From contig NZ_JAKVRD010000020.1 of the NCBI RefSeq assembly GCF_022814865.1, positions 1 to 64,000 on the forward strand: a stretch of 64,000 nucleotides of DNA, in the 5' to 3' direction. This DNA is from Shimia aestuarii (GTDB taxonomy: Bacteria; Pseudomonadota; Alphaproteobacteria; Rhodobacterales; Rhodobacteraceae). A program made the position numbers and the translations under genes. The notes below the pieces were generated by a model. It was not told the DNA's origin. It saw only the letters and a list, made by a program, of their open reading frames with translations, and searched no databases. Positions 1-64,000 of this stretch are shown here, piece by piece. Numbering within the stretch: position 1 is the stretch's first letter; every line of letters starts with the position of its first letter.

Positions 1-134
1 CTCAGCAGACCTGCTAGCGCATATCTCACCCCTCGGGTGGGCGCACATCCTTCTCACCGGCGAATACAGGTGGCCCAAAAGATGACCAAATAGCCTTAGC
101 GTAGGATTCTGCACTCTCCGGCATCAGACCCCTG

Positions 135-311
135 GTATCGACGTGTCCTATGAAACCGTTCGGCGCTGGACAACCAAATTCAGGCCGCAGATCGCGAGGA
201 ACCTGCGCCGCCGGCAGGCGCGCCCTGGCGATGTCTGGCATCTGGATGAAGTCGTGGTGAAGATCGCGGGCCGGTCATTCTGGCTCTGGCGTGCCGTCGA
301 TCAGGATGGTG
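135..311 (+). pseudogene. IS6-family transposase fragment
   Basis: The frame reads SYETVRRWTTKF, then RPGDVWHLDEV and FWLWRAVDQDG. This is the stretch of an IS6-family DDE transposase holding the first catalytic aspartate (WHLDE) and the WRAVD block. Nothing of the N-terminal helix-turn-helix or of the later D and E motifs is present; homology stops abruptly near 308, where an unrelated membrane-protein-like sequence begins. It is therefore an internal scrap of about 57 codons, not a working element. A second IS6-type scrap with a different part of the protein lies near 1990-2110, so the two may be relics of separate insertions or of one rearranged element. Confidence 0.75.
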
Positions 312-651
312 TTGCATGCCTACCTCGACTATCCGGTTGCGCTCGGTCTTCTCGCAATACCGTTCCTGATAGGTTTGGGTGCAAAAACAACCTGGCGCTC
401 TGGCTCTCCATCACTACTGGCGCGGCGGCATTGGCGCTCACCATCCTGACCGACCACCATCTGGGTTCGATCCGCGTGTTCCGTACAGATTTCACTTAGC
501 CGTTGATGGTCTGGTCGGCATCGCCTTTGTTGTCGCCCCAATTGCCCTTGGCTTCTCCGGCCTCGGAGTCTGGTACTACATGGTCCTTGGATTGACTGTT
601 CTGGCTGTTGCCGGAATGCACCAGCCCGACGAAAGGGAGGCAACCGCCTGA
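312..651 (+). pseudogene. frameshifted SPW-repeat-like small membrane protein remnant
   Basis: Three consecutive reading frames each carry a hydrophobic piece that would join into one four-helix membrane protein. The first holds HAYLDYPVALGLLAIPFLIG, the second LALWLSITTGAAALALTILT, and the third RFHLAVDGLVGIAF plus VWYYMVLGLTVLAV, ending at the stop at 649-651. The alternation of a D/H-containing helix with a 'xxPIALGF' helix resembles SPW-repeat proteins. At least two frameshifts separate the pieces and the 5' end abuts the IS6 scrap, so I call it a dead remnant. The family assignment is by resemblance only. Confidence 0.45.
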
Positions 652-877
652 ACCCCTGAGCGCATATCAAGGGTCGCGCACATAGCGTCCCGAAGGCGAA
701 AAGCGACAAAGCTGCCATTCGTTTGCAGAAATCGGATGGCGATTTTGTCCCGCATAGCGGATCTCAGTGCAGAAATTGCCAAAGGTCACCTTCCCGCCGC
801 AAGACAGCATTGTATGTGCACCATTCAACATTGGGTTTCAGAAGAACACACCATAACTTCTGGCGAGGAGGTGAATC

Positions 878-1474
878 ATGATCACATTGAAGATCAAAAA
901 ACGCATCATTGGGAGGGGACGTGGCGCAATCTTTGTACCATCGGACTTTTTGGACATTGGGTCTCGAACAAGTGTGGACAAGGCGTTGTCCCGTCTGGCC
1001 GATCAGGGGACGATCCGTCGCTTAACGCGCGGTCTCTACGACTATCCCAAGAAAAGCCCGCGCTTTGGCTATCTGCCACTGTCAGTCCACGATATTGCGC
1101 TAGCGGTAACCCGCAAGAACAACCAGGTTTTGCAGCCCTCTCCTGCAATGGCGGCCAACCAACTTGGGCTTTCGTCACAGGTTCCATCCAAGCCCACTTA
1201 CATGACCGATGGCCCGACACAGACCAAGACATTCGGTCGGCAGGTGGTCCGTTTCAGAAATGCGTCTTCCAAGACGCTTGTTGGCGCGGGCCAGAAAACC
1301 GGTGTCGTGTTTCAGGCACTGCGTTATGTCGGCAAGGACCGGGTCGATGATCAGGTGATCGAAGAACTAGCCCGTGCTCTGGATGACATAGACCGAATGC
1401 TACTTGCTAAGCAAAGCAGACATGTGCCAGCCTGGATGCATCCTATCGTGCAGCAGATCATTTCATGTGATTGA
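878..1474 (+). CDS. AbiEi-like (DUF6088) antitoxin/transcriptional regulator
   Basis: This 198-residue protein starts at an ATG preceded by GAGGTGA. Its N-terminal half has the winged-helix layout of AbiEi-family antitoxins: a promoter-binding helix pair (SRTSVDKALSRLADQGTIRR) followed by LTRGLYDYPKKS, the hallmark 'G.Y.yP' turn. In type IV AbiE systems this protein represses its own promoter and counteracts the AbiEii nucleotidyltransferase toxin encoded just downstream on the same strand. Here no co-directional toxin follows; the only toxin-like sequence is a truncated copy on the opposite strand at 1542-1990. It is thus an orphan antitoxin gene or one that lost its partner through nearby IS6 activity. 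Confidence 0.75.
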   Translation: MITLKIKKRIIGRGRGAIFVPSDFLDIGSRTSVDKALSRLADQGTIRRLTRGLYDYPKKSPRFGYLPLSVHDIALAVTRKNNQVLQPSPAMAANQLGLSSQVPSKPTYMTDGPTQTKTFGRQVVRFRNASSKTLVGAGQKTGVVFQALRYVGKDRVDDQVIEELARALDDIDRMLLAKQSRHVPAWMHPIVQQIISCD

Positions 1475-1541
1475 CCGTTGGTTAGGTTGTTGGCGGACTC
1501 CGAAATGTGCTGGCTAGTGACCGGTTTCATAGGTGTGCCAC

Positions 1542-1990
1542 CTACCAAGGTAGGGACACATACAACGCCTGCATCGTCGCAAATCGTTCCTCGAAAGGTG
1601 GGAGATCACCGATTTCAAGAGCAAGTGTGTTCCAATCAGCCTCGGCTCTCTGGCGAACTCTGGGGTTGCCGATGGAATCCGCGCTAGCTTCAATGCCGCG
1701 GGTACGGCAACTCTCGATCAGCGTTTGTAGGATGACCCGTCGGTCTTCACCGCTCAGCTCGTTTTCTTCGATCAAATAGGCAATGTCATACACGTCCTGA
1801 CGACGGTTTCGGTTTCTTATGGGCTGCCGAAGCAAAGCCCGGAGCTTCTCAGCAATGATCTCGTGCAATGTGAAGGCCCGTACCGCCACCCCTGCCCCAG
1901 TCAAGTTAAGTTCCTGAAACGTATAGATCTGGTCCCTGAATCGGGTCAGTTGCATTACCGCGCCTGTCGCAGCAGGCTTTGTGTCTATGA
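1542..1990 (-). pseudogene. AbiEii-like nucleotidyltransferase toxin, C-terminal remnant
   Basis: The frame encodes about 150 residues matching only the C-terminal half of AbiEii/DUF1814 toxins: FTLHEIIAEKLRALL, then RRQDVYDIAYLIEEN, the paired 'AEK..AL' and 'RD.YD...L' motifs. The nucleotidyltransferase core with its GS...D.D motif, which should lie upstream, is absent. The open frame begins inside sequence belonging to an IS6-type end (near 1975-2030), so an IS insertion or recombination probably removed the 5' half. It faces the intact AbiEi-like gene at 878-1474 tail to tail, so the two were not a single operon in this arrangement. Confidence 0.65.
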
Positions 1991-2140
1991 TGGTGGAGTA
2001 GCCAATGGCGCAACGCAAGAACCCGTTCAAACGTCATCGGTTCCCGTGTAAGATCATCCTTCTGGCGGTGCGCTGGTACTGTCGCTACCCGCTGTCGTGC
2101 CGCGACGTCCGTGACCTGCTGACCTTCTCGCCGTGGCTTT
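1976..2140 (+). pseudogene. IS6-family transposase N-terminal fragment with left end
   Basis: An ATG at 2005 opens MAQRKNPFKRHRF, then ILLAVRWYCRYPLSCRDVRD, the typical N-terminus and helix-turn-helix start of IS6-family transposases. Homology is lost after about 37 codons, where the frame continues into unrelated sequence. The bases GGCTTTGTG near 1976 could be the left terminal repeat, since IS6-type ends often begin GGCTNTGT. The scrap interrupts the AbiEii-like remnant on the other strand. It carries none of the catalytic triad and cannot move by itself. The stretch 2141-2386 that follows shows no gene that I can support. Confidence 0.65.
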
Positions 2141-2386
2141 TGCGGGTTCCGGGTTTCTGTCTCATCTTCACTCCTCGGTGGTTACGATGTGCCAGAAACC
2201 CTCTCTTATCAAATCACCCTAAACTGTCCCATTGGCGCTGACGTTAGACAAGCCGACGCAGCACAAACTTGAAAAACGGCTCTCCGGCGTATGTCTTGCT
2301 GAAAGACGGACAGAATGCTCTAGCAGCGCCATCAAGTCCTCAAGGCGGAGTGCGTCCAAACAGTATTTGCGACAGAGCAGTTGAGT

Positions 2387-3073
2387 CTAGCATTCGATCA
2401 CCACGTCATGAATGCTCGGATCGATCCGGCGCACCACGGCCAACACGCGGCTCATCAGGTGGGTTTTCACATATGACGCGTGGAACCGTGACGGCGCCAT
2501 CAGATGCAGCCGCCCTGCCCCAACGCCAGCCTCGCTCAGCCCATGGAACCAGGCGCCATAAACCGCCGGGTCGATCTGATGCAGCTCCTTTTGCACCTCG
2601 GACCAAAGCGAGCCATCGGCCACAGGGCTGCGCGCAGGTGTATGCAGCGGCACCACGTTGTCAGGGGTCGGGTTCTGAGACGGCTGGTCAGGCGTCAACC
2701 GGTCAATGAAATCCGGGCCGATATGGCTCCAGACGTGCCGCGTATCCTCAAGCATCAGTTCCAGGTCCAGTCCATAGACACTGACCCTGCCCCGCGCGCC
2801 CTGGCGCTTCAGAACCAGCCAGCCTTTGGCGCGCAGCTTGGCCATTTCGCGTTTGACGGTACGGGTGTCGACGGACCATAGACGGGCGATGTCCTCTTGA
2901 CCCATGGACAGCTCGTCTCGTTGCCAGTTGTAGCGGGTCGTGATCAGGGCCATCATTCGCATGACCTGCCGCTGAATCGTCCGGTCCTCAGACAGCGCAA
3001 AGGCCATTAGCGCAGACAAGATGTCGTATTTGCGACTGGCCGCCTCGCGTCCCACTGGCTTTGCGATCTGCAT
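2387..3073 (-). CDS. DnaA-like plasmid replication initiator
   Basis: The 228-residue protein begins at an ATG preceded by AAGGAG eight bases upstream; a longer frame to 3211 exists, but this site decides the start. Residues 1-110 look like a winged-helix DNA-binding module (KYDILSALMAFAL; DIARLWSVDTRTVKREMAKL). The C-terminal quarter, from about residue 155, has the pattern WSEVQKEL...DPAVYGAWF...LHLMAPSRFHASYVKTHL, which resembles the N-terminal interaction domain of chromosomal DnaA. That combination is known from the 'DnaA-like' replication systems of Rhodobacterales plasmids. It lies next to parAB, transcribed away from them, as in other such replicons. It probably opens the origin and recruits helicase; the origin is likely in the adjoining 3074-3588 gap. 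Confidence 0.8.
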   Translation of the reverse strand: MQIAKPVGREAASRKYDILSALMAFALSEDRTIQRQVMRMMALITTRYNWQRDELSMGQEDIARLWSVDTRTVKREMAKLRAKGWLVLKRQGARGRVSVYGLDLELMLEDTRHVWSHIGPDFIDRLTPDQPSQNPTPDNVVPLHTPARSPVADGSLWSEVQKELHQIDPAVYGAWFHGLSEAGVGAGRLHLMAPSRFHASYVKTHLMSRVLAVVRRIDPSIHDVVIEC

Positions 3074-3306
3074 CGCATTCTCCTTTGCCTGCCCGTCGCA
3101 TCTTGGTGATGCGTTCCGGGTCCGTATATCCGTGGATGTTACCGACGGTGTATCTGCCTCAAAATCAGTAAACGGCGCGCGCTTCCAACGCTCTTTACCA
3201 ATCTTCGCCAATTTGCGTCCAGAACTTCGATTCTGTCAAGGGCGGTTCCGGGGCGGGGTGTTTCTCTAATCCTTATTTCGAAAGAAAGAAGAGGTTCTAT
3301 GGTTAT

Positions 3307-3329
3307 GGGGGACATACAGGGTGTCCCCC
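3307..3329. repeat. inverted repeat in candidate origin
   Basis: Perfect 8-bp arms GGGGGACA and TGTCCCCC flank the seven bases TACAGGG. A third half-site (TGTCCCC) lies about 45 bases downstream. It could be a binding site for the initiator, or a hairpin in the leader of parA. Confidence 0.6.
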
Positions 3330-3478
3330 ATTTGGTCAAGAATGTCACTCTAAATACTGTAGGGCGCTTTGGCATGTCCCCTAAACTTTGCGGCCTCACC
3401 GACGTTTCAGGCCCCCTGCCCCTCTGTCGACGCTGCGCAGCCGATTCGCGCCCAAATCCCTTGTTCCCAGGGATACAG

Positions 3479-3494
3479 CTTCCCCGCGGGGAAG
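3479..3494. promoter_or_regulatory. parS-like palindrome 1 (upstream of parA)
   Basis: Perfect 16-bp palindrome CTTCCCCGCGGGGAAG about 95 bases before the parA start. Identical copies occur at 4572-4587, 4987-5002 and at the core of 6053-6076. Repetition of one perfect palindrome only around parAB is the expected signature of a ParB binding site (centromere). Confidence 0.75.
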
Positions 3495-3588
3495 GTTAAG
3501 GACATTAAATCTTTTCTTTGCCATTTCGGCAAATCCGTCGTATTTGCGGAATGAGGCAGTTTTTACGTTCAGTTCTAAGGAGGCACTC

Positions 3589-4884
3589 ATGTACACCCAC
3601 GAAGACCTCGCGCGGTTGCAGGCGCAGTCGCTCAAGATGCAAAGCTGGATAAGGCAGCAGACCTTCAGCCCAGAGAACACCAAGCGGCTGCGGCGGTTCT
3701 CCAGCTGGGAGGTGTCCGAGCTGATCCTGGGCATCAACCAGTCCACCTTTCGTGGGCGACTGGCGGCCGAGCCGAACCTTCCTGGCGGGGAAGTCGAACC
3801 CGATGGTCGCCAGCGTTGGTTCAGCCTGGAGGAGATCAACGAGTTGCGCCGCCGGATGAAGGTCAACCGCAAGTCGCTGATGCCGCCGCGCCCCGCTGGC
3901 AAGCGCGCCTTTCGTGCGGCCGTTGCCAACTTCAAGGGCGGCTCTGGCAAGTCCACCGTCGCCTTGCACCTGGCACATGCCGCCGCGCTGGATGGCTATC
4001 GTGTGCTGGTGGTTGACTTTGATCCGCAAGCGACGCTGTCCCACTCGATGGGGCTATCCGACGTGGCCGAAGACTATACCGTCTGGGGCATCATGGCGCG
4101 TGACCTGATCCGGGAAACCGACCGCATGAACGCCGCCGTAACCGGGGCCGCCAGCGGGGCCGCCCTGCCCCAGCGCCGCATCCCCACCTCGATCCGGGAC
4201 ATGGGGCTAGAGAACCTGCGCACGCCGGACTTCATCAAGCCGACCGCCTGGTCCACGATCGACATCATTCCCAGCTGTGCCAACGCCGCCTTTGTCGAGT
4301 TTGCCAGCGCCCAGTACCGCCACCTGAACCCGGAATGGTCGTTCTTTGCAGCGGTGTCGCGCTATCTCGATACGCTGAACGATGACGACTATGATCTGAT
4401 CCTGTTCGACTGCCCGCCGGCGATTGGGTATCAGTCGATGAATGCGGTCTTTGCTGCGGACATGCTGTATGTGCCGTCGGGCCCTGGTTATTGGGAGTAT
4501 GACTCGACCACCAGCTTTATCGGTCAGCTGTCCGAAGCGCTGGAGGATCTGAGCCACGGGTTCGACGCGACCTTCCCCGCGGGGAAGATTGGCCTGCCTA
4601 AGGCCTTTGCCGACATTCGGTTTGTCATGACCCGGTTCGAGCCGGGCAACGAATTGCACCGCGCGATGCTCGAGGCGTTTCGTAAGGTCTTTGGCGATCA
4701 TGTAACAGAGCACCCGATCGAGATGACTCGCGCGGTCGAACAGTCCGGCCGCTTCCTTTCGTCGGTGTATGAGATCGACTATCGCGACATGACCCGCGAA
4801 ACCTGGCGCCGTGCACGTGCGACCTTTGATCGGGGGTACGACGAATTCAAAGCCTCGGTCGTGCAGGCCTGGGACAAGATTTAA
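3589..4884 (+). CDS. parA: ParA/RepA-type partition ATPase
   Basis: The 431-residue protein starts at an ATG preceded by TAAGGAGG; the longer frame from 3388 lacks a good site. Residues 1-95 form an N-terminal DNA-binding region with a MerR/HTH-like segment (RFSSWEVSELILGI), typical of large type Ia ParA. The deviant Walker A motif KGGSGKST is at residues 116-123, the A' motif VVDFDPQATLS follows, and the Walker B region reads LILFDCPPAIG. ParA ATPase moves ParB-parS complexes on the nucleoid and usually autoregulates the operon. Two parS-type sites are inside the gene: a perfect one encoding TFPAGK (residues 328-333) and a degenerate one encoding LPGGE (residues 64-69). parB follows after ten bases, so the two are co-transcribed. 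Confidence 0.92.
   Translation: MYTHEDLARLQAQSLKMQSWIRQQTFSPENTKRLRRFSSWEVSELILGINQSTFRGRLAAEPNLPGGEVEPDGRQRWFSLEEINELRRRMKVNRKSLMPPRPAGKRAFRAAVANFKGGSGKSTVALHLAHAAALDGYRVLVVDFDPQATLSHSMGLSDVAEDYTVWGIMARDLIRETDRMNAAVTGAASGAALPQRRIPTSIRDMGLENLRTPDFIKPTAWSTIDIIPSCANAAFVEFASAQYRHLNPEWSFFAAVSRYLDTLNDDDYDLILFDCPPAIGYQSMNAVFAADMLYVPSGPGYWEYDSTTSFIGQLSEALEDLSHGFDATFPAGKIGLPKAFADIRFVMTRFEPGNELHRAMLEAFRKVFGDHVTEHPIEMTRAVEQSGRFLSSVYEIDYRDMTRETWRRARATFDRGYDEFKASVVQAWDKI
3778..3793. promoter_or_regulatory. degenerate parS-like site inside parA
   Basis: CTTCCTGGCGGGGAAG differs from the perfect 16-bp palindrome at two central positions. It lies in the parA coding sequence. It may be a decayed or weak ParB site. 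Confidence 0.45.
4572..4587. promoter_or_regulatory. parS-like palindrome 2 (inside parA)
   Basis: Perfect CTTCCCCGCGGGGAAG within the 3' third of parA, read in the parA frame as Phe-Pro-Ala-Gly-Lys. The same pentapeptide appears in ParB where palindrome 3 lies in the same frame phase, which suggests that the DNA motif, not the peptide, is what is conserved. Confidence 0.75.
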
Positions 4885-4894
4885 GGAGACATTC

Positions 4895-6028
4895 ATGAGC
4901 CGCAAACGCCGCATGTTCGATATCTCGATGCCCGATGACCTGCCCGACGACTTGCCCGATCCCAGCGCCGAGCCAGCCACCGAAACCTTCCCCGCGGGGA
5001 AGGAGGACCGCCCTGCCCGGCGCGGCCCGATGGCCACCGCGATCAGCGAAACCGCTGGCGCTGCGCGTGAGCGTCAACAGGTGGAGGCGCAGATCCGCGC
5101 CGAGAACGACGCCCTTGCGCACGAGCATGTCCGGTTGAAAAAGCTGGGCCTCGTGCTCGAGGTGCTGCCGCTGGACGCCGTGGAAACCTACAAGCTGACG
5201 CGCGACCGGGCCCCCGGCCCCGACCCCGAACTGGACGAGCTGAAGCAGTCGATTCAGGACATCGGTCTGTCCAACCCTATCCGGGTCGAACCGCGCGAGG
5301 ATGGCAAGTTCGAGCTGATCCAGGGCTTTCGGCGGCTCTCGGCCTATCGCGCGCTGTACGAGGAAACAGACGATGATCTCTGGGCCCGCATCCCGGCGGC
5401 GATCACGCCGCGCGGGGATAGCCTGGAATCGCTCTATCGCCGCATGGTCGACGAAAACATGGTCCGCAAGGACATCTCCTTTGCCGAGATGGCCAAGCTG
5501 GCCGTGGACTATGCCGCCGAACCTGGCACACAGGAAACCGACCCGGACAAGGCTGTGGCCGTTCTGTTCAAGTCGGCGGGTTATCAGAAACGCTCGTATA
5601 TCCGCACCTTCATCAAGGTGATCGGGCGGATCGGTGGGGCGCTGATCTACCCGCACGAGATCCCCCGTGCCCTCGGGTTAGCGCTGGCCCAACAACTTGA
5701 TCAGGACCCCGCGCTGGCTGGTCATATTCGCAGTGATCTCGAGGGCTGGGAGAACCGCTCGGTTATGGATGAGCTGGGCGTGCTGCGTCGTGCGGCGGGG
5801 CTGGGCGCGGTCCAGGACGGGCAGGGGGTGCAGACCGCCGCGCCCAAGCCCAAAGCCCCCGCCGCAGGCAAGGCCAAGACCAGTTTTCAGCTGGAGCGAC
5901 GCGAGGGCAGGGCGAAATGCACCGCGGCCTCGGGTCGGTTGGAAATCCGCCTGAATCGCGATTTCACCACCATCGACCGGCGTAAGCTGGAACAGGCGGT
6001 GCAGCAGATGCTGGACAATCTTGACTAA
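4895..6028 (+). CDS. parB: ParB/RepB-type partition protein
   Basis: The 377-residue protein starts at an ATG whose ribosome site TAAGGAGA overlaps the parA stop. Residues 1-60 are a variable acidic N-terminus that contains TFPAGK, encoded by a parS-like palindrome. The ParB/Srx nuclease-like domain follows, with SIQDIGLSNPIRVEPR and the conserved LIQGFRRLSAYRAL (the 'GxRR' CTP-binding motif). A central helix-turn-helix region (KDISFAEMAKLAV) and a C-terminal dimerisation segment complete it. ParB binds parS, spreads as a CTP-dependent clamp and stimulates ParA. Its operon position and the nearby repeated palindromes support this role on the plasmid. Confidence 0.9.
   Translation: MSRKRRMFDISMPDDLPDDLPDPSAEPATETFPAGKEDRPARRGPMATAISETAGAARERQQVEAQIRAENDALAHEHVRLKKLGLVLEVLPLDAVETYKLTRDRAPGPDPELDELKQSIQDIGLSNPIRVEPREDGKFELIQGFRRLSAYRALYEETDDDLWARIPAAITPRGDSLESLYRRMVDENMVRKDISFAEMAKLAVDYAAEPGTQETDPDKAVAVLFKSAGYQKRSYIRTFIKVIGRIGGALIYPHEIPRALGLALAQQLDQDPALAGHIRSDLEGWENRSVMDELGVLRRAAGLGAVQDGQGVQTAAPKPKAPAAGKAKTSFQLERREGRAKCTAASGRLEIRLNRDFTTIDRRKLEQAVQQMLDNLD
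4986..5003. promoter_or_regulatory. parS-like palindrome 3 (inside parB)
   Basis: Perfect 18-bp palindrome CCTTCCCCGCGGGGAAGG at codons 31-36 of parB, containing the same 16-bp core as the other sites. Confidence 0.75.
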
Positions 6029-6052
6029 ACCCGCCCTCTGCCTGAACTGAAC

Positions 6053-6076
6053 AGACCTTCCCCGCGGGGAAGGTCT
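6053..6076. promoter_or_regulatory. parS-like palindrome 4, possible parAB terminator
   Basis: A perfect 24-bp palindrome starts 25 bases after the parB stop; its central 16 bases are the shared CTTCCCCGCGGGGAAG core. As RNA it would fold into a long GC-rich stem followed by TTTGCATTTTG. It could therefore serve both as a ParB site and as a weak transcription terminator between the convergent parB and recombinase genes. Confidence 0.7.
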
Positions 6077-6100
6077 TTTGCATTTTGCTGGTTTAGATAT

Positions 6101-7264
6101 CTACAACCCTGCGGCCCTGGTCAGGTTCACGCGGAACCTGTCGCGGCGACGCTGGTAGCGGCGGGTCATTTCGGCGCTGGCGTGGCCCAGATGCTTTTGT
6201 ACGAAACGCTCGTCCACCTGGGCCGCGCTGGCCAGTCCGGCACGCAAGGAATGGCCCGAGAACAGCGCCAGGCGGGCCTTCTTGGGCAGGTCGGATCGGA
6301 TGCCCGCATCCAGGACGGTACGCTTGACCAGGCGGGCGACATGTTTGTCGCACAGCCGGTTTTCAAGCGCGCGATTGCCATCTCGCGAGGTGCGCACAAA
6401 GACCGGACCAAAGTCGATTTTGGCAAAGCGCAGCCATTGTTCGAGGGCATGGACAGGGCAGGTCTGGTCAGTGGACCCACGCCCGATTTCGACCTCTCGC
6501 CAACCGGTCTTTGCGTTCAGCGTCAGCACCGCGCCATCGTCGAAGATCTCGATCCAACCACCGCTGTCTGGCGCACGGACGCCGTGTTCGATATCATCCT
6601 TACCGACATCAAGGCTGACGATTTCCGAGCGCCTGAGACCACCGGCATATCCCAGAAGTAGAATCGCTCTGTCGCGTAGCCCACGCAGGTCGAACCCCAG
6701 GGTGCCGACCATGGCGAGGATATCCTCGGGCAGGATGGCGTGTTTCTGCACCGGCGGACGCCCATGCTTGCGCTTGATTCCGGCCAGCACGGTGGCGATG
6801 TGACGATCTTTGCGGTCGAGTGCGAACCCACGTTGTGCGTAGTTCCAGGCGAGACCGGACAGGCGGCGATCTATGGTGCTGACCGACAGGGGCCGGGACG
6901 CCGACTGGGGTCCGAACGCGGACTTCGAAGGGAAAGGGCCCGATCCTGAGGCCAGGTCCGCGAGATATAGCCCGATCAACTCAGGTGACGGGGGGAGGGG
7001 CTCTGTTCCTTTCAGGCGGCACCAGCGGGTGAAGTGTTTCCAATCGGCGGCATAGGCCTTGTTGGTGTTCTCGGCCGTCGAAGCTCTCGCATAGTCGCGA
7101 GCTGTATCAACCAGCCGATCCAAGGTCCCGGAACCGGGCACATGAGAGGGAAGGGTGATCTCCTCTCTGTCTGGGCGATCTCGCTCGTTGTCCTCGTCGA
7201 TGGAAGACCCGTTTGGTGGCTCTGAGCTCGATTTCTCGTGGTTTTCCGACATGTCGTTGAGCAT
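6101..7264 (-). CDS. tyrosine site-specific recombinase (integrase/Xer-like)
   Basis: The protein (about 387 residues from the chosen start; the frame is open to 7288) has a SAM-like N-terminal core-binding domain (RASTAENTNKAYAADWKHF) and a C-terminal catalytic domain. The catalytic residues are visible: Arg in GGLRRSEIVSLD, a Lys-containing beta hairpin (LNAKTGWREVEIG), HSLRAG, then GHASAEMTRRYQ with the nucleophilic Tyr. This kind of enzyme resolves plasmid multimers or moves elements. It sits beside the partition genes, which favours dimer resolution. I place the start at 7264 or 7252 because a longer form would overlap an inverted repeat (7273-7301) that looks like its own recombination site. 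No clear ribosome site decides the start. Confidence 0.85.
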   Translation of the reverse strand: MLNDMSENHEKSSSEPPNGSSIDEDNERDRPDREEITLPSHVPGSGTLDRLVDTARDYARASTAENTNKAYAADWKHFTRWCRLKGTEPLPPSPELIGLYLADLASGSGPFPSKSAFGPQSASRPLSVSTIDRRLSGLAWNYAQRGFALDRKDRHIATVLAGIKRKHGRPPVQKHAILPEDILAMVGTLGFDLRGLRDRAILLLGYAGGLRRSEIVSLDVGKDDIEHGVRAPDSGGWIEIFDDGAVLTLNAKTGWREVEIGRGSTDQTCPVHALEQWLRFAKIDFGPVFVRTSRDGNRALENRLCDKHVARLVKRTVLDAGIRSDLPKKARLALFSGHSLRAGLASAAQVDERFVQKHLGHASAEMTRRYQRRRDRFRVNLTRAAGL

Positions 7265-7272
7265 ATTACTTG

Positions 7273-7301
7273 ATGTCCGATAATGCAAACTTATTGGACA
7301 T
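7273..7301. promoter_or_regulatory. candidate recombinase core site or operator
   Basis: Inverted 11-bp arms ATGTCCGATAA and TTATTGGACAT (one mismatch) flank a 7-base spacer TGCAAAC. Two 11-bp arms with a 6-8 base spacer is the usual form of a tyrosine recombinase crossover site. It lies directly at the 5' end of the recombinase gene. It could instead be an operator in the divergent promoter region 7265-7377. Confidence 0.5.
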
Positions 7302-7377
7302 AACTAGAACCAGCAAAGCGGGGCGGTTTCTACACTATGTAGTGGCCAAAAGCGCCGTGAGGGATTAGTGTTGTGGC

Positions 7378-8256
7378 ATGACATATGCCCGCGGCGACTT
7401 CGATACCCTACCCAGAATGCCCTCCTGGGTCACCTCGGCGCGGGCCGAAGCCCTTGAAGATGTGGCCTTTTTGTCAGGGGCGGCGTTGAGCCACCTGCAT
7501 CTTGTGGTGGAGCGTGAAGAGGTGCCCCAGAGCTTGTTTCGTGAGAGGCTGGCGCTGCGTGCCGCGGAGGCCTGCGTTGCGCATTCCGGACGCCCTGAAA
7601 GGGCCGCGGATTTGCGGGATGCAGTTCATTTGCTGCGCCCCGGGGATTTGCCTGGTCCGGCCGGGGAGAGCTACTTGGCTTGGCGACGCGCGGTGGAGCG
7701 GCCGGCCTCGGTCAAGGCGTTGCATCGGGCGCTGCCCAACTTTGAGGCCGGGCAAATTGCCGGATGGCTGGATGCGGGGCAGGGCGCGCCGGTCATTTGG
7801 GCCGCTGAGGTGCTGGACACCGTTCTGACCGAGGCCCCGCGTCGGGAATTGCCGGCGTTGGTCCTTGCGGATGCTGCCTTGGCCCACGCGTTGGGTTGGG
7901 ATCATCTGGTACCGCTTCTGGCCGCGGGTCTGAAACGTGCCGATCTGCGCAAGCGGGGCGAGGTTTTGCGGTTGGCTTGTCATCGTGCCGTAGTCTCTTC
8001 GACTAAAGAGTCGTCGCGACTGGCCACGGATCTTGCCCGCAGGGCGGGGCGGTTGACTGCGGTTGCACCAAAACTACGGGCTAAGGGGGCGGGGGAGGCT
8101 GTCGAGATATTTATGAGCCGTGACGCGGTGACGCCGACAGCGCTCACCTCGTTGAATTCAGATCGGGCCGCGCGTAGGTTCTGCGACCGCTTGGTCGAAT
8201 TGGGTGCGGTACGTGAGTTGACCGGGCGCGACACCTTCCGGTTCTACGGGGTCTGA
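7378..8256 (+). CDS. DUF1403 family protein
   Basis: This 292-residue, Ala/Leu-rich, mostly helical protein matches the plasmid family DUF1403 in character: an N-terminal WVTSARAEALEDVAFLSGAAL segment, then RERLALRAAEACV and helical repeats. The C-terminal 35 residues (SDRAARRFCDRLVELGAVRE...FRFYGV) look like a small winged helix. No enzymatic motif is visible. The gene ends three bases before scpB and is certainly co-transcribed with it, a pairing also seen on rhizobial plasmids. I infer a role in plasmid DNA organisation or segregation; the biochemical function of the family is not known to me. Confidence 0.75.
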   Translation: MTYARGDFDTLPRMPSWVTSARAEALEDVAFLSGAALSHLHLVVEREEVPQSLFRERLALRAAEACVAHSGRPERAADLRDAVHLLRPGDLPGPAGESYLAWRRAVERPASVKALHRALPNFEAGQIAGWLDAGQGAPVIWAAEVLDTVLTEAPRRELPALVLADAALAHALGWDHLVPLLAAGLKRADLRKRGEVLRLACHRAVVSSTKESSRLATDLARRAGRLTAVAPKLRAKGAGEAVEIFMSRDAVTPTALTSLNSDRAARRFCDRLVELGAVRELTGRDTFRFYGV

Positions 8257-8259
8257 ACT

Positions 8260-8853
8260 ATGGCCAAGGATTGCTCCGAACCCGATCTGGATAGAGAGCT
8301 CGAGGACCTGCCACGCGATCTACGCTGGCGCGAATGGATGCGCAGGATCGAAGCGGTTCTCTTTGCCTCTGCCTCACCAGTTCCGCGCGAAGACCTGGCC
8401 CTCGTGGTGGGGCAGGGCGCCTCGATCGACCTGCTGGTCGATGACCTCGCTGCCGATCTAGAGGGCCGGGCCTTCGAAATCGCCGAGGTGACGGGCGGCT
8501 GGATGTTTCGGACGCGGGCCGCGTATGCTCCTGCGATCCGCGCGGCGGCGGATGTGGGAGAGCAGGTTCTGGACCTGAATGAGTTCGACGTCGCGGTGCT
8601 TGCGGCCATCGCTTATCACCAGCCGATCACACGGGATGGTTTGAAAGACATCTTCGGCAAGGAAATCAGCCGCGACCTGATCGGACGTTTGCACGCACGT
8701 GGTCTGATCAGCACCGGGCCCCGCGCGCCCAAACGTGGCGCGCCCTACACTTTCGTGACCACTGAGCAGTTTCTAGTCGCCTTCGGACTGGAGAGCTTGC
8801 GTGACCTACCGGATCGGGAACAGCTTGAGGATGCGGGAGTCTCGGCAGCGTAG
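8260..8853 (+). CDS. scpB: plasmid ScpB-like segregation/condensation protein
   Basis: The 197-residue protein carries the ScpB double winged-helix pattern: RRIEAVLFASASPVPREDLA at residues 28-47, then EIAEVTGGWMFRTRAAY, and the second domain with EFDVAVLAAIAYHQPITRDG and RLHARGLISTGPR ending in FLVAFGLESLRDLPD. Chromosomal ScpB is the winged-helix partner of kleisin ScpA and SMC in bacterial condensin. No ScpA or SMC gene is in the window; the tightly linked DUF1403 gene occupies the place where scpA would be expected. The plasmid copy may form a plasmid-specific complex or interact with the host SMC-ScpA. Confidence 0.85.
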   Translation: MAKDCSEPDLDRELEDLPRDLRWREWMRRIEAVLFASASPVPREDLALVVGQGASIDLLVDDLAADLEGRAFEIAEVTGGWMFRTRAAYAPAIRAAADVGEQVLDLNEFDVAVLAAIAYHQPITRDGLKDIFGKEISRDLIGRLHARGLISTGPRAPKRGAPYTFVTTEQFLVAFGLESLRDLPDREQLEDAGVSAA

Positions 8854-8886
8854 TGAGGTACACGACATGTGCGACGCGACGCGGTG

Positions 8887-9450
8887 TTATCGCCATGCTG
8901 CCGCTTTTGCTCTTTTCAACGCCCCAGTCATGTTGAGCCGCATCCGCATGAGTTGTTCGCTTACACCGTATCTCGTTGCCGCAACACCAAGGGGCATGCG
9001 CTGGCGCGCAATAATTACCGCCGCTGGCTGTGGCACAAGTAGTGTTGGTCCCAGCCAATGCGCTTCCTCTTCGTCTCGGGCATTGAAGGTTCTGACACCG
9101 GAACTGTCTTCGAGGGGCAAAGGGATGTGATGCAGAAGGCCATGTGCTAGTTCATGAGCTAGATCGGCTGTTTGTCGCGGCTTTTCGTGACCGTCGTTGA
9201 GTATGACGAGCCTGGCGCCGCTTTTGTGGATTGTCACAGCCGAGAAGCCGTTTGCCCCTGTGCAACGCCGAAGACGCGCAACTTCTAGCGGGTGCTCTTC
9301 CTCAAAGGCAGAGAGATCAACTACCTTGTGATCCATTTTTTGGGCGAGACTCCAAGGGCACAGAGGATCCGTTTTCGCCAGATTGAGTTCTTGACGAACA
9401 TCCTGTGCGAACCACTCTGCATCGGTTTTGAAGCCTCGCCGTAGTGCCAT
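8887..9450 (-). CDS. ImmA/IrrE family metallopeptidase
   Basis: The 187-residue protein has the zinc-protease motif HELAH (in TADLAHELAHGLLHH) and a downstream acidic residue in DEEEAHWLGPTLLVPQ, the ImmA/IrrE (DUF955) arrangement. A helix-turn-helix-like segment (LGVAATRYGVSEQLMRMRL) follows. These peptidases usually cleave or antagonise a partner XRE repressor, as ImmA does with ImmR. The upstream XRE gene stop overlaps this start (TAATG), so the pair is translationally coupled. Likely role: stress- or invasion-induced derepression of a nearby promoter, or a toxin-antitoxin-like module. Confidence 0.88.
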   Translation of the reverse strand: MALRRGFKTDAEWFAQDVRQELNLAKTDPLCPWSLAQKMDHKVVDLSAFEEEHPLEVARLRRCTGANGFSAVTIHKSGARLVILNDGHEKPRQTADLAHELAHGLLHHIPLPLEDSSGVRTFNARDEEEAHWLGPTLLVPQPAAVIIARQRMPLGVAATRYGVSEQLMRMRLNMTGALKRAKAAAWR

Positions 9451-9806
9451 TAGTGAGCTCTCAGTCCTTCATAGGCGGACTGAATGATCCGCTCCAAGGC
9501 ATCCGCCTGTTCCTTCCCGAGATTGGGATCCGCTCGGAAAAGCATGAGTGCCTTGGTCAAGGAAGATGCTTCGTCATCGGTGTTGGCGCCAGGTTCTCGC
9601 ATAAAGTCATCAGCGCTAAGTTTCGCCCAAGCGCAGAGCGACGCCAAACTATCGACGTCCGGCCGCTTTCCTTGTGAGATACGGGTGAGTGATGAAGCGC
9701 TCACGCTCGACTGCTCCGCGACCTTTCTCCAGGTGAGCTTCCTTTCCTCCCTTACCGCGTCCAACGCGGAATAGAAGCTGCTCCCGTCGAATTGCACATT
9801 AGGCAT
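9450..9806 (-). CDS. XRE-family regulator paired with ImmA-like peptidase
   Basis: The protein has 118 residues from the ATG at 9806. The helix-turn-helix reads ERKLTWRKVAEQSSVSASSL followed by TRISQGKRPDVDSLASLCAW, a standard Cro/CI-type domain. The remainder is a short helical tail likely to contact the peptidase. Upstream on the same strand, an 11-codon frame (9831-9799) with a good GGGAG site ends seven bases inside this gene, so translation may be coupled through a leader. The gene is probably autoregulated and the target of the ImmA-like enzyme. Confidence 0.85.
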   Translation of the reverse strand: MPNVQFDGSSFYSALDAVREERKLTWRKVAEQSSVSASSLTRISQGKRPDVDSLASLCAWAKLSADDFMREPGANTDDEASSLTKALMLFRADPNLGKEQADALERIIQSAYEGLRAH

Positions 9807-10068
9807 AATGTTCGACTCTTGCAATTTTCATGTTGACTCCCTTCGTGTGGTTTGAGAATTTCATTATAGCAACGCTGTTGCGAGTCCGTAAAGGCAAGAC
9901 GCTGCGGCAAAAAGGAACGCGTCAAAATGAGGAAGAGCATCGAAGACGATCTGAAGGCCATCGGCGCGGGGCTTGACGTTGGTGTTCTGCCGACTGTGTT
10001 CAACCGAGGGGTCATACGGCCCGAGACCTCTACGGTTGCCTTGAAATCTTCGGGCCAGGAGAAAGCCT

Positions 10069-10215
10069 ATGCAGGGCAACAATCGACACGATCCACAACC
10101 CGACCGTGGGAACGGACCGCCGGAGGGCAAGGGACGCCCGGACAATCCGGGGCGTCCGATTCCGGAGCACCGTTCGTCCAGCCAGGACTACGGTTTCGCT
10201 ATGCGGAAGGCGTAG
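10069..10215 (+). CDS. small proline/glycine-rich charged protein
   Basis: A 48-codon frame starts at an ATG with AGGAG seven bases upstream and encodes a Pro/Gly/Asn/Arg-rich, probably unstructured peptide (MQGNNRHDPQPDRGNGPPEG...). It overlaps a longer frame that could run from 9927 into the next gene. In the overlap, third codon positions are G/C in most codons of this frame but frequently A in the longer one, so I favour this small gene as the real one. No family recognised. It is the first of three consecutive small genes (10069-11041). Confidence 0.45.
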   Translation: MQGNNRHDPQPDRGNGPPEGKGRPDNPGRPIPEHRSSSQDYGFAMRKA

Positions 10216-10268
10216 GGGAATGCCGGGATGCTTACCCGGGTCTCCTTTCCTTTCCTCAAGAGAAGCAA

Positions 10269-10811
10269 ATGTGGCTCTTCGCTGAGAGCGATCTGATCGA
10301 AGGTTTCGGTCGGAGAGCCGCATTTGCTGTTCAACTTCCCTATACTACCAAGAAGCCGGTTCGAGCCTGGGGATTTTGGACGACCGCAGTCAGTAAATCT
10401 TGGATCGGACCGCGGCACACGAATTTTCCAGACGGTTCGATTTGCGCATTTGAACCGAGGGACCGCACGTGGGTACCGGGCCAGTCACTGATCACTTTGC
10501 TTGATCTCTACAGCTTGTGGGCGGTGCGGCATCTGTATCTCGAAAAATACGGAAAATGGCCGGGTCGACAGTCGGTTCCCATTGCAGCCGAACGACTGCT
10601 CGAGCTCTGTGATGACGAATTTTGTGGATGTGAATATCCGCTCGGAACTTATGCCCGGTGTTGCAAGCCGTCTGATCAGGAAAACACCACCGGCTCCGAC
10701 CTGCTGAATTTCGCGATGAACACCAGAAGGCCCCCCGTAGAGGTCATTCGCTTTGTATGGAACCCAACCAGCCCTCCAAATCGGAGGGGACAGACAATAC
10801 GCCAGACTTGA
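10269..10811 (+). CDS. unknown protein with SEC-C-like zinc knuckle
   Basis: About 180 residues from the ATG at 10269 (an upstream in-frame extension to 9927 is possible). Conserved-looking blocks are HTNFPDGSICAFEPRDRTW, SLITLLDLYSLWAVRHLYLE and KYGKWPGRQ. They are followed by FCGCEYPLGTYARCC, a C-x-C-x9-C-C pattern very like the zinc-binding SEC-C motif (CxCx8CC). The middle blocks recall proteins linked to bacterial ubiquitin-like systems, but I cannot name a family with confidence, and no E1, JAB or ubiquitin-like gene is adjacent. The flanking genes are small and also unrecognised. Probably a metal-binding cytosolic protein. Confidence 0.55.
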   Translation: MWLFAESDLIEGFGRRAAFAVQLPYTTKKPVRAWGFWTTAVSKSWIGPRHTNFPDGSICAFEPRDRTWVPGQSLITLLDLYSLWAVRHLYLEKYGKWPGRQSVPIAAERLLELCDDEFCGCEYPLGTYARCCKPSDQENTTGSDLLNFAMNTRRPPVEVIRFVWNPTSPPNRRGQTIRQT

Positions 10812-10825
10812 GAAGGAGAATTCAG

Positions 10826-11041
10826 ATGGCAGGCAAAGGCAAGGGCGGGAGCTACCGCAGTGCGAAATCAGGGCGCTACGTGACCAGGGCCTATGGGAAA
10901 TCGCATCCGCGCACGACCGTGAAAGAAGCACCCGGTAAAAGCGGGTCCACTGGCGGTAGTTATCGTAGTGCCATCACCGGTCGCTTCGTGACCGCGAAAC
11001 ATGGCAAGGCCAGCCCGCACACCACGGTAAGGGAAAAATGA
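10826..11041 (+). CDS. 71-residue tandem-repeat protein
   Basis: It begins at an ATG preceded by AAGGAG. The protein is two copies of one roughly 30-residue unit: GGSYRSAKSGRYVTRAYGKS then HPRTTVKE, and GGSYRSAITGRFVTAKHGKA then SPHTTVREK, joined by a short Gly/Ser linker. The unit is basic, with invariant YRSA..GR.VT and TTV.E. Similar short repeats occur in hypothetical bacterial proteins, often described only by this motif. Fifteen bases separate it from the SEC-C-like gene, so it is part of the same transcript. Nucleic-acid binding is plausible from the charge, but not shown. Confidence 0.7.
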   Translation: MAGKGKGGSYRSAKSGRYVTRAYGKSHPRTTVKEAPGKSGSTGGSYRSAITGRFVTAKHGKASPHTTVREK

Positions 11042-11083
11042 CTTCCTTCTTCGTTGCAACAATGATGCAGGGCTTGAGGGGGC

Positions 11084-11133
11084 GTACGGTAGATTGCCGT
11101 ACACTTGACATGTACGCCTATATGCCGTACATG
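11084..11133 (+). promoter_or_regulatory. tacAT promoter embedded in two operators
   Basis: Two inverted repeats lie upstream of tacA: GTACGG-N7-CCGTAC (11084-11102) and ATGTACG-N9-CGTACAT (11110-11132). Between and within them is a promoter: TTGACA (11105-11110), 17-base spacer, TACATG (11128-11133). The second repeat covers the spacer and the -10, so a bound ribbon-helix-helix antitoxin would block polymerase directly. Confidence 0.65.
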
Positions 11134-11195
11134 CATTTGGGAAGCTCTCTCGCAACGCAGTTGCAAACGAGCAATGCTAAACTAAGGAGGTCGTC

Positions 11196-11510
11196 ATGTT
11201 GGCATTTGAGGATAGCACTGTCGCTATCGACGAGCCCAAGAGCGCTCGGCTTGAAGCGCGCACGCAGCCTTCGGTGAAGGACGCGATCAGCCGTGCTGCG
11301 ACCTTGAGCGGCGTAGAGGTGAGTTCCTTTGTTGTGAGTGCCGCATACAAGGCCGCGCAGACGACAATCGAAGCGCACAAGGTGACAGTTTTGGAGAGTG
11401 AAGCGGATCGTGCCGCTTTCTTTGGTGCTCTCGAGAATCCGCCGCAGCCGAATGACCGGCTGAAGCAGGCTTTTGCGTTGCGTGAGAAGCTAATCACGAA
11501 TGCCGACTGA
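11196..11510 (+). CDS. TacA-type (DUF1778) antitoxin
   Basis: The 104-residue protein starts after AAGGAGG. It shows the DUF1778 layout: an N-terminal ribbon-helix-helix (RLEARTQPSVKDAISRAATL, then SGVEVSSFVVSAAYKAA) and a C-terminal toxin-neutralising tail with FFGALENPPQPNDRLKQAF, the 'F...L..PP.P...L' motif typical of the family. It would bind its GNAT toxin and repress the operon by binding the palindromes at 11084-11132. The toxin start codon lies inside the last codons of this gene, ensuring coupled translation. Confidence 0.9.
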   Translation: MLAFEDSTVAIDEPKSARLEARTQPSVKDAISRAATLSGVEVSSFVVSAAYKAAQTTIEAHKVTVLESEADRAAFFGALENPPQPNDRLKQAFALREKLITNAD

Positions 11511-12048
11511 CGCCGCCGTCGAAGCCAAATACACAATCGAGCCGTTCGATCCCAAGACACAGGACCGAGCGGCTTTCTCTTGTGGCGTGCTACAGATCGA
11601 CAATTACCTCAAGCTCACAGCAAAAAAGGGCTCCAAGGCGGATGTAATCCGCGTCTGGGTCGTGCTGGACGATGAGCGCCATATCGTTGGGTTCTATGGC
11701 ATCAACATGCATTCCGTTGCCGCGGACGAAATGCCGGAAGCCTTAGCCAAAAAGGCACCCCGACACGGAGCTTTGCCGACCGCATTCATTTCGATGATCG
11801 GCGTTGACAAATCAATGCAGGGGCAGGGTCTAGGGAGTGCATTACTTGCTGATGCGCTCAGTCGCATCGGGCGTGTTTCAGACGAGATCGGGACCTGCGC
11901 AGTTCTGCTTGATGTCTTCGACTGCGGCAATCCCGAAACCGTCGCGCGGCGGAAAACCTACTACGAGTCCTTCGGGTTCATACCGCTGCCTGATCAGCCG
12001 CTGCGCCTGTTCATGCCAATACAGACCGTGAGAGCGCTGTCCGGCTGA
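11500..12048 (+). CDS. TacT-type GNAT acetyltransferase toxin
   Basis: The 182-residue protein has the GNAT fold pattern of TacT toxins: FSCGVLQIDNYLK near residue 27, the acetyl-CoA loop MIGVDKSMQGQGLGSALLAD (the Q/RxxGxG/A motif, here QGQGLG), and a C-terminal YYESFGFIPLPDQPLRLFMP with the conserved tyrosine and the 'FGF' strand. TacT-type toxins acetylate the amino group of aminoacylated tRNA and stop translation. Its start overlaps the antitoxin gene by 11 bases. Such modules stabilise plasmids by post-segregational killing. Confidence 0.9.
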   Translation: MPTDAAVEAKYTIEPFDPKTQDRAAFSCGVLQIDNYLKLTAKKGSKADVIRVWVVLDDERHIVGFYGINMHSVAADEMPEALAKKAPRHGALPTAFISMIGVDKSMQGQGLGSALLADALSRIGRVSDEIGTCAVLLDVFDCGNPETVARRKTYYESFGFIPLPDQPLRLFMPIQTVRALSG

Positions 12049-12063
12049 ATCCCCTTTGCGCCG

Positions 12064-12186
12064 TCACTCCAAAGTCATCACTTTCTCGGTGGGGACGGCG
12101 TAGATCGTTCTGATGCCAAACCTCCCTCGTCTCATCCCCGTGCGAGCAAGGGGATCGCGCGTCTGGCGGACGCCGCCGCCCGCGCA
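12064..12186 (-). pseudogene. inverted, decayed copy of the ardC 5' end
   Basis: Read on the minus strand, this stretch parallels the region just before and at the start of ardC. GCACGGGGATGAGACGAGGG matches GCACGGGGACGAGACAATGG, and a frame reading TIYAVPTEKVMTLE matches DIYTRITEKVIADLE of ArdC. The two copies face each other, giving a long imperfect inverted repeat centred near 12190-12200. This appears to be a broken duplicate of the leader and first codons of ardC. Confidence 0.55.
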
Positions 12187-12299
12187 ATGGTCTGCCCGCT
12201 CCATTCGCTGACGCTCCCGTGTTGACCATGCCCGGGCGGCTAGTCGCGTCCGCCATTTCCTCCCGCGTCCCGCACGGGGACGAGACAATGGAGGATCAC

Positions 12300-13196
12300 A
12301 TGGCAAAGCCCGACATCTACACCCGTATCACCGAAAAGGTCATCGCCGATCTCGAAGCTAGTACCCGGCCCTGGCACAAGCCCTGGAACGCAGAGCACCT
12401 CGCCGGTCAGATCACCCGACCCCTACGCCACAACGGCATTGCCTACCGCGGCCTCAACATCATCCTGCTCTGGGCAGCCTCCGTCGCCCACGGTTACACC
12501 GCACCCACCTGGATGACCTATCGCCAAGCACTCGAACTCGGCGGGCAAGTCCGCAAAGGGTCCAAGGGTCAACTTGTCATCTACGCTGACAAGCTCCGCA
12601 AGACCGAGATCGATGACGCCGGAGAGGACCGCGAGATCGAGATCCCCTTCATGAAGGGCTACACCGTCTTCAACGTCGATCAGATCGAGGGACTGCCCGA
12701 GACCTACTACGAGGTGGCTGAGCCGATGCTCGAGACAGCTGAGCGTGACGCAGCAGCGGAGGCATTTTTTGCTGCTACCGAAGCCGAAATTCGCCATGGT
12801 GGGAACCAAGCCTTCTATGCAGTTCATCCCGACTACGTTCAGATGCCGCCCTTCGAGACCTTTGAATCCCAAGAGGCGTATTTTGCAACCCTCGGGCATG
12901 AGATCACACACTGGACTCGTCACCCGAAGCGCCTTGACCGCAGCTTCGGTCGCAAACGCTGGGGCGACGAAGGCTATGCCCAGGAAGAACTGGTTGCCGA
13001 GCTTGGGGCTGCGTTTCTGGCAGCTGATTTGGGCCTTTCACCTGAACCGCGTGATGAGCACGCGTCCTACATTGCGCATTGGTTGCGTGGTTTGCGAAAT
13101 GACAAGCGGTTCATCTTCCAGGCTGCCGCACATGCGCAGAAAGCTGTTGATTACCTGCACGGGCTTCAACCAAACACGGATGAGGTCGCCGCATAG
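12300..13196 (+). CDS. ardC: ArdC-type antirestriction protein with zinc-peptidase domain
   Basis: The protein has 298 residues from an ATG preceded by GGAGG. Residues 1-125 match the ArdC N-terminal ssDNA-binding domain (DIYTRITEKVIADLE, then PWHKPWN and GIAYRGLNIILLW). The C-terminal half is a zincin-like peptidase with GHEITHWTRHPKRL (HExxH) and the downstream glutamate in EELVAELGAAFL. ArdC proteins bind incoming single-stranded plasmid DNA and are thought to protect it from host restriction during conjugation. This fits the transfer genes a few kilobases away. GAGGTCGCC / GGCGGCCTC around the stop codon could form a terminator-like hairpin. Confidence 0.9.
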   Translation: MAKPDIYTRITEKVIADLEASTRPWHKPWNAEHLAGQITRPLRHNGIAYRGLNIILLWAASVAHGYTAPTWMTYRQALELGGQVRKGSKGQLVIYADKLRKTEIDDAGEDREIEIPFMKGYTVFNVDQIEGLPETYYEVAEPMLETAERDAAAEAFFAATEAEIRHGGNQAFYAVHPDYVQMPPFETFESQEAYFATLGHEITHWTRHPKRLDRSFGRKRWGDEGYAQEELVAELGAAFLAADLGLSPEPRDEHASYIAHWLRGLRNDKRFIFQAAAHAQKAVDYLHGLQPNTDEVAA

Positions 13197-13369
13197 GCGG
13201 CCTCAATTCGAGGTGGTTAGGCATTGTGTGGCGCACAGACTGCAAACACTAGCAGCAATGATGTCCAACGTCGGCATGCGCAACGATGGAGTCACACCAA
13301 TCTGGGCGCCCTGTCTGGGTGCGCAAGAACCAGCGTCCGTCCGCCAGGAATTCTTCGACAGCATGATCG

Positions 13370-14374
13370 TCAGTCTGCATCTTCTACCTCTGGCGGTCCA
13401 TCCCAGACCTGCGCGGTCTCAGAGTCAAAGAAGCTGTAGTGGACGCCATCCCCTCCGAGCTTCTTGTATTTTGCCAGTTCGGCATCCAAAGCCGTGACCT
13501 TTTCGTCGTTTGGTTGGAAGACGCCGAAATAGACGTGCTTAGCCTTTGATCCGAAAATTGCATGATAAATATGGGCGTCGTTCGAATCTGCGCTGTGCCC
13601 GAACACGAAAACGGCGGCAGTGGTTTCCTGCAATGCGCGATAGCAATGGCGGAGATATTCGACGGAGTTGATCTTGCGCAGTTTCGATGTCGAAGTGCCC
13701 TCAGCTACATAAAGAGGAAGCCGCTCGTTTTTTGCAATCTCGTGCGTAATGTTCGCTATGACTCCATCGCCATCGTTCAGAGCTTTGTAGACATCTCCGA
13801 CTCCGTCTTGAAAAAGGTGTAAACCGCCATGTAGGTTGAAAGTTCGGCAGTATGCACCTTCTTGGAAAGGGCCTTTGAAACGGCCATCGTCTACGTCTTC
13901 GCCAAGGCCAAACCCGTCAGTTAGCAGACTTTTTTCCAAATTCACCCAATAGAGCAGTAGGTCATAGTTTAACGTGAAGACTCGGCCTTTGCTAAAGTGC
14001 TTCAGAAACGCTGCCGCGCTTTCATACTGGAATTCGAGGTCTTCCCTATGGGCGGGATGTGTCGCGTTGACGGCATTGACGAGGGCCTCCCTTACCTTTT
14101 GAGCGTCGGCCTCGAGTTCATTGGCATGAACTTCGTTGCCATAGGCCCGCTCGACAATGGATGCGTCCTCGAGAGCCCTGATAACCGCTTCGAAATCTAC
14201 TGTGCCAAGTCGTTCAAACAGCCCTTTTACGGGGCTGCCGTCTTCCAGCTGCGCCTCCGTCAGAAGGTTCGCGTAATTGAAATACTGCGCAGAAAAGCCG
14301 TTGCCGATCAGAAGAGCCTTATCTTCGCCTTTTGTGGCTTCTATCGCATGTTGAAAGCTGATGATTTCAGGCAT
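13370..14374 (-). CDS. DUF4917 family SIR2-like protein
   Basis: The 334-residue protein has an N-terminal ALLIGNGFSAQYFNY, like the NAD-binding 'GAG.S' loop of SIR2-type domains, followed by RVFTLNYDLLLYW and TFNLHGGLHLF (the 'T.NYD' and 'HG' motifs of SIR2-like proteins), and a Rossmann-type strand AVFVFGHSADSNDAHIY. This combination is that of DUF4917. SIR2-like domains in phage-defence genes degrade NAD; whether this one is catalytic is not known. It is transcribed alone on the minus strand between ardC and a decayed gene, in a clearly accessory zone, so a stand-alone defence role is reasonable but inferred. Confidence 0.75.
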   Translation of the reverse strand: MPEIISFQHAIEATKGEDKALLIGNGFSAQYFNYANLLTEAQLEDGSPVKGLFERLGTVDFEAVIRALEDASIVERAYGNEVHANELEADAQKVREALVNAVNATHPAHREDLEFQYESAAAFLKHFSKGRVFTLNYDLLLYWVNLEKSLLTDGFGLGEDVDDGRFKGPFQEGAYCRTFNLHGGLHLFQDGVGDVYKALNDGDGVIANITHEIAKNERLPLYVAEGTSTSKLRKINSVEYLRHCYRALQETTAAVFVFGHSADSNDAHIYHAIFGSKAKHVYFGVFQPNDEKVTALDAELAKYKKLGGDGVHYSFFDSETAQVWDGPPEVEDAD

Positions 14375-14421
14375 GATGTTTAACCAATTTCTTAAACCGT
14401 TACGTGCGTTCAGGCATTATT

Positions 14422-14680
14422 TCATTGTTTTAGATGAACTTGGCTGAGCCCCAGCCGGAAGGCAACGGCCGAATTGAACTGACCGAATTTCCTGTTGAGA
14501 GCTTTCGTCTGTGTCAGCCTGATCCCGCCGTGTATGTCGGCATAGGCGAAGGTGAGCTCCATGGCCTGAAGCAGCCGGGACTGGTCCAGCACCGGGTCGT
14601 CATCAGCAATGGGCCGAAGCTTGATCGTGCCCCGCCAAATCAGGTTGCGCAGGGACAGGTCATTCCGGCCGTTACCGCTT
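14422..14680 (-). pseudogene. truncated plasmid gene remnant, unknown family
   Basis: On the minus strand one frame carries LRNLIWRGTIKLRPIADDDP, then SRLLQAMELTFAYADIHGGI and RLTQTKALNRKF before ending at 14422. It has good codon character and looks like the middle of a conserved plasmid protein, but a stop codon immediately precedes it, no start or ribosome site is visible, and the last residues look like read-through into foreign sequence. I therefore call it a fragment truncated at both ends. The stretch 14681-14959 has no gene that I can support; it is GC-rich and contains short inverted repeats such as GGCCCGGCTGCCGGGC near 14802. Confidence 0.45.
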
Positions 14681-14959
14681 CATCCAAGTTCAGACGTCAT
14701 CCATCGTGGACGTATCCAATTCTCTTGCAGTCTGGTGTGATCGTCACGCAGCCCGGCCACCTCGGCTCCCTCTCGTTTTCTTCCTGATGCAATCTCCGTG
14801 ACCTGGCCCGGCTGCCGGGCGCAGCCTTCAGCCACCCCCTTCAAGCAGAACTTTCCCCTGCCTACTTCGCAGTCATTCCTCGCGCGCCAAAGTTCAGCCT
14901 GACAGCCGGTCCGGGCGGTCACGGTCTCCCGTTTGCATCGAAAACGAAGGAGAACCGAT

Positions 14960-15160
14960 ATGACCAAGTACTACACCGTCACCACCCCCGACACCGGCAA
15001 GGATGGCAAGACCCGCTTCCACAAGGTGGGTGTCGCCTTCCCGCAGAACGAAGGCGCCAAGTCCTTCATGACCATGCAGCTCTTCGCAAACCCGGTGAAT
15101 GGCGAGCTCGTCCTCTTCGAGCCGAAAGCTGACGCCGACGACAACCAGGTCACCGAATGA
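14960..15160 (+). CDS. small conserved plasmid protein
   Basis: The 66-residue protein starts at an ATG preceded by AAGGAG. It is a compact beta-rich sequence: KYYTVTTPDTGKDGKTRFHK, then VGVAFPQNEGAKSFMTMQLF and ANPVNGELVLFEPK. The layout recalls small single-domain DUF736-like plasmid proteins, but the sequence is different, and I cannot assign a family. It is first in a set of three genes (14960-15812) that run together just upstream of the transfer origin, so it probably belongs to plasmid housekeeping or establishment. Confidence 0.7.
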   Translation: MTKYYTVTTPDTGKDGKTRFHKVGVAFPQNEGAKSFMTMQLFANPVNGELVLFEPKADADDNQVTE

Positions 15161-15228
15161 CCTGCCGGGAAGGGGCCTCGTGCTCCTCCCGCCGACATCA
15201 CCGACACCTCATACGAAGGACAGACACA

Positions 15229-15588
15229 ATGGAACTTCTGCCGCAACCCATCCTGGACCAACTTGCCGCCAATGGCCGCACCAACCAACAGCGCATCGAA
15301 GCTGGCGAGGACACCATCGACCACCATCCTGTGGTCAAGCTTTTCACGCCCGATGGCGGTGCTACCTGGCTCCTGAGCGAAACCGACCCAGAGGATCCCG
15401 ACATCGCTTTCGGACTCGCCGATCTCGGCCTGGGCCATCCCGAACTGGGCTCCGTTCGGCTCAGCGTCCTGAAGGCACATTGCGGTCGCCTCGGGCTGCC
15501 GATCGAGCGGGACCTCCACTTCGAAGCCGATGCGCCGCTCAGCACCTATGCCGAGCGCGCCCGCGAGGTCGGAGGGATCGTCACATGA
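15229..15588 (+). CDS. DUF2958 family protein
   Basis: The 119-residue protein begins at an ATG preceded by AAGGA. The pattern LLPQPILDQLAANGR, then HHPVVKLFTPDGGATWLLSE, DPDIAFGLADLGLGHPELGS and IERDLHF is the complete DUF2958 domain. The family is common on alphaproteobacterial plasmids and integrative elements near ardC-type and DNA-processing genes. Its function is not established. The stop codon overlaps the start of the next gene (ATGA), so both are translated from one message. Confidence 0.85.
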   Translation: MELLPQPILDQLAANGRTNQQRIEAGEDTIDHHPVVKLFTPDGGATWLLSETDPEDPDIAFGLADLGLGHPELGSVRLSVLKAHCGRLGLPIERDLHFEADAPLSTYAERAREVGGIVT

Positions 15589-15812
15589 GCACCAACATCC
15601 ACCCCGAACACATCAGCGCCTTCGAGGCGCTGACTTCGGGAGAGCACGACAATTTCGCGTTGTTCTCCTGCTTCCTTGACGGCGAACCAGCGGTTGCGAT
15701 TGTTGCCGTGACGCCGCCGGAAATCGAGGACGGCGAGTACCAGGTCACACCGCTCTTTGTCGGTGTCACGGAAGGCATAGTGCTCACGGATCACGACGGA
15801 ACCGCCGCCTGA
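15585..15812 (+). CDS. small conserved plasmid protein downstream of DUF2958
   Basis: The 75-residue acidic protein starts in an ATGA overlap with the DUF2958 gene. The sequence HPEHISAFEALTSGEHDNFA, then LFSCFLDGEPAVAIVAV and YQVTPLFVGVTEGIVLTD suggests a small alpha-beta domain with a hydrophobic central strand. No catalytic motif is seen. Proteins of this type commonly accompany DUF2958 on plasmids. A rho-independent terminator follows 31 bases after the stop. Confidence 0.7.
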   Translation: MSTNIHPEHISAFEALTSGEHDNFALFSCFLDGEPAVAIVAVTPPEIEDGEYQVTPLFVGVTEGIVLTDHDGTAA

Positions 15813-15842
15813 CTGACCCCTGAAGTTTGTCATGAAACCTAT

Positions 15843-15870
15843 AAGGTCACCCCATTGCGGGTGGCCTTTT
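15843..15870 (+). terminator. rho-independent terminator
   Basis: AAGGTCACCC, six-base loop, GGGTGGCCTT then TT: a ten-pair stem with one G-T wobble running into a short T tract (TTTTCT). It lies just after the three-gene unit ending at 15812. Confidence 0.75.
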
Positions 15871-16088
15871 CTATGCCTGTTGCCCCCAGTTTTACACGTG
15901 CCTCAGACAGAGCTGGTGGCTTCTTAATGCGCTTCGTTCCCAAGTGAACTAAGGCCAATCCGGTCAGCGAGGATTGGACCTTGAGGGTATTCTGAAACGC
16001 TCATTCGACTCCCAGACTCACCCTGTTTCAGCTAAAGACGAATTGACATGAAGGTATGAAATATATAAACCGTAGCAAAGGGAGACAT

Positions 16089-16099
16089 TGGCAGGATAT
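16089..16099. promoter_or_regulatory. putative nic site, T-DNA border-like
   Basis: TGGCAGGATAT equals the first eleven bases of Agrobacterium T-DNA border repeats; on the complementary strand it gives ATATCCTGCCA, with the TATCCTG core cut by VirD2 and by RP4-type relaxases. A VirD2-type relaxase gene begins about 620 bases downstream. Confidence 0.65.
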
Positions 16100-16102
16100 G
16101 GC

Positions 16103-16118
16103 AAATGTATACACATTT
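16103..16118. promoter_or_regulatory. inverted repeat next to nic site
   Basis: AAATGT, four bases, ACATTT: a perfect 6-bp inverted repeat placed between the nic-like core and the GTG start of the VirD1-like gene. It is a likely binding site for the relaxosome accessory protein, perhaps for autorepression. Confidence 0.5.
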
Positions 16119-16135
16119 TGTCCGAGGGGTCTGAA

Positions 16136-16720
16136 GTGAAGCGTTCGCGCAAAAACCTGACGATCGAACAGCGCATCGAGATCGCACGGCGCTTCCAGAC
16201 GGGCGAGGCAGCGCGGGATTTGTCGGCGGAGTTCGGTGTGTCAGTGCGGCACATCTCGCGGCTGGCGAAAGAGGAGATCGGTGAGGGTGTTGCGGTCCGC
16301 GACCCTTCTGAGGTTGTCACCTTTCGCGCCTCCCAATCCGATCTTCAGGCCTTCGATGCGGAGTGGCAGGCGCGAGGTTTCGCCAATCGCAGTCAGGCGC
16401 TGAAGGCGGTGGTGCGGGCACGCTGCGGATTCATGGATGTGACAGCGGACCGGATCGATGGGTTTGTCGGAGCCTGGCGTCAATCGCGCGATCTGACCGA
16501 TGCAGGAATGGCTCTCGCCAAGGAGGTGCGGCGGGGGCGGCTGGTGCTCACGGACGAGGATCGGGCGCTGGTTTCCGAGCTTGTCGAGTTGGCACAGAAG
16601 ATGACCCGCGAGCTTGGCGCGATGAAGGATCTGGCACAGGTGCAGCGCGGGGCCGGGCTGCCGAATCTTGTCGAGTCAGGCGTGGCAGGTAGTGGTGGGG
16701 AGGTCGTAGCCAATGGCTGA
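16136..16720 (+). CDS. VirD1/MobC-like relaxosome accessory protein
   Basis: The protein has 194 residues from a GTG preceded by GAGGGG; a TTG at 16088 with GGGAGA upstream would extend it across the nic-like site and is less likely. The N-terminus has a transposase-type helix-turn-helix (NLTIEQRIEIARRFQTGEAA, then RDLSAEFGVSVRHISRL). The middle (VTFRASQSDLQAFDAEWQAR, SQALKAVVRA) is a ribbon-helix-helix-like MobC/VirD1 segment, and the C-terminus is helical. Such proteins bind oriT and help the relaxase reach the nic site. The relaxase start overlaps its end by eight bases. Confidence 0.75.
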   Translation: MKRSRKNLTIEQRIEIARRFQTGEAARDLSAEFGVSVRHISRLAKEEIGEGVAVRDPSEVVTFRASQSDLQAFDAEWQARGFANRSQALKAVVRARCGFMDVTADRIDGFVGAWRQSRDLTDAGMALAKEVRRGRLVLTDEDRALVSELVELAQKMTRELGAMKDLAQVQRGAGLPNLVESGVAGSGGEVVANG

Positions 16721-18641
16721 TCCGCTCTCCCTTTACACGTCGGTCATGGGGCGTCTCTGGGAAGACGAGCGCATCCGGGGCAAGGCCCAGGCGCGGATCG
16801 ACGCGCGGCTGGCAGGGCGTCGGCAGGGCCGCAGCTACGCGCGTGTCGGACGGCTTTCGGTGCGCAACATCGCCAAGGCGGCATCGGGTCAGAGCCGGGC
16901 GGCAGTGTTCAAGCGGATCAGGGCAGGGGGGTGCAAAACGCGCGCCTCGCTCGGCAACCAGCTCTCCTACATCAACGACAAGGCGGTCTTTACCTATTCG
17001 ACCATGACCAACCCGCTGGACAATGCAGCGGTTCTGACGGGCGAGCAGAAGGACGAAATCATCGAGGGCTGGTCTGAGACCTGGCGCGGCACCACCAAGC
17101 TTGGCTTCACCTCGCATATGCTTCTGTCCTTCCCGACAGATGTCGGCACCGAGAAAGTCCGTGACATCGCGCTCGACTGGGCGGAGCATTTCTTCGAGAG
17201 CGGCGAATATGGCGACCAGTGGGATTACGTGTTGGCGGTCCATGACGACCGCGCACACCGCCACGCCCATATCGTTCTGAACAATCGCGGCCGAGAGCAG
17301 GGGACCTGGTTCTCCTGCTGGGCTGAGGGGGTAATGTCGCCCCAGCTCATGCGCGAGAAGCAGGCGGAGATCGCAGAGGGCTATGGCGTGATGCTGGACG
17401 CCACCACCCGGCTCGAGCGCGGCATCTTCGCCAAGGCCCCTGGCATCGAAGAAATCTACCGGGCCAAGGAAGAGGCGCGCCTGCCGCGCGAGATCGCAAT
17501 GACGCCGGAGGAGTCCGCCATCGCCCAGGCTCAGGTTGTGGGCTTTGCCAAGGACTATGCCAAGCTCGCCGATCTTCTGGATCGTATGGATCAGCGTCAC
17601 CTTGCCCGCGCCGTGCGGGCTATGGCCAAGGGGCTTGGCACCAATACCGTTCACCAGTTCACCGCAGGAGAGATTGATATGAAGGATATCCAGACCGTCG
17701 GGGATGCGATCGAGTATTCCGAACGCACCATCGAGGCCCTGCGGCTCAAGGCCGAGGAACTGGACGGTGAGGCACGTGCCAGCTTCGAGGTGAAAGCGGC
17801 ACCGATCATCCGCGACCTGTCACAGATGGTGCCGGACCCCGATCTGCGGTCGAGGTTCGGCCGTGACCTGGCCGAGCCCTATCCGCCGGGGGCAGGAGAT
17901 GCGCGCCTGATCGAAGCACTGCAATCCGGGCGGGATGAAGCTCTGGAGGGCATCCTGTCAGATGCGCGGGATGCGGGGATCGACGGTGATGATCTCACCG
18001 CCCGCATCGTCTCAGGCGGCACCACGAATTACGGGCTGGCCCAAGATTGGGTCGAGCGGGACATGGGCGCCGTGCTGGCGAAGGACGGCCTTACGGTTGA
18101 AACCGCCAATGATAACCAACTCGATGCGGCGCTCGGACAGGTTGATGGCGTGATGGACCGCCTCATGGAGAGGGCACGGGGACTGGGTGTACCGATCGGG
18201 GCGGGGCTCAATGCTGAGGATGGGCATGACCTCTCTCTCGTGGACGATGCCGACAGAGGACCGAATGCTTACCTGCAGGAATTGGCGGATATGCTGAAAG
18301 AAGGCACACTCACCGAGGAGCAGGAAGAGGTGGTCGAGCGGACTTTGCAGGCAGAGCTCTTCAAGGAGTTGGGAGAGGAAGGCTTGGCCGAGCTGCGGCG
18401 CGGCAACTACACGGTGCTAGAAGAGGCGCTGCCCGGCAAGATCGACCAGATCACGGTTACGCAGGAGTTCCTCGAGATGACCCACGAGGAAACCGGCGAT
18501 CAGGTCTTCACTGACCGTGCTGCCGCCCTGCAGAAGGACAAGGTGACGGAGGTGGCCCGGCAGATGGAAGCCGAGCAGGCCAAATCCCGTGATCACAGTC
18601 AACATATGGGCCGCGATCTCGACGACGAAATGTCCTTCTGA
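16713..18641 (+). CDS. virD2: VirD2-type relaxase
   Basis: The 642-residue protein has its relaxase domain in the first 260 residues. The candidate catalytic tyrosine is in QLSYINDKAVFTYSTM. GFTSHMLLSFP follows, and then the metal-binding three-His motif in HDDRAHRHAHIVLNNRG. The remaining 380 residues are acidic and helical and probably contact the coupling protein. The enzyme nicks oriT, stays bound to the 5' end and leads the strand through the secretion channel. The T-DNA-border-like nic core upstream agrees with a VirD2 family member. virD4 follows 14 bases later. Confidence 0.88.
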   Translation: MADPLSLYTSVMGRLWEDERIRGKAQARIDARLAGRRQGRSYARVGRLSVRNIAKAASGQSRAAVFKRIRAGGCKTRASLGNQLSYINDKAVFTYSTMTNPLDNAAVLTGEQKDEIIEGWSETWRGTTKLGFTSHMLLSFPTDVGTEKVRDIALDWAEHFFESGEYGDQWDYVLAVHDDRAHRHAHIVLNNRGREQGTWFSCWAEGVMSPQLMREKQAEIAEGYGVMLDATTRLERGIFAKAPGIEEIYRAKEEARLPREIAMTPEESAIAQAQVVGFAKDYAKLADLLDRMDQRHLARAVRAMAKGLGTNTVHQFTAGEIDMKDIQTVGDAIEYSERTIEALRLKAEELDGEARASFEVKAAPIIRDLSQMVPDPDLRSRFGRDLAEPYPPGAGDARLIEALQSGRDEALEGILSDARDAGIDGDDLTARIVSGGTTNYGLAQDWVERDMGAVLAKDGLTVETANDNQLDAALGQVDGVMDRLMERARGLGVPIGAGLNAEDGHDLSLVDDADRGPNAYLQELADMLKEGTLTEEQEEVVERTLQAELFKELGEEGLAELRRGNYTVLEEALPGKIDQITVTQEFLEMTHEETGDQVFTDRAAALQKDKVTEVARQMEAEQAKSRDHSQHMGRDLDDEMSF

Positions 18642-18655
18642 TCGGAGCACTACCC

Positions 18656-20551
18656 ATGAAACCCATCCCTCTCTGGGCCGCGGTGCCCTTCGGTCTGATC
18701 TGTGGCACGTTGCTGGGCACCATTGTTGCCAGCATCTACCTGGCGCTGGCGCTACGCACTGGTTTTGGCCAGTTCGACATGTTTGCCGTCTGGCGTGCCG
18801 GTGCAGGATTGCGCCTCGCGCATCCAGACGCCTTCAAGGTGGCGTTTGGGGCTGTCGGGTTCGGGGCACTCGGTCTTGGCGTTCTCGCCGCCGCCTGGAC
18901 CTGGAAACGGGAACAGGACGACTATGGCTCGGCTCATTGGCAGACCAAGGCGGAGCTTCGAAAGAACGGTATGCTGCAAGGTCCCGGTACAGGTTTTGTC
19001 TGTGGCAAACTCGGCAAGCCGAAATCCAAATCCGAGTTCATCTCCTCCACCGAAATCCCGCATGTGATGATGGTGGCGCCGACCCGGGCCGGTAAGGGCG
19101 TGGGATTCGTGATCCCGAACCTGCTGTCTTTCGCGGGCTCGGTCGTGGTGCTCGACGTGAAAGGCGAGAACTTCGACAAGACCTCACGGTTGAGGGCGCT
19201 CAATGGCGACGAGGTGTTTCGGTTCAACCCGTTTGACTGGGCCAACAGCACCCATCGCTACAACCCGCTGGCCCGCATTGCAGCCTATCCCAATTTTGCG
19301 CAGCAGTTCACGGAAGTGTCTATCCTGGCCGATCTCTTCCTCGACAAAGACAACAAGACCCTCGATACCTTCTCCGAGGCCGGTAAGTCGATCTTTGTGG
19401 CCGCCTGTCTGCTGGCAATCCAGCGCGGCACGCCCACCTTGGGCGAGGTGAACAAGATCGTCTCGGCAGGGGACTACAAGAACGCCCAGTACAGCGCCTA
19501 TGCCGAAGAGGCGAAGGAAGAGGTGGTGCGCGAGCTCTGGACCAACGCGGCCAGCGCCTCGTCCCGGCTTTTGACCTCGAACATCCAGGCCCTGATGACG
19601 GCAGGTCTCAAGCAGTGGGACAACCCGGCGGTGCGCTCTGCGACCGAGGCGAGTGACTTCGACTTTGGCCAGTTCCGGCGCAAACCGCATTCGCTCTACA
19701 TCGTGGTCTCCGAGGATCACATCGCAACACTGGCGCCGCTTCTGCGGCTCATGTTCGCCGACCTCATCGCCAGCCTGCGTTTGAACGAGCCGGGTACCGA
19801 CGAGCCCTGGCCGGTCATGATGATGATCGATGAATTCCAGCAGATGGGGGCGATGCCTTATCTGGAGCGGGCGATCCATTCTCTGGCAAGCTATGGCGGG
19901 CGTGTGGCGATGATTGCACAGTCCCTGGCGGCGCTGGACCGCATCTATGGCTCTGAGGGCCGTGAGAGTCTGGAAAACGGGGCAGGGCTCAAGCTCTACA
20001 TCACGCCGCGGGATCAGCGGACTGTGCGAGAAGTATCGGCGGCGGTTGGCAGCACAACCCGCGAGGCCGTCACGCGCATGTATGGGCGTAATAAAGGGAT
20101 CCTCGGGGCGACGTCGACCAGCGCGCGGCTGGAAGAACGACCGCTGCTCTCGGAAACGGAGGCGCGGCTTTTGGATCCGGATGAAGTTATCATCCTTGCC
20201 TCGCCGCAGCACCCGATCAAGGCGCAGCGGATCAAGTATTATGATGATCCGATGTTCAAAGGGATGGTCGAGCAGCAGGAGGGCAGGGGCTACCCTTATC
20301 CCCCGAGTGTGGAAGGGGTGGGGCCTTGGGCCGATGGTGGCGATGACGGCGACGTTGATGAAGAACAGGAAGCAGCCAGCACTCTGAGGTCGCGGCGGCG
20401 ACAGGCGCGCGCGATGCGGGCGGTGGCTGCGAAATCCAATGCCGATGATTTGCAGCCGGAGGATATGGACCGTGACGACGGGGTGCCGCCGGAGTGGGAG
20501 CAAGTGTTGGATCGGCAGGAGAGTTTCATTGAGGATTTGTTGGGGGAATAG
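18656..20551 (+). CDS. virD4: VirD4 coupling protein (T4CP)
   Basis: The 631-residue inner-membrane ATPase has two N-terminal membrane helices (LWAAVPFGLICGTLLGTIVA and AVGFGALGLGVLAAAW), then Walker A in MVAPTRAGKGVGFVIPNL, the adjoining VVVLDVKGENF, and Walker B in VMMMIDEFQQMGAMPYLE. The closing REVSAAVGSTT and LLSETEARLLDPDEVIILA blocks are typical of VirD4/TraG proteins. It hands the relaxase-DNA complex to the secretion channel. It is co-oriented with the relaxosome genes and converges on the virB operon, whose last gene ends at 20557, only a few bases away. Confidence 0.93.
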   Translation: MKPIPLWAAVPFGLICGTLLGTIVASIYLALALRTGFGQFDMFAVWRAGAGLRLAHPDAFKVAFGAVGFGALGLGVLAAAWTWKREQDDYGSAHWQTKAELRKNGMLQGPGTGFVCGKLGKPKSKSEFISSTEIPHVMMVAPTRAGKGVGFVIPNLLSFAGSVVVLDVKGENFDKTSRLRALNGDEVFRFNPFDWANSTHRYNPLARIAAYPNFAQQFTEVSILADLFLDKDNKTLDTFSEAGKSIFVAACLLAIQRGTPTLGEVNKIVSAGDYKNAQYSAYAEEAKEEVVRELWTNAASASSRLLTSNIQALMTAGLKQWDNPAVRSATEASDFDFGQFRRKPHSLYIVVSEDHIATLAPLLRLMFADLIASLRLNEPGTDEPWPVMMMIDEFQQMGAMPYLERAIHSLASYGGRVAMIAQSLAALDRIYGSEGRESLENGAGLKLYITPRDQRTVREVSAAVGSTTREAVTRMYGRNKGILGATSTSARLEERPLLSETEARLLDPDEVIILASPQHPIKAQRIKYYDDPMFKGMVEQQEGRGYPYPPSVEGVGPWADGGDDGDVDEEQEAASTLRSRRRQARAMRAVAAKSNADDLQPEDMDRDDGVPPEWEQVLDRQESFIEDLLGE

Positions 20552-20556
20552 CTGTT

Positions 20557-21537
20557 TCACCCCAATACCAACAGTTCGGCAATTCCACGATTCCCCTCGA
20601 CCCGCCCCAACTGCACAATCACATCGATCGATTTTCGAATATAGGTCTGCACTTCTGCAAAGGTCAGCGGTGTTCCAGCCTGCAACACCATGATCGCCAG
20701 CCGATCAATGGCGAGCTCTGCTGTTTCGGCATGAATCGTCGAGACGGACCCGCCATGCCCGGTGTTGATCGCCTCGAGATAGGTGAGCGCTTCAGACCCT
20801 CGTAATTCGCCGACCACGATCCGATCAGGTCGCATCCTGAGCGAAGCTTGTAATAATGCCCCAGCTGAGCGCGGGCTGTCCTTGGCCCGATCCGCAAGCA
20901 GGCAGACTGAATTTGGCTGACGCGGAAACAGCTCGAACGCATCCTCAATTGTGATGAGCCGTTCACTGTCGGGAACATATGTCAGGAGATGGCGGGCAAA
21001 GGTGGTCTTACCTGTCGAAGTTCCGCCACTCACAAGGATATTCAGGCGGTTTTCAACAAGCTGCTGCAGTGCTCCGGTCAGATCGGTTTCTGCCTGTTTC
21101 GAAATTGCTTTTAGCTTCTCCGCCCGAATATCGGTCAAGGAAACTGCTTTGCCCTGAAGGTAGGTGGGCTCATAGCTGCGAATGTTGGTTTGCCCAAACA
21201 GCCGGATGGTGATCGCGGCCCCTTGCTCCACGGCGGGCGAAACCACAACTTGTACACGCAGTGGTCGCCCCCGGAACTCGACTTTCCCGGACACCAGCGG
21301 GTTCTTTTCGGAGACTTTAGCCTTTGCGTCGCCAACCATGGTGGTGCCGAGGTTGATTGCATCAGCCGGGTTCACGGCCGTGTCACCACATTCCATCGCA
21401 ATGGAGCCACGTCGCTCGACCCACACCCGACCGTCCGGATTGATGGCCAGCTCGATAACTTCTTCATCGGCTAACCAGTGTTCGAAGGGCGCAAGATAGC
21501 GTTCGAGATAAGAGGAAGGGAGAGCTTCTATATTCAA
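20557..21537 (-). CDS. virB11: VirB11 secretion ATPase
   Basis: The 326-residue hexameric traffic ATPase has an N-terminal domain (HWLADEEVIELAINPDGRVW) and a C-terminal RecA-like domain. The Walker A motif is in LVSGGTSTGKTTFARHLL, the Asp box in LITIEDAFELF, and the Walker B/His box in RIVVGELRGSEAL and HGGSVSTIHAETAE. The start is a TTG overlapping the virB10 stop (TTGA), so it is translationally coupled. VirB11 works with VirB4 and VirD4 to power pilus assembly and substrate transfer. It is the last gene of the virB operon. Confidence 0.93.
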   Translation of the reverse strand: MNIEALPSSYLERYLAPFEHWLADEEVIELAINPDGRVWVERRGSIAMECGDTAVNPADAINLGTTMVGDAKAKVSEKNPLVSGKVEFRGRPLRVQVVVSPAVEQGAAITIRLFGQTNIRSYEPTYLQGKAVSLTDIRAEKLKAISKQAETDLTGALQQLVENRLNILVSGGTSTGKTTFARHLLTYVPDSERLITIEDAFELFPRQPNSVCLLADRAKDSPRSAGALLQASLRMRPDRIVVGELRGSEALTYLEAINTGHGGSVSTIHAETAELAIDRLAIMVLQAGTPLTFAEVQTYIRKSIDVIVQLGRVEGNRGIAELLVLG

Positions 21538-22943
21538 TGAATAACAACATCCCTGTCTACGAGTACGGTCACACCCGCACCCTGATCCACATAGATTGTC
21601 GGCGACATCGAGACCTGATCGGCGATGACGGAACTGGTGGCGTCAGACAGGTCCGAGCCAATGTCTGCCAGAACATCGGATGCGGTTTCATCGCTGACCC
21701 GATCTGCGGCTACGGAGGGGGCAGCCCCGATGATCGAGATCAGCGCGGCGCCACCGAAGCGTTCAAGGAATTTGGTGTCGACGAGGCCGGTCATGCCGGA
21801 GCGGCCAAGCCGATCAGCGCCGACAGAGGCGATATTGATTGAGGTTCCGTCGGGTGTGAGGAGACGGGTCCAGAGGATCAGAATTCGCTTCTGGCCGACT
21901 TCGATGCCAGAGCGGTATTGTCCGAAGAGACGCGACCCACGTGGGATCAGGATCCGGTCTCCGGAAAAGGCCGGAACAGGTTCTGAGACGACTGCCACCA
22001 CATTGCCTGGCAGGTCACTATTGATAGCGGTTTGCAGCGCGGCCTGGATCACGGAGCCTTGCGCGAGGGTCCGATCCGGGATTTCCATACGCGCGGCCTC
22101 TTCGATCTCAAGAGGGCGTGCGGCGGTCTGCAAGTAGGCCTCGTTTTCATTCAGGGGCGCACTTGCGTCCGCCGTGCTGGAAACCGCTGCACCAGAAGCT
22201 GCGGAACTCCCCTGACCATCCGAATACACGACTGCGGGCGATCGTATCTGAGCCGTGAGCAACTCCGCGGCCGCGCGTTCGGCTTCACGGCGGCGCTGTT
22301 CCTCTTCTTGCCGTCGTCGTTCTTCCAACAACCGTTGATCAGCGATCAGAGCATCCTGCAGAAGCTCGGTTTCCAGTGCCTCTCGTTGTGCGCGCTCGGC
22401 ATCAAGCAGGCTTTGCAGTCCAGAAAGCTTTGTATCGCTTTCGCGCTCGAGAGCTGTCAATTCACGCTCCCGTTCCGCGATCTGTTCCTCCAGTGCCTTG
22501 GTCTGGGCATCAAAGGCCTCGCGTAAATCCCCAACGGCGGCCTGGATTTCCGCGTTGCGGGCTGATTGACTGGCCGCCAATGCCTCACGCAGTTGGGCCA
22601 GTTCGTTCAGGACCTCCTGGCTCGTTTCCGGGGCAGGGGCCGCAGGCACGTCGAGGGCTTCTTCCACTGCAATCAACGCGTCATTGACGCGTTGGTCGGT
22701 TTCATCTGGCGGGAACTCCAAGCGCCCTGATCCGGGTCGCCCGTCCTGGAACGGTGTCACTTCGGAGGTTTCGAGCGGGGCAGGGCCGTCCTGTGCTGCG
22801 GTGGCCAGCCAATAGGCCACACCAGCACCACCAAGTCCGAGCGCAATGGCCAATGCCCCTACGCCGAGACCACCGGATCGGGGTTTCGTTTTGCCATCCT
22901 TGAACGTGTTGAGGCGTTTTTGCAGATCAGGATCGTCAGCCAT
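21534..22943 (-). CDS. virB10: VirB10 channel protein
   Basis: The protein has about 469 residues. A single membrane helix near residues 28-50 (GVGALAIALGLGGAGVAYWL) follows a short cytoplasmic tail. Next comes a Pro-containing linker and an unusually long charged coiled coil (roughly residues 105-235, rich in E, R and Q: ERERELTALERES, EERRRQEEEQRRREAERA). The C-terminal TrbI-like beta barrel follows, with LAQGSVIQAALQTAINSDLP, GDRILIPRGSRLFGQYRSG and GAGVTVLVDRDV. VirB10 spans both membranes and links ATP use to channel opening. The long coiled coil could extend across the periplasm. Confidence 0.93.
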   Translation of the reverse strand: MADDPDLQKRLNTFKDGKTKPRSGGLGVGALAIALGLGGAGVAYWLATAAQDGPAPLETSEVTPFQDGRPGSGRLEFPPDETDQRVNDALIAVEEALDVPAAPAPETSQEVLNELAQLREALAASQSARNAEIQAAVGDLREAFDAQTKALEEQIAERERELTALERESDTKLSGLQSLLDAERAQREALETELLQDALIADQRLLEERRRQEEEQRRREAERAAAELLTAQIRSPAVVYSDGQGSSAASGAAVSSTADASAPLNENEAYLQTAARPLEIEEAARMEIPDRTLAQGSVIQAALQTAINSDLPGNVVAVVSEPVPAFSGDRILIPRGSRLFGQYRSGIEVGQKRILILWTRLLTPDGTSINIASVGADRLGRSGMTGLVDTKFLERFGGAALISIIGAAPSVAADRVSDETASDVLADIGSDLSDATSSVIADQVSMSPTIYVDQGAGVTVLVDRDVVIH

Positions 22944-22945
22944 GA

Positions 22946-23674
22946 TCAATTGCTCACGTAGATGGCGGCGGAATCCCGCGCGATGCAGAGCGCTTCGTCA
23001 CCAATCCGCAGGGTCCAGTAGTCGTTCACGCCGAGCACGCGGACGGTGTTGCCATCCTGTGTCCAGTTGACGGTACGCTCGCGGCCTTGGTCGTCCGCTT
23101 TGAAGATGGCTGGCTGTCGGGTGTTTTCCGGGAAGGTGAAATAGGTGTAGCGCCCATCGTCGTAGACCAATGCCGGTCGAAAATCACTCTCGCCCGAGAC
23201 AAGATAGGCATAGTTGCGTGGCGCCTCAAAACCTTTTGCTAAACTGGGACGCGAACGGCGAGCCTCTTCGGGGTATTTGAACCGCACCTCGAAAAACATG
23301 CCCGTCCGGTTCGGGATCGATCCCTCGCGCAGATGGAAGGAATAGCTGCGCCGGTTTGTGATCACCGTCATATTCGTCGAAGCCTTGGCCACATGCGGTT
23401 TGATGGTCAGCACATTGCCAAGCTCGGGGATCGGATCGACCTGGAAACTTTCCGTGTCGCCGACAATGACCGCTTCGAACCGTTCTCCGCGCCCGAAATG
23501 AATCGTGGTTGAGTGGCGCAGATCGGTTTCGATCCGGAACACCTGGTTTTCACTGTAGGTAGCGTAACGGATACGGATATCGAGCGGTCCACCTTGGGGC
23601 GTGGCCTCGGCGAGGGCGGTGACTGGCAAGGCGATTGCCAATAGAAGCGGGGGCAGCAAATTCATGATGATCAA
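22946..23674 (-). CDS. virB9: VirB9 outer-membrane complex protein
   Basis: This 242-residue periplasmic protein has an N-terminal signal peptide (LLPPLLLAIALPVTALA). The VirB9 N-terminal domain follows: DIRIRYATYSENQVFRIET, then IHFGRGERFEAVIVGDTESF and LTIKPHVAKASTNMTVITNR. The C-terminal beta-sandwich has NYAYLVSGESDFRPALVYDDG, YTYFTFPE and ALCIARDSAAIYV. It forms the outer-membrane core complex with VirB10 and a small VirB7 lipoprotein. A four-base overlap with virB8 and near-overlap with virB10 mark continuous operon structure. Confidence 0.93.
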   Translation of the reverse strand: MIIMNLLPPLLLAIALPVTALAEATPQGGPLDIRIRYATYSENQVFRIETDLRHSTTIHFGRGERFEAVIVGDTESFQVDPIPELGNVLTIKPHVAKASTNMTVITNRRSYSFHLREGSIPNRTGMFFEVRFKYPEEARRSRPSLAKGFEAPRNYAYLVSGESDFRPALVYDDGRYTYFTFPENTRQPAIFKADDQGRERTVNWTQDGNTVRVLGVNDYWTLRIGDEALCIARDSAAIYVSN

Positions 23675-24327
23675 TTCTCGAGGGTTTCAGCATCGACGCG
23701 GTAGGAGGTGACGACAAAGCCAAGGGGATTGGCCCAGACATCCTGCAGACGCTGGCGGGTTTCCGGGCGGAACTCGTAAGCCAGCGTGGCGACGTAAGGT
23801 CGGGTTACAGTGCGGGTGTCGCGCTCGCGCCGAAGCGTGCGGGTGAAACGGACCTGTGCAACGCCCGGCTCGATCTGGTTTACCGAACGAATGACCACGT
23901 CGATCTTGGCTTCACGACCGTAGACTGTGATCGGGTAATCCTCGTTGGTGGAAGACCAGAGATCGCGTAGAGTGCGCGCTGCGTCACTGTCAGAGCGATC
24001 AAGCACCGAGTTGATACGCTGTTCGCCATCAGTGAGGTCATAGGTTTCCCTGTCATCGACGTAAGCGACCAGATTGGCCTGGATGATGGCGTCGCTTTCA
24101 TCGAGGGTGAGGGCGGCGACCTGCGAGACGCGGTCCATCTCGCCGGTTTCCTTGTCGACCACCACGACGAAGGTCTCGACCGACTTCAGCGGGAAGAGGG
24201 AGACCGCTCCCAGAAATCCTGCCAGCCCGACGATCACGCCTGCTGCAGCGATGAAATACGCAAACCGTTCTCGTCGTCGTGGTCCAAAGATGAAATCCGC
24301 CTCGAAGGCGTCGCGTGCTTTGCTCAT
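23671..24327 (-). CDS. virB8: VirB8 assembly factor
   Basis: The 218-residue bitopic inner-membrane protein has a short cytoplasmic tail, one membrane helix (FAYFIAAAGVIVGLAGFLGA, near residues 20-45) and a periplasmic NTF2-like domain. That domain carries SVETFVVVVDKETGEMDRVS, the NPxG-type region near the C-terminus (DVWANPLGFVVTSYRVD), and TRTVTRPYVATLAYEF. VirB8 bridges VirB9, VirB10 and VirB6 during assembly. It begins just after virB6 on the same transcript. Confidence 0.93.
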   Translation of the reverse strand: MSKARDAFEADFIFGPRRRERFAYFIAAAGVIVGLAGFLGAVSLFPLKSVETFVVVVDKETGEMDRVSQVAALTLDESDAIIQANLVAYVDDRETYDLTDGEQRINSVLDRSDSDAARTLRDLWSSTNEDYPITVYGREAKIDVVIRSVNQIEPGVAQVRFTRTLRRERDTRTVTRPYVATLAYEFRPETRQRLQDVWANPLGFVVTSYRVDAETLEN

Positions 24328-24330
24328 GGA

Positions 24331-25356
24331 TCAGGTGGCCTCGTTGGAATTGCGGAAAGACTTGGCGCGCGCCAGCATCGAACCGGGGGTTTGCCGGATG
24401 ACCTGGCCGGTTTTGACGAGGCCGTCGCTGGTAGCGTGGCGCAACTCATGGGGCGTTTTACCCGTGGCCATGCGGGCGGCCCCACCGGTTCCATATTCAC
24501 CAGCGTTCACGACGCCTTGCCGTGCCAGACCGGTAAGGCCGATGGCATTCGAGGCGATGCCGACCACACCGGTCAGGTTTGAGGCGATGTAGGGCACCGA
24601 GGCCATAATGCCCGCGCTCAGAATCAGGATGACGAGGAAGGGCAGGATCAGGCTGATCGTGGCGACATTGTCAGGGTCGGCAGAAGAGGCCCCGATGCTT
24701 TCGGCAATCGCGACGATGATCCCAGCCGCGCCCGCCGCCGCCACGGGCATGAGCGCGTAACCGATGGTGGCGCGGGACCAGGCTTCGAAAAGTGACTGGG
24801 TGGGTTTAAACAGAGACGCCAGGATCATGAACGGCGCGATGACGATCATCAGCGTGAAGACGATCTTGGCGAAGGCAATGATCCCGGCGGTGACGGCGGC
24901 GAAGATGGCAGAAAGCACGAAGAAGATTGCGCCAAGCACTGCACCGAAGACCCAGCCCGCATTGTCTCCGATCGCGTCGCCATAGGCGGTGATGCGGTTC
25001 ACCATGGAATCGAGGCTTTCGTAAACACCCGCCTCGTCACCGGAGGCCGTGAGCGACAGAATGCGCGCGCCAATTGCGTCCGGTACATCGGTGACGATGC
25101 CATAGATGACGGAAAAATTGTCCCAACTCTGGGCGAACATCCCGACCAGGGCCAGTTTGATGCCGAAGGCGAAAGCGCTTCCGAATGTCATCGGTCGAAG
25201 TTGCATGACCACATTGATGCCGAGCAGGATCAGTAGCACACCGGATCCCACGGATATCACATCACCAACTTGACCCGCAGCTTGGATAAACCCTGCTTCG
25301 GCGACGGTATCGATGGCAGTGTCGACCTCACCCAATATGTCGCGAATGATTCCCAT
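24331..25356 (-). CDS. virB6: VirB6 polytopic membrane protein
   Basis: The 341-residue integral membrane protein has about six hydrophobic segments: SVGSGVLLILLGINVVM; an AFGIKLALVGMFA segment; VFGAVLGAIFFVLSAIFAAV; GIIAFAKIVFTLMIVIAPFM; LMPVAAAGAAGIIVAI; and ISLILPFLVILILSAGIMA. The central loop has the conserved Trp of the family (LFEAWSRATIGYAL). VirB6 forms part of the inner-membrane passage for the transferred strand. It shares a base with the upstream stop codon (TAATG). Confidence 0.9.
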   Translation of the reverse strand: MGIIRDILGEVDTAIDTVAEAGFIQAAGQVGDVISVGSGVLLILLGINVVMQLRPMTFGSAFAFGIKLALVGMFAQSWDNFSVIYGIVTDVPDAIGARILSLTASGDEAGVYESLDSMVNRITAYGDAIGDNAGWVFGAVLGAIFFVLSAIFAAVTAGIIAFAKIVFTLMIVIAPFMILASLFKPTQSLFEAWSRATIGYALMPVAAAGAAGIIVAIAESIGASSADPDNVATISLILPFLVILILSAGIMASVPYIASNLTGVVGIASNAIGLTGLARQGVVNAGEYGTGGAARMATGKTPHELRHATSDGLVKTGQVIRQTPGSMLARAKSFRNSNEAT

Positions 25357-25778
25357 TACTCGGTGCAGGCCTCTTTCAGCGTGGTTTCAGCTGCATCGGC
25401 TTGCCTGCGGAGCGCGATGACATCGAAAGGGAGTTTCGGGTTGTCAGACGTTTGAAACCGGTCGATCGCGAGAACCGCATCTTCCCAATCAACCAAGTCA
25501 AATTGGCAGCCACAGAATTGCGCCTTAATTGCGTGTTCGACGGCGATGATCCGCAAGATCTCCCGGTACCCGTTCCGGATATAGGCGAAGGAATGCAGGT
25601 CGCGGGGCAGGCGTGGCGCGTCACACGCCTGAGCTGACTCTTGGGGCTGTGCCATGGAATCAAACCCATCTGAGGTTTGCGCGGCGAGAGGCGTCGTGAA
25701 GGCCAAAAGGCATCCAATGGCGGCTGCCGCGCTTAGACTGATGTGGACGTTCCACCCGCTAACGGCGCACCGTTTCAT
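25356..25778 (-). CDS. secreted cysteine-containing protein between virB5 and virB6
   Basis: This 140-residue protein has a signal peptide-like N-terminus (ISLSAAAAIGCLLAFTTPLA with AQ cleavage) and a small helical mature domain with four cysteines (ACDAPRLP, FCGCQF, KEACTE), likely forming two disulfides in the periplasm. The central FAYIRNGYREILRIIAVEH motif is distinctive. It has no VirB name that I can justify. It overlaps both neighbours by one or four bases, so it is an integral part of this transfer operon, perhaps an assembly factor or entry-exclusion-type protein. Confidence 0.7.
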   Translation of the reverse strand: MKRCAVSGWNVHISLSAAAAIGCLLAFTTPLAAQTSDGFDSMAQPQESAQACDAPRLPRDLHSFAYIRNGYREILRIIAVEHAIKAQFCGCQFDLVDWEDAVLAIDRFQTSDNPKLPFDVIALRRQADAAETTLKEACTE

Positions 25779-26554
25779 TCGGGGACCTCCATGGAGCGGA
25801 ATTTGCGCTCGGCGGCGAGGGTGGCGGCATCAACAACGCCGAGCTGGCCCGCGCTCACGCCCTGTGCCGCTTCCAGACGCCATATCTGGGTCATGATGAT
25901 CCCGAGCTCCGCCGTGACACGGGTGTTGAGATCAACGGCGGCCCGAAGCCCGTCCTGATCGTCAATGAGACCGACCATGGTTTCGATACGTTCCAGGCTG
26001 GCGCCGGCTTCTTCATGGCTTTCCTGGGCGGCAACCGACAGCATGGCGCTGGCCCCAGCGGATGTGGCGAGGCGCGTGTCTGCGGGCTCGGATGATGATG
26101 ACAGGGTGGCGAGGCTTTCCGACGTCAGGCCTGAGCCGCGCAGAACCGATTCAACCTGTCCTGAGAGATCGGCACCATCGACAAAGCCGGACAGGAAATC
26201 GCCTTCCGCCAGCGATTGCAGCGTGGTCAAGGGGGCGACAAGCTTGCCCTTGAGGCGCTCGAATTCCTCGATGGTGGCAAACAGTTCTCCGACTCCGGAG
26301 CCCTCGATCAGAGATCGGAGCTGGGCCTCGAGATTCAGAAGCTGGGAGAGTTGGGTTTCCAGCTCCTGGCGCATGGTGGCGAGTTGTTCGAGCTGGACAT
26401 TCAGGTCCTCGGCCATGTGTTCGATCTGCAGGACCAGTTGGCGAAGCTGCTGGCCGTCGAAGGTCGGCACGCCTTGGGCGAGGGCCGGGATGACGAAAGC
26501 AGGGGATGTGGAGAGCGCAACCGCTGCGCTCGCACCAAGTAGAAAGCGTTTCAT
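25775..26554 (-). CDS. virB5: VirB5-like minor pilus protein
   Basis: The 259-residue exported protein has signal peptide KRFLLGASAAVALSTSPAFV. The mature part is helical: VLQIEHMAEDLNVQLEQLAT, then a glutamine/leucine-rich coiled coil, a Ser/Ala-rich middle and a C-terminal helix (LNTRVTAELGIIMTQIWRLE...AERKFRSMEVPE). This is the VirB5/TrbJ arrangement. VirB5 proteins sit at the pilus tip. Its N- and C-terminal segments are clearly related to those of the preceding gene at 26551-27657, which suggests a tandem duplication. Confidence 0.82.
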   Translation of the reverse strand: MKRFLLGASAAVALSTSPAFVIPALAQGVPTFDGQQLRQLVLQIEHMAEDLNVQLEQLATMRQELETQLSQLLNLEAQLRSLIEGSGVGELFATIEEFERLKGKLVAPLTTLQSLAEGDFLSGFVDGADLSGQVESVLRGSGLTSESLATLSSSSEPADTRLATSAGASAMLSVAAQESHEEAGASLERIETMVGLIDDQDGLRAAVDLNTRVTAELGIIMTQIWRLEAAQGVSAGQLGVVDAATLAAERKFRSMEVPE

Positions 26555-27657
26555 TCAGATACCTCCATGGCCATGAATTTGCGCTCCTCCAACCGGTCCA
26601 CCATCAGATGCTGGGCATGCGCTGCCTCGCGGGTCTGGTTCGCGGCCATCAGGCGCGTCCGGAGTGAGAGGATGCGGGCGATCTCCGCCCGCGCGTAGGT
26701 GTTGAGTTCCATCGCCGCTTTGACGTTGGGCTGCGCATCGATCTGGCGAATGATGGCAGCGAGGCGGTTGACGACCTGTTCGGTCGTCGCGTGCGCATCT
26801 GCCGCGTAGTAAAGGCTCGCATCCGAGATGTTGGAATACTCGGCCAGCGCCATGTCGGCCGGCGTGAGGGTGCCAAGCGCGTCGGTCCCACCAATCACGG
26901 CAAGGTACTCATTGTAGAATTTCGAGATGTTGCGGACGTAGCCCTGGGTTTCCTTGAAGGGTGGCACGCCACCATATTCGATGACGCGTCCCGGGCCAGC
27001 ATTGTAGGCGGCCAACGCATTCGGAATTGTGCCAAAGCGGTTGAGCTGGGTTGTGATATAGCGCGCACCACCGCGCAGATTGTCCATGACGTCATAGCGA
27101 TCGACGCCCATATCGGCGGCGGTGCCGGGCATGAGCTGGGTAAGCCCATAGGCGCCGACCGGGCTTTCGGCGGCCACACTGAACCGACTCTCCTGCTTGA
27201 TCAGTGCCTGGAAAAGGCAGCGCCATTGGGTGGGTGACAGCCCCGCCCGGGCCACACCCGGCGCGCTGACGAATTCACCTGCGACGCGCACGATCATCAT
27301 CTCGATCGTCTCACGCCCCTCTCCGAAAAGGCGGGCGTCCATCGGGTGATTGCTGAACGCAGGATAGATGCTTGAGGCCGGAAAGCTGCCGCCGGTTTCA
27401 AGACTGGCCACATCAAACCCGGAACCCGTCATGGTGGCTGTCATCTCTTCAAGCAAGCGCAACTGCTCGGCCTGAACCTCGGCCAGTTGGTCCTGGGTGG
27501 ATGCCGTTTCGCGTTGGATCGACATGTCCTCGCCAAGACTGCCCAGGATCGTCACAAGTCGGCCAATCCCGGAATTGTCTTGGGTCGGAACGCCCTGTGC
27601 GAAACCAATCGAGGGAGTGCAGCTCAGTCCCACGCATATGAGGAGTGCGCGATGCAT
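26551..27657 (-). CDS. VirB5 paralogue with inserted lytic transglycosylase domain
   Basis: The 368-residue exported protein has a signal peptide (LLICVGLSCTPSIGFAQG). Residues 20-85 parallel the VirB5-like neighbour (AQGVPT..., coiled coil). Residues about 140-255 are a complete SLT/VirB1 transglycosylase domain: catalytic Glu in FQALIKQESRFSVAAES, then GAYGLTQLMPGTAADMGV and NALAAYNAGPGRVIEYGG. The last 70 residues return to VirB5 character (LNTYARAEIARILSLRTR...EERKFMAMEVSE against LNTRVTAELG...AERKFRSMEVPE). It would cut peptidoglycan while carrying pilus-subunit-like ends. A separate VirB1 enzyme at 30821 has the same catalytic motifs. The fusion appears genuine: no frameshift interrupts it. 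Confidence 0.85.
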   Translation of the reverse strand: MHRALLICVGLSCTPSIGFAQGVPTQDNSGIGRLVTILGSLGEDMSIQRETASTQDQLAEVQAEQLRLLEEMTATMTGSGFDVASLETGGSFPASSIYPAFSNHPMDARLFGEGRETIEMMIVRVAGEFVSAPGVARAGLSPTQWRCLFQALIKQESRFSVAAESPVGAYGLTQLMPGTAADMGVDRYDVMDNLRGGARYITTQLNRFGTIPNALAAYNAGPGRVIEYGGVPPFKETQGYVRNISKFYNEYLAVIGGTDALGTLTPADMALAEYSNISDASLYYAADAHATTEQVVNRLAAIIRQIDAQPNVKAAMELNTYARAEIARILSLRTRLMAANQTREAAHAQHLMVDRLEERKFMAMEVSE

Positions 27658-27857
27658 CAGATGCCGTTCACCGGCTCAAATATACAGTCCTTGGGTTGGT
27701 CCGGTGACGTCGTCGAAAGGGAAAGTGCGAGCGGCGGCGTCGCATTGCGGGAAACAACCGGCTCGCCAGTCTTCCCGAAACACGGTGAGGTTTTCTCGGT
27801 GTAGCGCTCGCAAGCTGCCACGCTGAGAAGGCCCATCATTAACAAAGTTACTCGCAT
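27657..27857 (-). CDS. VirB7-like small lipoprotein
   Basis: The 66-residue protein starts after GGAG and has a lipoprotein signal with lipobox LLSVAAC (cleavage before Cys16). The mature part of about 50 residues holds two more cysteines. Small lipoproteins of this size in a virB operon normally stabilise VirB9 in the outer membrane, which is the basis for the VirB7-like call; sequence similarity itself is not informative. It overlaps the end of virB4 by ten bases and touches the next gene (TGATG). Confidence 0.65.
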   Translation of the reverse strand: MRVTLLMMGLLSVAACERYTEKTSPCFGKTGEPVVSRNATPPLALSLSTTSPDQPKDCIFEPVNGI

Positions 27858-30250
27858 TTTGATCTCCAGAAATCAGAGGTATTGCGCCAATCGGACCCGA
27901 CATGTGCCTCACCGGTGCGCCCGCCGCCGAGGATTGGGAGCAGATCCCCAAGAGCCGACAGATCGGTATCGACAAAGAGGCTGTCGCCCGCCGATCTGAC
28001 CAGCGCGATCCGTTGGCCAGCGGTCGGTTGAGTGAGCAGGGCGGCCTCCTTTTCCGAGACACGCAGGAAGTCGTAATCGGCCGGTGTGGCGCGATCGTTG
28101 GGGAAGAGGATCTGGGTCGGGACGGTTTCGACAATGGTTTTTCCGACCCGGGCGTCACGCAGTTGGCTGGGGTATTGCGTCATCATGATCACAACGCAGT
28201 TCATCTTCCTGAGCGTCACCAGCCAATTTTCCAGCCGTGCCCCGAAATAGGCGTCATCCAGCAGCTTCCATGCTTCATCGAGGACAATGATGGTGGGGCG
28301 GCGGTCTTCGACGACCCGTTCGATCTGGCGGAAGATATATGAGAGCACCGCCATGCGTTCGGTGGCCATGTCGAGAATCTCGGTCATGTCGAACCCGACA
28401 ATGTCACCATCCAGCGCCAGAGCGGGTTCATCCTCGTTTCCAGTATTACCGTCGGCAAAGACCCAGCCATAACGCCCACCCGGACCCCATTCACCCACGC
28501 GGGATTGCAACTCGCCACCATCGTCGAGGGACCGAAAGAGCGTCTCGAAGCTCACGAAAGATTGCAGAGAAGCCCCGGCCTCCGCGTTCTGGCGCACCGC
28601 GCTCTGGATGTGGCGGGATTGTTCCCCCGAAAGGGGGCCGTGCGCGGAAAGAAGCGTGCCGAGCCAGTCAGAGAGCCAGGCCTGTCCACGTTCGTCGGTC
28701 TCGGTTTTTAAGGGATTCAAGCCCGTCGGCACGCCAGCCCGGACCTCGTGGTATTTTCCACCAAGAGCTCGCACCGCCATTTCCAGCCCATGATCCTTGT
28801 CAAAGAAGAAGAGCCGGGTGCCGAGGCGTTGAGATTGTGCTGCCAGAAAAGCGGTGGTCAGGGTTTTACCGGAGCCAGTGCGGCCCAGAACCAGCGTATG
28901 GCCGACTGTCGGTTCTTTCGTGATTTTACCTGCCTCGTGGAAATTGAACCTGTAGCCAGAGATGCCAACGCTGGGCAGCACGGTAACGGGCTCGCCCCAG
29001 GGGCTGTCTTTGCCATCACGTCCTTCAACCGAGCCATGCAGGGCGGCAAAATCCGCGAAGTTGACCGAAGAGATCGGTGTGCGCCGTGCCCGGTAGCCGA
29101 AGTTGCCCGGGTGCTGTGCAAAATAGGTGGCTTTGAGCGCCATGTTCTCGCGCACGATCACGGCCATGATCTCCTGGCCTGCGCGTTTGATCTGGGCGGC
29201 TGCGCGCTCGAGCATGTCGCGGCTCTCAGCATAGACCGCGACCGACAGGTGATGATTGCCGAACGCTATGCGCCCGGCTTCCTGGTCATCGGCGGCGATG
29301 GCGAGCTGTTCCCGTAATGAGACGGCGGCGTCGTCGGAGGCATGCATCTGGCGGATGATCCGCTGGATGCGTTCGGCCATGATATTGGTCGGGATCGGCG
29401 TAAAAGAATTCGTCAGCACGATGTCGAGTGGAAGGTCCAGACCGTCGAGCAGGGTGACATCGGTGAGCGCCGGATAAGACTTGATGCTAAACAACGCGCC
29501 ATAGCGGGTCTCGCCCGTAACGCCATCGGTTACCTGAACTGTATCGCCCTGAAACGTTGTGCGGACATTCGAAAGGGAATGCGAAAGGGGCAAGGCGGCT
29601 TGCCCGAAGGCGATGGGGGCAAAGCTGCCGGAGTTGAGCGTGTTCAGAAATCCGAGCCATTCTCCGCCCTGCGACGTCATACGCACCGGTTTTGCCGCCG
29701 AGAGCGCGACCTCGAAAAACCCGACAACCTCGTTGAGCTCCTGCTTCCGCGCCGCGCGATCCTTGATCCAACCATTGCGGGCGAGGCCACGCAGGAGGGG
29801 CAGGCGCGAGGTCAGCTCGGGGCGGCGCAGGATGGTGAGGTAGAGTTGTTTCTTCTTGGGTTGAAGACCTGTGACATGGTGTTGCCAGCGCCGATCGATC
29901 TCGGCCGCAAAGCTGTCGCCGTCTATGGGTTGCAATGCCAGATCCTGCGGAACGGAAATCCGGTGCACGTAGAAGCCGAAGAGATCGCCGGTTTGGGCGA
30001 CTATAGCGGCAACGGCCCGGCGCAAGGCATCGAGTTCCGCATCGGGTGTGGTCATGGGATTGAGACCATCGAGGCGCAGGGTCGCCATCAGATCACCGTC
30101 GCGTGTGATCAGCACGTCATCTGCAACGCGCGAGAAACACGGCAAGTGTTCCGCCAGGAAGCTCTCCCGCGAAAAACTCTCGCCGTCAGCCGCCTGCAGG
30201 GCAGGGGAGACAGAGGTCGATCCATCAGGCGCCAAAGCTGTCACCCCCAT
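27848..30250 (-). CDS. virB4: VirB4 secretion ATPase
   Basis: The protein has 800 residues from the ATG at 30250 (frame open to 30286; start not decided by a clear ribosome site). The N-terminal VirB4 domain contains HLPCFSRVADDVLITRDGDL and FGFYVHRISVPQDLALQPID. The C-terminal ATPase domain has Walker A in VLGRTGSGKTLTTAFLAAQ, FFFDKDHGLEMAVRALGG, and Walker B in IIVLDEAWKLLDDAYFG followed by MMTQYPSQLRDA. VirB4 is the conserved motor for pilin extraction and substrate transfer. Its start overlaps the end of virB3, a coupling seen in many virB operons. Confidence 0.93.
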   Translation of the reverse strand: MGVTALAPDGSTSVSPALQAADGESFSRESFLAEHLPCFSRVADDVLITRDGDLMATLRLDGLNPMTTPDAELDALRRAVAAIVAQTGDLFGFYVHRISVPQDLALQPIDGDSFAAEIDRRWQHHVTGLQPKKKQLYLTILRRPELTSRLPLLRGLARNGWIKDRAARKQELNEVVGFFEVALSAAKPVRMTSQGGEWLGFLNTLNSGSFAPIAFGQAALPLSHSLSNVRTTFQGDTVQVTDGVTGETRYGALFSIKSYPALTDVTLLDGLDLPLDIVLTNSFTPIPTNIMAERIQRIIRQMHASDDAAVSLREQLAIAADDQEAGRIAFGNHHLSVAVYAESRDMLERAAAQIKRAGQEIMAVIVRENMALKATYFAQHPGNFGYRARRTPISSVNFADFAALHGSVEGRDGKDSPWGEPVTVLPSVGISGYRFNFHEAGKITKEPTVGHTLVLGRTGSGKTLTTAFLAAQSQRLGTRLFFFDKDHGLEMAVRALGGKYHEVRAGVPTGLNPLKTETDERGQAWLSDWLGTLLSAHGPLSGEQSRHIQSAVRQNAEAGASLQSFVSFETLFRSLDDGGELQSRVGEWGPGGRYGWVFADGNTGNEDEPALALDGDIVGFDMTEILDMATERMAVLSYIFRQIERVVEDRRPTIIVLDEAWKLLDDAYFGARLENWLVTLRKMNCVVIMMTQYPSQLRDARVGKTIVETVPTQILFPNDRATPADYDFLRVSEKEAALLTQPTAGQRIALVRSAGDSLFVDTDLSALGDLLPILGGGRTGEAHVGSDWRNTSDFWRSKCE

Positions 30251-30503
30251 GCAATGCGCGGTTTTTCGTCGAGCGCACCGTTCCATAGGAAACCCGCAGA
30301 ACCTCGAAGAAATGGGGCTCCTTATCGGCCACGAACCAGAGGACTGGGTAGCCGATGATCCCGATCAGGAAGAACACCAGCGACTTGGTCCAGATGAAGG
30401 GCAGAACGACCCCCATGGCCAGCACCATGAGGTAGCCGACGGGGAGGCCGAGATATTTCGGCGGGCGTGCGAGGCCTAGGAAAAGGGGGGATCGTTCTAC
30501 CAC
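30225..30503 (-). CDS. virB3: VirB3 membrane protein
   Basis: The 92-residue protein starts at GTG. It shows the VirB3 pattern: a short N-terminus with PLFLGLARPPKYLGLPVGYL, one long hydrophobic hairpin (MVLAMGVVLPFIWTKSLVFF, LIGIIGYPVLWF) and a cytoplasmic tail (KEPHFFEVLRVSYGT). VirB3 anchors VirB4 at the inner membrane; in some systems the two are fused, consistent with the overlap of this gene with virB4. Confidence 0.9.
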   Translation of the reverse strand: MVERSPLFLGLARPPKYLGLPVGYLMVLAMGVVLPFIWTKSLVFFLIGIIGYPVLWFVADKEPHFFEVLRVSYGTVRSTKNRALHGGDSFGA

Positions 30504-30518
30504 TGCTCTATCCGCGCC

Positions 30519-30800
30519 TTAGGTAAAGCCGTCGACGATGGTGCCGGCCGAGAAGATCAACACGATGCCGATGATCACCGACGCGAACCACCCCCAGTTC
30601 AGACGTCCCATCATGCACATGAAGCCAGTGCCGATGACAGCGAGCGTCGCAACAGCGATGCCGATCGGCCCTGTTAGTGCTGCCTCGACTGTTTCCAGCA
30701 TGGTCTGGATTGGAGAGAGGTCTTGCGCGAAGGCAGGGTTCGACAGAAACGCCAGGGTTGTGGCGGCAGACAATAGATGTCGGAGACGAGGCTTTTTCAT
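30519..30800 (-). CDS. virB2: VirB2 major pilin
   Basis: The 93-residue prepilin has a long signal peptide (RHLLSAATTLAFLSNPAFAQ) and a mature part with two hydrophobic helices (PIGIAVATLAVIGTGFMCMM and WGWFASVIIGIVLIFSAGTI) separated by a short polar loop (GRLNWG), the standard VirB2 hairpin. It would polymerise into the conjugative pilus. It lies between virB1 and virB3 in the expected order. Confidence 0.92.
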   Translation of the reverse strand: MKKPRLRHLLSAATTLAFLSNPAFAQDLSPIQTMLETVEAALTGPIGIAVATLAVIGTGFMCMMGRLNWGWFASVIIGIVLIFSAGTIVDGFT

Positions 30801-30820
30801 TTGGAATTCCTTTAAAGAGA

Positions 30821-31486
30821 TCAGTTCAAGTCGATAACGACCGAGGTCCGCGTTTTTCCTCGAGTGGAAACGCGGATGACGGGCTGCTCTGCGGGTTGCC
30901 CGGAAAGACGTGCGCGGATGCGATGAATGCGTGCAATGTAATTCCGCGTCTCTTTGAACGGCGGGATGCCGCCATGTTCTCGGACACGGTGTGGACCGGC
31001 ATTATAGGCGGCTAGCGCCAGGTCGATGTCACGGAATTCCGAAAGCTGAGCGAGCAGATAGCGGGCAGCCCCTTCGAGGTTCTGACCAGAATCACTTCTG
31101 TCGATCCCTAGGCTTCGCGCCGTCGCAGGCATCAACTGACCAAGCCCATAGGCACCTTTTGGGCTGACGGCTGTCGGGTTGTAGGCGCTCTCAGCCTCGA
31201 CAAGGGCTTGGAACAGGATATGCCATTCAGCTGGTGACAGGCCAACGGAATGCAGGCTGCGGTTTTGCGTATGCCGTTCGGAGGTCGCACGGATGGCAGT
31301 GAGGATCGAGTGGCGACCTTTAAGAACGGAGCCGTCTACACGCGCGACAGCAGGCTCTGCGGTCTCTCGTCCGTGATAATTCCAGCCGGAAGTTCTGACG
31401 CTGCCGTCAGATCCGATCACCATCAGGTCCGCCATCGCCGTCCTCGGCGTTGCGGATATCGAGATCAATGCTGACAGGGTGGCCAT
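30821..31486 (-). CDS. virB1: VirB1 lytic transglycosylase
   Basis: The protein has 221 residues from the ATG at 31486, chosen because a signal peptide (ATLSALISISATPRTAMA) follows it directly; the open frame to 31633 overlaps the upstream gene. The SLT domain has catalytic Glu in FQALVEAESAYNPTAVSP, GAYGLGQLMPATARSLGI and LALAAYNAGPHRVREHGG. VirB1 opens the peptidoglycan for the channel. The same domain appears, inserted in a VirB5-like protein, at 26551-27657, sharing the IPPFKET/VPPFKET block. Confidence 0.9.
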   Translation of the reverse strand: MATLSALISISATPRTAMADLMVIGSDGSVRTSGWNYHGRETAEPAVARVDGSVLKGRHSILTAIRATSERHTQNRSLHSVGLSPAEWHILFQALVEAESAYNPTAVSPKGAYGLGQLMPATARSLGIDRSDSGQNLEGAARYLLAQLSEFRDIDLALAAYNAGPHRVREHGGIPPFKETRNYIARIHRIRARLSGQPAEQPVIRVSTRGKTRTSVVIDLN

Positions 31487-31739
31487 CGCCAAAATTGACG
31501 TGGTGATTGACGAGCCCCGGCCAAAGCGCGAACTCGCGCACCTTGGGCCCGTGCTTCTGCACCTTTGCCGCGACCAGGATGAGTTCCTCATCCCCGACCG
31601 TGTAGATGCAATGGTAAAGCGGCTTGCCGTCACCTGTGCCTCTCACGAGTTCGTACCGACATGTGAACTCAACGCCTCTGGCGATCAGATCCTTCACTCC
31701 ATCGAGCGTGATCAGGCTTAGATGTCTTGCTATCGGCAT
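31407..31739 (-). CDS. conserved hypothetical protein at the head of the virB operon
   Basis: The 110-residue protein starts at an ATG preceded by GGGAGAGACC. The sequence ITLDGVKDLIARGVEFTCRY, then YHCIYTVGDEELILVAAKVQ and FALWPGLVNHHVNFGDGHPV suggests a small alpha-beta cytosolic domain; no signal or membrane segment is present. It ends 80 bases inside virB1 and is probably the promoter-proximal gene of the operon. A regulatory role is possible. Upstream (31740-31896) is A/T-rich DNA, the probable divergent promoter region. Confidence 0.65.
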   Translation of the reverse strand: MPIARHLSLITLDGVKDLIARGVEFTCRYELVRGTGDGKPLYHCIYTVGDEELILVAAKVQKHGPKVREFALWPGLVNHHVNFGDGHPVSIDLDIRNAEDGDGGPDGDRI

Positions 31740-31896
31740 GGTCTCTCCCTTCGAGAGACCTTCATACATCATGCAAATGACACGAAAACCGCAGATAGAG
31801 TCAATATATATAAAACGTAGAAAATAGAAAAAAGATAGATTCCCGCTGAATACCTGCTAAGTAAATGATAGATTGCACAAATTATTGGAGAACCTT

Positions 31897-32475
31897 ATGC
31901 ACCGGTTACTGATGGGCTTGATCATTGTGCTTGGTTTTGGAGCGTTTGGCACAAAACCTGCGCGTGCTTACGACATGGATTGTGCAATCATGCTGTGTAT
32001 GGCCGGTGGGTTTCCATCGAGCGCGGTGTGCGCCGCCGCCTATGCGGAAATGATTCGACGCATAACCCCCTGGCCGGTGAGGCCACCCTTCGGGATCTGC
32101 ACCTTCGCTGCCGTGCCAGTAGAGCTTGGAGGACCGGGCGGGGAAGGGGAGTTGGACATATCCATCCCGGAATACGCATGGCTGAGAAAAACGCGGGTTC
32201 TCTGGTTTTACGGAAGGTCCTATGAGCCACGAGACGATCCTCGCCAGTGGGATTGGTATGTACGCTCCTGCGATCATGAGAACCGGAACTGTCGATATCA
32301 TGTCCGCGTCTACGGATCACATTCGCCTTGGCCCGCGAACTTTGTCAGCGAAAATGGCCAGTCAATATCGTTTCCCGGCGGTGGAGGTCGCTTCAACTTC
32401 TTCCACCGAGCTGTGATGGTCGAATTCGGCGACTACGAAGGCAACATGGATCACTCGGAGTGGTATCGATATTAG
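31897..32475 (+). CDS. exported protein of unknown function next to virB operon
   Basis: The protein has 192 residues from an ATG preceded by TTGGAG. A signal peptide (LLMGLIIVLGFGAFGTKPAR, AYA-type end) leads into DMDCAIMLCMAGGFPSSAVC and AAAYAEMIRRITPWPVRPPF, with paired cysteines. This Cys-rich start recalls TrbM-type periplasmic conjugation proteins. The rest is Trp/Tyr/Arg-rich (DDPRQWDWYVRSCDHENRNC), with further cysteines. It is divergent from the virB operon and likely part of the transfer region, but I cannot assign a role. Confidence 0.65.
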   Translation: MHRLLMGLIIVLGFGAFGTKPARAYDMDCAIMLCMAGGFPSSAVCAAAYAEMIRRITPWPVRPPFGICTFAAVPVELGGPGGEGELDISIPEYAWLRKTRVLWFYGRSYEPRDDPRQWDWYVRSCDHENRNCRYHVRVYGSHSPWPANFVSENGQSISFPGGGGRFNFFHRAVMVEFGDYEGNMDHSEWYRY

Positions 32476-32675
32476 GTCTCTTTTGCCGGTCTTGTAGTCC
32501 TGTCAAGCTGGCGGATTTCGATTTGGTCCTCGTCCACAGCTTCGGGATCGACAAACCACATCTTGCTTGTCTTGCCGGTATTCCACTGGAATTCGCGCCA
32601 GACCAGTTTTGACCCGGACGAAGTTTGCAAGAAGCCTTCGGCTATAGGTTGTGCAGCGAGGCGAGGAGGGGGCAT
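32472..32675 (-). CDS. small hypothetical protein
   Basis: The 67-residue protein starts at an ATG with GGGAG ten bases upstream. It contains SGSKLVWREFQWNTGKTSKM followed by WFVDPEAVDEDQIEI, an acidic C-terminal tail. No family recognised. It converges with the exported protein at 31897, overlapping it by four bases, and lies after the small XRE gene on the same strand, with which it may share a transcript. Confidence 0.45.
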   Translation of the reverse strand: MPPPRLAAQPIAEGFLQTSSGSKLVWREFQWNTGKTSKMWFVDPEAVDEDQIEIRQLDRTTRPAKET

Positions 32676-32741
32676 TGGGGAAAACTCCCGTGAATGAATT
32701 AATGAACTATCTGAAGGTTGGATCGAACGCTATTGACAGGA

Positions 32742-32954
32742 TCAGCGTCGCGGGGCGACCAGCGCTGATGGGTCGACAGAGAGAGCTGCAGCAATCTTTT
32801 CCAACATGTCCAAAGATGCCGCGTATTTGGCGTTTTCGAGCTTGCCCATGTAGCCTCGATTCACACCCGCGCGCAGGGCGAGTTCTTCTTGGCTCAGCCC
32901 ACGCGCGCGGCGTAAATCCTGGATGTTGAGGGCAACTCGGTCGCGTAGCTTCAT
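32742..32954 (-). CDS. small XRE-family regulator
   Basis: The 70-residue protein is essentially one Cro/CI-type helix-turn-helix: LRDRVALNIQDLRRARGLSQ, EELALRAGVNRGYMGKLENA, then SLDMLEKIAAALSVDPSALV. It has no partner domain. Such mini-repressors often control transfer or maintenance genes. The A/T-rich segment just upstream (32955-33050) could hold its promoter. It marks the end of the conjugation region before the metabolic genes. Confidence 0.85.
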   Translation of the reverse strand: MKLRDRVALNIQDLRRARGLSQEELALRAGVNRGYMGKLENAKYAASLDMLEKIAAALSVDPSALVAPRR

Positions 32955-33130
32955 GCCCAGAAAACGGACATGAAGAGCAGTATTTAACCACGCGATATAC
33001 TATACATTCTGGAGCGAAGGCAACTTTGATAAGAAATGCAAATTGGTGTTTGAATCGCTCTGTCAGTCCAATGTCTCCAAAAAAGCGGGTCGGCACAACA
33101 TTTCGGCTGGCCGACCCAGTCAGGGAGGAT

Positions 33131-34057
33131 TCACAGTTTCTCGGTGAGTTCCGGTACAGCCTGGAACAGGTCGGCGACCAAACCGAAATCGGCAACCTGG
33201 AAGATCGGAGCCTCTTCGTCTTTGTTGATCGCAACGATGACCTTCGAGTCCTTCATGCCAGCCAAGTGCTGGATGGCACCCGAGATGCCCACGGCGATAT
33301 ACAGTTCCGGGGCAACAACCTTGCCGGTCTGACCAACTTGCAGGTCGTTCGGGGCATAGCCCGAGTCAACAGCTGCGCGCGACGCACCAACGGCGGCGCC
33401 CAGCTTGTCGGCCAGTTTCTCGATCAGGGCGAAGTCCTCTTCCGAGCCAACGCCACGGCCACCCGACACAACAACGCCAGCCGAGGTCAGCTCGGGGCGG
33501 TCGCTTTCGGCAACCTTGTCTTCAACCCAGCTCGACAGGCCGGGATCGGCGGCTGCCGACACGGTTTCGACCGAGGCAGAGCCACCTTCGCCAGCGGCGT
33601 CGAAGGTCGAGGTGCGGAAGGTGATGACCTTTTTCGCATCCGACGAACGCACAACCTGGTTGGCGTTGCCGGCGTAGATCGGGCGTTCGAAGGTGTTGCC
33701 GTCAACCACTGCGGTCGCGTCCGAGATCACCATCACGTCCAGCAGGGCTGCGACGCGCGGCATCACGTTTTTCGCGTCGGTGGTGGCCGGAGCGACGATG
33801 TGCTCGAAGCCATCGGCCAGCGACACGATCAGCGCTGCGGTCGATTCCGCCAGACGGTGGCCCAAGGACGCGTCTTCGGCGACCAGAACTTTGGCGACGC
33901 CGTCGATTTTCGCGGCGGCTTCGCCAGCGGCTGCGGCGGAACCGCCTGCGGCCAGAACGGTCACGTCACCCAGCGCCTTGGCGGCGGTGACAGCCTTGGC
34001 GGTGGCGTCCAGCGCCAGTTCGCCGTTGGTAACTTCTGCGAGAAGAAGAACAGCCAT
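33131..34057 (-). CDS. etfA: electron transfer flavoprotein alpha subunit
   Basis: The 308-residue protein has the full EtfA pattern: N-terminal [20 protein letters not shown], a middle domain with [14 protein letters not shown], and the FAD-binding C-terminal domain with [60 protein letters not shown] and [23 protein letters not shown] takes electrons from acyl-CoA dehydrogenases and passes them to ETF-ubiquinone oxidoreductase. Its stop-start junction with etfB is immediate. It is the typical housekeeping-type ETF; its place next to the dicarboxylate beta-oxidation genes suggests that it serves the acyl-CoA dehydrogenase at 44788. Confidence 0.95.
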
Positions 34058-34815
34058 TACACAGCCCCCGCTTCTTTGAGTTTCTCTACCAGCTCGTCGA
34101 CCGACCCCACCACGATGCCGGCGGCGCGGGCTTCGGGCTCTTTGGTTTCGACGATTTCAAGACGCGGAGCGACGTCGACGCCGTAGTCGGCGGCGGTTTT
34201 CTCGTCCAGCGGCTTTTTCTTGGCCTTCATGATGTTCGGCAGCGAGGCATAGCGCGGCTCGTTCAGGCGCAGGTCAACGGTGATGATGGCGGGCATCTTC
34301 ACGTTGATGGTTTGCAGGCCGCCGTCGACTTCGCGGGTCACCTTGGCGTTGTCGCCTTCGATTTCCAGTTCCGACGCAAAGGTGCCTTGCGACCAGCCCA
34401 AGAGCGCCGACAGCATCTGACCGGTGGCGTTCATGTCGTTGTCGATGGCCTGCTTGCCGGCCAGAACGATGCCGGGCTGCTCTTCTTCGACGACTTTCGC
34501 CAGGATCTTGGCGACGGCCAGAGGCTCGATGTCGGTGTGCACATCGTCCGCCGCAACCACCAGGATCGCGCGGTCGGCGCCCATCGCAAGAGCGGTGCGC
34601 AGGGTTTCCTGCGCCTGCTTGACGCCGATCGAAACGGCGACGACTTCGTCCGCCTGACCTGCTTCTTTCAGACGGATGGCCTGTTCGACCGCAATCTCGT
34701 CAAACGGGTTCATCGACATTTTCACGTTGGCGAGATCAACTCCGCTGCCATCCGCTTTCACGCGGACTTTCACGTTATAGTCAATCACGCGCTTGACAGG
34801 TACGAGCACCTTCAT
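34057..34815 (-). CDS. etfB: electron transfer flavoprotein beta subunit
   Basis: The 252-residue protein starts at an ATG after GAGGAG. It shows the EtfB motifs: [58 protein letters not shown], and the AMP-binding/recognition loop [20 protein letters not shown] followed by [20 protein letters not shown], the ETF signature. It forms a heterodimer with EtfA. Transcription probably begins in the 424-base gap upstream. Confidence 0.95.
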
Positions 34816-35239
34816 GGGCGTTGGACTCCTCTTCCATTTTCATTTTCTATCCAGTTCGACGAATACGTTCTTTGCGTTGGTCCGGCTTCCCAATGAGGCG
34901 TCGATGGCTTGGCCCTTGGTGTAGAGCGAAATCTGGATGCAGGTTTCCATTGTCATTGTCCAAATTGTTGAGGATGAGGTCGCGCTTAACCAAATTCTAT
35001 CCTGTAGAGGCTGCAATGAAATCGATGACATCGATCTTGAGGCCGATGGTGTTGGGGTTGTAGGCCGTTGAGCTCTCAGTGTGTTCTCAAGTCTTGGTCA
35101 TAAGAGCGGCACCAGCACTGCTGGTGCCGCGAGTTGATCGCCCGTGGGGAGGTGGGTGGGCGATCTCTGTTAGATAACATGTTTCAAACCAACTAATTGT
35201 AGTTCCAAACGCTGACAAATCTGTCTTTTCATCTTTCGT
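34816..35239. other. gap between etfB and thiolase with two hairpins
   Basis: No gene that I can support. It contains a perfect 11-bp inverted repeat at 35106-35130 (GCGGCACCAGC, ACT, GCTGGTGCCGC) and a second repeat GATCGCCC / GGGCGATC at 35136-35165. They lie after the thiolase gene in its direction of transcription and could end that operon, although no T tract follows. The etfB promoter should be in the remaining A/T-richer part. Confidence 0.5.
35106..35130 (-). terminator. strong hairpin after thiolase gene
   Basis: Perfect 11-bp arms with a three-base loop lie 110 bases beyond the thiolase stop. No T tract is seen, so it is a candidate terminator or 3'-end stabiliser only. Confidence 0.45.
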
Positions 35240-36439
35240 TCAAATGCCCTCTAAAGCTATGGCTATGCCCTGACCCACACCGATGCACATAGCCGACAAT
35301 GCTCTTTCCCCGGCCTTAAGATCCAAGCTGGCAGTTCCTGTTATTCGCGCTCCTGACATGCCGAGCGGGTGGCCCAAAGCGATTGCGCCACCGTGTGGGT
35401 TGATGCGGGGGTCGTTATCTGTAATTCCGAGCGCGCGCAGCGCTGCCAAACTTTGAGAGGCAAATGCTTCGTTTAATTCGATTCTCGCGAAGTCGGTTTG
35501 GTTCAAACCCAAGCTATCCATGAGTTTGATCGACGCTGGCGCCGGGCCATAACCCATTATGCGTGGTGGCACGCCCGCGGTCGCTCCGCCGAGCACCTTC
35601 GCAATGGGCCTGAGGCCGTGCTTCTTTGCGGCTTCTTTGCTGGCGAGGATCAGTGCAGCTGCACCGTCGTTGACTCCAGAAGCATTGCCCGCTGTTACAG
35701 TTCCTCCCGCCTTTGCAATGGCACCCAACTTCTGTAGTCCTTCAAATGTGGTTGAAGCTCTCGGGTGCTCATCGGTATTAACGACAATCGGATCGCCTTT
35801 GCGTTGAGGAATAGTTACTGGTACAATTTCTTTGGCGAGGCGACCATTGGCTTGCGCTTTTGCTGCCTTCTGCTGCGAGTAAAGCGCAAACTTGTCTTGA
35901 TCCGCGCGATTGACGTTGAAGTCTTCCGCCACGTTCTCGGCGGTTTCGGGCATACTGTCGACGCCGTATTGGTCTTTCATAAGCTTGTTGACGAAACGCC
36001 ACCCGATGGTTGTGTCATGCACCTCGTTTGCCCTTGTAAAGGCGGCAGGTGCCTTTGGAATCACGAACGGCGCGCGAGACATGCTTTCGACGCCGCCAGC
36101 AATTATCATTTCGGCTTCGCCAGATTTGATTGCTCGCGCCGCAGTGATCACCGCATCCATACCTGATCCGCATAGACGATTCATCGTTGTTCCAGGAACG
36201 GTTTCCGGGTAGCCCGCCAACAAAAGCGACATGCGCGCCACGTTGCGATTGTCTTCGCCCGCCTGATTGGCGCAACCGTAGATCACCTCGTCGATGGCCT
36301 CTAAATCAAGGTAAGAGTTACGATTGGCCAGCGCCTTAAGCGGAATTGCGCCCAAGTCATCTGCGCGTACAGACGAAAGAGTACCACCATACCGGCCAAT
36401 TGGTGTGCGGATGTAATCGCAAATGAAAGCATCAGTCAT
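35240..36439 (-). CDS. pcaF: 3-oxoadipyl-CoA thiolase (PcaF-type acetyl-CoA acyltransferase)
   Basis: The protein has 399 residues from the ATG at 36439 (frame open to 36553). It carries the thiolase signature with nucleophilic Cys in NRLCGSGMDAVITAARAI, GGVESMSRAPFV, the His motif ELNEAFASQSLAAL and NPHGGAIALGHPLGMSGAR, and the second Cys in ALSAMCIGVGQGIA. The N-terminus DAFICDYIRTPIGRYGG and the block DEVIYGCANQAGEDNRNVAR are those of PcaF/PaaJ-type enzymes, which split 3-oxoadipyl-CoA to succinyl-CoA and acetyl-CoA. Last enzyme of the inferred cyclohexanol-adipate route. It follows chnA on the same strand after a hairpin-containing gap. Confidence 0.9.
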   Translation of the reverse strand: MTDAFICDYIRTPIGRYGGTLSSVRADDLGAIPLKALANRNSYLDLEAIDEVIYGCANQAGEDNRNVARMSLLLAGYPETVPGTTMNRLCGSGMDAVITAARAIKSGEAEMIIAGGVESMSRAPFVIPKAPAAFTRANEVHDTTIGWRFVNKLMKDQYGVDSMPETAENVAEDFNVNRADQDKFALYSQQKAAKAQANGRLAKEIVPVTIPQRKGDPIVVNTDEHPRASTTFEGLQKLGAIAKAGGTVTAGNASGVNDGAAALILASKEAAKKHGLRPIAKVLGGATAGVPPRIMGYGPAPASIKLMDSLGLNQTDFARIELNEAFASQSLAALRALGITDNDPRINPHGGAIALGHPLGMSGARITGTASLDLKAGERALSAMCIGVGQGIAIALEGI

Positions 36440-36537
36440 TTGTGGACTTCCTGATCTGCCTTGAACTAGCTGAAAGCACCTGCGGTGTGGTTCATCGAAA
36501 TTCTTCGGCTTCTTTTTTTTGCAGGGTTGCACAAGTG

Positions 36538-36565
36538 CCCCCGCAAGGACCAAGCCTTGCGGGGG
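36538..36565. repeat. intercistronic hairpin thiolase-chnA
   Basis: CCCCCGCAAGG, six bases, CCTTGCGGGGG: a perfect 11-bp inverted repeat between the SDR stop and the thiolase start. No T tract follows on either strand, so partial termination, mRNA stabilisation or processing is more likely than full termination. Confidence 0.7.
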
Positions 36566-36580
36566 AAAGCAACAGTGAAT

Positions 36581-37336
36581 TCAATTCGCTGTGTATCCGC
36601 CATCGACGACAATTTCTGCGCCGTGAACGAAGGATGAGTCATCAGACGCTAGGAACAGCACGGCGTTAGAAACCTCTTCCGGCTTGCTTGGACGTTTCAG
36701 TAGGGTTGCACCAAGAATAGCTTCACGCGTTGCTTCGTCGCTGTGCAGCAGATCCTTGGTCATCGGGGTGTCGATAACGCCGGGGTGGATAGAGTTCACA
36801 CGAATCCCACTGTCTGCCAGATCGACGGCACAGGATTTGGTCAGTAACCGAACCGCGCCTTTTGAGCCAATGTAAGCTCCTGCGGATGCGGCGCCGACAA
36901 TTCCATAAATTGATGAAATGTTGATAATCGAAGCGTTTCCAGATTTTTTCATCAACGGCACAGCGGCGCGAATGCCCAGATATACACCGCGAACATTAAC
37001 GTCGAAGGTCATGTCAAACTCTTCAGGTGTAGTCTCGTGAAGAGGCTTCAGAATGAGAATGCCTGCGTTGTTCACTAGAATATCCAAACGACCTGTTTTG
37101 GATTGTACCGCGGAAATGACTTTGGCCCACTCGGCTTCCTGTGTTACGTCATGTTGGATGAATTCGGCTTGGCCACCGGACGCTACAATATTCTTAACTA
37201 CGGTTTCACCCGCTTCCGCATCACGGTCAGTTACAAAGACCTGAGCGCCTTCGCGAGCTAGCAATTCGCTGTGGGCTTTGCCCATGCCCATCGCACCACC
37301 TGTTACCAGGGCAATTTTACCTGAAATACGTCCCAT
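36581..37336 (-). CDS. chnA: short-chain dehydrogenase, cyclohexanol dehydrogenase-like
   Basis: The 251-residue classical SDR has an NAD(P)-binding TGGAMGMGKAH motif near residue 12, NNAG in DILVNNAGILI, catalytic Ser in IINISSIYGIVG, and YxxxK in GAYIGSKGAVRLL. An acidic residue after the second strand (VTDRDAE) suggests NAD rather than NADP. The length and the motifs fit cyclohexanol dehydrogenases and related alicyclic alcohol dehydrogenases. The assignment to cyclohexanol rests on its place directly beside the CHMO-like monooxygenase. Reaction: cyclic alcohol to ketone. Confidence 0.8.
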   Translation of the reverse strand: MGRISGKIALVTGGAMGMGKAHSELLAREGAQVFVTDRDAEAGETVVKNIVASGGQAEFIQHDVTQEAEWAKVISAVQSKTGRLDILVNNAGILILKPLHETTPEEFDMTFDVNVRGVYLGIRAAVPLMKKSGNASIINISSIYGIVGAASAGAYIGSKGAVRLLTKSCAVDLADSGIRVNSIHPGVIDTPMTKDLLHSDEATREAILGATLLKRPSKPEEVSNAVLFLASDDSSFVHGAEIVVDGGYTAN

Positions 37337-37370
37337 TCTCTTTCTCCCTTTTTTGATTGCTAATCAGCGA

Positions 37371-37399
37371 TTGCCGGGGCATCGAAGAAGCCCCGGCAA
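37371..37399. repeat. intercistronic hairpin chnA-chnB
   Basis: TTGCCGGGGC, nine bases, GCCCCGGCAA: a perfect 10-bp inverted repeat five bases after the monooxygenase stop. Like the other gaps of this operon it has no T tract. Confidence 0.7.
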
Positions 37400-37404
37400 T
37401 TTAC

Positions 37405-39042
37405 TTATGCTTCGGCGGTTTCTCGGTCGCGGATCAGAGACGGATAGCCTTCCTCCTTTACCGCACCGATGGCCGCGCGATAGTTCCCGATCCCAGCCAT
37501 GTAGAACATGACCGCGTTCTTTTTGCCGGGGATGTTCGCGCCGAAGATCCAGCTTTCTGCCTTAGGGAAGAGGGTCATATCAGCGATTTCTCGACACGTG
37601 CCAACCCAGGCATCCCGTGCTTCCACGGTTGGCTCGACACTCTTGACGCCCGATTCTTCCATCGTGCTGATCGTCTCAGAGATCCACTCGACTTGGGTTT
37701 CAATACTTGGGGGTAGGTTTGTGAATGGGCCATTTGGGCCAAGGATCATAAAGAAGTTCGGGAAGTCGACTTCCATCATTCCAAGATAACCCAGGGGGCC
37801 TTCCTTCCATGTGTCGCGCATGGTCACACCGCCGCGGCCTCGGAGATCCATTTTCACGTAGTTGCCGTCAACAGCGTCAAAACCGGTGGCGAAGATTACG
37901 ACGTCAAGTTCATGCTCCTCTCCGCTCTCCAAGCGAATACCGTTCGGGGTGAACTCTGTAATCGGATCGGACTTTACATCTGCGAGTGTCACATTGTCCC
38001 GGTTGTAGACGTCGAAATAGTCATTTCCGCAGAGCGGGCGTTTGGCATAGAGGTCATTTGGGATTAGCATTTCAGCAATCTGAGGATCTTTTACGATCTT
38101 GCGGATCTTGCCTTTGATGAAGTCGGCTGCTGCGTCATTGGCAACCTGACTCGTTGCAATGTCGCAGAAGGTCCCGAACATGAAGTAAAAGCCGCCACCG
38201 CGCTGCCATGCAGCTTCAAACACGCGCTCACGCTCTTCCTGAGTCGCCGTTTCCGCTGGGATAGTGCTTTCTTCGAAGCCAAATGCCACGGCTGAGTTCT
38301 TTACTTGATCCCAGATTTGGTCGTAGTTTGCCTTTTGCTCGGAAATAGTTGCTTCGTCCTGGGGCGTGTTGCCGATAGGGACTACATATTGAGCAGACCG
38401 TTGGAAAACCGTCAGGTGTTTCGCAACAGGGGCCGTCGCAGTGATGACCTGAACGCCAGTCGAACCAGTGCCGATGATGCCGACACGTTTGTTCGACAAA
38501 TCGACATCTTCCGGCCAGGCGCCTGTGTGCAAAATGCGCCCCTTGAAATCATCAACACCTTTGAAGGCTGGAACGTTTGTTGCGGACAGCAGACCGAGGC
38601 CGGTCACCAGATATTTTGCGGTGACAGTCTCGCCGGAGTCTGTCGTGATGCTCCACAGCCCCGTTTCTTCATTGTATTGCGCACCGTCAACCTTCGTGTT
38701 GAACTTATAGCTGCGTCGCAGATCCAGATGGTCTGCCACTTCATTCATGTAGTCCAAAATTTCGGGTTGCGTCAGGTAGCGGGTTTTCCAGCGACCACGT
38801 TTCAGAAGTTCTTTGTCAAAGGAGTATCGGTAGACATAGCTTTCCGTGTCTGAAAGTGCGCCTGGATAGCGGTTGTGCCACCATGTGCCACCAACATCGC
38901 TGGCGCTGTCAAAACCTCGTACGTTCATTCCTTGTTCGTTGCGAAGCTTGTGGACGGCATAAAGCCCGCCGAAACCTGCACCAATTACAACCGCATCGTA
39001 GTCGGCGCCTGTTGTTTTGGTAATCTCTGTCTGTACGTTCAT
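37405..39042 (-). CDS. chnB: cyclohexanone monooxygenase (Baeyer-Villiger, type I)
   Basis: The 545-residue flavoprotein has the length of the well-studied cyclohexanone monooxygenases. It has the FAD Rossmann motif GAGFGG (residues 21-26), the Baeyer-Villiger fingerprint F-K-G-R-I-L-H-T-G-A-W (residues 166-176) and the NADPH motif GTGSTG (191-196). Further blocks are nearly those of the Acinetobacter enzyme as I remember it: HLTVFQRSAQYVVPIGN, DLYAKRPLCGNDYFDVYNRD, ATGFDAVDGNYVKMD, LGPNGPFTNLPPSIE, and WIFGANIPGKKNAV. It would turn cyclohexanone into epsilon-caprolactone with NADPH and O2. Related rings (cyclopentanone) remain possible substrates. Confidence 0.93.
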   Translation of the reverse strand: MNVQTEITKTTGADYDAVVIGAGFGGLYAVHKLRNEQGMNVRGFDSASDVGGTWWHNRYPGALSDTESYVYRYSFDKELLKRGRWKTRYLTQPEILDYMNEVADHLDLRRSYKFNTKVDGAQYNEETGLWSITTDSGETVTAKYLVTGLGLLSATNVPAFKGVDDFKGRILHTGAWPEDVDLSNKRVGIIGTGSTGVQVITATAPVAKHLTVFQRSAQYVVPIGNTPQDEATISEQKANYDQIWDQVKNSAVAFGFEESTIPAETATQEERERVFEAAWQRGGGFYFMFGTFCDIATSQVANDAAADFIKGKIRKIVKDPQIAEMLIPNDLYAKRPLCGNDYFDVYNRDNVTLADVKSDPITEFTPNGIRLESGEEHELDVVIFATGFDAVDGNYVKMDLRGRGGVTMRDTWKEGPLGYLGMMEVDFPNFFMILGPNGPFTNLPPSIETQVEWISETISTMEESGVKSVEPTVEARDAWVGTCREIADMTLFPKAESWIFGANIPGKKNAVMFYMAGIGNYRAAIGAVKEEGYPSLIRDRETAEA

Positions 39043-39119
39043 TTCACTCCTCCCAGAGCATGACCTCTCGATCTCGCGCTATGCGAGTGACAAGTCGGTT
39101 GATGATTGTTTTTGGAAAC

Positions 39120-39147
39120 TGGCCCGCGCTGCATATCAGGCGGGCCA
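39120..39147. repeat. intercistronic hairpin chnB-chnC
   Basis: TGGCCCGC, twelve bases, GCGGGCCA: perfect 8-bp arms just after the hydrolase stop, in the gap before the monooxygenase gene. Confidence 0.65.
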
Positions 39148-39154
39148 AAAATGG

Positions 39155-40057
39155 TCAGAGGCCCTTGTACCAGGCCGCGATCCGACCAAGTTCCTCTGTC
39201 GCTTCTGGTGCGCGTCCCGACAGGGCGGGGAAAACGTGCTGCATACCGTCAACAACAGAGAGCGTCGCATTAACACCCTGTTCTTTTGCCTTTTTGTAAA
39301 GGCGCTCAGAGTCGCTGAGCAAAGTTTCTGCGCCGCCAGCATTGATATAGAGTGGTGGGTAGCCCGAGAAATCATTCTCCAACGGGTTGGCGAGTGGGTT
39401 CAACGGGTTTGTCTCTTCTCCCAGGAACATGCCCGCCATTGCTTCAAGGATTGGCTTTCCAACCAGGGCGTCGGTTTCGGCGTTAGTTTCCAGTGATGGG
39501 CCACGCATCGCCATGTCGAGCCAAGGCGAGTACGCGATAACACCCCCAGGCAGCGGCAGGCCAAGTTCACGCATCTTGAGTACGCTTGCGACGGCAAGAT
39601 TGCCACCCGCACTGTCACCTGCCGTCAGAATCTTTGCTGGTTCATAGCCTTGCTCCAAAAGTGCCTTGTACGCTGCGACTGCGTCTTCAAGCTGAGCCGG
39701 GAACGGATGTTCAGGCGCTCGGCGATAATGCAAGATCACGGAAATTACGCCCAGTTCCTTGGCAAGGTGACCTGCCATTTTTCTGTGGCTGTCCGCAGAT
39801 CCTACGGCAAAGCCGCCACCATGCGTATAAACGATCACGCGAGATTTATCAGCGCCTTCAGGTAGCGCCCAAATAGCTTCGACCCCTCCCACATGGTCGC
39901 TTTTGTAGCTTACATTTTCGGGCTCAAGCGCGGGCTGACCCCATTCGTCGAACATGCTGCGCAGATTTGCGATCGTCAGGTCTGGGTTCTCGACCATCTG
40001 GTCTGTCCAGTTCTGATAAAGCGCTCGGAGCGTGTCTGCTTCTTTGCTGACTTGCAT
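39155..40057 (-). CDS. chnC: alpha/beta hydrolase, caprolactone hydrolase-like (HSL family)
   Basis: The 300-residue esterase of the hormone-sensitive-lipase type has the oxyanion motif HGGG (residues 79-82), nucleophile Ser149 in GDSAGG, and a late Asp/His region ending in GMQHVFPAL. ILHYRRAPEHPFPAQLEDAV is a strong HSL-family block. Lactonases next to cyclohexanone monooxygenases (ChnC-type) belong to this family and open epsilon-caprolactone to 6-hydroxyhexanoate. The start ATG follows GGGAGG closely. The next gene upstream lies 242 bases away across a hairpin-containing gap. Confidence 0.85.
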   Translation of the reverse strand: MQVSKEADTLRALYQNWTDQMVENPDLTIANLRSMFDEWGQPALEPENVSYKSDHVGGVEAIWALPEGADKSRVIVYTHGGGFAVGSADSHRKMAGHLAKELGVISVILHYRRAPEHPFPAQLEDAVAAYKALLEQGYEPAKILTAGDSAGGNLAVASVLKMRELGLPLPGGVIAYSPWLDMAMRGPSLETNAETDALVGKPILEAMAGMFLGEETNPLNPLANPLENDFSGYPPLYINAGGAETLLSDSERLYKKAKEQGVNATLSVVDGMQHVFPALSGRAPEATEELGRIAAWYKGL

Positions 40058-40228
40058 TGTCTTCCTCCCAGTTTACTCATGCGGCTCAGACGCCGCCTGT
40101 TGTCTTTCAAGTCCAACCTGGCTGCACGAACAGCTGAGATTGCCTCGAGTTTCTGAGTAAACGGGCAGGAGTCTTATGTATTGAACAGTCGTGCTTTGGG
40201 TATTGTCATTTCTTGCTCAGTCGATGCA

Positions 40229-40273
40229 AAGGCAGGCAAACACAGTGTGATAACGGGCTAAATTGCCTGCCTT
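40229..40273. repeat. intercistronic hairpin chnC-fadJ
   Basis: AAGGCAGGCAA and TTGCCTGCCTT form a perfect 11-bp inverted repeat around a 23-base loop. It occupies the gap of 242 bases between the fused beta-oxidation gene and the hydrolase. Nothing else was recognised in 40058-40299. Confidence 0.7.
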
Positions 40274-40299
40274 CAGTTTTGATGAGAAGTGTTTATGAG

Positions 40300-42354
40300 T
40301 TAGGCGGAAGCGAAAACCAGATCTAGGTTGCGTGGCGTTTTCCAACTGAACGTGGTCTTTTCTGCGCACGCATCATAAAGCGCCCTTACTCGAGCCTCGC
40401 CGACGTTCTGAGCGTAGTGCATCAAACCACCTCGCCAGCGAGGGAAACCGTAGCCGTGGATCATCACCAGATCGATGTCCCGTGGTTGCTCTGCAATGCC
40501 TTCCTCAAGGATGTCGCAAGCTTCTGTCAGCATTGTTAGCACAAGCCGGTCAACAATCTCCTCAGAGCGAAATGTCTGAAGTGGAATGGTCAGGTCTTCT
40601 GAAATTTGGGAAATTTCCGCTGCGACTGTGCTTGAAGCTGAAGACCGACCTTCTGCGTCATAGTCATACCACCCTGCGCCAGATTTGCGTCCTAGGCGAT
40701 TATGTTCCTCAACCATCTGTTCAACCAGTGGAACGTGATCCTCGTCTAGTCCTTTGTTGGCGGACCTCCTCTGAATATTCGCATAGGCAATGTCCAAGCC
40801 TGACATGTCCTGCGCTGAAAATGGACCCATTGCCATGCCAAAGTCACGCATTGCGGTATCAATTTGTTCGACCGAGGCGCCTTCTACTAGAAGGCGAATG
40901 GCGGCTTGCCGGTAGCTCGATAAGATCCGGTTCCCGATAAAGCCGTCGCATACGCCGGATAGAACGGGGACTTTATTAAGTCGGCTAGCCAGGTCAAATG
41001 CAATGCCTAAGGTGTTGTCCGAGGTTTGATTGCCCCGGACAATTTCCAAAAGCTTCATAATGTGAGCGGGGCTAAAGAAATGTAGACCGACGAAACGATC
41101 AGGATTCTTGAGGCCTTCCGCTAGTCGATTGACATCAAGGTAAGATGTATTGGTCGCAAGCACGGCATCATGTGGCAACACGGCTTCCAGTTCGTTCAGA
41201 ATTGCGCATTTTACATCGAAGTTTTCGAATGCGGCCTCAATAGCTAGAGTGGCCTGAGGAAGATTTGCATAGCCAACTGCTGTGGCCAGACGAGAGACAA
41301 TGGCCTGTGCGGCCTCATCCTGCAACACCCCTCGCTTGACGCCTTGGTTTACGAGCTCATGAAGGTTGTTGGAAGCCCATTCAGCCGATGCAGTATCGCG
41401 TTCTACGACCGTCACAGAAATCCCTGCGGATGCTAGTGTATAGGCAATGGCGGCCCCCATATTGCCGCCACCAACTACAACCGCGGTTTCAATTTTCTTT
41501 GAAGAACATGGGAAAATGCGTGCCTTGTTTGCCGCCGCACGCTCGGAAAAGAAGACGTGGCGAAGGGAGCGAGCTTGATCCGATTTGCGCAGGGTCAGAA
41601 AAGCAGATCGTTCGTTTTGCAACGCTTCGGCGAATTGCATTGAGGCACTGGCTTTTATCAGGTCCGCTGCGATCTGTGGAGCATCCTGGCCCGCCATCCG
41701 TCGCTTGGCACGCGTGTGCGCGGCGGCCAATGCCGCGTCATCCGGCAAAGGTGCTGGCAGATGGTCTGGAGCCCTTGCCTTCGCTAGATCAGCAGCGTCA
41801 AGCGCTAGAGCTGCCTCCAATGGATCTTCGGCCAATTGTTGGATCATCCCCAAGTTTATGGCCCGAGTGGCGGAAACTGCCTGTCCGCTGACAATCATAT
41901 CAAGTGCGGATTCTATGCCGATAAGCCGAGGCAATCGCTGTGTCCCGCCAGCTCCGGGCACCATTCCCAGGATGACTTCGGGCAGACCCAATCTGGCTGC
42001 CGGAGCAGCGATACGGAAGCGGCACGCTAGGGCTATTTCCAATCCTCCGCCAAGTGCTACGCCGTTGATCGCCGCGATGGTTGGGATCGAAAGTTGTGCC
42101 AGCTTTAACAGCACATCGTTCAGCTGAGGATCATGCGGAGGCTTTCCGAATTCATTTGCGTCCGCACCCGCAACGAAAGTTGTCCCCGCACCGGTGATAA
42201 TCAGGCGACTAGCGCCAGAATCGTGTGCTCGGCTAATTCCGCGTTCGATACCGGCTCGAACCTCCGCATTGATCAGGTTAAGGGGCGGGTTGTTGATAGT
42301 TAGGATGGCGGAACCATTCACGATGCTAAATTCGACAGGCATCTGCAATCTCAT
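40300..42354 (-). CDS. fused enoyl-CoA hydratase / 3-hydroxyacyl-CoA dehydrogenase
   Basis: The 684-residue bifunctional enzyme has an N-terminal crotonase domain with the oxyanion segment TTFVAGADANEFG, GVALGGGLEIALACRFRIA and the catalytic-glutamate block GLPEVILGMVPGAGGTQRLP. From about residue 290 comes the NAD-dependent 3-hydroxyacyl-CoA dehydrogenase: AVVVGGGNMGAAIAYTLASA, ATNTSYLDVNRLA, and VGLHFFSPAHIMKLLEIVRG with the catalytic His. The HAD C-terminal domain (GFIGNRILSSYRQAA, MIHGYGFPRWRGGLMHYA) ends it. In this setting it would convert 2,3-dehydroadipyl-CoA to 3-oxoadipyl-CoA. Its ATG overlaps the aldehyde dehydrogenase stop by four bases. Confidence 0.9.
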   Translation of the reverse strand: MRLQMPVEFSIVNGSAILTINNPPLNLINAEVRAGIERGISRAHDSGASRLIITGAGTTFVAGADANEFGKPPHDPQLNDVLLKLAQLSIPTIAAINGVALGGGLEIALACRFRIAAPAARLGLPEVILGMVPGAGGTQRLPRLIGIESALDMIVSGQAVSATRAINLGMIQQLAEDPLEAALALDAADLAKARAPDHLPAPLPDDAALAAAHTRAKRRMAGQDAPQIAADLIKASASMQFAEALQNERSAFLTLRKSDQARSLRHVFFSERAAANKARIFPCSSKKIETAVVVGGGNMGAAIAYTLASAGISVTVVERDTASAEWASNNLHELVNQGVKRGVLQDEAAQAIVSRLATAVGYANLPQATLAIEAAFENFDVKCAILNELEAVLPHDAVLATNTSYLDVNRLAEGLKNPDRFVGLHFFSPAHIMKLLEIVRGNQTSDNTLGIAFDLASRLNKVPVLSGVCDGFIGNRILSSYRQAAIRLLVEGASVEQIDTAMRDFGMAMGPFSAQDMSGLDIAYANIQRRSANKGLDEDHVPLVEQMVEEHNRLGRKSGAGWYDYDAEGRSSASSTVAAEISQISEDLTIPLQTFRSEEIVDRLVLTMLTEACDILEEGIAEQPRDIDLVMIHGYGFPRWRGGLMHYAQNVGEARVRALYDACAEKTTFSWKTPRNLDLVFASA

Positions 42355-43805
42355 TCTACAGGAGCGCGGTTACGCGAAATGAATTTGGTCATGAGGTAAC
42401 CATCAAAGGTCTCTGTTCCCCCTTCGCTTCCATAACCGCTGTCTCTGACGCCGCCGAACGGGGTCTCCGGTAAAGCGAGGCCGAATTGGTTGATGCTGAC
42501 CATTCCCGCATGCAGATTTTGGGCGGCTTGGTCCGCTCGTTCCAAGGAATTGGTGAACACGTAGGATGCGAGACCGAATGGCAATCCATTCGCGCGCGAT
42601 AGGCCATCTTCGATGCTTTTGAATGGAGATACCGCCGCAATAGGACCGAATGGCTCCTCTCGCATCAAAGCAATGCTGTCGTCGGGCGTGTCAACAATGG
42701 TTGGCGCAAAGAAGTTTCCAACATTGCCGATGCGACTGCCTCCGGTCAGGATATGCGCGCCATTCTGTCGCGCATCCTCAACAAGCTGCTCCATCGCGTT
42801 AACGCGGCCGGGGTGACACAGCGGCCCCATATCAATGCGGTCGTGCAACCCATCACCTACCTTTACGCGTTCAAAGGCCGAAACCAGTTCCGCCATGAAG
42901 TGGTCGTAGATCCCTTGCTGAACAAAAAAGCGGGTTGGTGCGATGCAAACTTGGCCAGCGTTGCGCAATTTGTTGGTCGCAAGGGCTCGTGCCGCTGCTT
43001 CAGCGTCGGCATCGTCAAATACCAAGACTGGGGCGTGGCCACCAAGTTCCATTGTCGCGCGCTTCATGTGGCGTCCGGCCAGTTCGGCTAGGTGCTTGCC
43101 CACTCCCACCGATCCAGTGAATGTGATTTTGCGCACTTCGGGGCGTTCAATAAGCGTCTCCGAGATGAAACCCGAATTACCCCAAACCAAATTAAGGCAA
43201 CCTTCTGGCAGGCCCGCTTCTTGGAGGAATCGTGCTATTGCCATACAGCCCGCCGGCGCCTCCGCCGGCGCTTTGAGGATCATGGTGCAGCCTGAAGCTA
43301 GCGCCGCCGCCACTTTTCGAACTGCCTGGCTCAGCGGGAAATTCCAGGGAGTAATGGCAAGGCACACGCCAATGGGTTCGCGAACGACAAGCTGTTGAAC
43401 CTGTGGGCTACGCGAGGGCACGATTCGACCATAGATGCGTCTGCACTCTTCAGCGTGCCAATCCACGTGATCGGCGGAGGAATGTACCTCGGCTAAGGCT
43501 TCGGCCAGGGGTTTTCCTTCATCAAGCGTGATCCAGCCAGATATCAGCGTGTCATTGGCCCTCAGAAGGTCTGCGAACTTCCGTAGAATTCCGCTTCGAT
43601 CCATGGGCGACGTGTTTCTCCAGAGTTGAAAAGCTGATTCGGCGGAACGAACGGCGCGATCCAAATCCGCAGCGCTTGCCTGGGGTATCTGTCCAATTTT
43701 TTCACCATTCGCTGGATTCAGGACAACGCGGTCTTCCTGTGTTTGAGCGCCGCTCCACTCTCGTCCTATCAGGTGTTGTATTACGGGATATTTCAAAGAA
43801 TTCAC
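42351..43805 (-). CDS. chnE: NAD(P)-dependent aldehyde dehydrogenase, 6-oxohexanoate dehydrogenase-like
   Basis: The 484-residue ALDH superfamily protein resembles succinate-semialdehyde dehydrogenases. Motifs: AITPWNFPLSQAVRKVAAAL, FTGSVGVGKHLAELAG, catalytic Glu in MELGGHAPVLVFDDAD, catalytic Cys in NAGQVCIAPTRFFV, and EEPFGPIAAV. ChnE-type enzymes, which oxidise 6-oxohexanoate to adipate, are of this kind. The start is a GTG; a ribosome site is weak. It is the first gene of the minus-strand operon, divergent from the IclR regulator across a 171-base region with a palindromic operator. Confidence 0.88.
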   Translation of the reverse strand: MNSLKYPVIQHLIGREWSGAQTQEDRVVLNPANGEKIGQIPQASAADLDRAVRSAESAFQLWRNTSPMDRSGILRKFADLLRANDTLISGWITLDEGKPLAEALAEVHSSADHVDWHAEECRRIYGRIVPSRSPQVQQLVVREPIGVCLAITPWNFPLSQAVRKVAAALASGCTMILKAPAEAPAGCMAIARFLQEAGLPEGCLNLVWGNSGFISETLIERPEVRKITFTGSVGVGKHLAELAGRHMKRATMELGGHAPVLVFDDADAEAAARALATNKLRNAGQVCIAPTRFFVQQGIYDHFMAELVSAFERVKVGDGLHDRIDMGPLCHPGRVNAMEQLVEDARQNGAHILTGGSRIGNVGNFFAPTIVDTPDDSIALMREEPFGPIAAVSPFKSIEDGLSRANGLPFGLASYVFTNSLERADQAAQNLHAGMVSINQFGLALPETPFGGVRDSGYGSEGGTETFDGYLMTKFISRNRAPVE

Positions 43806-43879
43806 TGTGTTGAGCCCTTTCTGTCTCTGGATTTTTTTGTGCGTTCAAACACGGAGGCGAAGTGCTGGGTTTGTATATA

Positions 43880-43894
43880 TTCCGCATAGCGGAA
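43880..43894. promoter_or_regulatory. IclR-type operator palindrome
   Basis: TTCCGC-ATA-GCGGAA is a perfect 15-bp palindrome centred between the divergent operons. On the minus strand it abuts a TATATA -10-like box. Palindromes with this CGGA half-site are typical IclR-family operators, and an IclR gene starts 83 bases away. Confidence 0.7.
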
Positions 43895-43909
43895 AACTTT
43901 ACCGCACTA

Positions 43910-43938
43910 TTGACTAGGACGATAACGAACGTTTAGAT
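43910..43938 (+). promoter_or_regulatory. candidate promoter of the iclR-acd operon
   Basis: TTGACT, 17-base spacer, TTAGAT, located 15 bases downstream of the palindrome and 39 bases before the IclR start codon. Confidence 0.5.
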
Positions 43939-43976
43939 GCGTTTCAAGAAGCATCGTTAGAGGTAGGAGGGGTGCA

Positions 43977-44771
43977 TTGAGGCCAAGAAAGAACCGCACT
44001 GATGACACGGAAGGACCAGATCGAGATTTCGTGACAGCGCTGGCGCGTGGCCTTGAAGTACTGCGGGCATTCCGACGCGAAGGCGAGGCTCTCGGGAATG
44101 GTGATTTGGCCAAACGGACAGGTCTTAGCAAATCGACGATCTCAAGGCTGGTCTACACGTTGAATAAACTCGAGTACCTTAGCTACGACCCGGATACTGC
44201 TCGCTATCGCTTGGCACCGCCTGTGCTGTCGCTGGGTTATTCTTGCCTCGCCGGGATGCCAGTACGGCAGTTGGCGAGACCTTATATGCAAGAACTGGCG
44301 GACTACACCGGCATGCCCGTGGCTATGGCCAGTCGTGACAGGCATTCGATGGTTTACCTGGAACGCTGCAAAGGAACCAATGCTGTGACGCTGGCAATAG
44401 AAGTCGGTGCCCATATCAAACTGGCGACATCGGCTGTGGGCCGCGCATACATCGCGTCGCAAGAGCCGGAAGAGCAAGCAAAAATCCTCTCCGTCTTGAA
44501 GGAACATGAAGGCGACAACTGGTCGAAAGTACTGCCCGGCATTGAAACCGCCATCGAAAGCTACGAGAGGCTCGGATACTGCACTTCGTTCACGGAGTGG
44601 AAGAACAACGTGAATGCAGTAGCCGTGCCCTATATTCCCAAAGATGGCTCACCCGTCATTGCGTTCAACTGCGGTGGCCCTTCTCAAACATTGACGCGCG
44701 ACTGGATTGAAAACGACGTCGCCCCCCGTCTTGTCGAACTTGTCCGTCGCCTTTCGACGGTCGCCCCTTAA
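43977..44771 (+). CDS. IclR-family regulator of the catabolic cluster
   Basis: The 264-residue protein probably starts at TTG, with AGGAGG eight bases upstream. The N-terminal winged helix reads FVTALARGLEVLRAF, GNGDLAKRTGLSKSTISRLV and YTLNKLEYLSYD. The effector domain follows with RDRHSMVYLERCKGTNAVTL and TSAVGRAYIASQEPEEQAK. It has the size and layout of PcaR/PcaU-type IclR proteins, which sense beta-ketoadipate-type acids. It is expected to bind the palindrome at 43880 and control both divergent operons in response to an intermediate such as adipate or its CoA ester; the effector is inferred. Confidence 0.9.
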   Translation: MRPRKNRTDDTEGPDRDFVTALARGLEVLRAFRREGEALGNGDLAKRTGLSKSTISRLVYTLNKLEYLSYDPDTARYRLAPPVLSLGYSCLAGMPVRQLARPYMQELADYTGMPVAMASRDRHSMVYLERCKGTNAVTLAIEVGAHIKLATSAVGRAYIASQEPEEQAKILSVLKEHEGDNWSKVLPGIETAIESYERLGYCTSFTEWKNNVNAVAVPYIPKDGSPVIAFNCGGPSQTLTRDWIENDVAPRLVELVRRLSTVAP

Positions 44772-44787
44772 CTACGCTGAGAGCACC

Positions 44788-45948
44788 ATGGCCCTAGATA
44801 CAGACACCCTTTCGCAATTTCTCGACGCGCTCGATCGCTTCGTCAAAGAACGGCTGATACCCAAAGAAGAGCAAATAGCCGTTGAGGATATGATTCCATC
44901 TGAGTTGGTGGACGAAATTCGCATGATGGGCTTGTTCGGCATGTCGATCCCCGAGGAATTTGGCGGTCTTGGCCTTTCAATGGCGGAGGAAGTGAAGGCG
45001 GCTTTTGTATTGGGCCAAACTTCTCCGGCATTTCGGTCTCTTGTTGGTACCAATAACGGAATTGGTTCACAGGGGATAATTATTGATGGAACCGATGCGC
45101 AGAAGGACCGATATCTGCCTTCGCTTGCCTCCGGCGAGATGATTGCCTCCTTTGCGTTGACCGAACCCGATGCAGGATCGGATGCGGGTAGTGTGCGTAC
45201 TACTGCTCGCCGTGACGGAAGCGATTTCATCCTAAACGGTACAAAACGCTACATTACCAACGCTCCTCGCGCAGACCTTTTCACGGTTTTTGCTCGCACC
45301 AACCCTGACGAAAAGGGAGCTGCTGGCGTTAGCGCTTTCCTCATCGAAGCGGGGACTCCCGGGTTAACGCTAGGTCCGCCTGACCGCAAAATGGGGCAGA
45401 AAGGTTCTCACACCTGTGACGTTATTCTGGACAACGTTCGGGTTCCAGCAGCCAGCATTATCGGCGGCCCGGAGCGGCTGAACAAGGGCTTCAAAACGGC
45501 AATGAAAGTTCTAGACCGGGGGCGACTGCATATTTCCGCCGTTTGTGTGGGTGCCGCTGAGCGTCTGATCAAGGAGAGCCTGAATTTCGCAACAGAGCGT
45601 AAGCAATTCGGTGCTCCAATTGCAGATAAGCAACTGATCCAAGCGATGCTAGCTGATAGCAGGGCCGAGTCCTTCGCTGCGCGCTGCATGATCGAAGAAA
45701 CCGCGCGCCGCAAGGACGCCGGCCAGAACGTATCAACCGACGCAGCCTGCTGCAAAATGTATGCAAGCGAAATGGTGGGCCGAGTGGCGGATCGCGCGGT
45801 GCAGATTCACGGTGGAGCGGGCTATATGGCCGAATACTCTGTCGAACGCTTTTATCGTGATGTGCGTCTCTTCCGTATTTACGAGGGCACAACTCAAATT
45901 CAACAAGTACTGATCGCGCGAAACATGATCCGCGACGCTGCGGCTTAA
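44788..45948 (+). CDS. acyl-CoA dehydrogenase, probably adipyl-CoA dehydrogenase
   Basis: The protein has 386 residues from the ATG at 44788. It shows the ACAD signatures ASFALTEPDAGSDAGSVRTT and RKQFGAPIADKQLIQAMLAD. The catalytic base is in FRIYEGTTQIQQVLIARNMI, as in short/medium-chain enzymes; glutaryl-CoA dehydrogenases have a different sequence here, which argues for plain desaturation of a C6 dicarboxylyl-CoA rather than oxidative decarboxylation. It starts 17 bases after the IclR gene and is co-transcribed with it. Electrons would go to ETF, probably the plasmid EtfAB at 33131-34815. Confidence 0.85.
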   Translation: MALDTDTLSQFLDALDRFVKERLIPKEEQIAVEDMIPSELVDEIRMMGLFGMSIPEEFGGLGLSMAEEVKAAFVLGQTSPAFRSLVGTNNGIGSQGIIIDGTDAQKDRYLPSLASGEMIASFALTEPDAGSDAGSVRTTARRDGSDFILNGTKRYITNAPRADLFTVFARTNPDEKGAAGVSAFLIEAGTPGLTLGPPDRKMGQKGSHTCDVILDNVRVPAASIIGGPERLNKGFKTAMKVLDRGRLHISAVCVGAAERLIKESLNFATERKQFGAPIADKQLIQAMLADSRAESFAARCMIEETARRKDAGQNVSTDAACCKMYASEMVGRVADRAVQIHGGAGYMAEYSVERFYRDVRLFRIYEGTTQIQQVLIARNMIRDAAA

Positions 45949-45965
45949 AAGAATTGGGGAATACA

Positions 45966-47120
45966 ATGGACTTCAATTTTCTTTCCACACCAAAGATTGT
46001 TTGCAAAAGCGGCGGGCTCTCGCAGATCGGAAATCTCATGCAGGGGTTGTCCTGCACACGCGTGTTGATCGTGACTGATCCTGGCATTGTTGCTTGTGGT
46101 TTTTCTGGGGATACGGTCAATGCGCTCAAGGCTGAGGGTCTTGAGGCCAAAGTTTTTGATCAGGTCGCCGCCGATCCACCGATTTCTGTTGTTGAGACCG
46201 CTATCGAATGTGCTCGAGATTTTGGAGCAGATGGGGTAATTGGACTAGGGGGCGGCAGTTCGCTGGATACCGCAAAGGTCGTTGCAGCGGCGTTGCCCAA
46301 CAAACAACCTGTCGCGGAAATGATTGGTGTTGACCGCGTCACTGGAAAACGTTTGCCGCTCGTTCAAGTGCCGACAACCGCAGGAACCGGCTCCGAGGTC
46401 ACTTGGGTGTCAGTTTTGACTTCGGAAACGCATGAGAAACAAGCGGTCTACGCTCCACAGCTACTGCCTGATATTGCCTTGCTCGACGCTAAGCTCACAT
46501 TGGGCATGCCGCGGTCCATAACGGCGGCAACGGGATTGGACGCCATGGTGCACGCCATAGAGGCCGCAACCAGCCGGACGCGCAAGAACCCAGTCTCGGA
46601 TGCGCTTGCCGACAAAGCTCTTACTCTACTGGGTCAAAATCTCAGGAGAGTTTTGGACATGCCTTCGGACCTTGCAGCGCGCGAAGCAATGTTATTGGGG
46701 GCAACGCTGGCTGGAATGGCGTTCATCAATGCCAGCGTGGGAGCAATTCATGCTTTGTCTTATCCGCTGGGAACCGGATTTCACGTACCTCATGGGCACG
46801 GAAACGCATTGGTTGCAGGCCCTGTGATGCGTTACAATTTGCCTGCCGCAGAAAAAGAATATGCCCGCCTGTCACGGTTGCTTCTGCCAGCGCGGCCCTT
46901 CAAATCAAATGCTGCCGCCGCCAATGCTTTGATCGATGAGATGGAACAAATCTTGTCTGACAGCGGGTTGGAAACACGGCTGTCTGCATTGGGTGTCACC
47001 AAGGACGCGATTCCGAGCATGGCGAATGAGGTCGTCACTGGCATCAAGCGACTGCTTGAGACTAACCCGCGTGATATGACGGCCGAAGATGTCTCTCGTC
47101 TTTACCATGAGGTGCTCTGA
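45966..47120 (+). CDS. iron-containing alcohol dehydrogenase, probably 6-hydroxyhexanoate dehydrogenase
   Basis: The 384-residue type III alcohol dehydrogenase has the NAD-binding GLGGGSSLDTAKVVAA, VPTTAGTGSEVTWVSV, and iron-ligand residues in ATGLDAMVHAIEAATS and GAIHALSYPLGTGFHVPHGH. In known cyclohexanol pathways (ChnD) the hydroxyacid step uses a zinc-type enzyme of another family, so this would be a non-orthologous replacement. It sits between the acyl-CoA dehydrogenase and CoA transferase genes and overlaps the latter (TGATG). It is the only alcohol dehydrogenase of the cluster other than the SDR. Confidence 0.82.
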   Translation: MDFNFLSTPKIVCKSGGLSQIGNLMQGLSCTRVLIVTDPGIVACGFSGDTVNALKAEGLEAKVFDQVAADPPISVVETAIECARDFGADGVIGLGGGSSLDTAKVVAAALPNKQPVAEMIGVDRVTGKRLPLVQVPTTAGTGSEVTWVSVLTSETHEKQAVYAPQLLPDIALLDAKLTLGMPRSITAATGLDAMVHAIEAATSRTRKNPVSDALADKALTLLGQNLRRVLDMPSDLAAREAMLLGATLAGMAFINASVGAIHALSYPLGTGFHVPHGHGNALVAGPVMRYNLPAAEKEYARLSRLLLPARPFKSNAAAANALIDEMEQILSDSGLETRLSALGVTKDAIPSMANEVVTGIKRLLETNPRDMTAEDVSRLYHEVL

Positions 47121-48304
47121 TGAGTGGAGCATTGGAAGGAATCAAGGTGGTCGATCTAAGTCGTGTGCTTGGGGGGCCGTATTGCACGCAGATGCTTGCC
47201 GACCACGGCGCGGAGGTGATCAAAGTTGAGCCGCCTCAGGGTGATGAAACACGAGGCTGGGGGCCGCCCTTCAAAGACGAGCTTAGCGCGTATTTTTCAG
47301 GAGCAAATCGCAACAAAAGATCCATAGCCATTGACCTGCGCCAACCGGAAGGGCGTAACCTGGTCTTGAGGCTGTTAGAAGATGCGGACGTTTTGGTTCA
47401 CAATTTCAAACCTGGCGCACTGGAAAAATGGGGGCTTGGTTATGAGGAAGTGTTGTCAATCAAGTTCCCAAAGCTTGTGTTTTGCCACGTCACCGGCTTT
47501 GGCGCAGATGGGCCGCTTGGCGGATTTCCGGGGTATGACGCTGTTGTGCAGGCCATGACTGGGCTAATGAGTATCAATGGTAATCCAGCTAATGGCCCAA
47601 CTCGGATGGGTACACCAATCGTGGACATTGGGACTGGCATGATTGCCTGTAATGCCATTCTCGCCTCCCTTCTGGAACGTGGTCGATCCGGATTGGGGCA
47701 AGCCATTGAGGTGCCGCTCTATGATTCCGCAATCAGCATGATGCACCCGCAAGCGGCCAATTCCTTGATGTCTGGGCAGATCCCGAAGGCGACGGGCAAT
47801 GGACACCCTAATATCGTGCCATATGACATGTTTGAGACAAGCACCGGCAAACTATATTTGGCAGTTGGGAACAACCGGCAATTTGCGGTTCTCTGTGATG
47901 TGCTCGGAATTCCAGAAGTGCCTAGAGACGTTCGGTTTGTCGACAATGCTGCCCGTTTGACCCATCGGGCAGAGATTACGCATCTTCTCTCTGAGTGTTT
48001 ACGGTGTCATGATGCCTTCGAATTGGAACCCGTGCTATTAAATGCAGGCGTTCCTGCGGGTGTTGTCCGTGATGTCAATGAAGCCCTTGCCCATCCGCAC
48101 ACACGGCACCGCGATATGGTTGTTTCTAAAGAAGGGTACCGAGGCACAGGTGTGCCAGCGCGATTGTCGCGTACCCCTGGAACAGTACGTTCGGCGCCAC
48201 CTCGTTTCGGGCAACACTCGATAGAGCTACTGCGCGAAGCCAAACTGACGGAAGACGAAATAGGCGAGCTGGTTAGCAAGGATATCGTTCGCGCTGAACA
48301 ATAA
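47120..48304 (+). CDS. CaiB/BaiF class III CoA transferase, probably dicarboxylate CoA transferase
   Basis: The 394-residue protein shows the family III pattern: VVDLSRVLGGPYCTQMLADH, GAEVIKVEPPQGDETRGWGP, NFKPGALEKWGLGYEEV, and the catalytic aspartate in GTPIVDIGTGMIACNAI. Members related to human SUGCT move CoA from succinyl-CoA to C5-C6 dicarboxylates. Here it would activate adipate using the succinyl-CoA released by the thiolase, which makes the pathway self-priming and explains the absence of a CoA ligase. It is the last gene of the iclR-led operon before the AraC gene. Confidence 0.85.
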   Translation: MSGALEGIKVVDLSRVLGGPYCTQMLADHGAEVIKVEPPQGDETRGWGPPFKDELSAYFSGANRNKRSIAIDLRQPEGRNLVLRLLEDADVLVHNFKPGALEKWGLGYEEVLSIKFPKLVFCHVTGFGADGPLGGFPGYDAVVQAMTGLMSINGNPANGPTRMGTPIVDIGTGMIACNAILASLLERGRSGLGQAIEVPLYDSAISMMHPQAANSLMSGQIPKATGNGHPNIVPYDMFETSTGKLYLAVGNNRQFAVLCDVLGIPEVPRDVRFVDNAARLTHRAEITHLLSECLRCHDAFELEPVLLNAGVPAGVVRDVNEALAHPHTRHRDMVVSKEGYRGTGVPARLSRTPGTVRSAPPRFGQHSIELLREAKLTEDEIGELVSKDIVRAEQ

Positions 48305-48374
48305 GTCGGAGGGCTGGCTTAGATTGGAGTTGTGCTAGAAGAGGACAAGCAGAATACAGCTTGGGGAGGTGAAG

Positions 48375-49256
48375 ATGAATAACGCACTCATTACGCCGAA
48401 CGGTATACCTGAATGGATTCCAGGTGAGACTACGCTTGACAGTTCTGGTAGTGGATGGCGAGGCCTGACCCTAAAGGGTTACAACTACGATGGGCAAGAT
48501 GCTGATATCCCACCTATGCGTGATTACATGATTGTTGCCTACGATTGCGCGGCAACAACGATGTCCCGATCTGACGGGGGCTCTTGGGAGCACGCGCGCG
48601 TGGGCAAAGGCCGAGTGTCTTTGCTGACGCGTGGAGAGAAGTCGACATGGCGTTGGGTTGATCCGATTTCCGTCAGACACGTCTACCTCACTCATGATGA
48701 GATCGAAACAACGGCACTGTCTGTTTTTGATCGTGATCCGCAATCCATTGAGATTAATGACCGACTATCTTCCGAGGATCCGGTGATAGTGAACTGCGTT
48801 CGCCTCTTGGAGGGCGAATTGAAGAATGGTGGGCTTGGTCAAAAGTTAATGATAGACGCTTTGCGCAACCAGATCGCTGTTCATTTGCTTCGCCAATATG
48901 CCCAAGTTACCTTGGACAGTGACGCCACCTGTAAATTTAATCCCAGCCAGCGGCGACGCATCATCGATTTGGTGGAAAGCTCTCTTGATGAAAACTTGAA
49001 CATCAAGGATATGGCCGACACTGTTGGTCTCAGTCAGTTCCACTTTTCGCGACAGTTCAAGACAGAGTTCGGATACGCACCGCACGCCTATGTGTTGCGC
49101 AGACGCATTTCAAGAGCGAAAGAAATGTTGCGACAAGGAGATGTTCCTCTGAAAGTGGTCGCACTGGATTGCGGGTTTTCAGATCAAAGTCACTTTAGCC
49201 GTTCTTTCCGAAAAGCTACTGGACTAACCCCGGGCAAATTTCGGATGCTAGCATGA
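48375..49256 (+). CDS. AraC-family regulator
   Basis: The protein has 293 residues, starting at an ATG after GGGGAGGTG. The N-terminal part is a variable sensor-like domain. The C-terminal 100 residues hold the two helix-turn-helix motifs: SLDENLNIKDMADTVGLSQF, HFSRQFKTEFGYAPHAYVLR, then VALDCGFSDQSHFSRSFRKA and TGLTPGKFRM. AraC-type activators (ChnR in Acinetobacter) control cyclohexanone genes in known clusters, so this is a plausible activator here, besides the IclR protein. The 70-base gap after the CoA transferase gene has no obvious terminator. Confidence 0.88.
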   Translation: MNNALITPNGIPEWIPGETTLDSSGSGWRGLTLKGYNYDGQDADIPPMRDYMIVAYDCAATTMSRSDGGSWEHARVGKGRVSLLTRGEKSTWRWVDPISVRHVYLTHDEIETTALSVFDRDPQSIEINDRLSSEDPVIVNCVRLLEGELKNGGLGQKLMIDALRNQIAVHLLRQYAQVTLDSDATCKFNPSQRRRIIDLVESSLDENLNIKDMADTVGLSQFHFSRQFKTEFGYAPHAYVLRRRISRAKEMLRQGDVPLKVVALDCGFSDQSHFSRSFRKATGLTPGKFRMLA

Positions 49257-49335
49257 AGCTCGAAAACGATACGCTTACCCAAATTCAACAAAATGAGTTC
49301 AAGAACCGTTAGGCGCTAACCGCTCTGATTGATGT

Positions 49336-49815
49336 CTAGAGAATTGGCCATCCTTCAAACGGTTTGATTTCCTTGAGTGCAAAGCTGCTTGTCATTGCTT
49401 TGATTCCCGGCATCCGCCGCAGACGATTCATTGAGAATTCTGCGTAATCGTCGAGATCGCGACATACAACTTGTAGGAGAAAGTCGGCGCTGCCGCCGAC
49501 GGAATGGCAGGAGACGATTTGTGGGTAGTCAGCGACAGCCTTTTCAAAGGAGTTGGCCTCTTCTGCTGAATGAGTATCGATTTGGACAGAAACATACACC
49601 AAAACGCCTAAACCGAGCCGATTGCGATCAATCACGGCCCGATAGCCTTGAATGTAGCCATCTTCTTCTAGGCGGCGAGTGCGCCGCCAGCATGGGGATG
49701 TGGACATGCCGGTTGCTTCGGCGAGTTCCGCATTGCTAAGTCGGCCATTGGACTGAAGGGCCAGCAGAATACGGCGATCCGCTTCATCAAGGAGTTTGGT
49801 TTCAACACTTTTCAT
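49336..49815 (-). CDS. Lrp/AsnC-family regulator, PutR-like
   Basis: The 159-residue protein has an N-terminal HTH (LDEADRRILLALQSNGRLSN, AELAEATGMSTSPCWRRTRR) and a C-terminal RAM ligand domain (YPQIVSCHSVGGSADFLLQV, RMPGIKAMTSSFALKEIKP). PutR-type Lrp proteins activate proline dehydrogenase genes in alphaproteobacteria. It is divergent from the group containing a proline dehydrogenase gene, so proline-responsive control is likely. The 160-base divergent gap (49816-49975) is A/T-rich and should hold both promoters. Confidence 0.88.
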   Translation of the reverse strand: MKSVETKLLDEADRRILLALQSNGRLSNAELAEATGMSTSPCWRRTRRLEEDGYIQGYRAVIDRNRLGLGVLVYVSVQIDTHSAEEANSFEKAVADYPQIVSCHSVGGSADFLLQVVCRDLDDYAEFSMNRLRRMPGIKAMTSSFALKEIKPFEGWPIL

Positions 49816-49975
49816 ATTTCACCGCTTGGGTATGATCTACCTGAATCCCAAATTTGTGAGGAAGAATATGCCTTGAAATTGGGAAATTCAAGCAAAATAG
49901 AACCAATTCGTTCGAGTGAAATGTGCTTAGTTCACTTCAAGATACACACATGCTTGCGGAATCCTGGAAGAACTT

Positions 49976-50449
49976 ATGCCAACAGAAAACGTAACCTCTC
50001 CTACGACAAATGTTCACAATGCTCCCCTGCATGGTGAGGGTGATCTTCGATTGGCCATTGTCGTTTCACCCGATCAATCAATCGGTTATCTCGCAAACAC
50101 AGTTGCGACAATTGCTGCTGGGATAGGGGCGGTGCATCCTGGCATAGGAAATGTAACGCTTACGGACAGTGAGGGCGTTTCGATAATGAATTCTGCGGAC
50201 CGTCCAGTTCCAATTTTGCAAGCGGACTCCGCTCAGATGCTGACCATAGCGGAAAGCGCTCACAAGCATTCAACCGGCCTGACGCTGGTGGCCTTCCCAG
50301 AGTTTGCTCGAAAACTCCATTCTTTCAAAGATTACAAGGATGAGTTTCCACAACGCTCCCTGTCTAACGAAGCTCTGAGCGGAGTTGGCCTGTGTGGTCC
50401 AGTAAAAGCCGTTAAGTCGTTGACTGGTTCTTTAAAGCTCCTTCGTTGA
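49976..50449 (+). CDS. DUF2000 family protein
   Basis: The 157-residue protein has the DUF2000 pattern: LRLAIVVSPDQSIGYLANTV, ATIAAGIGAVHPGIGNVTLT, the strand VPILQADSAQML, and a C-terminal GVGLCGPVKAVKSLTGSLKL ending in LLR. The fold is an alpha-beta peptidyl-tRNA hydrolase II-like domain; the function is not established. Members are often found beside Lrp/AsnC regulators and amino-acid genes, as here. Confidence 0.75.
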   Translation: MPTENVTSPTTNVHNAPLHGEGDLRLAIVVSPDQSIGYLANTVATIAAGIGAVHPGIGNVTLTDSEGVSIMNSADRPVPILQADSAQMLTIAESAHKHSTGLTLVAFPEFARKLHSFKDYKDEFPQRSLSNEALSGVGLCGPVKAVKSLTGSLKLLR

Positions 50450-50544
50450 GGAAGTGGAGGTCAATGCCCCGCGTGTAATAGGCCAATTGGATCGCGGAAA
50501 ACTCCCAATCTCATCCTGCGTAACCAACAGAAGGATCTGTATGT

Positions 50545-51009
50545 ATGCTCGACAATCTAACGCTCTATGAACATTTGCCAGAGAAGCAGTTTCAGCACCT
50601 CAGTGCACAATTCGCGCGAGAACCTGCTTACCGTTATATTGGGCTCAAGCTTCGTGATCTTCGCAGAGGATTTTGCGCGACGGTGACGACAGTATCCAAT
50701 GATCTGCATCACCATCGTGGAGCGGTCCAAGGTGGTATCATCGCAATGATCGCTGATGCTACAGCCGGCTACACGGCGCTAGCCTCGCTTGATGTTGAGG
50801 CGATGTACGATGATATGGCAACGATCGAATTTAAAACTAGTTTCTTTCGACCTGGCGCTGCTAAGGAGCTCATCTGTGTTTCCAATCTTGTCCACGGCGG
50901 TAACAGAACCCTGTTCTGCGCTGCGAAAATTTATCTTGATGAGATTGGTGACAATCAGTTGTGCGCCGATGCGACATTGACTTTCTCGCGCCTCCGATCA
51001 CGTGCTTAG
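50545..51009 (+). CDS. PaaI-type hotdog thioesterase
   Basis: The 154-residue protein holds a single hotdog domain. LHHHRGAVQGGIIAMIADAT, then AGYTALAS is the PaaI/YbgC-like 'HxGxxxG...D' active-site block, with the acidic residue D in the long helix. The strand MATIEFKTSFFRPG and the closing ADATLTFSRL agree. It would hydrolyse small acyl-CoA or aryl-CoA thioesters. Its substrate in this proline-type gene group is unclear. Confidence 0.82.
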   Translation: MLDNLTLYEHLPEKQFQHLSAQFAREPAYRYIGLKLRDLRRGFCATVTTVSNDLHHHRGAVQGGIIAMIADATAGYTALASLDVEAMYDDMATIEFKTSFFRPGAAKELICVSNLVHGGNRTLFCAAKIYLDEIGDNQLCADATLTFSRLRSRA

Positions 51010-51083
51010 TAACTTACGTAATACTGACAAAAGCAACAGGTTCAGAGAAATATGCTGACTCCAACTCAGTGTCAGTTTTGAAG

Positions 51084-51272
51084 ATGACATGTCCTGCGAT
51101 GAGTTCTTCGAACTCATTCCTCCAGGACAACAAAGATTCGGCAGCTTTTGCCAATAGCACGGGTTTAACCGGTGGGTTCGAAGCGCAAATGGGACTTACA
51201 CGCAATGAGATGCAAGGCTTGCCACTAATGCAAAGAGAAATGGATGAAAAAATGGAGTGGAGCAAGAAATGA
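51084..51272 (+). CDS. possible small coupled ORF before proline dehydrogenase
   Basis: A 62-codon frame (MTCPAMSSSNSFLQDNKDSA...) ends in an ATGA overlap with the proline dehydrogenase start. It is polar, with a Met/Glu/Lys-rich C-terminus (QREMDEKMEWSKK). No family recognised and the ribosome site is weak. The exact overlap is the only positive evidence; it could be a translational coupler or chance. Confidence 0.3.
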   Translation: MTCPAMSSSNSFLQDNKDSAAFANSTGLTGGFEAQMGLTRNEMQGLPLMQREMDEKMEWSKK

Positions 51273-52225
51273 TTAGGCGTGCGTGGCAAAGCTCAATGAT
51301 CGCGCTTGCCCGGTCCGATCGTGTCAAAGCGTTCATGCAAACTTCGAGGGCGACGTCTTTTCTGCGTAGAAAGTTCGTTGCTGGCGACGACGCCTCCGCA
51401 GGCGTTCAGCGTGCGCAGCATCTCTTGAAGCACGACGGCATTCACAGCTCTTTGTTTTACATGGGTGAGTACGTGGATAATTTCGATTTGGTTAAGGAGA
51501 ATGTCCTGCAGAAGTTGGGTGTTGTCGAGGACCTGAGGCTGGCCGGGTTAGATATTCATGTCTCCGTAGATCCGACACAAATCGGCTATCAGGTTGATCC
51601 AAATATGCTACCAGAATTTGCTGGTCAGATTGCTGAGAAGATAGCAACGGCGAAAGGCAATGGAGTCGGTCTTAACTGCCTGATGTTTGATATGGAGGAC
51701 GCAACACTTCTCGCTCCCACTATCTCCCTCCATAATTCCTTGCAGGATTCGGGCTATCCGGTTGCCTTAACTTTGCAAGCGTATCTACGACGTACATATG
51801 ACGATATGAAAGACCAAATTTCTCGCGGGAGTAGGGTCCGTTTGGTGAAGGGGGCGTTCGCTGCGGGACCGGAAATCGCATTCCAAACTCAAGCAGAAAT
51901 TAAGGCAAATTCCCGAAAGATTATTGATCTCATGTTCTCTCGAAGGGCCAAGGAAAACGGCTTCTATCCAATTGTGGCCACGCACGACACTAGGCTTCAT
52001 GAGTACACGATTAGATTGGCAAAGGCGAATGATTGGCCGGATGATTCATATGAATTCGAAATGCTTCTTGGCGTTAGAGAAGACCTCGCCAAAAACCTTG
52101 CCCTGCGTGGTCAACGTGTCCGCCTCTATGTTCCATTTGGCAAAGACTGGTGGCCACATGCCGTGCGTCGGATAGGCGAGAATCCGCGAAATGCCGCGCT
52201 ACTTGGGAAAGCCCTTCTTAAGTAG
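51269..52225 (+). CDS. proline dehydrogenase (monofunctional)
   Basis: The protein has 318 residues from the ATG at 51269 (GGAG upstream). It shows the FAD-binding TIM-barrel pattern of PutA-type PRODH without the P5C dehydrogenase domain: SLFYMGEYVDNFDLVKENVL, LNCLMFDMEDATLLAPTISL, LTLQAYLRRTYDDM, VRLVKGAFAAGPE, and VATHDTRLHEYT. The substrate-binding C-terminal helix is LYVPFGKDWWPHAVRRIGEN, with the arginine pair retained but His in place of the usual Tyr before it. It oxidises proline, or possibly an N-methylated proline, to the pyrroline and feeds electrons to quinone. The divergent Lrp/PutR-like gene supports the call. Confidence 0.88.
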   Translation: MIRRAWQSSMIALARSDRVKAFMQTSRATSFLRRKFVAGDDASAGVQRAQHLLKHDGIHSSLFYMGEYVDNFDLVKENVLQKLGVVEDLRLAGLDIHVSVDPTQIGYQVDPNMLPEFAGQIAEKIATAKGNGVGLNCLMFDMEDATLLAPTISLHNSLQDSGYPVALTLQAYLRRTYDDMKDQISRGSRVRLVKGAFAAGPEIAFQTQAEIKANSRKIIDLMFSRRAKENGFYPIVATHDTRLHEYTIRLAKANDWPDDSYEFEMLLGVREDLAKNLALRGQRVRLYVPFGKDWWPHAVRRIGENPRNAALLGKALLK

Positions 52226-52352
52226 CGCACATCCTTTGTGAACTCACGGCGAACATCCGCCTGCGCTCCGCCGTGGAGGGCAGAGCACAAACCCACTGTC
52301 TCTCGTCATGGGTGAGAGACCAGCGCGGGCAGGTCACGGAGATTAAACGATT

Positions 52353-52613
52353 TTGAAATTGCTCTTACGCCTCGGCGTGTTTGTTGTGGTGCTAATTGTT
52401 GACCTTCTGATCATGATCTACGCCGCCTTTGGGCGCGGGGTGCCCTACGCAGATATCTCAACCGAGCCGCTCTTGCCGCAGAGCGCGATTGAGGCCGCAG
52501 TCGTCGCTGACCGACCCATTAGAAACGCCACTGTTTCGGCACACAGGCGCATCTGTTACACGGTCCATCCGGAATCGAACCCGAACCGCGACTGCTATTG
52601 CCTCCGAGGGTAG
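52353..52613 (+). pseudogene. truncated membrane-anchored protein
   Basis: A frame from a TTG encodes a hydrophobic anchor (LGVFVVVLIVDLLIMIYAAF) and about 30 more residues (GRGVPYADISTEPLLPQSAI) that look like the start of a small exported protein. It then changes character (HRRICYTVHPESNPNRDC) just before an IS3-family remnant. I read it as the 5' end of a gene cut by that insertion. Family not identified. The stretch 52226-52352 shows nothing further. Confidence 0.4.
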
Positions 52614-52644
52614 GGGGCTTGGCCCATCTCTTCCATCATCTTTT

Positions 52645-52833
52645 CTTGGAACACTCGGCGGGTGTCGGAAGACGGATCGAGATCTACAATCGCAAGCGCT
52701 CACATTCCACCCTTGGCTGTAATCTCCCAGCCGTGTTCTATTGGCTAAGAGAAGACGAAACCCAACTCGATCAGCAGAAGCAAAGATAGCTTAAACTACG
52801 CGGAAACCTGTTTAAACATTGGAGAGTAGCTCA
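52645..52833 (+). mobile_element. IS3-family transposase C-terminal remnant with right end
   Basis: The frame reads GRRIEIYNRKRSHSTLGCNL, then PAVFYWLREDETQLDQQ, the last 40 residues of an IS3-family OrfB (the E-containing 'YN..RPHS.LG...P' end). About 40 bases after the stop comes GGAGAGTAGCTCA, the likely right terminal sequence. A related end, GGGGAGTAGCTCA, is present in opposite orientation at 60359-60371. Only the 3' part of the element remains. Confidence 0.75.
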
Positions 52834-52904
52834 GTCTTGGGGGAAAACTACCCACCTATAGCAGAAAAATTCTGGGGGTAGAGCGATCATTCGAGGTTTT
52901 TGGA

Positions 52905-52922
52905 TTTTTGACATATCAAAAA
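52905..52922. promoter_or_regulatory. GntR operator-like motif 1
   Basis: TTTTTGA-CATA-TCAAAAA, an inverted repeat containing TGACATATCA, 48 bases before the GntR start codon. Near-identical motifs occur before the demethylase gene (53704) and before ridA (59827). Confidence 0.6.
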
Positions 52923-52969
52923 AGTGCAATAGGATCGCAGTAGAGGTCGAGAAAAAAGGAAAATCCGTA

Positions 52970-53677
52970 GTGCGTCAACCATCCACGACCCTGGAGACGG
53001 GACCGAAGGCGAAAGAACGTTTATCAGACGTGGCTTACGATGCTATAAAGAAAGACATAATTACGCACCGCCTGCCTCCACAAAGCAAGATTTCAGAGGG
53101 GCGTCTAGTGGATTCGATGGGTCTATCACGCGCGCCAATCAGGTCTGCACTGGCGCGACTTCAGTCAGAGGGGTTCGTTTATTTGCAAACGAGTAAAACT
53201 CAACTCGTTGCCCCTCTGAACCTTGCGAGATGTGAAGAAGTTTTCCATTTGAGGAACATTCTCGAACCGGACGCCGCGCGTCAGGCAGCAGGCAAAGTCG
53301 ATGCTGAAGAACTGCATCGGCTGAATGAAGCTTGTGCAAAAAATTACACTGCCGGAAACGCAGACGAAGAATATGAACTTCTCTTAGCCAATAAGGAGTT
53401 TCATTTGGCAATCGTTCGCGCCTCGGGGAATGATCTGCAGGCGCAATTCATTGAGCGACTGCAAGACATTGCTATGCGTATTCTGTGGGTGTCCCTTCGG
53501 GTTAGCAACCGTTCGATCGTCTGGAGTGAGGGGCATCTCGAAATCATTGAAGCACTGATCGCTGGTGATGGAGACCGTGCCTATAAGGAGGCACTGGTTC
53601 ATCTGACCAACGGACAGGATATCGTTAATCAGATACTTAAGCACTCATCGGTACTACGGCAGGTAAATTTGTCTTAG
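52970..53677 (+). CDS. GntR/FCD-family regulator of the demethylase module
   Basis: The 235-residue protein starts at GTG after AAAGGAAAA. The winged helix reads SDVAYDAIKKDIITHRLPPQ, SKISEGRLVDSMGLSRAPIR and SALARLQSEGFVYLQ. The all-helical FCD ligand domain follows, with the metal/ligand residues in FHLRNILEPDAAR, NKEFHLAIVRASGN and WSEGHLEIIEALIAGD. FCD regulators usually repress adjacent catabolic genes until a substrate acid binds. Three copies of a TGACAT(A/G)T(C/T)A motif around the module are its probable targets. Confidence 0.9.
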   Translation: MRQPSTTLETGPKAKERLSDVAYDAIKKDIITHRLPPQSKISEGRLVDSMGLSRAPIRSALARLQSEGFVYLQTSKTQLVAPLNLARCEEVFHLRNILEPDAARQAAGKVDAEELHRLNEACAKNYTAGNADEEYELLLANKEFHLAIVRASGNDLQAQFIERLQDIAMRILWVSLRVSNRSIVWSEGHLEIIEALIAGDGDRAYKEALVHLTNGQDIVNQILKHSSVLRQVNLS

Positions 53678-53703
53678 AGAAAATGACATTCCAAAATATA
53701 AAA

Positions 53704-53717
53704 TTGACATGTTAAAA
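53704..53717. promoter_or_regulatory. GntR operator-like motif 2
   Basis: TTGACATGTTAAAA directly upstream of the flavin demethylase start (TTG at 53723), sharing the core and the A tract with the sites at 52905 and 59827. Its position next to the start would block transcription or translation initiation. Confidence 0.55.
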
Positions 53718-53722
53718 GCGCC

Positions 53723-55816
53723 TTGGCAAATTGGTCAGCAATTGCTGACCAAGGGTCGAGACCATTGCCAAACTACGAACCACTATTCCGCCCGTTCAAA
53801 ATAAAGAGCGTAACGATCAGAAACAGGGTCATGTCTACGGCCCACACGTCTGGGGCGAGCGAAGATGGAAAACCGAAGGAGAAATACCAAGCTTACCAAG
53901 AAGAGAAGGCGCGCGGAGGGATCGGTTTAACGATCATCGGAGGGTCGACCGCAGTAGCCCCGGACAGTCCTGGTGCGGACATGCTGCACCTTGACGCCTC
54001 ATCAGACGATATCATCCCATATTACGACCAGCTAGCTGATCGCATTCACAAACACGGGGCCACCGTTTTTGCACAGATTGCGCACATGGGACGGCGTGCT
54101 AACTGGGATAACGACAAATGGCTTCCTCCGATCAGCCCTTCAGGCATTCGGGAAGCTGCGCATAGGTCCTTTCCGAAAGTTATGGAAGACTGGGACATAC
54201 AGCGCGTCGTCAAAGCTTTTGCCCAGTCCGCGCGCCGAGTTCAAGCGGGTGGGATGGATGGCCTAGAGTTGTCGGCAACCCACAACCAGCTATTCGATCA
54301 GTTCTGGTCTCCGAAAACGAACTTGCGAGAGGATGCGTACGGAGGCTCTTTCGAAAACCGCATGCGATTCACATTTGAGGTTATCGATGCCATCCGCGTC
54401 GAAGTTGGAGATGATTTCCCCCTTGGACTACGTATGTCCGGTGATGAACTCCTCGATGGGGGAATGACGCACGAAGATTTGCTGCGCGTCGCGTCGGCCT
54501 TGGCGGAACACGGTCAACTCGATTATCTTGGAGTATTGGGAGGAAGTGCTGAAAATTTGCCTTCGCATTCCATTATTTTCCCTGGAATGGAAATGCCTGC
54601 GGCTCCGTTCCTTTCGCTGGCAGCGGCGGTTAAGCACCATACAGGTTTGCCGGTCTTTCACGCCCAGAGGTTGGCAGACGTTGCAACAGCGGCACGCGCT
54701 ATCGAGGAGGGGCACATCGACATGGCGGCGATGACGAGACCGCACATAGCCGATCCCCACATCGTTCGAAAGCTGCAAGACGGTAGAGAAGATCAGATTC
54801 GGCCCTGCGTTGGGGCAAATTACTGCATCGATCGACTCTACGCAGGTGGCCAGGCGCTTTGCTTGCATAGCCCAGCCACCGGGCGCGAACAATCCATGCC
54901 GCATGACATTTCCAAGGCGGTCACTGTTTTGAGAGCAGTTGTTGTTGGGGCAGGGCCAGCCGGCTTGGAAGCGGCGCGGGTTCTTGGGTTACGCGGTCAC
55001 AATGTCACGCTCTTTGAAAAAAAGGATCAAACAGGGGGACAAGTGCGTCTTGCCGCCGCGCTTTCGTGGCGCTCGCCTTTGCTCGCGATTACGGACTGGC
55101 TCGAGGCCCGGGTCAGGGAAATTGGAATCGACATTCGATTGAGCACGACTGCAACCGTCGAAGAGATTTTATCTCTGAACCCGGATCTAGTTATCGTAGC
55201 CACTGGCGGTCGTGACAACGATGAAGCTCCAATTCCAGGTGTATCCTTGGCGACGACTCCGTGGGATATCCTGATGAATGGTGCCACGGATTTCGGGTCT
55301 GATCCGGTGATGGTATTCGATGACAACGGTGGCGAACAAGCGCTGTCTGCGGCTGAGGCTCTGGCCAAGTCAGGCGCTAAGGTGCATTTCGTGACCGCAG
55401 ATCCCACGCCTGGAGTCCGATTGGAGCGGACTACCAGACCGACCTTTTTCCGGAGGTTGTATGATCACGGAGTTGAGTTCCATACCAACCAACGCCTGAA
55501 GCGCATTGTATCACAGGGTAACGCCCTCAAAGTGACAATCGAGAACGAATACAATGGTTCGCTAGAAACACAGCAGTTGTCTGGTGTTGTCGTTGATTAC
55601 GGAACCCGGCCCAACGACCAATTGTATTTTGATTTGAAGTCAAGTTCGACCAATTTGGGCGCCGTTGATCTCGGTGCGCTGGTTCAGGGTACTCCGCAGA
55701 ACATCGCGGTCAACGAGAAGGGCGAGTTCAAACTATTTCGCATCGGGGATGCAGTAAGTGGCCGCAATATTCACGCAGCTATCTTTGACGCTCTTCGTCT
55801 GTGCAAGGACTTGTAA
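53723..55816 (+). CDS. dgcA: DgcA/StcD-type NADH:flavin oxidoreductase, N-methyl amino acid demethylase
   Basis: The 697-residue two-part flavoenzyme starts at TTG. Residues 1-370 form an Old-Yellow-Enzyme TIM barrel (PFKIKSVTIRNRVMSTAHTS, FAQIAHMGRRAN, DGLELSATHNQLFDQFWSPK, DAYGGSFENRMRF). A 4Fe-4S cluster motif follows: RPCVGANYCIDRLYAGGQAL then CLHSPATGRE. The C-terminal part is a dinucleotide-binding domain (AVVVGAGPAGLEAARVLGLR). This is the trimethylamine dehydrogenase-like build of DgcA (dimethylglycine) and StcD (N-methylproline) demethylases; the CIDR block fits that group. Product would be the demethylated amino acid plus formaldehyde. The exact substrate is not visible from sequence. 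Confidence 0.82.
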   Translation: MANWSAIADQGSRPLPNYEPLFRPFKIKSVTIRNRVMSTAHTSGASEDGKPKEKYQAYQEEKARGGIGLTIIGGSTAVAPDSPGADMLHLDASSDDIIPYYDQLADRIHKHGATVFAQIAHMGRRANWDNDKWLPPISPSGIREAAHRSFPKVMEDWDIQRVVKAFAQSARRVQAGGMDGLELSATHNQLFDQFWSPKTNLREDAYGGSFENRMRFTFEVIDAIRVEVGDDFPLGLRMSGDELLDGGMTHEDLLRVASALAEHGQLDYLGVLGGSAENLPSHSIIFPGMEMPAAPFLSLAAAVKHHTGLPVFHAQRLADVATAARAIEEGHIDMAAMTRPHIADPHIVRKLQDGREDQIRPCVGANYCIDRLYAGGQALCLHSPATGREQSMPHDISKAVTVLRAVVVGAGPAGLEAARVLGLRGHNVTLFEKKDQTGGQVRLAAALSWRSPLLAITDWLEARVREIGIDIRLSTTATVEEILSLNPDLVIVATGGRDNDEAPIPGVSLATTPWDILMNGATDFGSDPVMVFDDNGGEQALSAAEALAKSGAKVHFVTADPTPGVRLERTTRPTFFRRLYDHGVEFHTNQRLKRIVSQGNALKVTIENEYNGSLETQQLSGVVVDYGTRPNDQLYFDLKSSSTNLGAVDLGALVQGTPQNIAVNEKGEFKLFRIGDAVSGRNIHAAIFDALRLCKDL

Positions 55817-57670
55817 ATGCCTGTTCTTCTGTTGTTTGGTTTTTTTACCACCGTCGCAGTTGTGGGTGTATTGTGGCGTTCGCGCGTATGGTTGCGCGGG
55901 AGGTCGGATCCCCACTATCCTAGCCTATTTAGCCTACTGCGCGGTTTCGTGGCCTTTCCGCGCCGGTATCTTGTAGATGTACACCATGTGGTTGCACGGC
56001 GACCAATAGCAGCGCGAATGCACGCGATGGGGGCAGGGGGATTTCTAGGTTCGGTTCCCGCTGCGATCGCGGTGCACATGGGATTGCATGGATTGCCAAG
56101 TGTCATGATCTTGCTGTCTTTTCTATGCATCTGCATGATCGGTGCGATATTGGACATTTTGCGTCGCGCCGCTGAGAAACGGCGCTTGGCTGGAGGCGGA
56201 TACGCTCAAATGCCGTATCTGTTGATCGCTTATAGTGTCTTTCACGCTGTCGCTATTCTGCCTGAGCTTCAGATTTCTTCTCTTTCGTCTTGGAAAAGCC
56301 CGTTTGGCCTTGCGGTTTTGGCCTTTGGCATCGCAGTTCATGCAATGTTGTTCGTTGGCTGCTTTCACGGCCCGTTCAGACATGCAGTGCTTGGAGCCTT
56401 GCATGTTTCCTTACATACGCGCCCAGACCGGTTTGACAGCAAAGCGTCCGTCGGGTCATTGTTGCCACAGCGGGAGGCATCGTACGGAGTCGCTGATCCT
56501 ACGGAATTCACCTGGACTCAGCTGCTGTCCTTCGATGCTTGCGTTCAATGTGGTCGATGCGAGGAAGTGTGCCCGGCCAACGCAGCGGGGCAACCCCTGA
56601 ACCCCCGTGGTTTAATCGTTGGGCTCGCGCAACAATCGGGCGCGCTAGTGACGTATGAAGGCAATGACCCGGGTCCCTTGATCTTAACCCAAGGGAGCGT
56701 CATTCTGGCAAATGACACATTGTGGTCGTGCACGACCTGTGGCGCTTGCGTGCAGGCTTGCCCGATGCTGATCGAGCACGTGGATGCAATCACTGACGTT
56801 CGGCGTTCTGTTATTCAAACAAGTGCTCAAGCGCCCCGCGAGCTGACTCGAGCCATCGAAAACACACGCGATCGTGGCAACACGACTGCCCAAGATCCCA
56901 ACAAACGTTGGAATTGGGTCGAGGAGATGGGCGTACCTGTACTACCAGTTGGTGGGAAAACGGATGTCCTGCTCTGGCTTGGCGATCACGCTTTCAATCC
57001 AAGGCACAGGCGTGTTCTGCGGCGTCTGATCGAAATGATGGCCGAGGCGGGCGTCGATTTTGGTATCCTCGGAGAAGATGAATGGGACTGTGGTGACTGG
57101 GCTTGCCGCGCAGGGGATGAAGCCACTTTCCAGGAATTGGCTCGGGCCAACATCGAGGCTCTCTCAGCGCGGCGTTTCAATCGTATCGTGGCGCCAGATC
57201 CTCACGCGGTGCACGCACTCAAGAACGAGTATCGCCGGTGTGGCGGGGCTTTTGACTGCATTCACCATTCACAACTGCTTTCCGAATTGGTCGACAACGG
57301 TCGCTTGAAACCAAATCAGGATACTATGGGCCGGATTACCTATCATGACCCATGTTATCTGGCGCGCTACATCGGCGAAACCGATGCGCCGAGAGCGGTG
57401 GTCGAAAAGTCAAGCAGGGAACTTGTTGATCCACCTCGTACCCAGGAAGCGACATTCTGTTGCGGTGCTGGTGGTGGTGCAGCGTTGTCTGACATCGCTG
57501 GGGAAGCGCGTGTTCCAGACATTCGTATGGCCGAGCTTGCTTCGACTGGTGCCGACTGCGTGGCTGTTTCTTGCCCCAATTGTGCAGTGATGTTGGAAGG
57601 TGTGACTGGCGACGGTCCACAAGTTCGCGACATTGCAGAAATACTTTGGGAGGCAACGCGACCGTCATGA
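55817..57670 (+). CDS. dgcB: DgcB-type membrane iron-sulfur oxidoreductase (DUF3483/CCG)
   Basis: The 617-residue protein begins one base after the previous stop. The N-terminal 200 residues hold several membrane helices (LLLFGFFTTVAVVGVLW, LLSFLCICMIGAIL, FGLAVLAFGIAVHAMLFVGC). Two 4Fe-4S binding motifs follow (CVQCGRCEEVCPANAAGQ and CTTCGACVQACPMLIEHVD), and then CCG-type cysteine domains (YHDPCYLARYIGE, FCCGAGGG, CPNCAVMLEG) as in heterodisulfide-reductase-like subunits. DgcB carries electrons from the demethylase towards the quinone pool. The gene is followed with a four-base overlap by the ETF alpha-like gene. Confidence 0.85.
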   Translation: MPVLLLFGFFTTVAVVGVLWRSRVWLRGRSDPHYPSLFSLLRGFVAFPRRYLVDVHHVVARRPIAARMHAMGAGGFLGSVPAAIAVHMGLHGLPSVMILLSFLCICMIGAILDILRRAAEKRRLAGGGYAQMPYLLIAYSVFHAVAILPELQISSLSSWKSPFGLAVLAFGIAVHAMLFVGCFHGPFRHAVLGALHVSLHTRPDRFDSKASVGSLLPQREASYGVADPTEFTWTQLLSFDACVQCGRCEEVCPANAAGQPLNPRGLIVGLAQQSGALVTYEGNDPGPLILTQGSVILANDTLWSCTTCGACVQACPMLIEHVDAITDVRRSVIQTSAQAPRELTRAIENTRDRGNTTAQDPNKRWNWVEEMGVPVLPVGGKTDVLLWLGDHAFNPRHRRVLRRLIEMMAEAGVDFGILGEDEWDCGDWACRAGDEATFQELARANIEALSARRFNRIVAPDPHAVHALKNEYRRCGGAFDCIHHSQLLSELVDNGRLKPNQDTMGRITYHDPCYLARYIGETDAPRAVVEKSSRELVDPPRTQEATFCCGAGGGAALSDIAGEARVPDIRMAELASTGADCVAVSCPNCAVMLEGVTGDGPQVRDIAEILWEATRPS

Positions 57671-58623
57671 CTCTTGAAAAAAGTGACAACCTAAAACACG
57701 TTCTGGCAGTGCCGGACTTTGCCAGTGGGTCAATCGCCAGGGAAGACAACCTTTTCATCAATGCGGTGGCTAGCTTCTGTGCTACCGTGGGGGCGGAATT
57801 CTCGATGCTCGCGCCGAGATCTTTCCTTGAGGATCTCGGTAAGACTGCAAGCCTGCTTATTGGTTGCGACCTGCCTCCGGGCGTGTTCCAAGCTGATGCT
57901 TTGCATGGTGTGATTGAAGCCTTAGTGAAGCAATATGGTTTTCACACCGTTGTTTTTCCAAGTTCGGAATGGGGTGAAGATCTCGTTCGGCGGCTCTCGG
58001 TAAGTGGAAACAAAGCCTTTGCATCTTGTGTTGGTTTTGTTACCGAACACGGCTTCGTGCAACATATCGGGCAGGACCATGAACTGCTTGTTGCGCCATG
58101 CGAACTACTAACATTGTCTGAACAATTCGTAGGTGCGGACGCAAGAGCAGCGCCAACCCAAGAGATTGGCTTCGCGTCTGTTTCGACTTGCAGTGTTGAG
58201 TTCATTGAGATGGGTTGCGAGCAACTCGGCGACGTGACAACAGCCCCACTAGAAAGTGCCCGTTTCATTATTGCAGCCGGTAACGGGGTTACCGACTGGA
58301 ACAGTTTTGGTGAACTGGCAAAAGCGCTTGGCGCTACCGTGGGCGCCAGCCGAGTCGTATGTGATCGGGGATTTCTACCGCGGGACCGACAAGTAGGCAG
58401 TTCGGGTACGCTCGTTTCCAGCCGCGTCTACATTGCTTTGGGTATCTCTGGGGCTGTGCAACATCTTGACGGAATTCACGACGTTGAATTCGTGATTTCG
58501 GTCAACTCAGACCCAGGTGCTCCGATTCACTCTCGAGCGGTCTTGCCCATCGTCGCCGATGCAAACGCCGTTGTTCAGCACCTGTTAGAGGCTTCGGTTA
58601 CTAAGGAGCACGGCCATGGTTAA
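57667..58623 (+). CDS. etfA: ETF alpha-like subunit of the demethylase module
   Basis: The protein has 318 residues from the ATG overlapping the dgcB stop. The C-terminal FAD domain is clear: IIAAGNGVTDWNSFGELAKA, LGATVGASRVVCDRGFLPRD, QVGSSGTLVSSRVYIALGIS and GAVQHLDGIHDVEFVISVN. The N-terminal part diverges strongly from the housekeeping EtfA at 33131. This specialised ETF probably accepts electrons from the DgcA-type enzyme and works with DgcB. It overlaps the beta-like gene by eight bases. Confidence 0.9.
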   Translation: MTLEKSDNLKHVLAVPDFASGSIAREDNLFINAVASFCATVGAEFSMLAPRSFLEDLGKTASLLIGCDLPPGVFQADALHGVIEALVKQYGFHTVVFPSSEWGEDLVRRLSVSGNKAFASCVGFVTEHGFVQHIGQDHELLVAPCELLTLSEQFVGADARAAPTQEIGFASVSTCSVEFIEMGCEQLGDVTTAPLESARFIIAAGNGVTDWNSFGELAKALGATVGASRVVCDRGFLPRDRQVGSSGTLVSSRVYIALGISGAVQHLDGIHDVEFVISVNSDPGAPIHSRAVLPIVADANAVVQHLLEASVTKEHGHG

Positions 58624-59431
58624 AGTCTTGGTTCTGTTGTCGGCTGGAAGAGATGAGTTTTCGGGCAAAGCCGTGCCGTCGGCCTCAGACGCGCGTGCGG
58701 TCAAAATGGCTTTGAACCTGAAAAATGCAGATGTGACCTACGCGCACATTGGATCGGCGGACGAGCCGTCTCTAAGGCTGTATCTTGGTTTGGGTTGCCC
58801 TGAAATTGAAGTTTGGACGTTGGAAGCAGACGCGTCTTTGTCGTCTACACTTTCTAAGCATTTAGAAGCCATCGAAGCGGATTTGATTTTGACAGGAGCC
58901 GCCTCGAGTTCAATGGCCTCGCAGGGTCTCTTGCCGTATAAGCTTGCTTCCAAACTGTCGCGCCTGTTGCTGCCAGGAGTAGTTTCAGTCGACCTAGAAA
59001 GCTCCAGAATTACGGGTGTTTGCCCCGCACCTGATAGGACACGCCGGTTGATCGCCGCTGAGTTGCCGGCGATCGCAACCGTATCTCCTCTCGCACCGGA
59101 TCCGGGACAGGTCGTTCAATCATGGCAGCGCTCGGGGAGGATTGTGCGCGAGACTGACACATCAATTTCCGTTTCCAAACAAGTGCCTAATGTCGCGAGA
59201 CGTAGGTTTCGAGCCAAGCCTTTGACCGTGCCAGTTGGAAATCGAGCATGGGAGCGGGTGCGCTCGGTCATCGGATCAGTCGACGTGGCGCCGAAGGCTA
59301 GGGCGATGTCTCCAGAACAAGCCGCTCAGGCAATCCTGTCCAAACTCGAAGACCTTGGCTTTGCGGTGGCGGAGTCTAGCGCAAATGATGACGCAAAAAA
59401 AACAAAGGTGGGAGAAGATTCAAATGACTAA
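58616..59431 (+). CDS. etfB: ETF beta-like subunit of the demethylase module
   Basis: The 271-residue divergent EtfB has KVLVLLSAGRDEFSGKAVPS, SDARAVKMALNLKNADVTYA, LGLGCPEIEVW and the loop DLILTGAASSSMASQGLLPY that replaces the usual GKQxxD segment. VARRRFRAKPLTVPVGNRAW takes the place of the canonical signature. The AMP-site block is therefore altered compared with EtfB at 34057. It lies between the alpha-like gene and a rhodanese gene, overlapping both by eight bases. Confidence 0.82.
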   Translation: MVKVLVLLSAGRDEFSGKAVPSASDARAVKMALNLKNADVTYAHIGSADEPSLRLYLGLGCPEIEVWTLEADASLSSTLSKHLEAIEADLILTGAASSSMASQGLLPYKLASKLSRLLLPGVVSVDLESSRITGVCPAPDRTRRLIAAELPAIATVSPLAPDPGQVVQSWQRSGRIVRETDTSISVSKQVPNVARRRFRAKPLTVPVGNRAWERVRSVIGSVDVAPKARAMSPEQAAQAILSKLEDLGFAVAESSANDDAKKTKVGEDSND

Positions 59432-59801
59432 GACACTGAAATCGTTGAGCGAAGAAGCCTCTAAGGATGTTGAGCAGGTTTCGACGAAGGAAGCCCTATC
59501 CTTGTTCAAGGAGGGGAACACTGTTTTTGTCGACGTCCGTGAGGATCACGAAAGAGCGGGGTCCGGAACGATCCCGGGGGCAGTCCATTTGCCGCGATCT
59601 CTTCTGGAGTGGAAATTAGACTGCGGCGATCCCAATCACCGGCCTGAAGTCTTCGATGCAGTTAGGCCGATTTTCTTTTGCGGTGGCGGCGGTCGTGGGC
59701 TTTTGTCAGCAAAGCTTGCTCAAGAAATGGGCGTGACAGGAGCTCGAAATCTCAACGGCGGGTTTCGGGCTTGGGTGTCGTTCGATGGTCCCTTGGTATG
59801 A
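59424..59801 (+). CDS. rhodanese-domain protein
   Basis: The 125-residue single rhodanese domain has STKEALSLFKEGNTVFVDVR, EDHERAGSGTIPGAVHLPRS, the active-site loop FFCGGGGRGLLSAKLA (CGGGGR, six residues) and GARNLNGGFRAWVSFDGP. A Cys in the loop indicates sulfurtransferase capacity; the RGLLSAKLAQEMG helix is standard. It may supply sulfur for the iron-sulfur cofactors of the neighbouring proteins. The start overlaps the ETF beta-like gene by eight bases. Confidence 0.88.
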   Translation: MTKTLKSLSEEASKDVEQVSTKEALSLFKEGNTVFVDVREDHERAGSGTIPGAVHLPRSLLEWKLDCGDPNHRPEVFDAVRPIFFCGGGGRGLLSAKLAQEMGVTGARNLNGGFRAWVSFDGPLV

Positions 59802-59826
59802 TGGAAGTCAATTGACACACATTAAG

Positions 59827-59841
59827 TGACATGTCAAAAAG
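59827..59841. promoter_or_regulatory. GntR operator-like motif 3
   Basis: TGACATGTCA is a perfect 10-bp palindrome followed by AAAA; ATATGACAAAAT lies 15 bases on. It sits 130 bases before ridA. Same core as the motifs at 52905 and 53704. Confidence 0.55.
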
Positions 59842-59954
59842 GCCGCTATGATATGACAAAATAGGCGATTGTCATAAATGTGATGAAGGTAACTGTAGCA
59901 GAAGTTGCGATCGCGGCTGGACGAGTAAAAAAACTTCTAGAATAGGAGGATGTT

Positions 59955-60302
59955 TTGATCATTGAACGTTTGGACCTAACCCCACGGTACTCAAAAATCG
60001 TGAAGCGTGGCGACATCGTTTATCTAGCTGGGCTAATTGCCGAGACATGGGACGCAGACATCGCGATCCAATCCCAAGAAGTCTTCAATCAGATAGACGA
60101 ACTTCTGGCAAAAGCTGGAACGAATAAGTCCAGGCTGCTGACTATGACCTGCTGGATCGCTGATTTTGCCGACTATGGAGTATTCAACGAGACTTATGAC
60201 GGTTGGATCGACACCCAAAACCTACCAGCGCGGGCTACGGTAAAAGCTGAACTGCTGGATCCTACACTCAAGATTGAAATTATGGTCACGGCCGCTGTTT
60301 GA
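59955..60302 (+). CDS. RidA-family enamine/imine deaminase-like protein
   Basis: The 115-residue protein starts at TTG after AGGAGG. It has the RidA/YjgF pattern: RYSKIVKRGDIVYLAGLIAE, QSQEVFNQIDELLAKAGTNK, and NLPARATVKAELLDPTLKIE ending in IMVTAAV. The conserved Arg (PARATV) and Glu (IEIMV) of the active pocket are present. RidA hydrolyses reactive enamine or imine intermediates. Imines arise when N-methyl amino acids or proline are oxidised, so it fits as a detoxifying step of this module. Confidence 0.9.
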   Translation: MIIERLDLTPRYSKIVKRGDIVYLAGLIAETWDADIAIQSQEVFNQIDELLAKAGTNKSRLLTMTCWIADFADYGVFNETYDGWIDTQNLPARATVKAELLDPTLKIEIMVTAAV

Positions 60303-60358
60303 GCGCTGACCCAAACTTACGAGAGAGAAAACGAGACTCACTTCACTGGACGAATTCG

Positions 60359-60720
60359 TGAGCTACTCCCCAATCCTTGGACAGGATTCCACGTAACTTT
60401 AGCTACTCTCGGCTCCTGCTGATCGGTTTGGTTTTCGTTTCTTCTCAGTCAATAGACCACGGCTGGCGGCTTGCCGACAAGGGCGGAAGGGCGCTTCTGC
60501 GGTTGTGGACTCGATCCACTTTTCGACACCGGCGTTCGCCTCTGATCCGGTCTCCCAAGCGTGCAGGTAGATACACTCGTATTTTAGGCTCCGCCAGAGC
60601 CGTTCGACAAAGATGTTGTCGAGGAAGCGCCCCTTGCCATCCATCGAGAAGCCATGCGGTACCAACCCAGCGAATGGTCGATCGGTGTTTGAGTCAAACC
60701 GCCCGAGAACTGGCACCAAT
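60359..60720 (-). mobile_element. IS3-family transposase C-terminal remnant with right end
   Basis: On the minus strand the frame reads SMDGKGRFLDNIFVERLWRS, LKYECIYLHAWETGSEANAG and VEKWIESTT, the E-containing C-terminal part of an IS3-family OrfB; a frameshift follows near 60530, but the last block (PPAVVY-like, with a QQE tail) is still visible in another frame. The right terminal sequence GGGGAGTAGCTCA is at 60371-60359 on this strand. The 5' side is fused to an IS30 fragment at about 60720. Confidence 0.75.
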
Positions 60721-61300
60721 CGTATGACTGTCGGTGTTCATGATCTCGGGCCGCTGATGAATGGACCGATCTGGTGGAAACATCTGGCCTCTGGGGCGTC
60801 TGGCATAGCGCGGCCGTCGTTTCTTTCGACGGCTGGGCAGATGGCGCGCCAGCCGCTCGGATTGACCTTCGCGGCTGTAGACATAGGCGTAGATGGTTTC
60901 ATGGCTCACCCGAATCGGCTACGCATCATATCCAAGTCGGCCCGCAATCTGTTCCGGTGTCCATCCTGTCTTCAGGCGGTCAATCACATGCGCGCGCAAA
61001 CCCTTCAAGCGGATCAGCTTCCGCCGTCGCGCACGCCTGGTATCTGCCGTCCGCTGTGCATTTACGCCGTAGTACCCATTCAGATACGACAGCTCTTCGT
61101 CTTGGAATCCGTTGCGCTTGATCTCGCGATAGACAGTCGAGCGATGTCTGCCGATCACTGCCGCGATCTTGCTCACCGGGATCTTTGCATTCAACATATC
61201 CTCGATTGCGCGCCGCTCACGCAAATCCAGTTCTGTGTGGGCCATGTCCGTTCTCCTTGCTTGTCAGCAAGATAGGGGATTTGTCGCAAGCCAGTTTAGA
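60721..61300 (-). mobile_element. IS30-family transposase, broken
   Basis: A start at 61245 encodes HTELDLRERRAIEDMLNAKI, PVSKIAAVIGRHRSTVYREI and KRNGF, the N-terminal helix-turn-helix of IS30-family transposases, then GWTPEQIAGRLGYDA and a premature stop at 60919. The next frame section continues SHETIYAYVYSREGQSERLA, RHLPSRRKKRRPRYARRPRG to about 60740. The DDE catalytic domain is missing and replaced by IS3-family sequence. So the element is a dead chimera. Left-end sequence probably lies near 61290-61310. Nothing further was recognised in 61301-61515. Confidence 0.8.
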
Positions 61301-61515
61301 ATGTGCCCCTACACTCCAACTGGGCTGATAAGGTTTATTATGTTAAGTATTTGGCTTTCGACCCTTTGCAGCCATCCAATTCTTATACGAATGCTGCGGC
61401 GCAGTTCCATCGAAACCCTTGTTCGCGCATCTTTGGTCGCGCTGTAGAAAGTGAGTTCCGTAGGTGCAGCGCTCTGGTTTAGGTTACTTGAAGAAGCCAA
61501 CAGGATGGAAGGCAA

Positions 61516-62220
61516 ATGAGCGACAAAGAGCAGCACTCGCCACCCCAAAGACTTGAAAACCACAAGAGACCTAGGGATCACATCCTGAACATCATCAAGG
61601 CTGCACTTTCAACCGCACCGTTCGGCGGTGGCATCGCCTCCCTGATGACAGATTACATCCCGTCAATGAAGGAAAAGCGACTGGAAAAATTCGTCCGAGA
61701 AATCGCGGCTGACTTGAAGTCTCTTCAAGATCGCATCGACGAAGAATTGATTCAGACGGACGAGTTTGCTTTCGTTCTGGAAAGGTGCTTACGCGGAGCG
61801 GCAGAACATTACCAATCAGAGAAGCTAACGGCCTTTCGAGGCATTCTTATGAATTCAGCGGTTGGATCCGGCGTCGCAGCGGATGAAGGGGAGTATTACC
61901 TCAACGTGGTTGAAAGGCTGTCGGCACTGCATTTGCGCATTTTGTCCTTTCTATCCGATCCGAAGTCATATTTGCAAAGCCATCAAATACCAGAAGAACG
62001 AATCCGTGGCGGGTTTCCTAACTTCATGCCGGTTGCGATCCCAGGGGTGGATCTTGAGGCAATCAAGAGTGCATTCGGAGACCTTTACCAATTTGGTTTC
62101 CTCAACACGGACAAATCAATGTTCAACACAATGACAGCGTCGCAGGGATTAGACCTTCTTGGCGACCGATTAACGGATGCCGGCCATCGCTTCGTTGCTT
62201 TTTGCAAGACGCCACAATAG
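61516..62220 (+). CDS. hypothetical protein, possibly defence-related
   Basis: The 234-residue soluble protein starts at an ATG with a weak upstream site. A small glycine-containing hydrophobic block (ALSTAPFGGGIASLMTDYIP) is followed by a long charged helix region (KEKRLEKFVREIAADLKSLQ, DRIDEELIQTDEFAFVLERC). Next come YQSEKLTAFRGILMNSAVGS and a C-terminal winged-helix-like part (LSALHLRILSFLSDPKSYLQ, LYQFGFLNTDK). This 'PFGG.IASL...KRL..F' layout recurs in uncharacterised proteins of bacterial accessory islands. I cannot give a function. Its neighbours are an IS chimera and an HNH nuclease. Confidence 0.6.
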   Translation: MSDKEQHSPPQRLENHKRPRDHILNIIKAALSTAPFGGGIASLMTDYIPSMKEKRLEKFVREIAADLKSLQDRIDEELIQTDEFAFVLERCLRGAAEHYQSEKLTAFRGILMNSAVGSGVAADEGEYYLNVVERLSALHLRILSFLSDPKSYLQSHQIPEERIRGGFPNFMPVAIPGVDLEAIKSAFGDLYQFGFLNTDKSMFNTMTASQGLDLLGDRLTDAGHRFVAFCKTPQ

Positions 62221-62376
62221 CTAGTGACCAGTGGGCGTGCAGATTGCGGGCCGGACAATCCGGAATTTCACCTTGGTTATGGGGTGCAACAATCCCAGCC
62301 CAAAATGGCTAAATTTCTGATCAAGCTTTTCGCGTTTGTTCCGGTGCCGGGTTAGCCTTCGCCAGTTTCCGTGGGC

Positions 62377-62667
62377 TTACCAACTACGTTTCCGATAGGG
62401 TGACTTTGTGCGTGTAGTTGTCTTGTTAGACTTTCGCTGGTTGGCACGAGTTTGTAGCGCCTGGAGGTTTCTGCGCGCATTGGTTCCGCCCTTGGACTTC
62501 GGCCAGATGTGGTCGACCTGCCAACCCATGGGGCTGTTTCTGCCATAGGCCGGTTTGTAGATTACGTTACCCTGGCTATCCCTACGATAGAGATTTGGGT
62601 TTTTTCCCTTGACGCGGGGCGCCTTGGCCCATGCGTGCTGAGCTTTCCAGTTGGTTAAATAGGGCAT
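62377..62667 (-). CDS. HNH endonuclease domain protein
   Basis: The 96-residue protein carries the HNH motif WQVDHIWPKSKGGTNARRNL followed by QALQTRANQRKSNK: the DH pair, N of RNL, and the final N/K-rich helix. No zinc-binding CxxC pairs are seen, as in small HNH proteins. It precedes, on the same strand, nothing within the window; the SbcC-like gene lies upstream and ends 15 bases before its start region, so the two may be co-transcribed. It could be a small nuclease of a defence or mobile unit. Confidence 0.82.
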   Translation of the reverse strand: MPYLTNWKAQHAWAKAPRVKGKNPNLYRRDSQGNVIYKPAYGRNSPMGWQVDHIWPKSKGGTNARRNLQALQTRANQRKSNKTTTRTKSPYRKRSW

Positions 62668-62681
62668 TCGTTTTCCTTTCG

Positions 62682-64000
62682 TTAGGCAGCGTTTCTTCGT
62701 GGGTGAATGTGGGAGCCGGTCGGCGTGATCTCGATATCGAAGCCTTCGGTGATCATGGTCTTCACCTGTTCGGTGTGAGAGATCAAACCGACCGAACGCA
62801 TGTGGTTGGTGAGGTCATAAAGCGTCTCAAGAGCGGTATTCAGCGTGTCCTCGTCGAGTGTTCCGAAGCCCTCGTCGATGAAAATCGCATCTAGCTTGAT
62901 GCCACCGCTGTTGCGCTGAACAACGTCTGAAAGTCCAAGGGCAAGTGCGAGCGATGCCTGGAACCCCTCCCCTCCCGATAGGGTCTTTGTGGGTCTCGAT
63001 TTTTCGGTGTTCCCGTCGAAAACAGAGATTTCCAACCCTTGTTTTTGGCGGCCGCCACCGGTGACTTCGGGTCGCATCAATTGATATCGCCCATCAGTCA
63101 TTGGCCCGAGACGGTGATTGGCAGCCAAAAGCACTTCGTCAAACATTGCAGCGATGGCAAAATCCGGGAGACGTACTTTCCGGTCGTTATTTCCGTTGAC
63201 CAGGTCCGAAAGCCCACCAACGGGTCCATACTCTTTCTCAAGGTCGTTGATTTGCGTGGTCAGGCGCTGAACTTGACCTAGCACCTGTTGCCGTCCGTCG
63301 AGTTCGTTTTTCAGGCGAGACTGGGCATCCCGGCTCTGTTCCAACGCTGCCCGCGCTTCATTTCGAGCCTTGGTCAGCAAGGCGAGATCAGGAGTGGGCT
63401 GATCCCCGATGTCTTCCGTCAATCCACGAAGCCGTGCGGTAATTGCTGCAACACGATTTTCGTAGTCGCTTATCTGTGCCTCTAGAACGGAGTACTGGGC
63501 AACATCGTCTTTTGCTGCCTGGAAAGCCTCCTCGTTCAGCCCGACTTTTTCGAGTTGGCCGAAGAATTCACCTTGTGCTTTCTTCAAGCCCTCGGATGTT
63601 TTTGCGACACCGTTCTGCGCGATCTTTGCGGCTTCCTCGGCTGCGCTGAAGACAACGGCCGCATCCTTTTCGTCGGCAACGGCAGCTTCATGATCGGCGG
63701 CCAGTTGGTCGTGCTTTGCAATAGCTGCCGAGAGCGCTTCAGAAAGCGCGTTCACGGGGCGCAGCTCATCGGGTACGCCTTTGAGCGTCGTGTCATAGGC
63801 GGTCTGTGCCCGGACCTCGACACCTTTGGCATCCGATACGGCCGACTTTGCGTTTTCTAGTGCTTGGGCTGCATTGCTGGCGAAAGCTTCGGCGGAAGAA
63901 ATCTCACCCTCGAGATCCGCAAATCTGTTATCAGCTTCGAGCGCAGTTTTCTCCTCGCGTGCCGCCAAGAGGATCGGGGCCAGTGCCACGCGATCTCTCT
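62682..64000 (-). CDS. sbcC: SbcC-like ATPase, C-terminal part (gene runs off window)
   Basis: About 440 residues are visible; the frame stays open to the window edge, so the start is missing. The first 250 residues are an alternating coiled coil rich in Ala, Glu and Lys. The rest is the C-terminal half of an SMC/SbcC-type ABC ATPase: MFDEVLLAANHRLGPMTDGR, the signature motif TKTLSGGEGFQASLALALGL and Walker B in LDAIFIDEGFGTLDEDTLNT, with the final HTEQVKTMI. SbcC with the nuclease SbcD processes DNA ends and hairpins. On a plasmid next to an HNH gene it may instead be part of a defence system; sbcD would be expected beyond the edge. Confidence 0.85.
   Translation of the reverse strand, partial: RDRVALAPILLAAREEKTALEADNRFADLEGEISSAEAFASNAAQALENAKSAVSDAKGVEVRAQTAYDTTLKGVPDELRPVNALSEALSAAIAKHDQLAADHEAAVADEKDAAVVFSAAEEAAKIAQNGVAKTSEGLKKAQGEFFGQLEKVGLNEEAFQAAKDDVAQYSVLEAQISDYENRVAAITARLRGLTEDIGDQPTPDLALLTKARNEARAALEQSRDAQSRLKNELDGRQQVLGQVQRLTTQINDLEKEYGPVGGLSDLVNGNNDRKVRLPDFAIAAMFDEVLLAANHRLGPMTDGRYQLMRPEVTGGGRQKQGLEISVFDGNTEKSRPTKTLSGGEGFQASLALALGLSDVVQRNSGGIKLDAIFIDEGFGTLDEDTLNTALETLYDLTNHMRSVGLISHTEQVKTMITEGFDIEITPTGSHIHPRRNAA

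Follow-up and report, generated by a model that had tools for sequence, protein, structure and literature searches.

The partition module and its palindromes

The DNA analysed here, referred to as the window, spans positions 1 to 64000 of a contig of 66,769 bases in a 3.97-Mb draft assembly of Shimia aestuarii. It contains a replication gene, rep, that is divergent from a parA-parB gene pair (Table 1). On the 3' side of parB lies a tyrosine recombinase gene at 6101 on the minus strand, followed by a DUF1403 gene and scpB. The Rep product is weakly DnaA-like and has no match among the NCBIfam models. The ParB_N domain of the parB product scores 24.2 bits, slightly below the cut-off of 26.3; a profile search against the PDB sequences returned Noc (9.2e-9), spanning profile positions 79-191 only, whilst a Foldseek search with the predicted structure placed Noc (1.4e-7), ParB and KorB (1.5e-6) chains at the top by E-value, with low whole-length TM-scores of 0.2-0.4. 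Residues G144, R146, R147 and A150 are invariant, and a helix-turn-helix, delimited from the model alone, is predicted from helices 217-224 and 230-249. The N-terminal helical part of ParA may also form a helix-turn-helix, as judged from its AlphaFold2 model.

Table 1. Coordinates of the genes and predicted parS copies of the partition module in the window
Feature	Position	Strand	Remarks
rep	2387..3103	-	DnaA-like replication protein; Pfam DnaA_N 30.4 bits against a cut-off of 24.6; ORF open to TTG at 3211
parS copy 1 (predicted)	3479..3494		Intergenic, about 100 bp 5' of parA
parA	3589..4884	+	ParA ATPase; Pfam AAA_31 4.8e-26, CbiA 1.2e-18
Degenerate parS copy (predicted)	3778..3793		In parA (+197); two mismatches; encodes LPGGE; place kept in relatives
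parS copy in parA (predicted)	4572..4587		+991; FPAGK is residues 329-333, within loop 325-341
parB	4895..6028	+	Predicted recognition helix 230-249, with residues Y230 and Q231
parS copy in parB N-terminal tail (predicted)	4987..5002		FPAGK is residues 32-36; palindrome grows to 18 bp, 4986-5003
parS copy in 24-bp perfect palindrome (predicted)	6053..6076		24 bases 3' of the parB stop codon, then TTTG; also terminator-like

The module possesses the features of a type I ParABS system, namely a Walker ATPase of the ParA type, a ParB_N (CTPase) fold associated with a helix-turn-helix, and repeated palindromes, the binding of which by ParB is predicted from the sequence. The replicon would belong to the DnaA-like (type I) class, given the weak DnaA likeness of Rep, the divergent arrangement of rep and parAB, and a ParB closer to the type I than to the type II references. 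Assignment as a RepABC replicon was rejected: the RepA and RepB models both scored under their cut-offs (TIGR03453, 208.7 against 348.45; TIGR03454, 38.8 against 201.5), and parB is followed by a recombinase on the opposite strand where a RepABC operon would have repC.

A scan of the window located the 16-mer CTTCCCCGCGGGGAAG at 3479 and 6057, which are intergenic, and at 4572 and 4987, within parA and parB respectively, together with the two-mismatch copy at 3778 in parA. These were the positions reported by the first-pass annotation, and the set clearly exceeds chance: five matches at up to three mismatches compare with a mean of 0.50 and a maximum of 3 in dinucleotide shuffles, none of 100 of which reached five. 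The perfect coding copies of both genes translate to FPAGK, as had been noted. The annotation had also found no other full copy in the window and had proposed that the search be carried beyond it; when this was done, no further exact CTTCCCCGCGGGGAAG or TTCCCC-N2-GGGGAA was present in the whole 3,972,025-base draft assembly.

Relatives, palindrome types and clades

When 394 genomes from the family were searched with ParB (E up to 1e-40), 100 of them had matches, at 106 places in total, and three sets of loci were compiled. Set 1 consists of 106 loci, the window and the 105 other matched places. Set 2 holds the best 80 of 481 relatives, which are near kin of the window and share some records with set 1. 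Set 3 contains 78 loci, made up of 76 of the 103 places in genomes outside set 1 (17 as given and 59 picked for spread), L312, which is the second locus of a set-1 genome, and L256; at least four of its loci (L283, L286, L295 and L297) are set-2 records. The type of each locus was defined as the most repeated 7-base half-site around parAB, with the two middle bases free and a score of at least 5, and typing was blind to ParB.

Seven set-1 loci (L104-L110), whose ParBs are 32-37% identical to that of the window, stand apart on the tree and are termed clade II. Among the 99 clade-I loci of set 1, 91 could be typed; the other eight have no repeated palindrome by the typing rule, and five of these (L037, L087, L088, L098 and L115) retain six of the seven pairs at the parA site. 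Plasmid pDSM14862_d of Sulfitobacter indolifex (L317), which is matched by a far-clade ParB, has K230 and M231 and a single palindrome, 3' of parB, and is listed as DnaA-like-II in PMC9025767. We infer that clade I, with its references L318 and L256, is DnaA-like-I, as the species and plasmid sizes fit the named Phaeobacter gallaeciensis and Leisingera caerulea plasmids in PMC4148982 and PMC3910702. The arrangement of rep and parAB is the same in L318 and L256 and is shared by the type II reference L317, so this layout cannot separate the two types. Copies with 0-1 mismatches in the typed loci of clade II lie 3' of parB (12/12 in six set-1 loci and 27/28 in 13 set-3 loci); those of clade I are found inside genes in 158/320 cases in set 1, 227/346 in set 2 (best 80 of 481) and 109/243 in set 3.

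Conserved places inside genes

The palindromes of relatives occupy fixed places. At the parA codon of the window copy at 4572, 64 of the 100 alignable parA genes of the 106 set-1 loci have all seven half-site pairs and a further 21 have six; seven of the remaining 15 belong to clade II. A copy within one mismatch is present at this +991 site in 77/91, 75/79 and 51/61 of the typed clade-I loci of sets 1, 2 (best 80 of 481) and 3, making it the most frequently occupied position in sets 1 and 3, whilst in the best 80 of 481 that form set 2 the parB N-terminus is ahead by 77 to 75. The +197 site of parA is occupied, with 0-1 mismatches, in 12/91, 65/79 and 6/61 typed loci of the same three sets (set 2 again being the best 80 of 481), and the copy 5' of parA in 62/91 typed loci of set 1. 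Other recurrent places include the parB N-terminus, parB 440-570, parB past 830 and the stretches 5' of parA and directly after parB.

The encoded peptide at the parA site changes with the palindrome type. The half-site CTTCCCC gives FPAGK or FPTGK, TGTCCCC gives VPAGT, CTTATCC gives LSADK, CTTACCC gives LPTGK, LPMGK or LPAGK, GTTCCCC gives FPAGN, and TTTCCCC gives mostly FPAGK. The first-pass annotation had placed the copies in protein regions that need no such sequence, and the AlphaFold2 models are consistent with this: the +991 site is predicted to fall in loop 325-341 of ParA (pLDDT about 65-76), the +197 site in the turn that follows helix 51-60, and the site in parB in an N-terminal tail with a pLDDT of about 50. 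Set-1 copies inside genes and within one mismatch are on loops in 90/94 cases for parA and 49/62 for parB, compared with 39% and 37% of all windows, and the parA counts are not independent because 77 of the 94 represent one homologous site.

Selection on these codons acts on the DNA, very probably, with the codons switching together with the specificity of ParB. The 71 set-1 loci chosen for this comparison were typed from all copies and retained only if that type also occurred as a perfect copy outside the coding sequence; they contain 87 perfect coding copies, whereas 40 shuffles of synonymous codons gave a mean of 0.9 and a maximum of 3. The coding half-site at parA +991 is identical to the non-coding palindrome of its own locus in 49 of the 51 loci in which both are perfect, compared with a mean of 11.9 and a maximum of 21 under random pairing, and in the two mismatched loci (L044 and L102) the sole non-coding palindrome belongs to none of the known types. 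A codon-entropy scan that took no account of palindromes, made on set 2 (best 80 of 481) plus the window, with 79 parA and 81 parB rows, gave the lowest synonymous-codon entropy at residues 329-333 and then 63-67 of ParA, and at residues 31-36 of ParB. The glycine codon is GGG in 78/78 and 79/79 of the rows that have that glycine. The lead of parA 63-67 over the next window (at 191) is small; this second-lowest position is the place of the copy at 3778, which therefore marks a true site. That copy, earlier described as decayed, has two mismatches, but it occupies a second conserved site position and is not a stray one.

ParB residue 230 and the outer bases of the half-site

Palindrome type tracks ParB residue 230, with which the second helix of the predicted helix-turn-helix begins, and this supports the probable parS identity put forward in the first-pass annotation. 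Column 230 carries the most information on type among 346 ParB, 405 ParA and 219 Rep columns, with an excess of 1.36 bits in 90 typed rows against 0.93 for the next. In leave-one-out prediction it names the outer triplet in 87/90 rows (97%), the next best columns reaching 83% in ParB, 79% in ParA and 75% in Rep. Tyrosine is paired with CTT (42/42), arginine with TGT or CGT (33/34), proline or alanine with TTT (10/10) and lysine with GTT (4/4), the exception being L099, which has arginine with GTT; all 79 typed loci of set 2 (best 80 of 481) have tyrosine with CTT. When the rule fixed on set 1 was applied to the 78 loci of set 3, of which four were untyped and four had residues without a rule, the outer triplet was correct in 69 of the 70 applicable loci, ten of these 70 being clade II (K230 M231, GTA). 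The single miss, L240, is of the same genus as L099; these two represent the one lineage that breaks the rule. Set 3 was held out, yet is not unrelated, as it shares many genera with set 1. Six more named plasmids also fit, including L317 with its single copy.

Residue 231 may contribute at base 5, where glutamine is paired with C and threonine, serine or valine with A. This rule holds in 58/58 cases in set 3 and is broken by L117 and L118 in set 1 and by two loci of set 2 (best 80 of 481); in a tree of 149 clade-I rows (sets 1 and 3, minus three long-branch rows) two rows break it and three carry residues without a rule. Base 5 is named as well by ParA column 396 (98%) as by ParB residue 231 (97%). 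Support for residue 231 is weak because base 5 has changed only 2-3 times on the trees, and independent pairs for this residue are mostly without difference.

The phylogenetic weight of the link at residue 230 is limited by the number of switches. Residues 216-261 were left out in building the set-1 tree, on which the outer triplet changed 11 times and residue 230 nine times; the 149-row tree has seven and eight such changes. Independent pairs across well-supported branches of the set-1 tree number four for arginine, three for proline/alanine and two for tyrosine, and the 149-row tree gives two each for arginine, lysine, proline/alanine and tyrosine. None of the pairs is opposite in direction, although in some set-1 pairings one of the four arginine pairs is without difference, and with two to four pairs per state no sign test reaches 0.05. 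The case for residue 230 rests on the joint agreement of the structure, the ranking of columns and the prediction of held-out loci; independent switches are few. Taken from these sequences, ParB residue 230 would give the outer bases of the half-site.

Alternative explanations

The palindromes could instead be operators for another protein of the module, either ParA, acting through its N-terminal helix-turn-helix in autorepression, or the DnaA-like Rep. The upstream copy sits between rep and parA, and the most informative of the ParA columns (0.73) is that of residue 54, which lies in modelled helix 51-60 and covaries with type. However, ParA residues 50, 53 and 55 are constant, and 51, 52 and 56 vary in few rows (S52N in five of the nine TTTCCCC rows) as the palindrome changes. 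ParA and Rep were rejected as readers of the variable bases owing to their weaker columns (79% and 75% against 97%), which leaves an operator function very unlikely. We regard as highly improbable a role of the palindromes in mRNA or as terminators, despite the terminator-like character of the 3' copy and the run of at least four T residues that follows 19/102 first downstream copies. This signal is weak because T runs also occur on the opposite side, in 7/102 first downstream copies and 23/186 parA copies; a terminator scan gave 5 against 3.0 (sd 1.9) in shuffles and is not above chance, no run of four or more T residues follows any of the 365 perfect upstream, parA and parB copies, and an RNA role leaves the link to the ParB helix unexplained. 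The last copy may be both parS and terminator, the latter role being kept only as a weak extra.

That the palindromes are recombination sites, used by the tyrosine recombinase beside parB for multimer resolution, is barely credible. The recombinase gene follows the 24-bp palindrome, relatives of it occur in 37 of 252 loci, and a tyrosine recombinase occupies the same place in R. pomeroyi, but no relative was seen in the other 215 fetched loci, although the available sequence often stops 1-3 kb beyond parB. The centre of Xer-type sites is asymmetric, and the tracking of palindrome type with the ParB helix also argues against recombination; this explanation was rejected, a recombinase relative being present in so few loci. 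The copies inside genes might also arise as a side effect of GC-rich codon usage in a conserved peptide, but the probability of this is negligible. In its favour, FPAGK occurs often and is encoded by GC-rich codons; against it, synonymous shuffles yield 0.9 copies where 87 are observed, the peptide itself varies with the palindrome, and the glycine codon is GGG throughout the rows that have it. Chance and codon bias were rejected on the two sets of shuffles (0.50 against 5 in the window, 0.9 against 87 in relatives) and on the codon-entropy minima at these sites.

A probable centromere within its own operon

We consider it highly probable that the palindromes are the parS of this plasmid, read by ParB with the helix that begins at residue 230, that ParB is loaded there, that the resulting partition complex is moved by ParA, and that the codons of the copies inside genes are held by selection on the DNA. 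What the computation shows is that the positions are fixed, that coding copies match non-coding ones, that synonymous sites are constrained and that type is linked to residue 230; on the strength of the sequences, these are very probably parS sites that the ParB of the plasmid recognises and whose copies within genes are under selection at the DNA level. Each parS would consist of two 7-base half-sites flanking two free middle bases, with the family form NNNNNCC-N2-GGNNNNN, and the centromere would be made up of all the copies from upstream of parA to downstream of parB, those within the two genes included, spanning 2.6 kb in the window. Loading, spreading and repression are known behaviours of ParB proteins. 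Here, ParB would read each half-site via its recognition helix, load at each copy in a CTP-dependent manner, spread, and build a partition complex over its own operon that ParA moves; the upstream copy and those inside genes would also damp transcription of parAB through the spreading ParB. These steps, from the binding, CTP-dependent loading and spreading of ParB to partition and any repression of parAB, are inferred. The first-pass interpretation, in which a centromere spread over its partition genes could couple ParB loading to autoregulation and determine incompatibility, is partly supported: the coupling to parAB is a proposal, and the scan found no promoter-like match at the upstream copy (3479).

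The part of that interpretation concerning incompatibility fares less well. Were compatibility governed by parS type only, clade-I plasmids of unlike type would be expected to share a cell. The first ParB search, of 394 genomes, found none with two clade-I ParBs, whatever their parS type, and six with one clade-I and one far ParB; a hand-made Poisson estimate from 99 carriers among the 394 predicts about 13 genomes with two. In the second search eight of 135 matched genomes had two matches, the second in every case a ParB of the far group, with 33-35% identity to the query used. Four or five candidates were scored per genome in these counts, and many of the assemblies are drafts. As two clade-I systems were not found together in any of these genomes, parS type alone seems insufficient to explain compatibility, and it is suggested that the main barrier is the replication protein or the origin.

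A broader reading, which is tentative and which we regard as a real possibility rather than the expected outcome, is that of an overprinted centromere with a readable code, in which specificity resides jointly in ParB residue 230 (with 231), the non-coding palindromes and the codons of parA and parB, such that a change of type requires matched changes in the DNA and in two proteins.

Relation to known systems and significance

Several elements of this picture are known already, namely parS sites inside genes, ParB specificity set by few residues and, reportedly, palindromes at DnaA-like plasmids. Petersen and colleagues are said to have described, in 2011, a DnaA-like Rep beside parAB in Rhodobacterales, with conserved palindromes as likely centromeric anchors and two compatibility groups. 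In comparison, the clade of the window has at least six half-site types, fixed codon places inside genes and the link with residue 230. In repABC replicons, the partition genes are accompanied by several parS sites, which may sit at the repB 5' end, as in Rhizobiales, or within later open reading frames such as cas genes (the accessible portion of PMC9040568). The same portion of that paper describes no conserved codon site in the ParA gene, whereas here such a site is occupied more often than any other in two of the three sets of loci and the cut-offs of the RepABC models are not reached. RepABC groups have group-specific 14-nt palindromes tied to the partition proteins, with one reciprocal base exchange separating groups 1 and 2 (PMC5613091, as far as its text is available); that text contains no rule from residue to base, whereas here residue 230 gives the outer bases. 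In chromosomal ParB and Noc, four interface residues set the site, as demonstrated by mutants and crystals (PMC7383237, available part), whilst the present case draws on natural plasmid diversity only. The literature searched, largely without subscription papers and hence a weak guide, contained neither the core CCCCGCGGGG for these plasmids nor a fixed parS codon site in parA. As far as these searches go, the new aspects are the fixed places inside genes with matched change of the peptide and the simple rule at residue 230.

In plasmids of many genera the probable centromere stays at the same codons of the genes that serve its partition, and the family offers naturally occurring centromere switches accompanied by matching changes in ParB, a direct test bed for the evolution of ParB-parS specificity. 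These results suggest that one replicon type treated as a single compatibility group carries several centromere types. If the reading of an overprinted centromere is correct, overprinting would join parA, parB and parS in a single unit that is hard to exchange part by part, and ParB alone would suffice to read the type of centromere carried by hundreds of plasmids.

Co-occurrence of partition systems and variation in their palindromes

Two partition systems of clade I, the group of window-like ParBs, were found together in none of the genomes of the two ParB searches (394 family genomes and 135 matched genomes, many of them drafts, with 4 or 5 candidates scored in each), whatever their parS type. 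A clade I system together with one of clade II, whose ParBs are 32-37% identical to that of the window, was found in six genomes of the 394-genome search.

In five of the relatives' parAB loci (L089, L245, L252, L256 and L265), 6 to 9 palindromes of the half-site type TGTCCCC are arrayed downstream of parB at a spacing of about 50-180 bp, a copy number above the usual few. An additional half-site type, CTTTTCC, occurs in Pseudorhodobacter aquimaris (L217), with copies at parA +991, at parB +67 and after parB; the ParB of this locus carries Y S at the positions of residues 230 and 231.

Genes neighbouring the replicon

Relatives of DUF1403 and ScpB were found around parAB in 9 and 4, respectively, of the 252 fetched loci.

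Features flanking the partition locus
Feature	Position	Strand	Remark
DUF6088/AbiEi-like gene; AbiEii C-terminal part	878-2030	plus; minus	
DUF1403 gene, then scpB (condensin subunit)	7378-8853		close to partition genes
HTH gene and IrrE-like M78 peptidase gene	8887-9824	minus	
TacA-like antitoxin and GNAT acetyltransferase	11196-12048	plus	

The AbiEi-like gene and the AbiEii part are convergent and perhaps constitute a rearranged remnant of a type IV toxin-antitoxin system. The HTH/M78 peptidase and TacA-like/GNAT pairs are possible maintenance modules near the replicon.

Follow-up and report, generated by a model that had tools for sequence, protein, structure and literature searches.

A candidate transferable cassette for the catabolism of C6 alicyclic alcohols and ketones in Shimia aestuarii

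Known Systems for Cyclohexanone Catabolism

Cyclohexanone oxidation is textbook biochemistry. Type I Baeyer-Villiger monooxygenases (BVMO) of the CHMO kind are marked by an FxGxxxHxxxW(P/D) fingerprint together with two Rossmann motifs, and ChnD is a Zn-type alcohol dehydrogenase. In the Acinetobacter chn system (NCIMB 9871 / SE19), as outlined in an excerpt of PMC4738008, an alcohol dehydrogenase, CHMO, a hydrolase, an alcohol dehydrogenase and an aldehyde dehydrogenase lead to adipate. ChnR is presented in an excerpt of PMC4225500 as an AraC/XylS-family activator. An excerpt of the review PMC3915288 reports that one CHMO of Polaromonas JS666 was cloned and screened; we infer that it is the product of the BVMO gene on plasmid 2 of this strain. 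Judging by titles and abstract beginnings, none of the open-licence papers listed in our literature searches describes a roseobacter plasmid with a block of this kind.

Compared with the Acinetobacter system on the basis of these descriptions, the locus studied here has an Fe-type instead of a Zn-type alcohol dehydrogenase and an additional IclR regulator, and its block also includes β-oxidation, thiolase and electron transfer flavoprotein (ETF) genes. Pathways of this kind are known; the new details are how it is packaged, its regulatory site and the enzymes substituted in it.

Organization of the Locus

The window, i.e., the whole stretch of 64,000 nucleotides that was analyzed, carries at 33131-49256 a block of 13 genes. 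As coordinates and strands bear out, they form two divergent arms around an iclR gene, eight genes being on the minus strand and five on the plus strand. All the genes named in the original prediction are present and open, with family matches and catalytic motifs; an AraC-family gene (48369-49256, plus strand), located within the same interval, had been omitted from its set. No internal stop is found in any of the 13 genes, and the catalytic motifs were found by means of regular expressions. With the Sulfitobacter copy L110 as reference, pN/pS ranges from 0.094 to 0.276 over the 13 genes, synonymous sites being near saturation in several of them and the two compared ETF genes probably not being orthologues. 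Chance co-occurrence can be dismissed, because the same genes are found together again in many loci. Neither the promoter scan (6 vs 8.5) nor the terminator scan (21 vs 18.8) clearly exceeded shuffled sequences.

A VirB/VirD4 transfer region adjoins the block, in which the relaxase, the coupling protein and VirB2, B3, B4, B6 and B8-B11 were all found. Family matches identify a MobA/VirD2-type relaxase (16713-18641) and a VirD4-type coupling protein (18656-20551), both on the plus strand. The type IV secretion genes (20557-31633, minus strand) encode a VirB11-type ATPase, B10, B9, B8, B6, a VirB5-like protein, two transglycosylases and VirB4, as well as VirB3 (30225-30503) and VirB2 (30519-30800), both also on the minus strand. 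The host contig has 66,769 bp, its ends do not overlap, and it is a putative plasmid. Judging from gene content, the VirB/VirD4 genes could transfer the block, and we consider it probable that the latter is a catabolic cassette that can be transferred and that serves the use of C6 alicyclic alcohols and ketones.

Predicted Ring Opening

The SDR (36581-37336, minus strand), assigned by its family and by its position next to the BVMO in relatives (L033, L113, L114, and L115), is predicted to have the ChnA role and would oxidize cyclohexanol to cyclohexanone. The BVMO (37405-39042, minus strand) would then insert oxygen into cyclohexanone, giving ε-caprolactone. It contains the fingerprint FKGRILHTGAWP at residue 166 as well as the Rossmann motifs GAGFGG and GTGSTG. 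Among solved structures, it scores 716-740 bits with chains named CHMO, 556-682 bits with chains named putative monooxygenase, and 478 bits and below with steroid/phenylacetone and other enzymes. By these alignments to solved chains, the BVMO is CHMO-type, as had been predicted, CHMO chains being its best solved relatives. It is also 64% identical to the BVMO encoded by plasmid 2 of Polaromonas JS666. The HSL-type hydrolase (39155-40057, minus strand), assigned by family and scoring under all curated cut-offs among the models listed (at most 25 for each protein), is a candidate for the ChnC role and would convert ε-caprolactone to 6-hydroxyhexanoate. As in the chn pathway, SDR, CHMO-type BVMO, hydrolase and aldehyde dehydrogenase (ALDH) are linked in the cassette.

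Predicted Route from Hydroxyhexanoate to Central Metabolites

The Fe-containing alcohol dehydrogenase (Fe-ADH; 45966-47120, plus strand; Pfam match), predicted to be a 6-hydroxyhexanoate dehydrogenase, and then the ALDH (42351-43805, minus strand), a predicted 6-oxohexanoate dehydrogenase (ChnE role), would produce adipate. Adipate would be activated to adipyl-CoA by the class III (CaiB) CoA transferase (47120-48304, plus strand). An acyl-CoA dehydrogenase (ACAD; 44785-45948, plus strand) would act on adipyl-CoA, passing electrons to ETF, and together with the fused enoyl-CoA hydratase/3-hydroxyacyl-CoA dehydrogenase (FadJ; 40300-42354, minus strand) and the PcaF-type 3-oxoadipyl-CoA thiolase (35240-36436, minus strand; start set by our choice within a longer ORF), it would yield succinyl-CoA and acetyl-CoA. 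The ALDH, CaiB, ACAD and FadJ assignments are by family; Fe-ADH, ACAD, CaiB and ALDH are likewise under all curated cut-offs among the listed models. The full route originally proposed is matched in its gene families, while its substrates are all predicted, and five of its enzymes lie below curated cut-offs. The view that only ring hydroxylation and uptake are missing seems fair within the genes examined. Elsewhere in the host genome, there are four P450 matches, one of them short.

PcaF exceeds the curated cut-offs of TIGR02430 (655.3 vs 597) and PRK09050, which points to a 3-oxoadipyl-CoA end, hence to C6 (adipate), as originally predicted. This result favors the adipate route over a C5 route, in which a CPMO-like enzyme acting downstream of cyclopentanol would lead to 5-valerolactone, glutarate, glutaryl-CoA, crotonyl-CoA, and acetoacetyl-CoA. 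CHMO and CPMO substrates overlap, and the best model of CaiB is a succinate-glutarate CoA transferase (352.7 bits vs a cut-off of 750), which a C5 route would fit as well. However, a 3-oxoadipyl-CoA thiolase would be unneeded in the C5 route, ACAD reaches 227.6 vs a cut-off of 470 with the single glutaryl-CoA dehydrogenase model listed, and a related gene run in an Undibacterium MAG (L033) likewise ends in PcaF, its thiolase also being above the pcaF cut-off. We regard the C5 route as unlikely.

As to a possible replacement of PcaF, the nearest relative of the window PcaF is a pcaIJ-linked PcaF (82% identity), yet a tree that unites it with the cassette PcaF in one clade withstands the AU test (p-AU 0.295). 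Replacement of FadJ (66% identity) was considered and discarded: among plasmids, copies of the cassette give its best matches, and the FadJ of Sulfitobacter and Roseibium diverge almost as much (68%).

The alcohol dehydrogenase step differs among relatives. Among 37 surveyed loci (L003-L060 and L068; identity thresholds 50% and 38%), 26 have the Fe-type enzyme, seven the Zn-type, none both and four neither; L059 has a 35% Fe-ADH beside the BVMO, below the survey threshold, and L058 and L068 each cover one half of a single gene from one MAG. At these thresholds, none of the 26 Fe-type loci matches the Actibacterium Zn-ADH. Because Fe- and Zn-type enzymes never co-occur in the surveyed loci, the distribution suggests that Fe-ADH displaced ChnD.

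Electron Transfer Flavoprotein

The minus-strand genes for EtfA (alpha; 33131-34057) and EtfB (beta; 34057-34815, family match) resemble the copies of the genus, and they are probably not the original pair of the cassette. For EtfA, a tree uniting the window protein and five of the cassette in one clade is rejected (p-AU 0.0104), in a test that is optimistic since the group was named post hoc from the tree. The ETF-thiolase end is also rearranged vs relatives. Of the original claim that the ETF pair belongs to the cassette, the presence of the genes stands and their membership probably does not. GC3 was rejected as a mark of foreign ETF, the Sulfitobacter cassette ETF being equally or more GC3-rich (0.81 vs 0.74-0.78). 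The idea that Leisingera pBMJM1_2 donated an ETF-PcaF pair was likewise rejected, since the PcaF of this plasmid is no more than 63% identical.

Regulators and Palindrome

A perfect palindrome, TTCCGCATAGCGGAA (43880-43894), precedes the gene of the IclR-family regulator (43977-44771, plus strand), whose best model, TIGR02431 (PcaR/PcaU/PobR), is matched at 137.2, below the cut-off of 284.75. The palindrome TTCCGC-N3-GCGGAA, with at most one mismatch, lies 89-99 bases upstream of IclR in 37/37 loci having a full-length IclR match. Many of these loci are closely related or occur twice (L015 again as L170, and L013 as L171) and so are not independent cases; their last 150 upstream bases comprise 16 distinct sequences. 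L016, where the IclR match is partial, starting at residue 167, and the palindrome lies 324 bases before it, was left out. Shuffles of 20 distinct IclR upstreams averaged 0.02 hits per round. The palindrome was found upstream of BVMO in 0/27 cases, the sequence read there being mostly hydrolase coding and no fair promoter control. Layouts differ in what it faces beside IclR, ALDH in one and the hydrolase in another. It is predicted to be the IclR operator, through which IclR would control both arms. The AraC-family gene is linked to the cassette and conserved with it; its product is possibly a ChnR-like activator and probably the second, ring-sensing regulator. Binding and effectors of both regulators are, like the substrates, predictions from gene families, motifs, conserved synteny and the conserved palindrome, which are what the sequence evidence establishes.

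Distribution and Relatives

The BVMO occurs at E ≤ 1e-100 in 2/25 genomes of the genus, and at least 12 plasmid records carry copies 90-95% identical to it, in line with the horizontal spread originally proposed. At least 19 PLSDB records hold both the cassette BVMO and FadJ; the matches listed were 60 of 515 for BVMO and 40 of 1,929 for FadJ, and the PLSDB gene table is incomplete. Related loci were the best 80 of 131 relatives, spanning at most 10 kb per side for most records, so that absence means absence in that stretch. The order of the cassette is shared by L110, L112 and L115, and by L170 and L171, where the end of the locus truncates it. A thioesterase gene follows AraC in some plasmids of the Sulfitobacter type (L110, L112, L159, and L160). 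The 2.4-kb gap of L110 was considered as a hidden transporter and rejected, the two ORFs tested matching transposase families. The strains with cassette plasmids come from coral, copepod, algae and plastic surfaces, and one cassette variant from an oil-contaminated tidal flat.

These origins, and the fact that CHMOs are promiscuous enzymes, would fit a cassette directed at some other C6 alicyclic ketone, substituted or natural, such as an algal or terpenoid breakdown product, with cyclohexanone accepted only in vitro. Against this, the lower genes correspond to the breakdown of adipate without substituents and, in the annotated stretches examined, no further enzyme gene is kept with the cassette apart from the thioesterase. 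Such a substrate seems improbable to us, if somewhat less so than the C5 route.

Outside the roseobacters, the same set of activities forms one co-oriented run in the Undibacterium MAG L033, etfB-etfA-hydrolase-BVMO-SDR-ZnADH-ALDH-ACAD-CaiB-FadJ-PcaF. Unlike the window, it is Betaproteobacterial and has a Zn-ADH (Pfam) in place of Fe-ADH; its CaiB and FadJ are 41 and 39% identical to those of the window, and IclR and AraC matches are absent in the stretch. The conjugative-typed plasmid 2 of Polaromonas JS666 (L114) shares hydrolase, BVMO and SDR at 64-65% identity, with a Zn-ADH and with IclR, FadJ, PcaF and ETF unmatched in the stretch. The Actibacterium pNS6002 group (L113, L018, L020, L022, and L030) shares the palindrome, and SDR, BVMO, hydrolase, IclR and ACAD at 71-83% identity; it differs by a Zn-ADH and by FadJ, PcaF and ETF being unmatched in the stretch, and ALDH, in 4/5 loci, is 48-49% identical. 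In actinobacterial clusters such as L047 (Microcella), 21.6 kb hold hydrolase, BVMO, ALDH, Zn-ADH, CaiB, ACAD and a FadJ relative, at 29-56% identity, on mixed strands and in a different order.

Two plasmids, S. indolifex pDSM14862_e and that of S. pontiacus OXR-199, retain the majority of the lower genes but lack BVMO, SDR, hydrolase and ETF, and have an IS21 element at the place of the ring-opening genes, which by this comparison have been lost. They could also be read, together with the JS666 plasmid 2 stretch, in which only hydrolase-BVMO-SDR-ZnADH lie together and a 33% CaiB match is farther away, as signs of two independent clusters, for lactone formation and dicarboxylate β-oxidation, merely lying side by side. 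However, the IclR palindrome faces ALDH or hydrolase depending on the layout, 19/21 plasmid records with FadJ at 60-80% identity also hold BVMO among the matches listed, and L033 carries all the genes in one run. Fortuitous adjacency of two clusters is very improbable.

Concluding Remarks

Many plasmids already sequenced contain the cassette, and a Betaproteobacterial MAG has it with other parts. What is new here is the palindrome, the lack of co-occurrence of Fe- and Zn-type ADH in the surveyed loci, the genus-type ETF and the two plasmids with ring-opening loss. As a tentative broader view, which we hold to be somewhat doubtful, marine roseobacters may share a circulating ring-to-central-metabolism cassette in which Fe-ADH displaced ChnD, IclR would run, via one palindrome, whichever arm faces it after rearrangement, and a host-lineage ETF could replace that of the cassette, ETF supply then being a real requirement of the block; the natural substrate may be an unrecognized marine alicyclic.

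The cassette offers a defined candidate operator to test and a possible new function of Fe-type alcohol dehydrogenases; its enzymes may also help adipate production. S. indolifex pDSM14862_e and the S. pontiacus OXR-199 plasmid, as natural loss variants, are ready comparators. A transferable block including adipate β-oxidation and an electron carrier would move the trait between marine bacteria in one step.

Layout and probable substrate of the catabolic block

The original prediction described a two-armed block carrying cyclic alcohols to central metabolites, and as an observation it was right. The minus arm (33131-43805) is ordered aldehyde dehydrogenase (ALDH), fused hydratase/dehydrogenase (FadJ), HSL hydrolase, Baeyer-Villiger monooxygenase (BVMO), SDR, PcaF, EtfB and EtfA, and the plus arm (43977-49256) IclR, acyl-CoA dehydrogenase (ACAD), Fe-type alcohol dehydrogenase (Fe-ADH), CaiB transferase and AraC. 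The catalytic motifs of the enzymes are intact, and against the Sulfitobacter copy (L110) pN/pS is 0.094-0.276 for 13 genes, with synonymous sites near saturation in several.

The assignment to a cyclic-alcohol pathway is also likely to be right: among proteins of solved structure, the BVMO is closest to cyclohexanone monooxygenases (716-740 bits), and the thiolase scores above the curated cut-offs for 3-oxoadipyl-CoA thiolase. Because ACAD, the transferase, ALDH, Fe-ADH and the hydrolase fall under every curated cut-off among the models listed, their substrates rest on context. The BVMO is 64% identical to that of Polaromonas JS666 plasmid 2. One cyclohexanone monooxygenase of this strain was cloned and screened (PMC3915288); it is probably the product of the plasmid 2 gene. 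Earlier studies report a cyclohexane pathway via cyclohexanone monooxygenase rebuilt from oil-spill sediment metagenomes (PMC4069396) and Marinobacter-assigned transcripts of such a pathway (PMC3982105). Others treat a Gulosibacter caprolactone hydrolase, ChnC (PMC9477822), ChnR and the chn enzymes (PMC4225500, PMC11683335, PMC4738008), and the use in E. coli of ChnD/ChnE-type enzymes and a lactonase (PMC7542165, PMC11984861).

Replicon and host genome

The contig (66,769 bases in a genome of 3.97 Mb; the window covers bases 1-64,000) is well supported as a plasmid, not closed, and it has no overlapping ends. In the left half of the window, a DnaA_N-domain protein adjoins a ParA-type ATPase and a weak ParB_N match, and the transfer genes comprise a MobA/VirD2-type relaxase, VirD4, and VirB2, B3, B4, B6, B8, B9, B10 and B11-type proteins. 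Among plasmids, the nearest relatives of bases 1-24,900 belong to roseobacters; the best match, from Leisingera caerulea, shows 88.5% identity across 41% of the query sequence.

The own genome holds no second close BVMO (its one further match, at 30% identity, is partial), but it has paralogues of ETF (92% and 83%), PcaF (65%), FadJ (41% and lower) and ACAD (39% and lower). Thus, the contig is the sole source of this BVMO, and the paralogues could partly back up the lower steps. Four P450 matches lie elsewhere in the genome and are not known to be linked to cyclohexane.

Adjoining the block, 51257-59431 holds a proline dehydrogenase-like gene, a GntR regulator, an FMN oxidoreductase, a DUF3483/CCG iron-sulphur protein and an ETF alpha-domain gene, a set which we take to resemble those for dimethylglycine/proline-betaine demethylation. 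Further on, 60747-61309 resembles IS30 transposases found on plasmids of roseobacters, and the ORF at 60613-61275 has no Pfam match.

Distribution among plasmids and genomes

By tblastn, 24 of the 515 PLSDB records with any BVMO match reach at least 60% identity (12 at 90-95%, 2 at 80-90%, 10 at 60-80%). For FadJ, 21 of 1,929 matching records stand at 60-80%, and among the matches listed 19 of these 21 also carry a BVMO of at least 79% identity, the exceptions being S. indolifex pDSM14862_e and the S. pontiacus OXR-199 plasmid. In both, an IS21 element occupies the place expected for ETF, SDR, BVMO and hydrolase; the OXR-199 plasmid is there also devoid of pcaF and neighbouring transfer genes. 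FadJ, ALDH, IclR, ACAD, Fe-ADH, CaiB and AraC are retained, and the two plasmids look like natural deletion forms in which IS21 replaces the ring-opening genes. In both, as in L110 and L112, the gene after AraC carries an acyl-CoA thioesterase annotation; the thioesterase-like gene of the window (50545-51009) has no match to L110 at 1e-15.

A BVMO is found in 2 of 25 genomes of the genus (E<=1e-100) and in 26 of 394 of a family sample (E<=1e-120), where identity of at least 90% is confined to the own genome and one other, the remaining 24 being at most 50% identical. This patchy occurrence fits horizontal spread.

A conserved palindrome upstream of iclR

Alignment of the ALDH-IclR spacer from six loci revealed a conserved block, TTCCGCATAGCGGAA, amid diverged sequence. 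It has a single perfect match in the window, and imperfect ones (one or two errors) are there close to the number predicted by chance (10 in all versus 5.84 expected, with 10 or more in 10 of 100 shuffles). Perfect matches occur in 20 of 165 loci, one apiece. IclR is matched in 38 loci, and in all 37 full-length cases (68-81% identity; L016, a partial match, was left out) the palindrome, with at most one mismatch, lies 89-99 bases upstream, these palindrome loci having only 16 distinct upstream sequences over the last 150 bases. Its arms are conserved and its three central bases vary. Shuffles of 20 distinct 600-base upstreams gave a mean of 0.02 hits per round (maximum 2). In Actibacterium, the gene across the site from IclR is the hydrolase, not ALDH; being beside IclR though the partner gene differs, the palindrome follows the regulator. 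We infer that it may be the operator bound by IclR.

Possible exchange of the alcohol dehydrogenase and ETF genes

Among 37 loci with a BVMO of at least 70% identity, 26 have a close Fe-ADH alone, seven a Zn-ADH alone, none both and four neither (L017, L029, L031 and L068, with contig ends cutting all but L031). Of the 28 loci at 50-70% BVMO identity, ten carry a Zn-ADH and 18 lack both types; a close Fe-ADH is absent from all of them. The 26 Fe-ADH loci may represent few events, since they are close kin. That Fe-ADH performs the ChnD step has genomic support, short of proof. In Neobacillus citreus (9034-12951 of L059), hydrolase, BVMO, an Fe-ADH (35%) and ALDH stand in a row, possibly through separate recruitment or contamination. 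On the L029 MAG contig, AraC-CaiB-ACAD-IclR diverges from hydrolase-BVMO, and the stretch separating the two groups matches none of Fe-ADH, FadJ and ALDH, a layout resembling an intermediate.

The ETF end also varies. The order SDR-etfB-etfA-pcaF is found in L110, L111, L112, L115 and the same-genus L170, whereas the window has SDR-pcaF-(424 bp)-etfB-etfA. Its EtfA shares 95% identity with a copy from the same genus and 74-80% with five cassette copies. At E<=1e-90, exactly one EtfA match occurs in 14 of 18 other genomes of the genus, more in two and none in two, and these copies look like housekeeping genes. The EtfA tree groups the window copy with these genus copies, on weak inner support; a single clade with the five cassette copies, a group chosen after the tree had been seen, is rejected (p-AU 0.0104). 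Taken together, these data suggest that the cassette lost its original ETF and gained a genus-type one at the end of the block. For PcaF, one clade with cassette PcaF is not rejected (p-AU 0.295). A cluster on Leisingera thetidis pBMJM1_2 is a further catabolic block that ends in ETF and pcaF; its other genes include a FadJ relative and one with a salicylyl-CoA 5-hydroxylase annotation.

The same functions in other lineages

An Undibacterium MAG (L033) carries etfB-etfA-hydrolase-BVMO-SDR-ZnADH-ALDH-ACAD-CaiB-FadJ-PcaF on a single strand, the complete pathway lying in one run within 3464-20924; its alcohol dehydrogenase is zinc-type by Pfam, and the thiolase scores above the pcaF cut-off. For two ORFs upstream in this interval (3464-5008 and 5024-6274), a search at 1e-60 gave no NCBIfam match. 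Identity to the window proteins is just 41% for CaiB and 39% for FadJ, and this set of functions may therefore have come together more than once. Most cassette functions likewise lie close together in actinobacterial loci such as that of Microcella. Roseobacters are therefore not the only bacteria in which these functions are linked.

The cassette is probably a form of the chn route that brings adipate beta-oxidation along with it; it is already widespread in sequenced plasmids and offers three testable details: the predicted operator, the Fe-ADH and the apparent ETF exchange.
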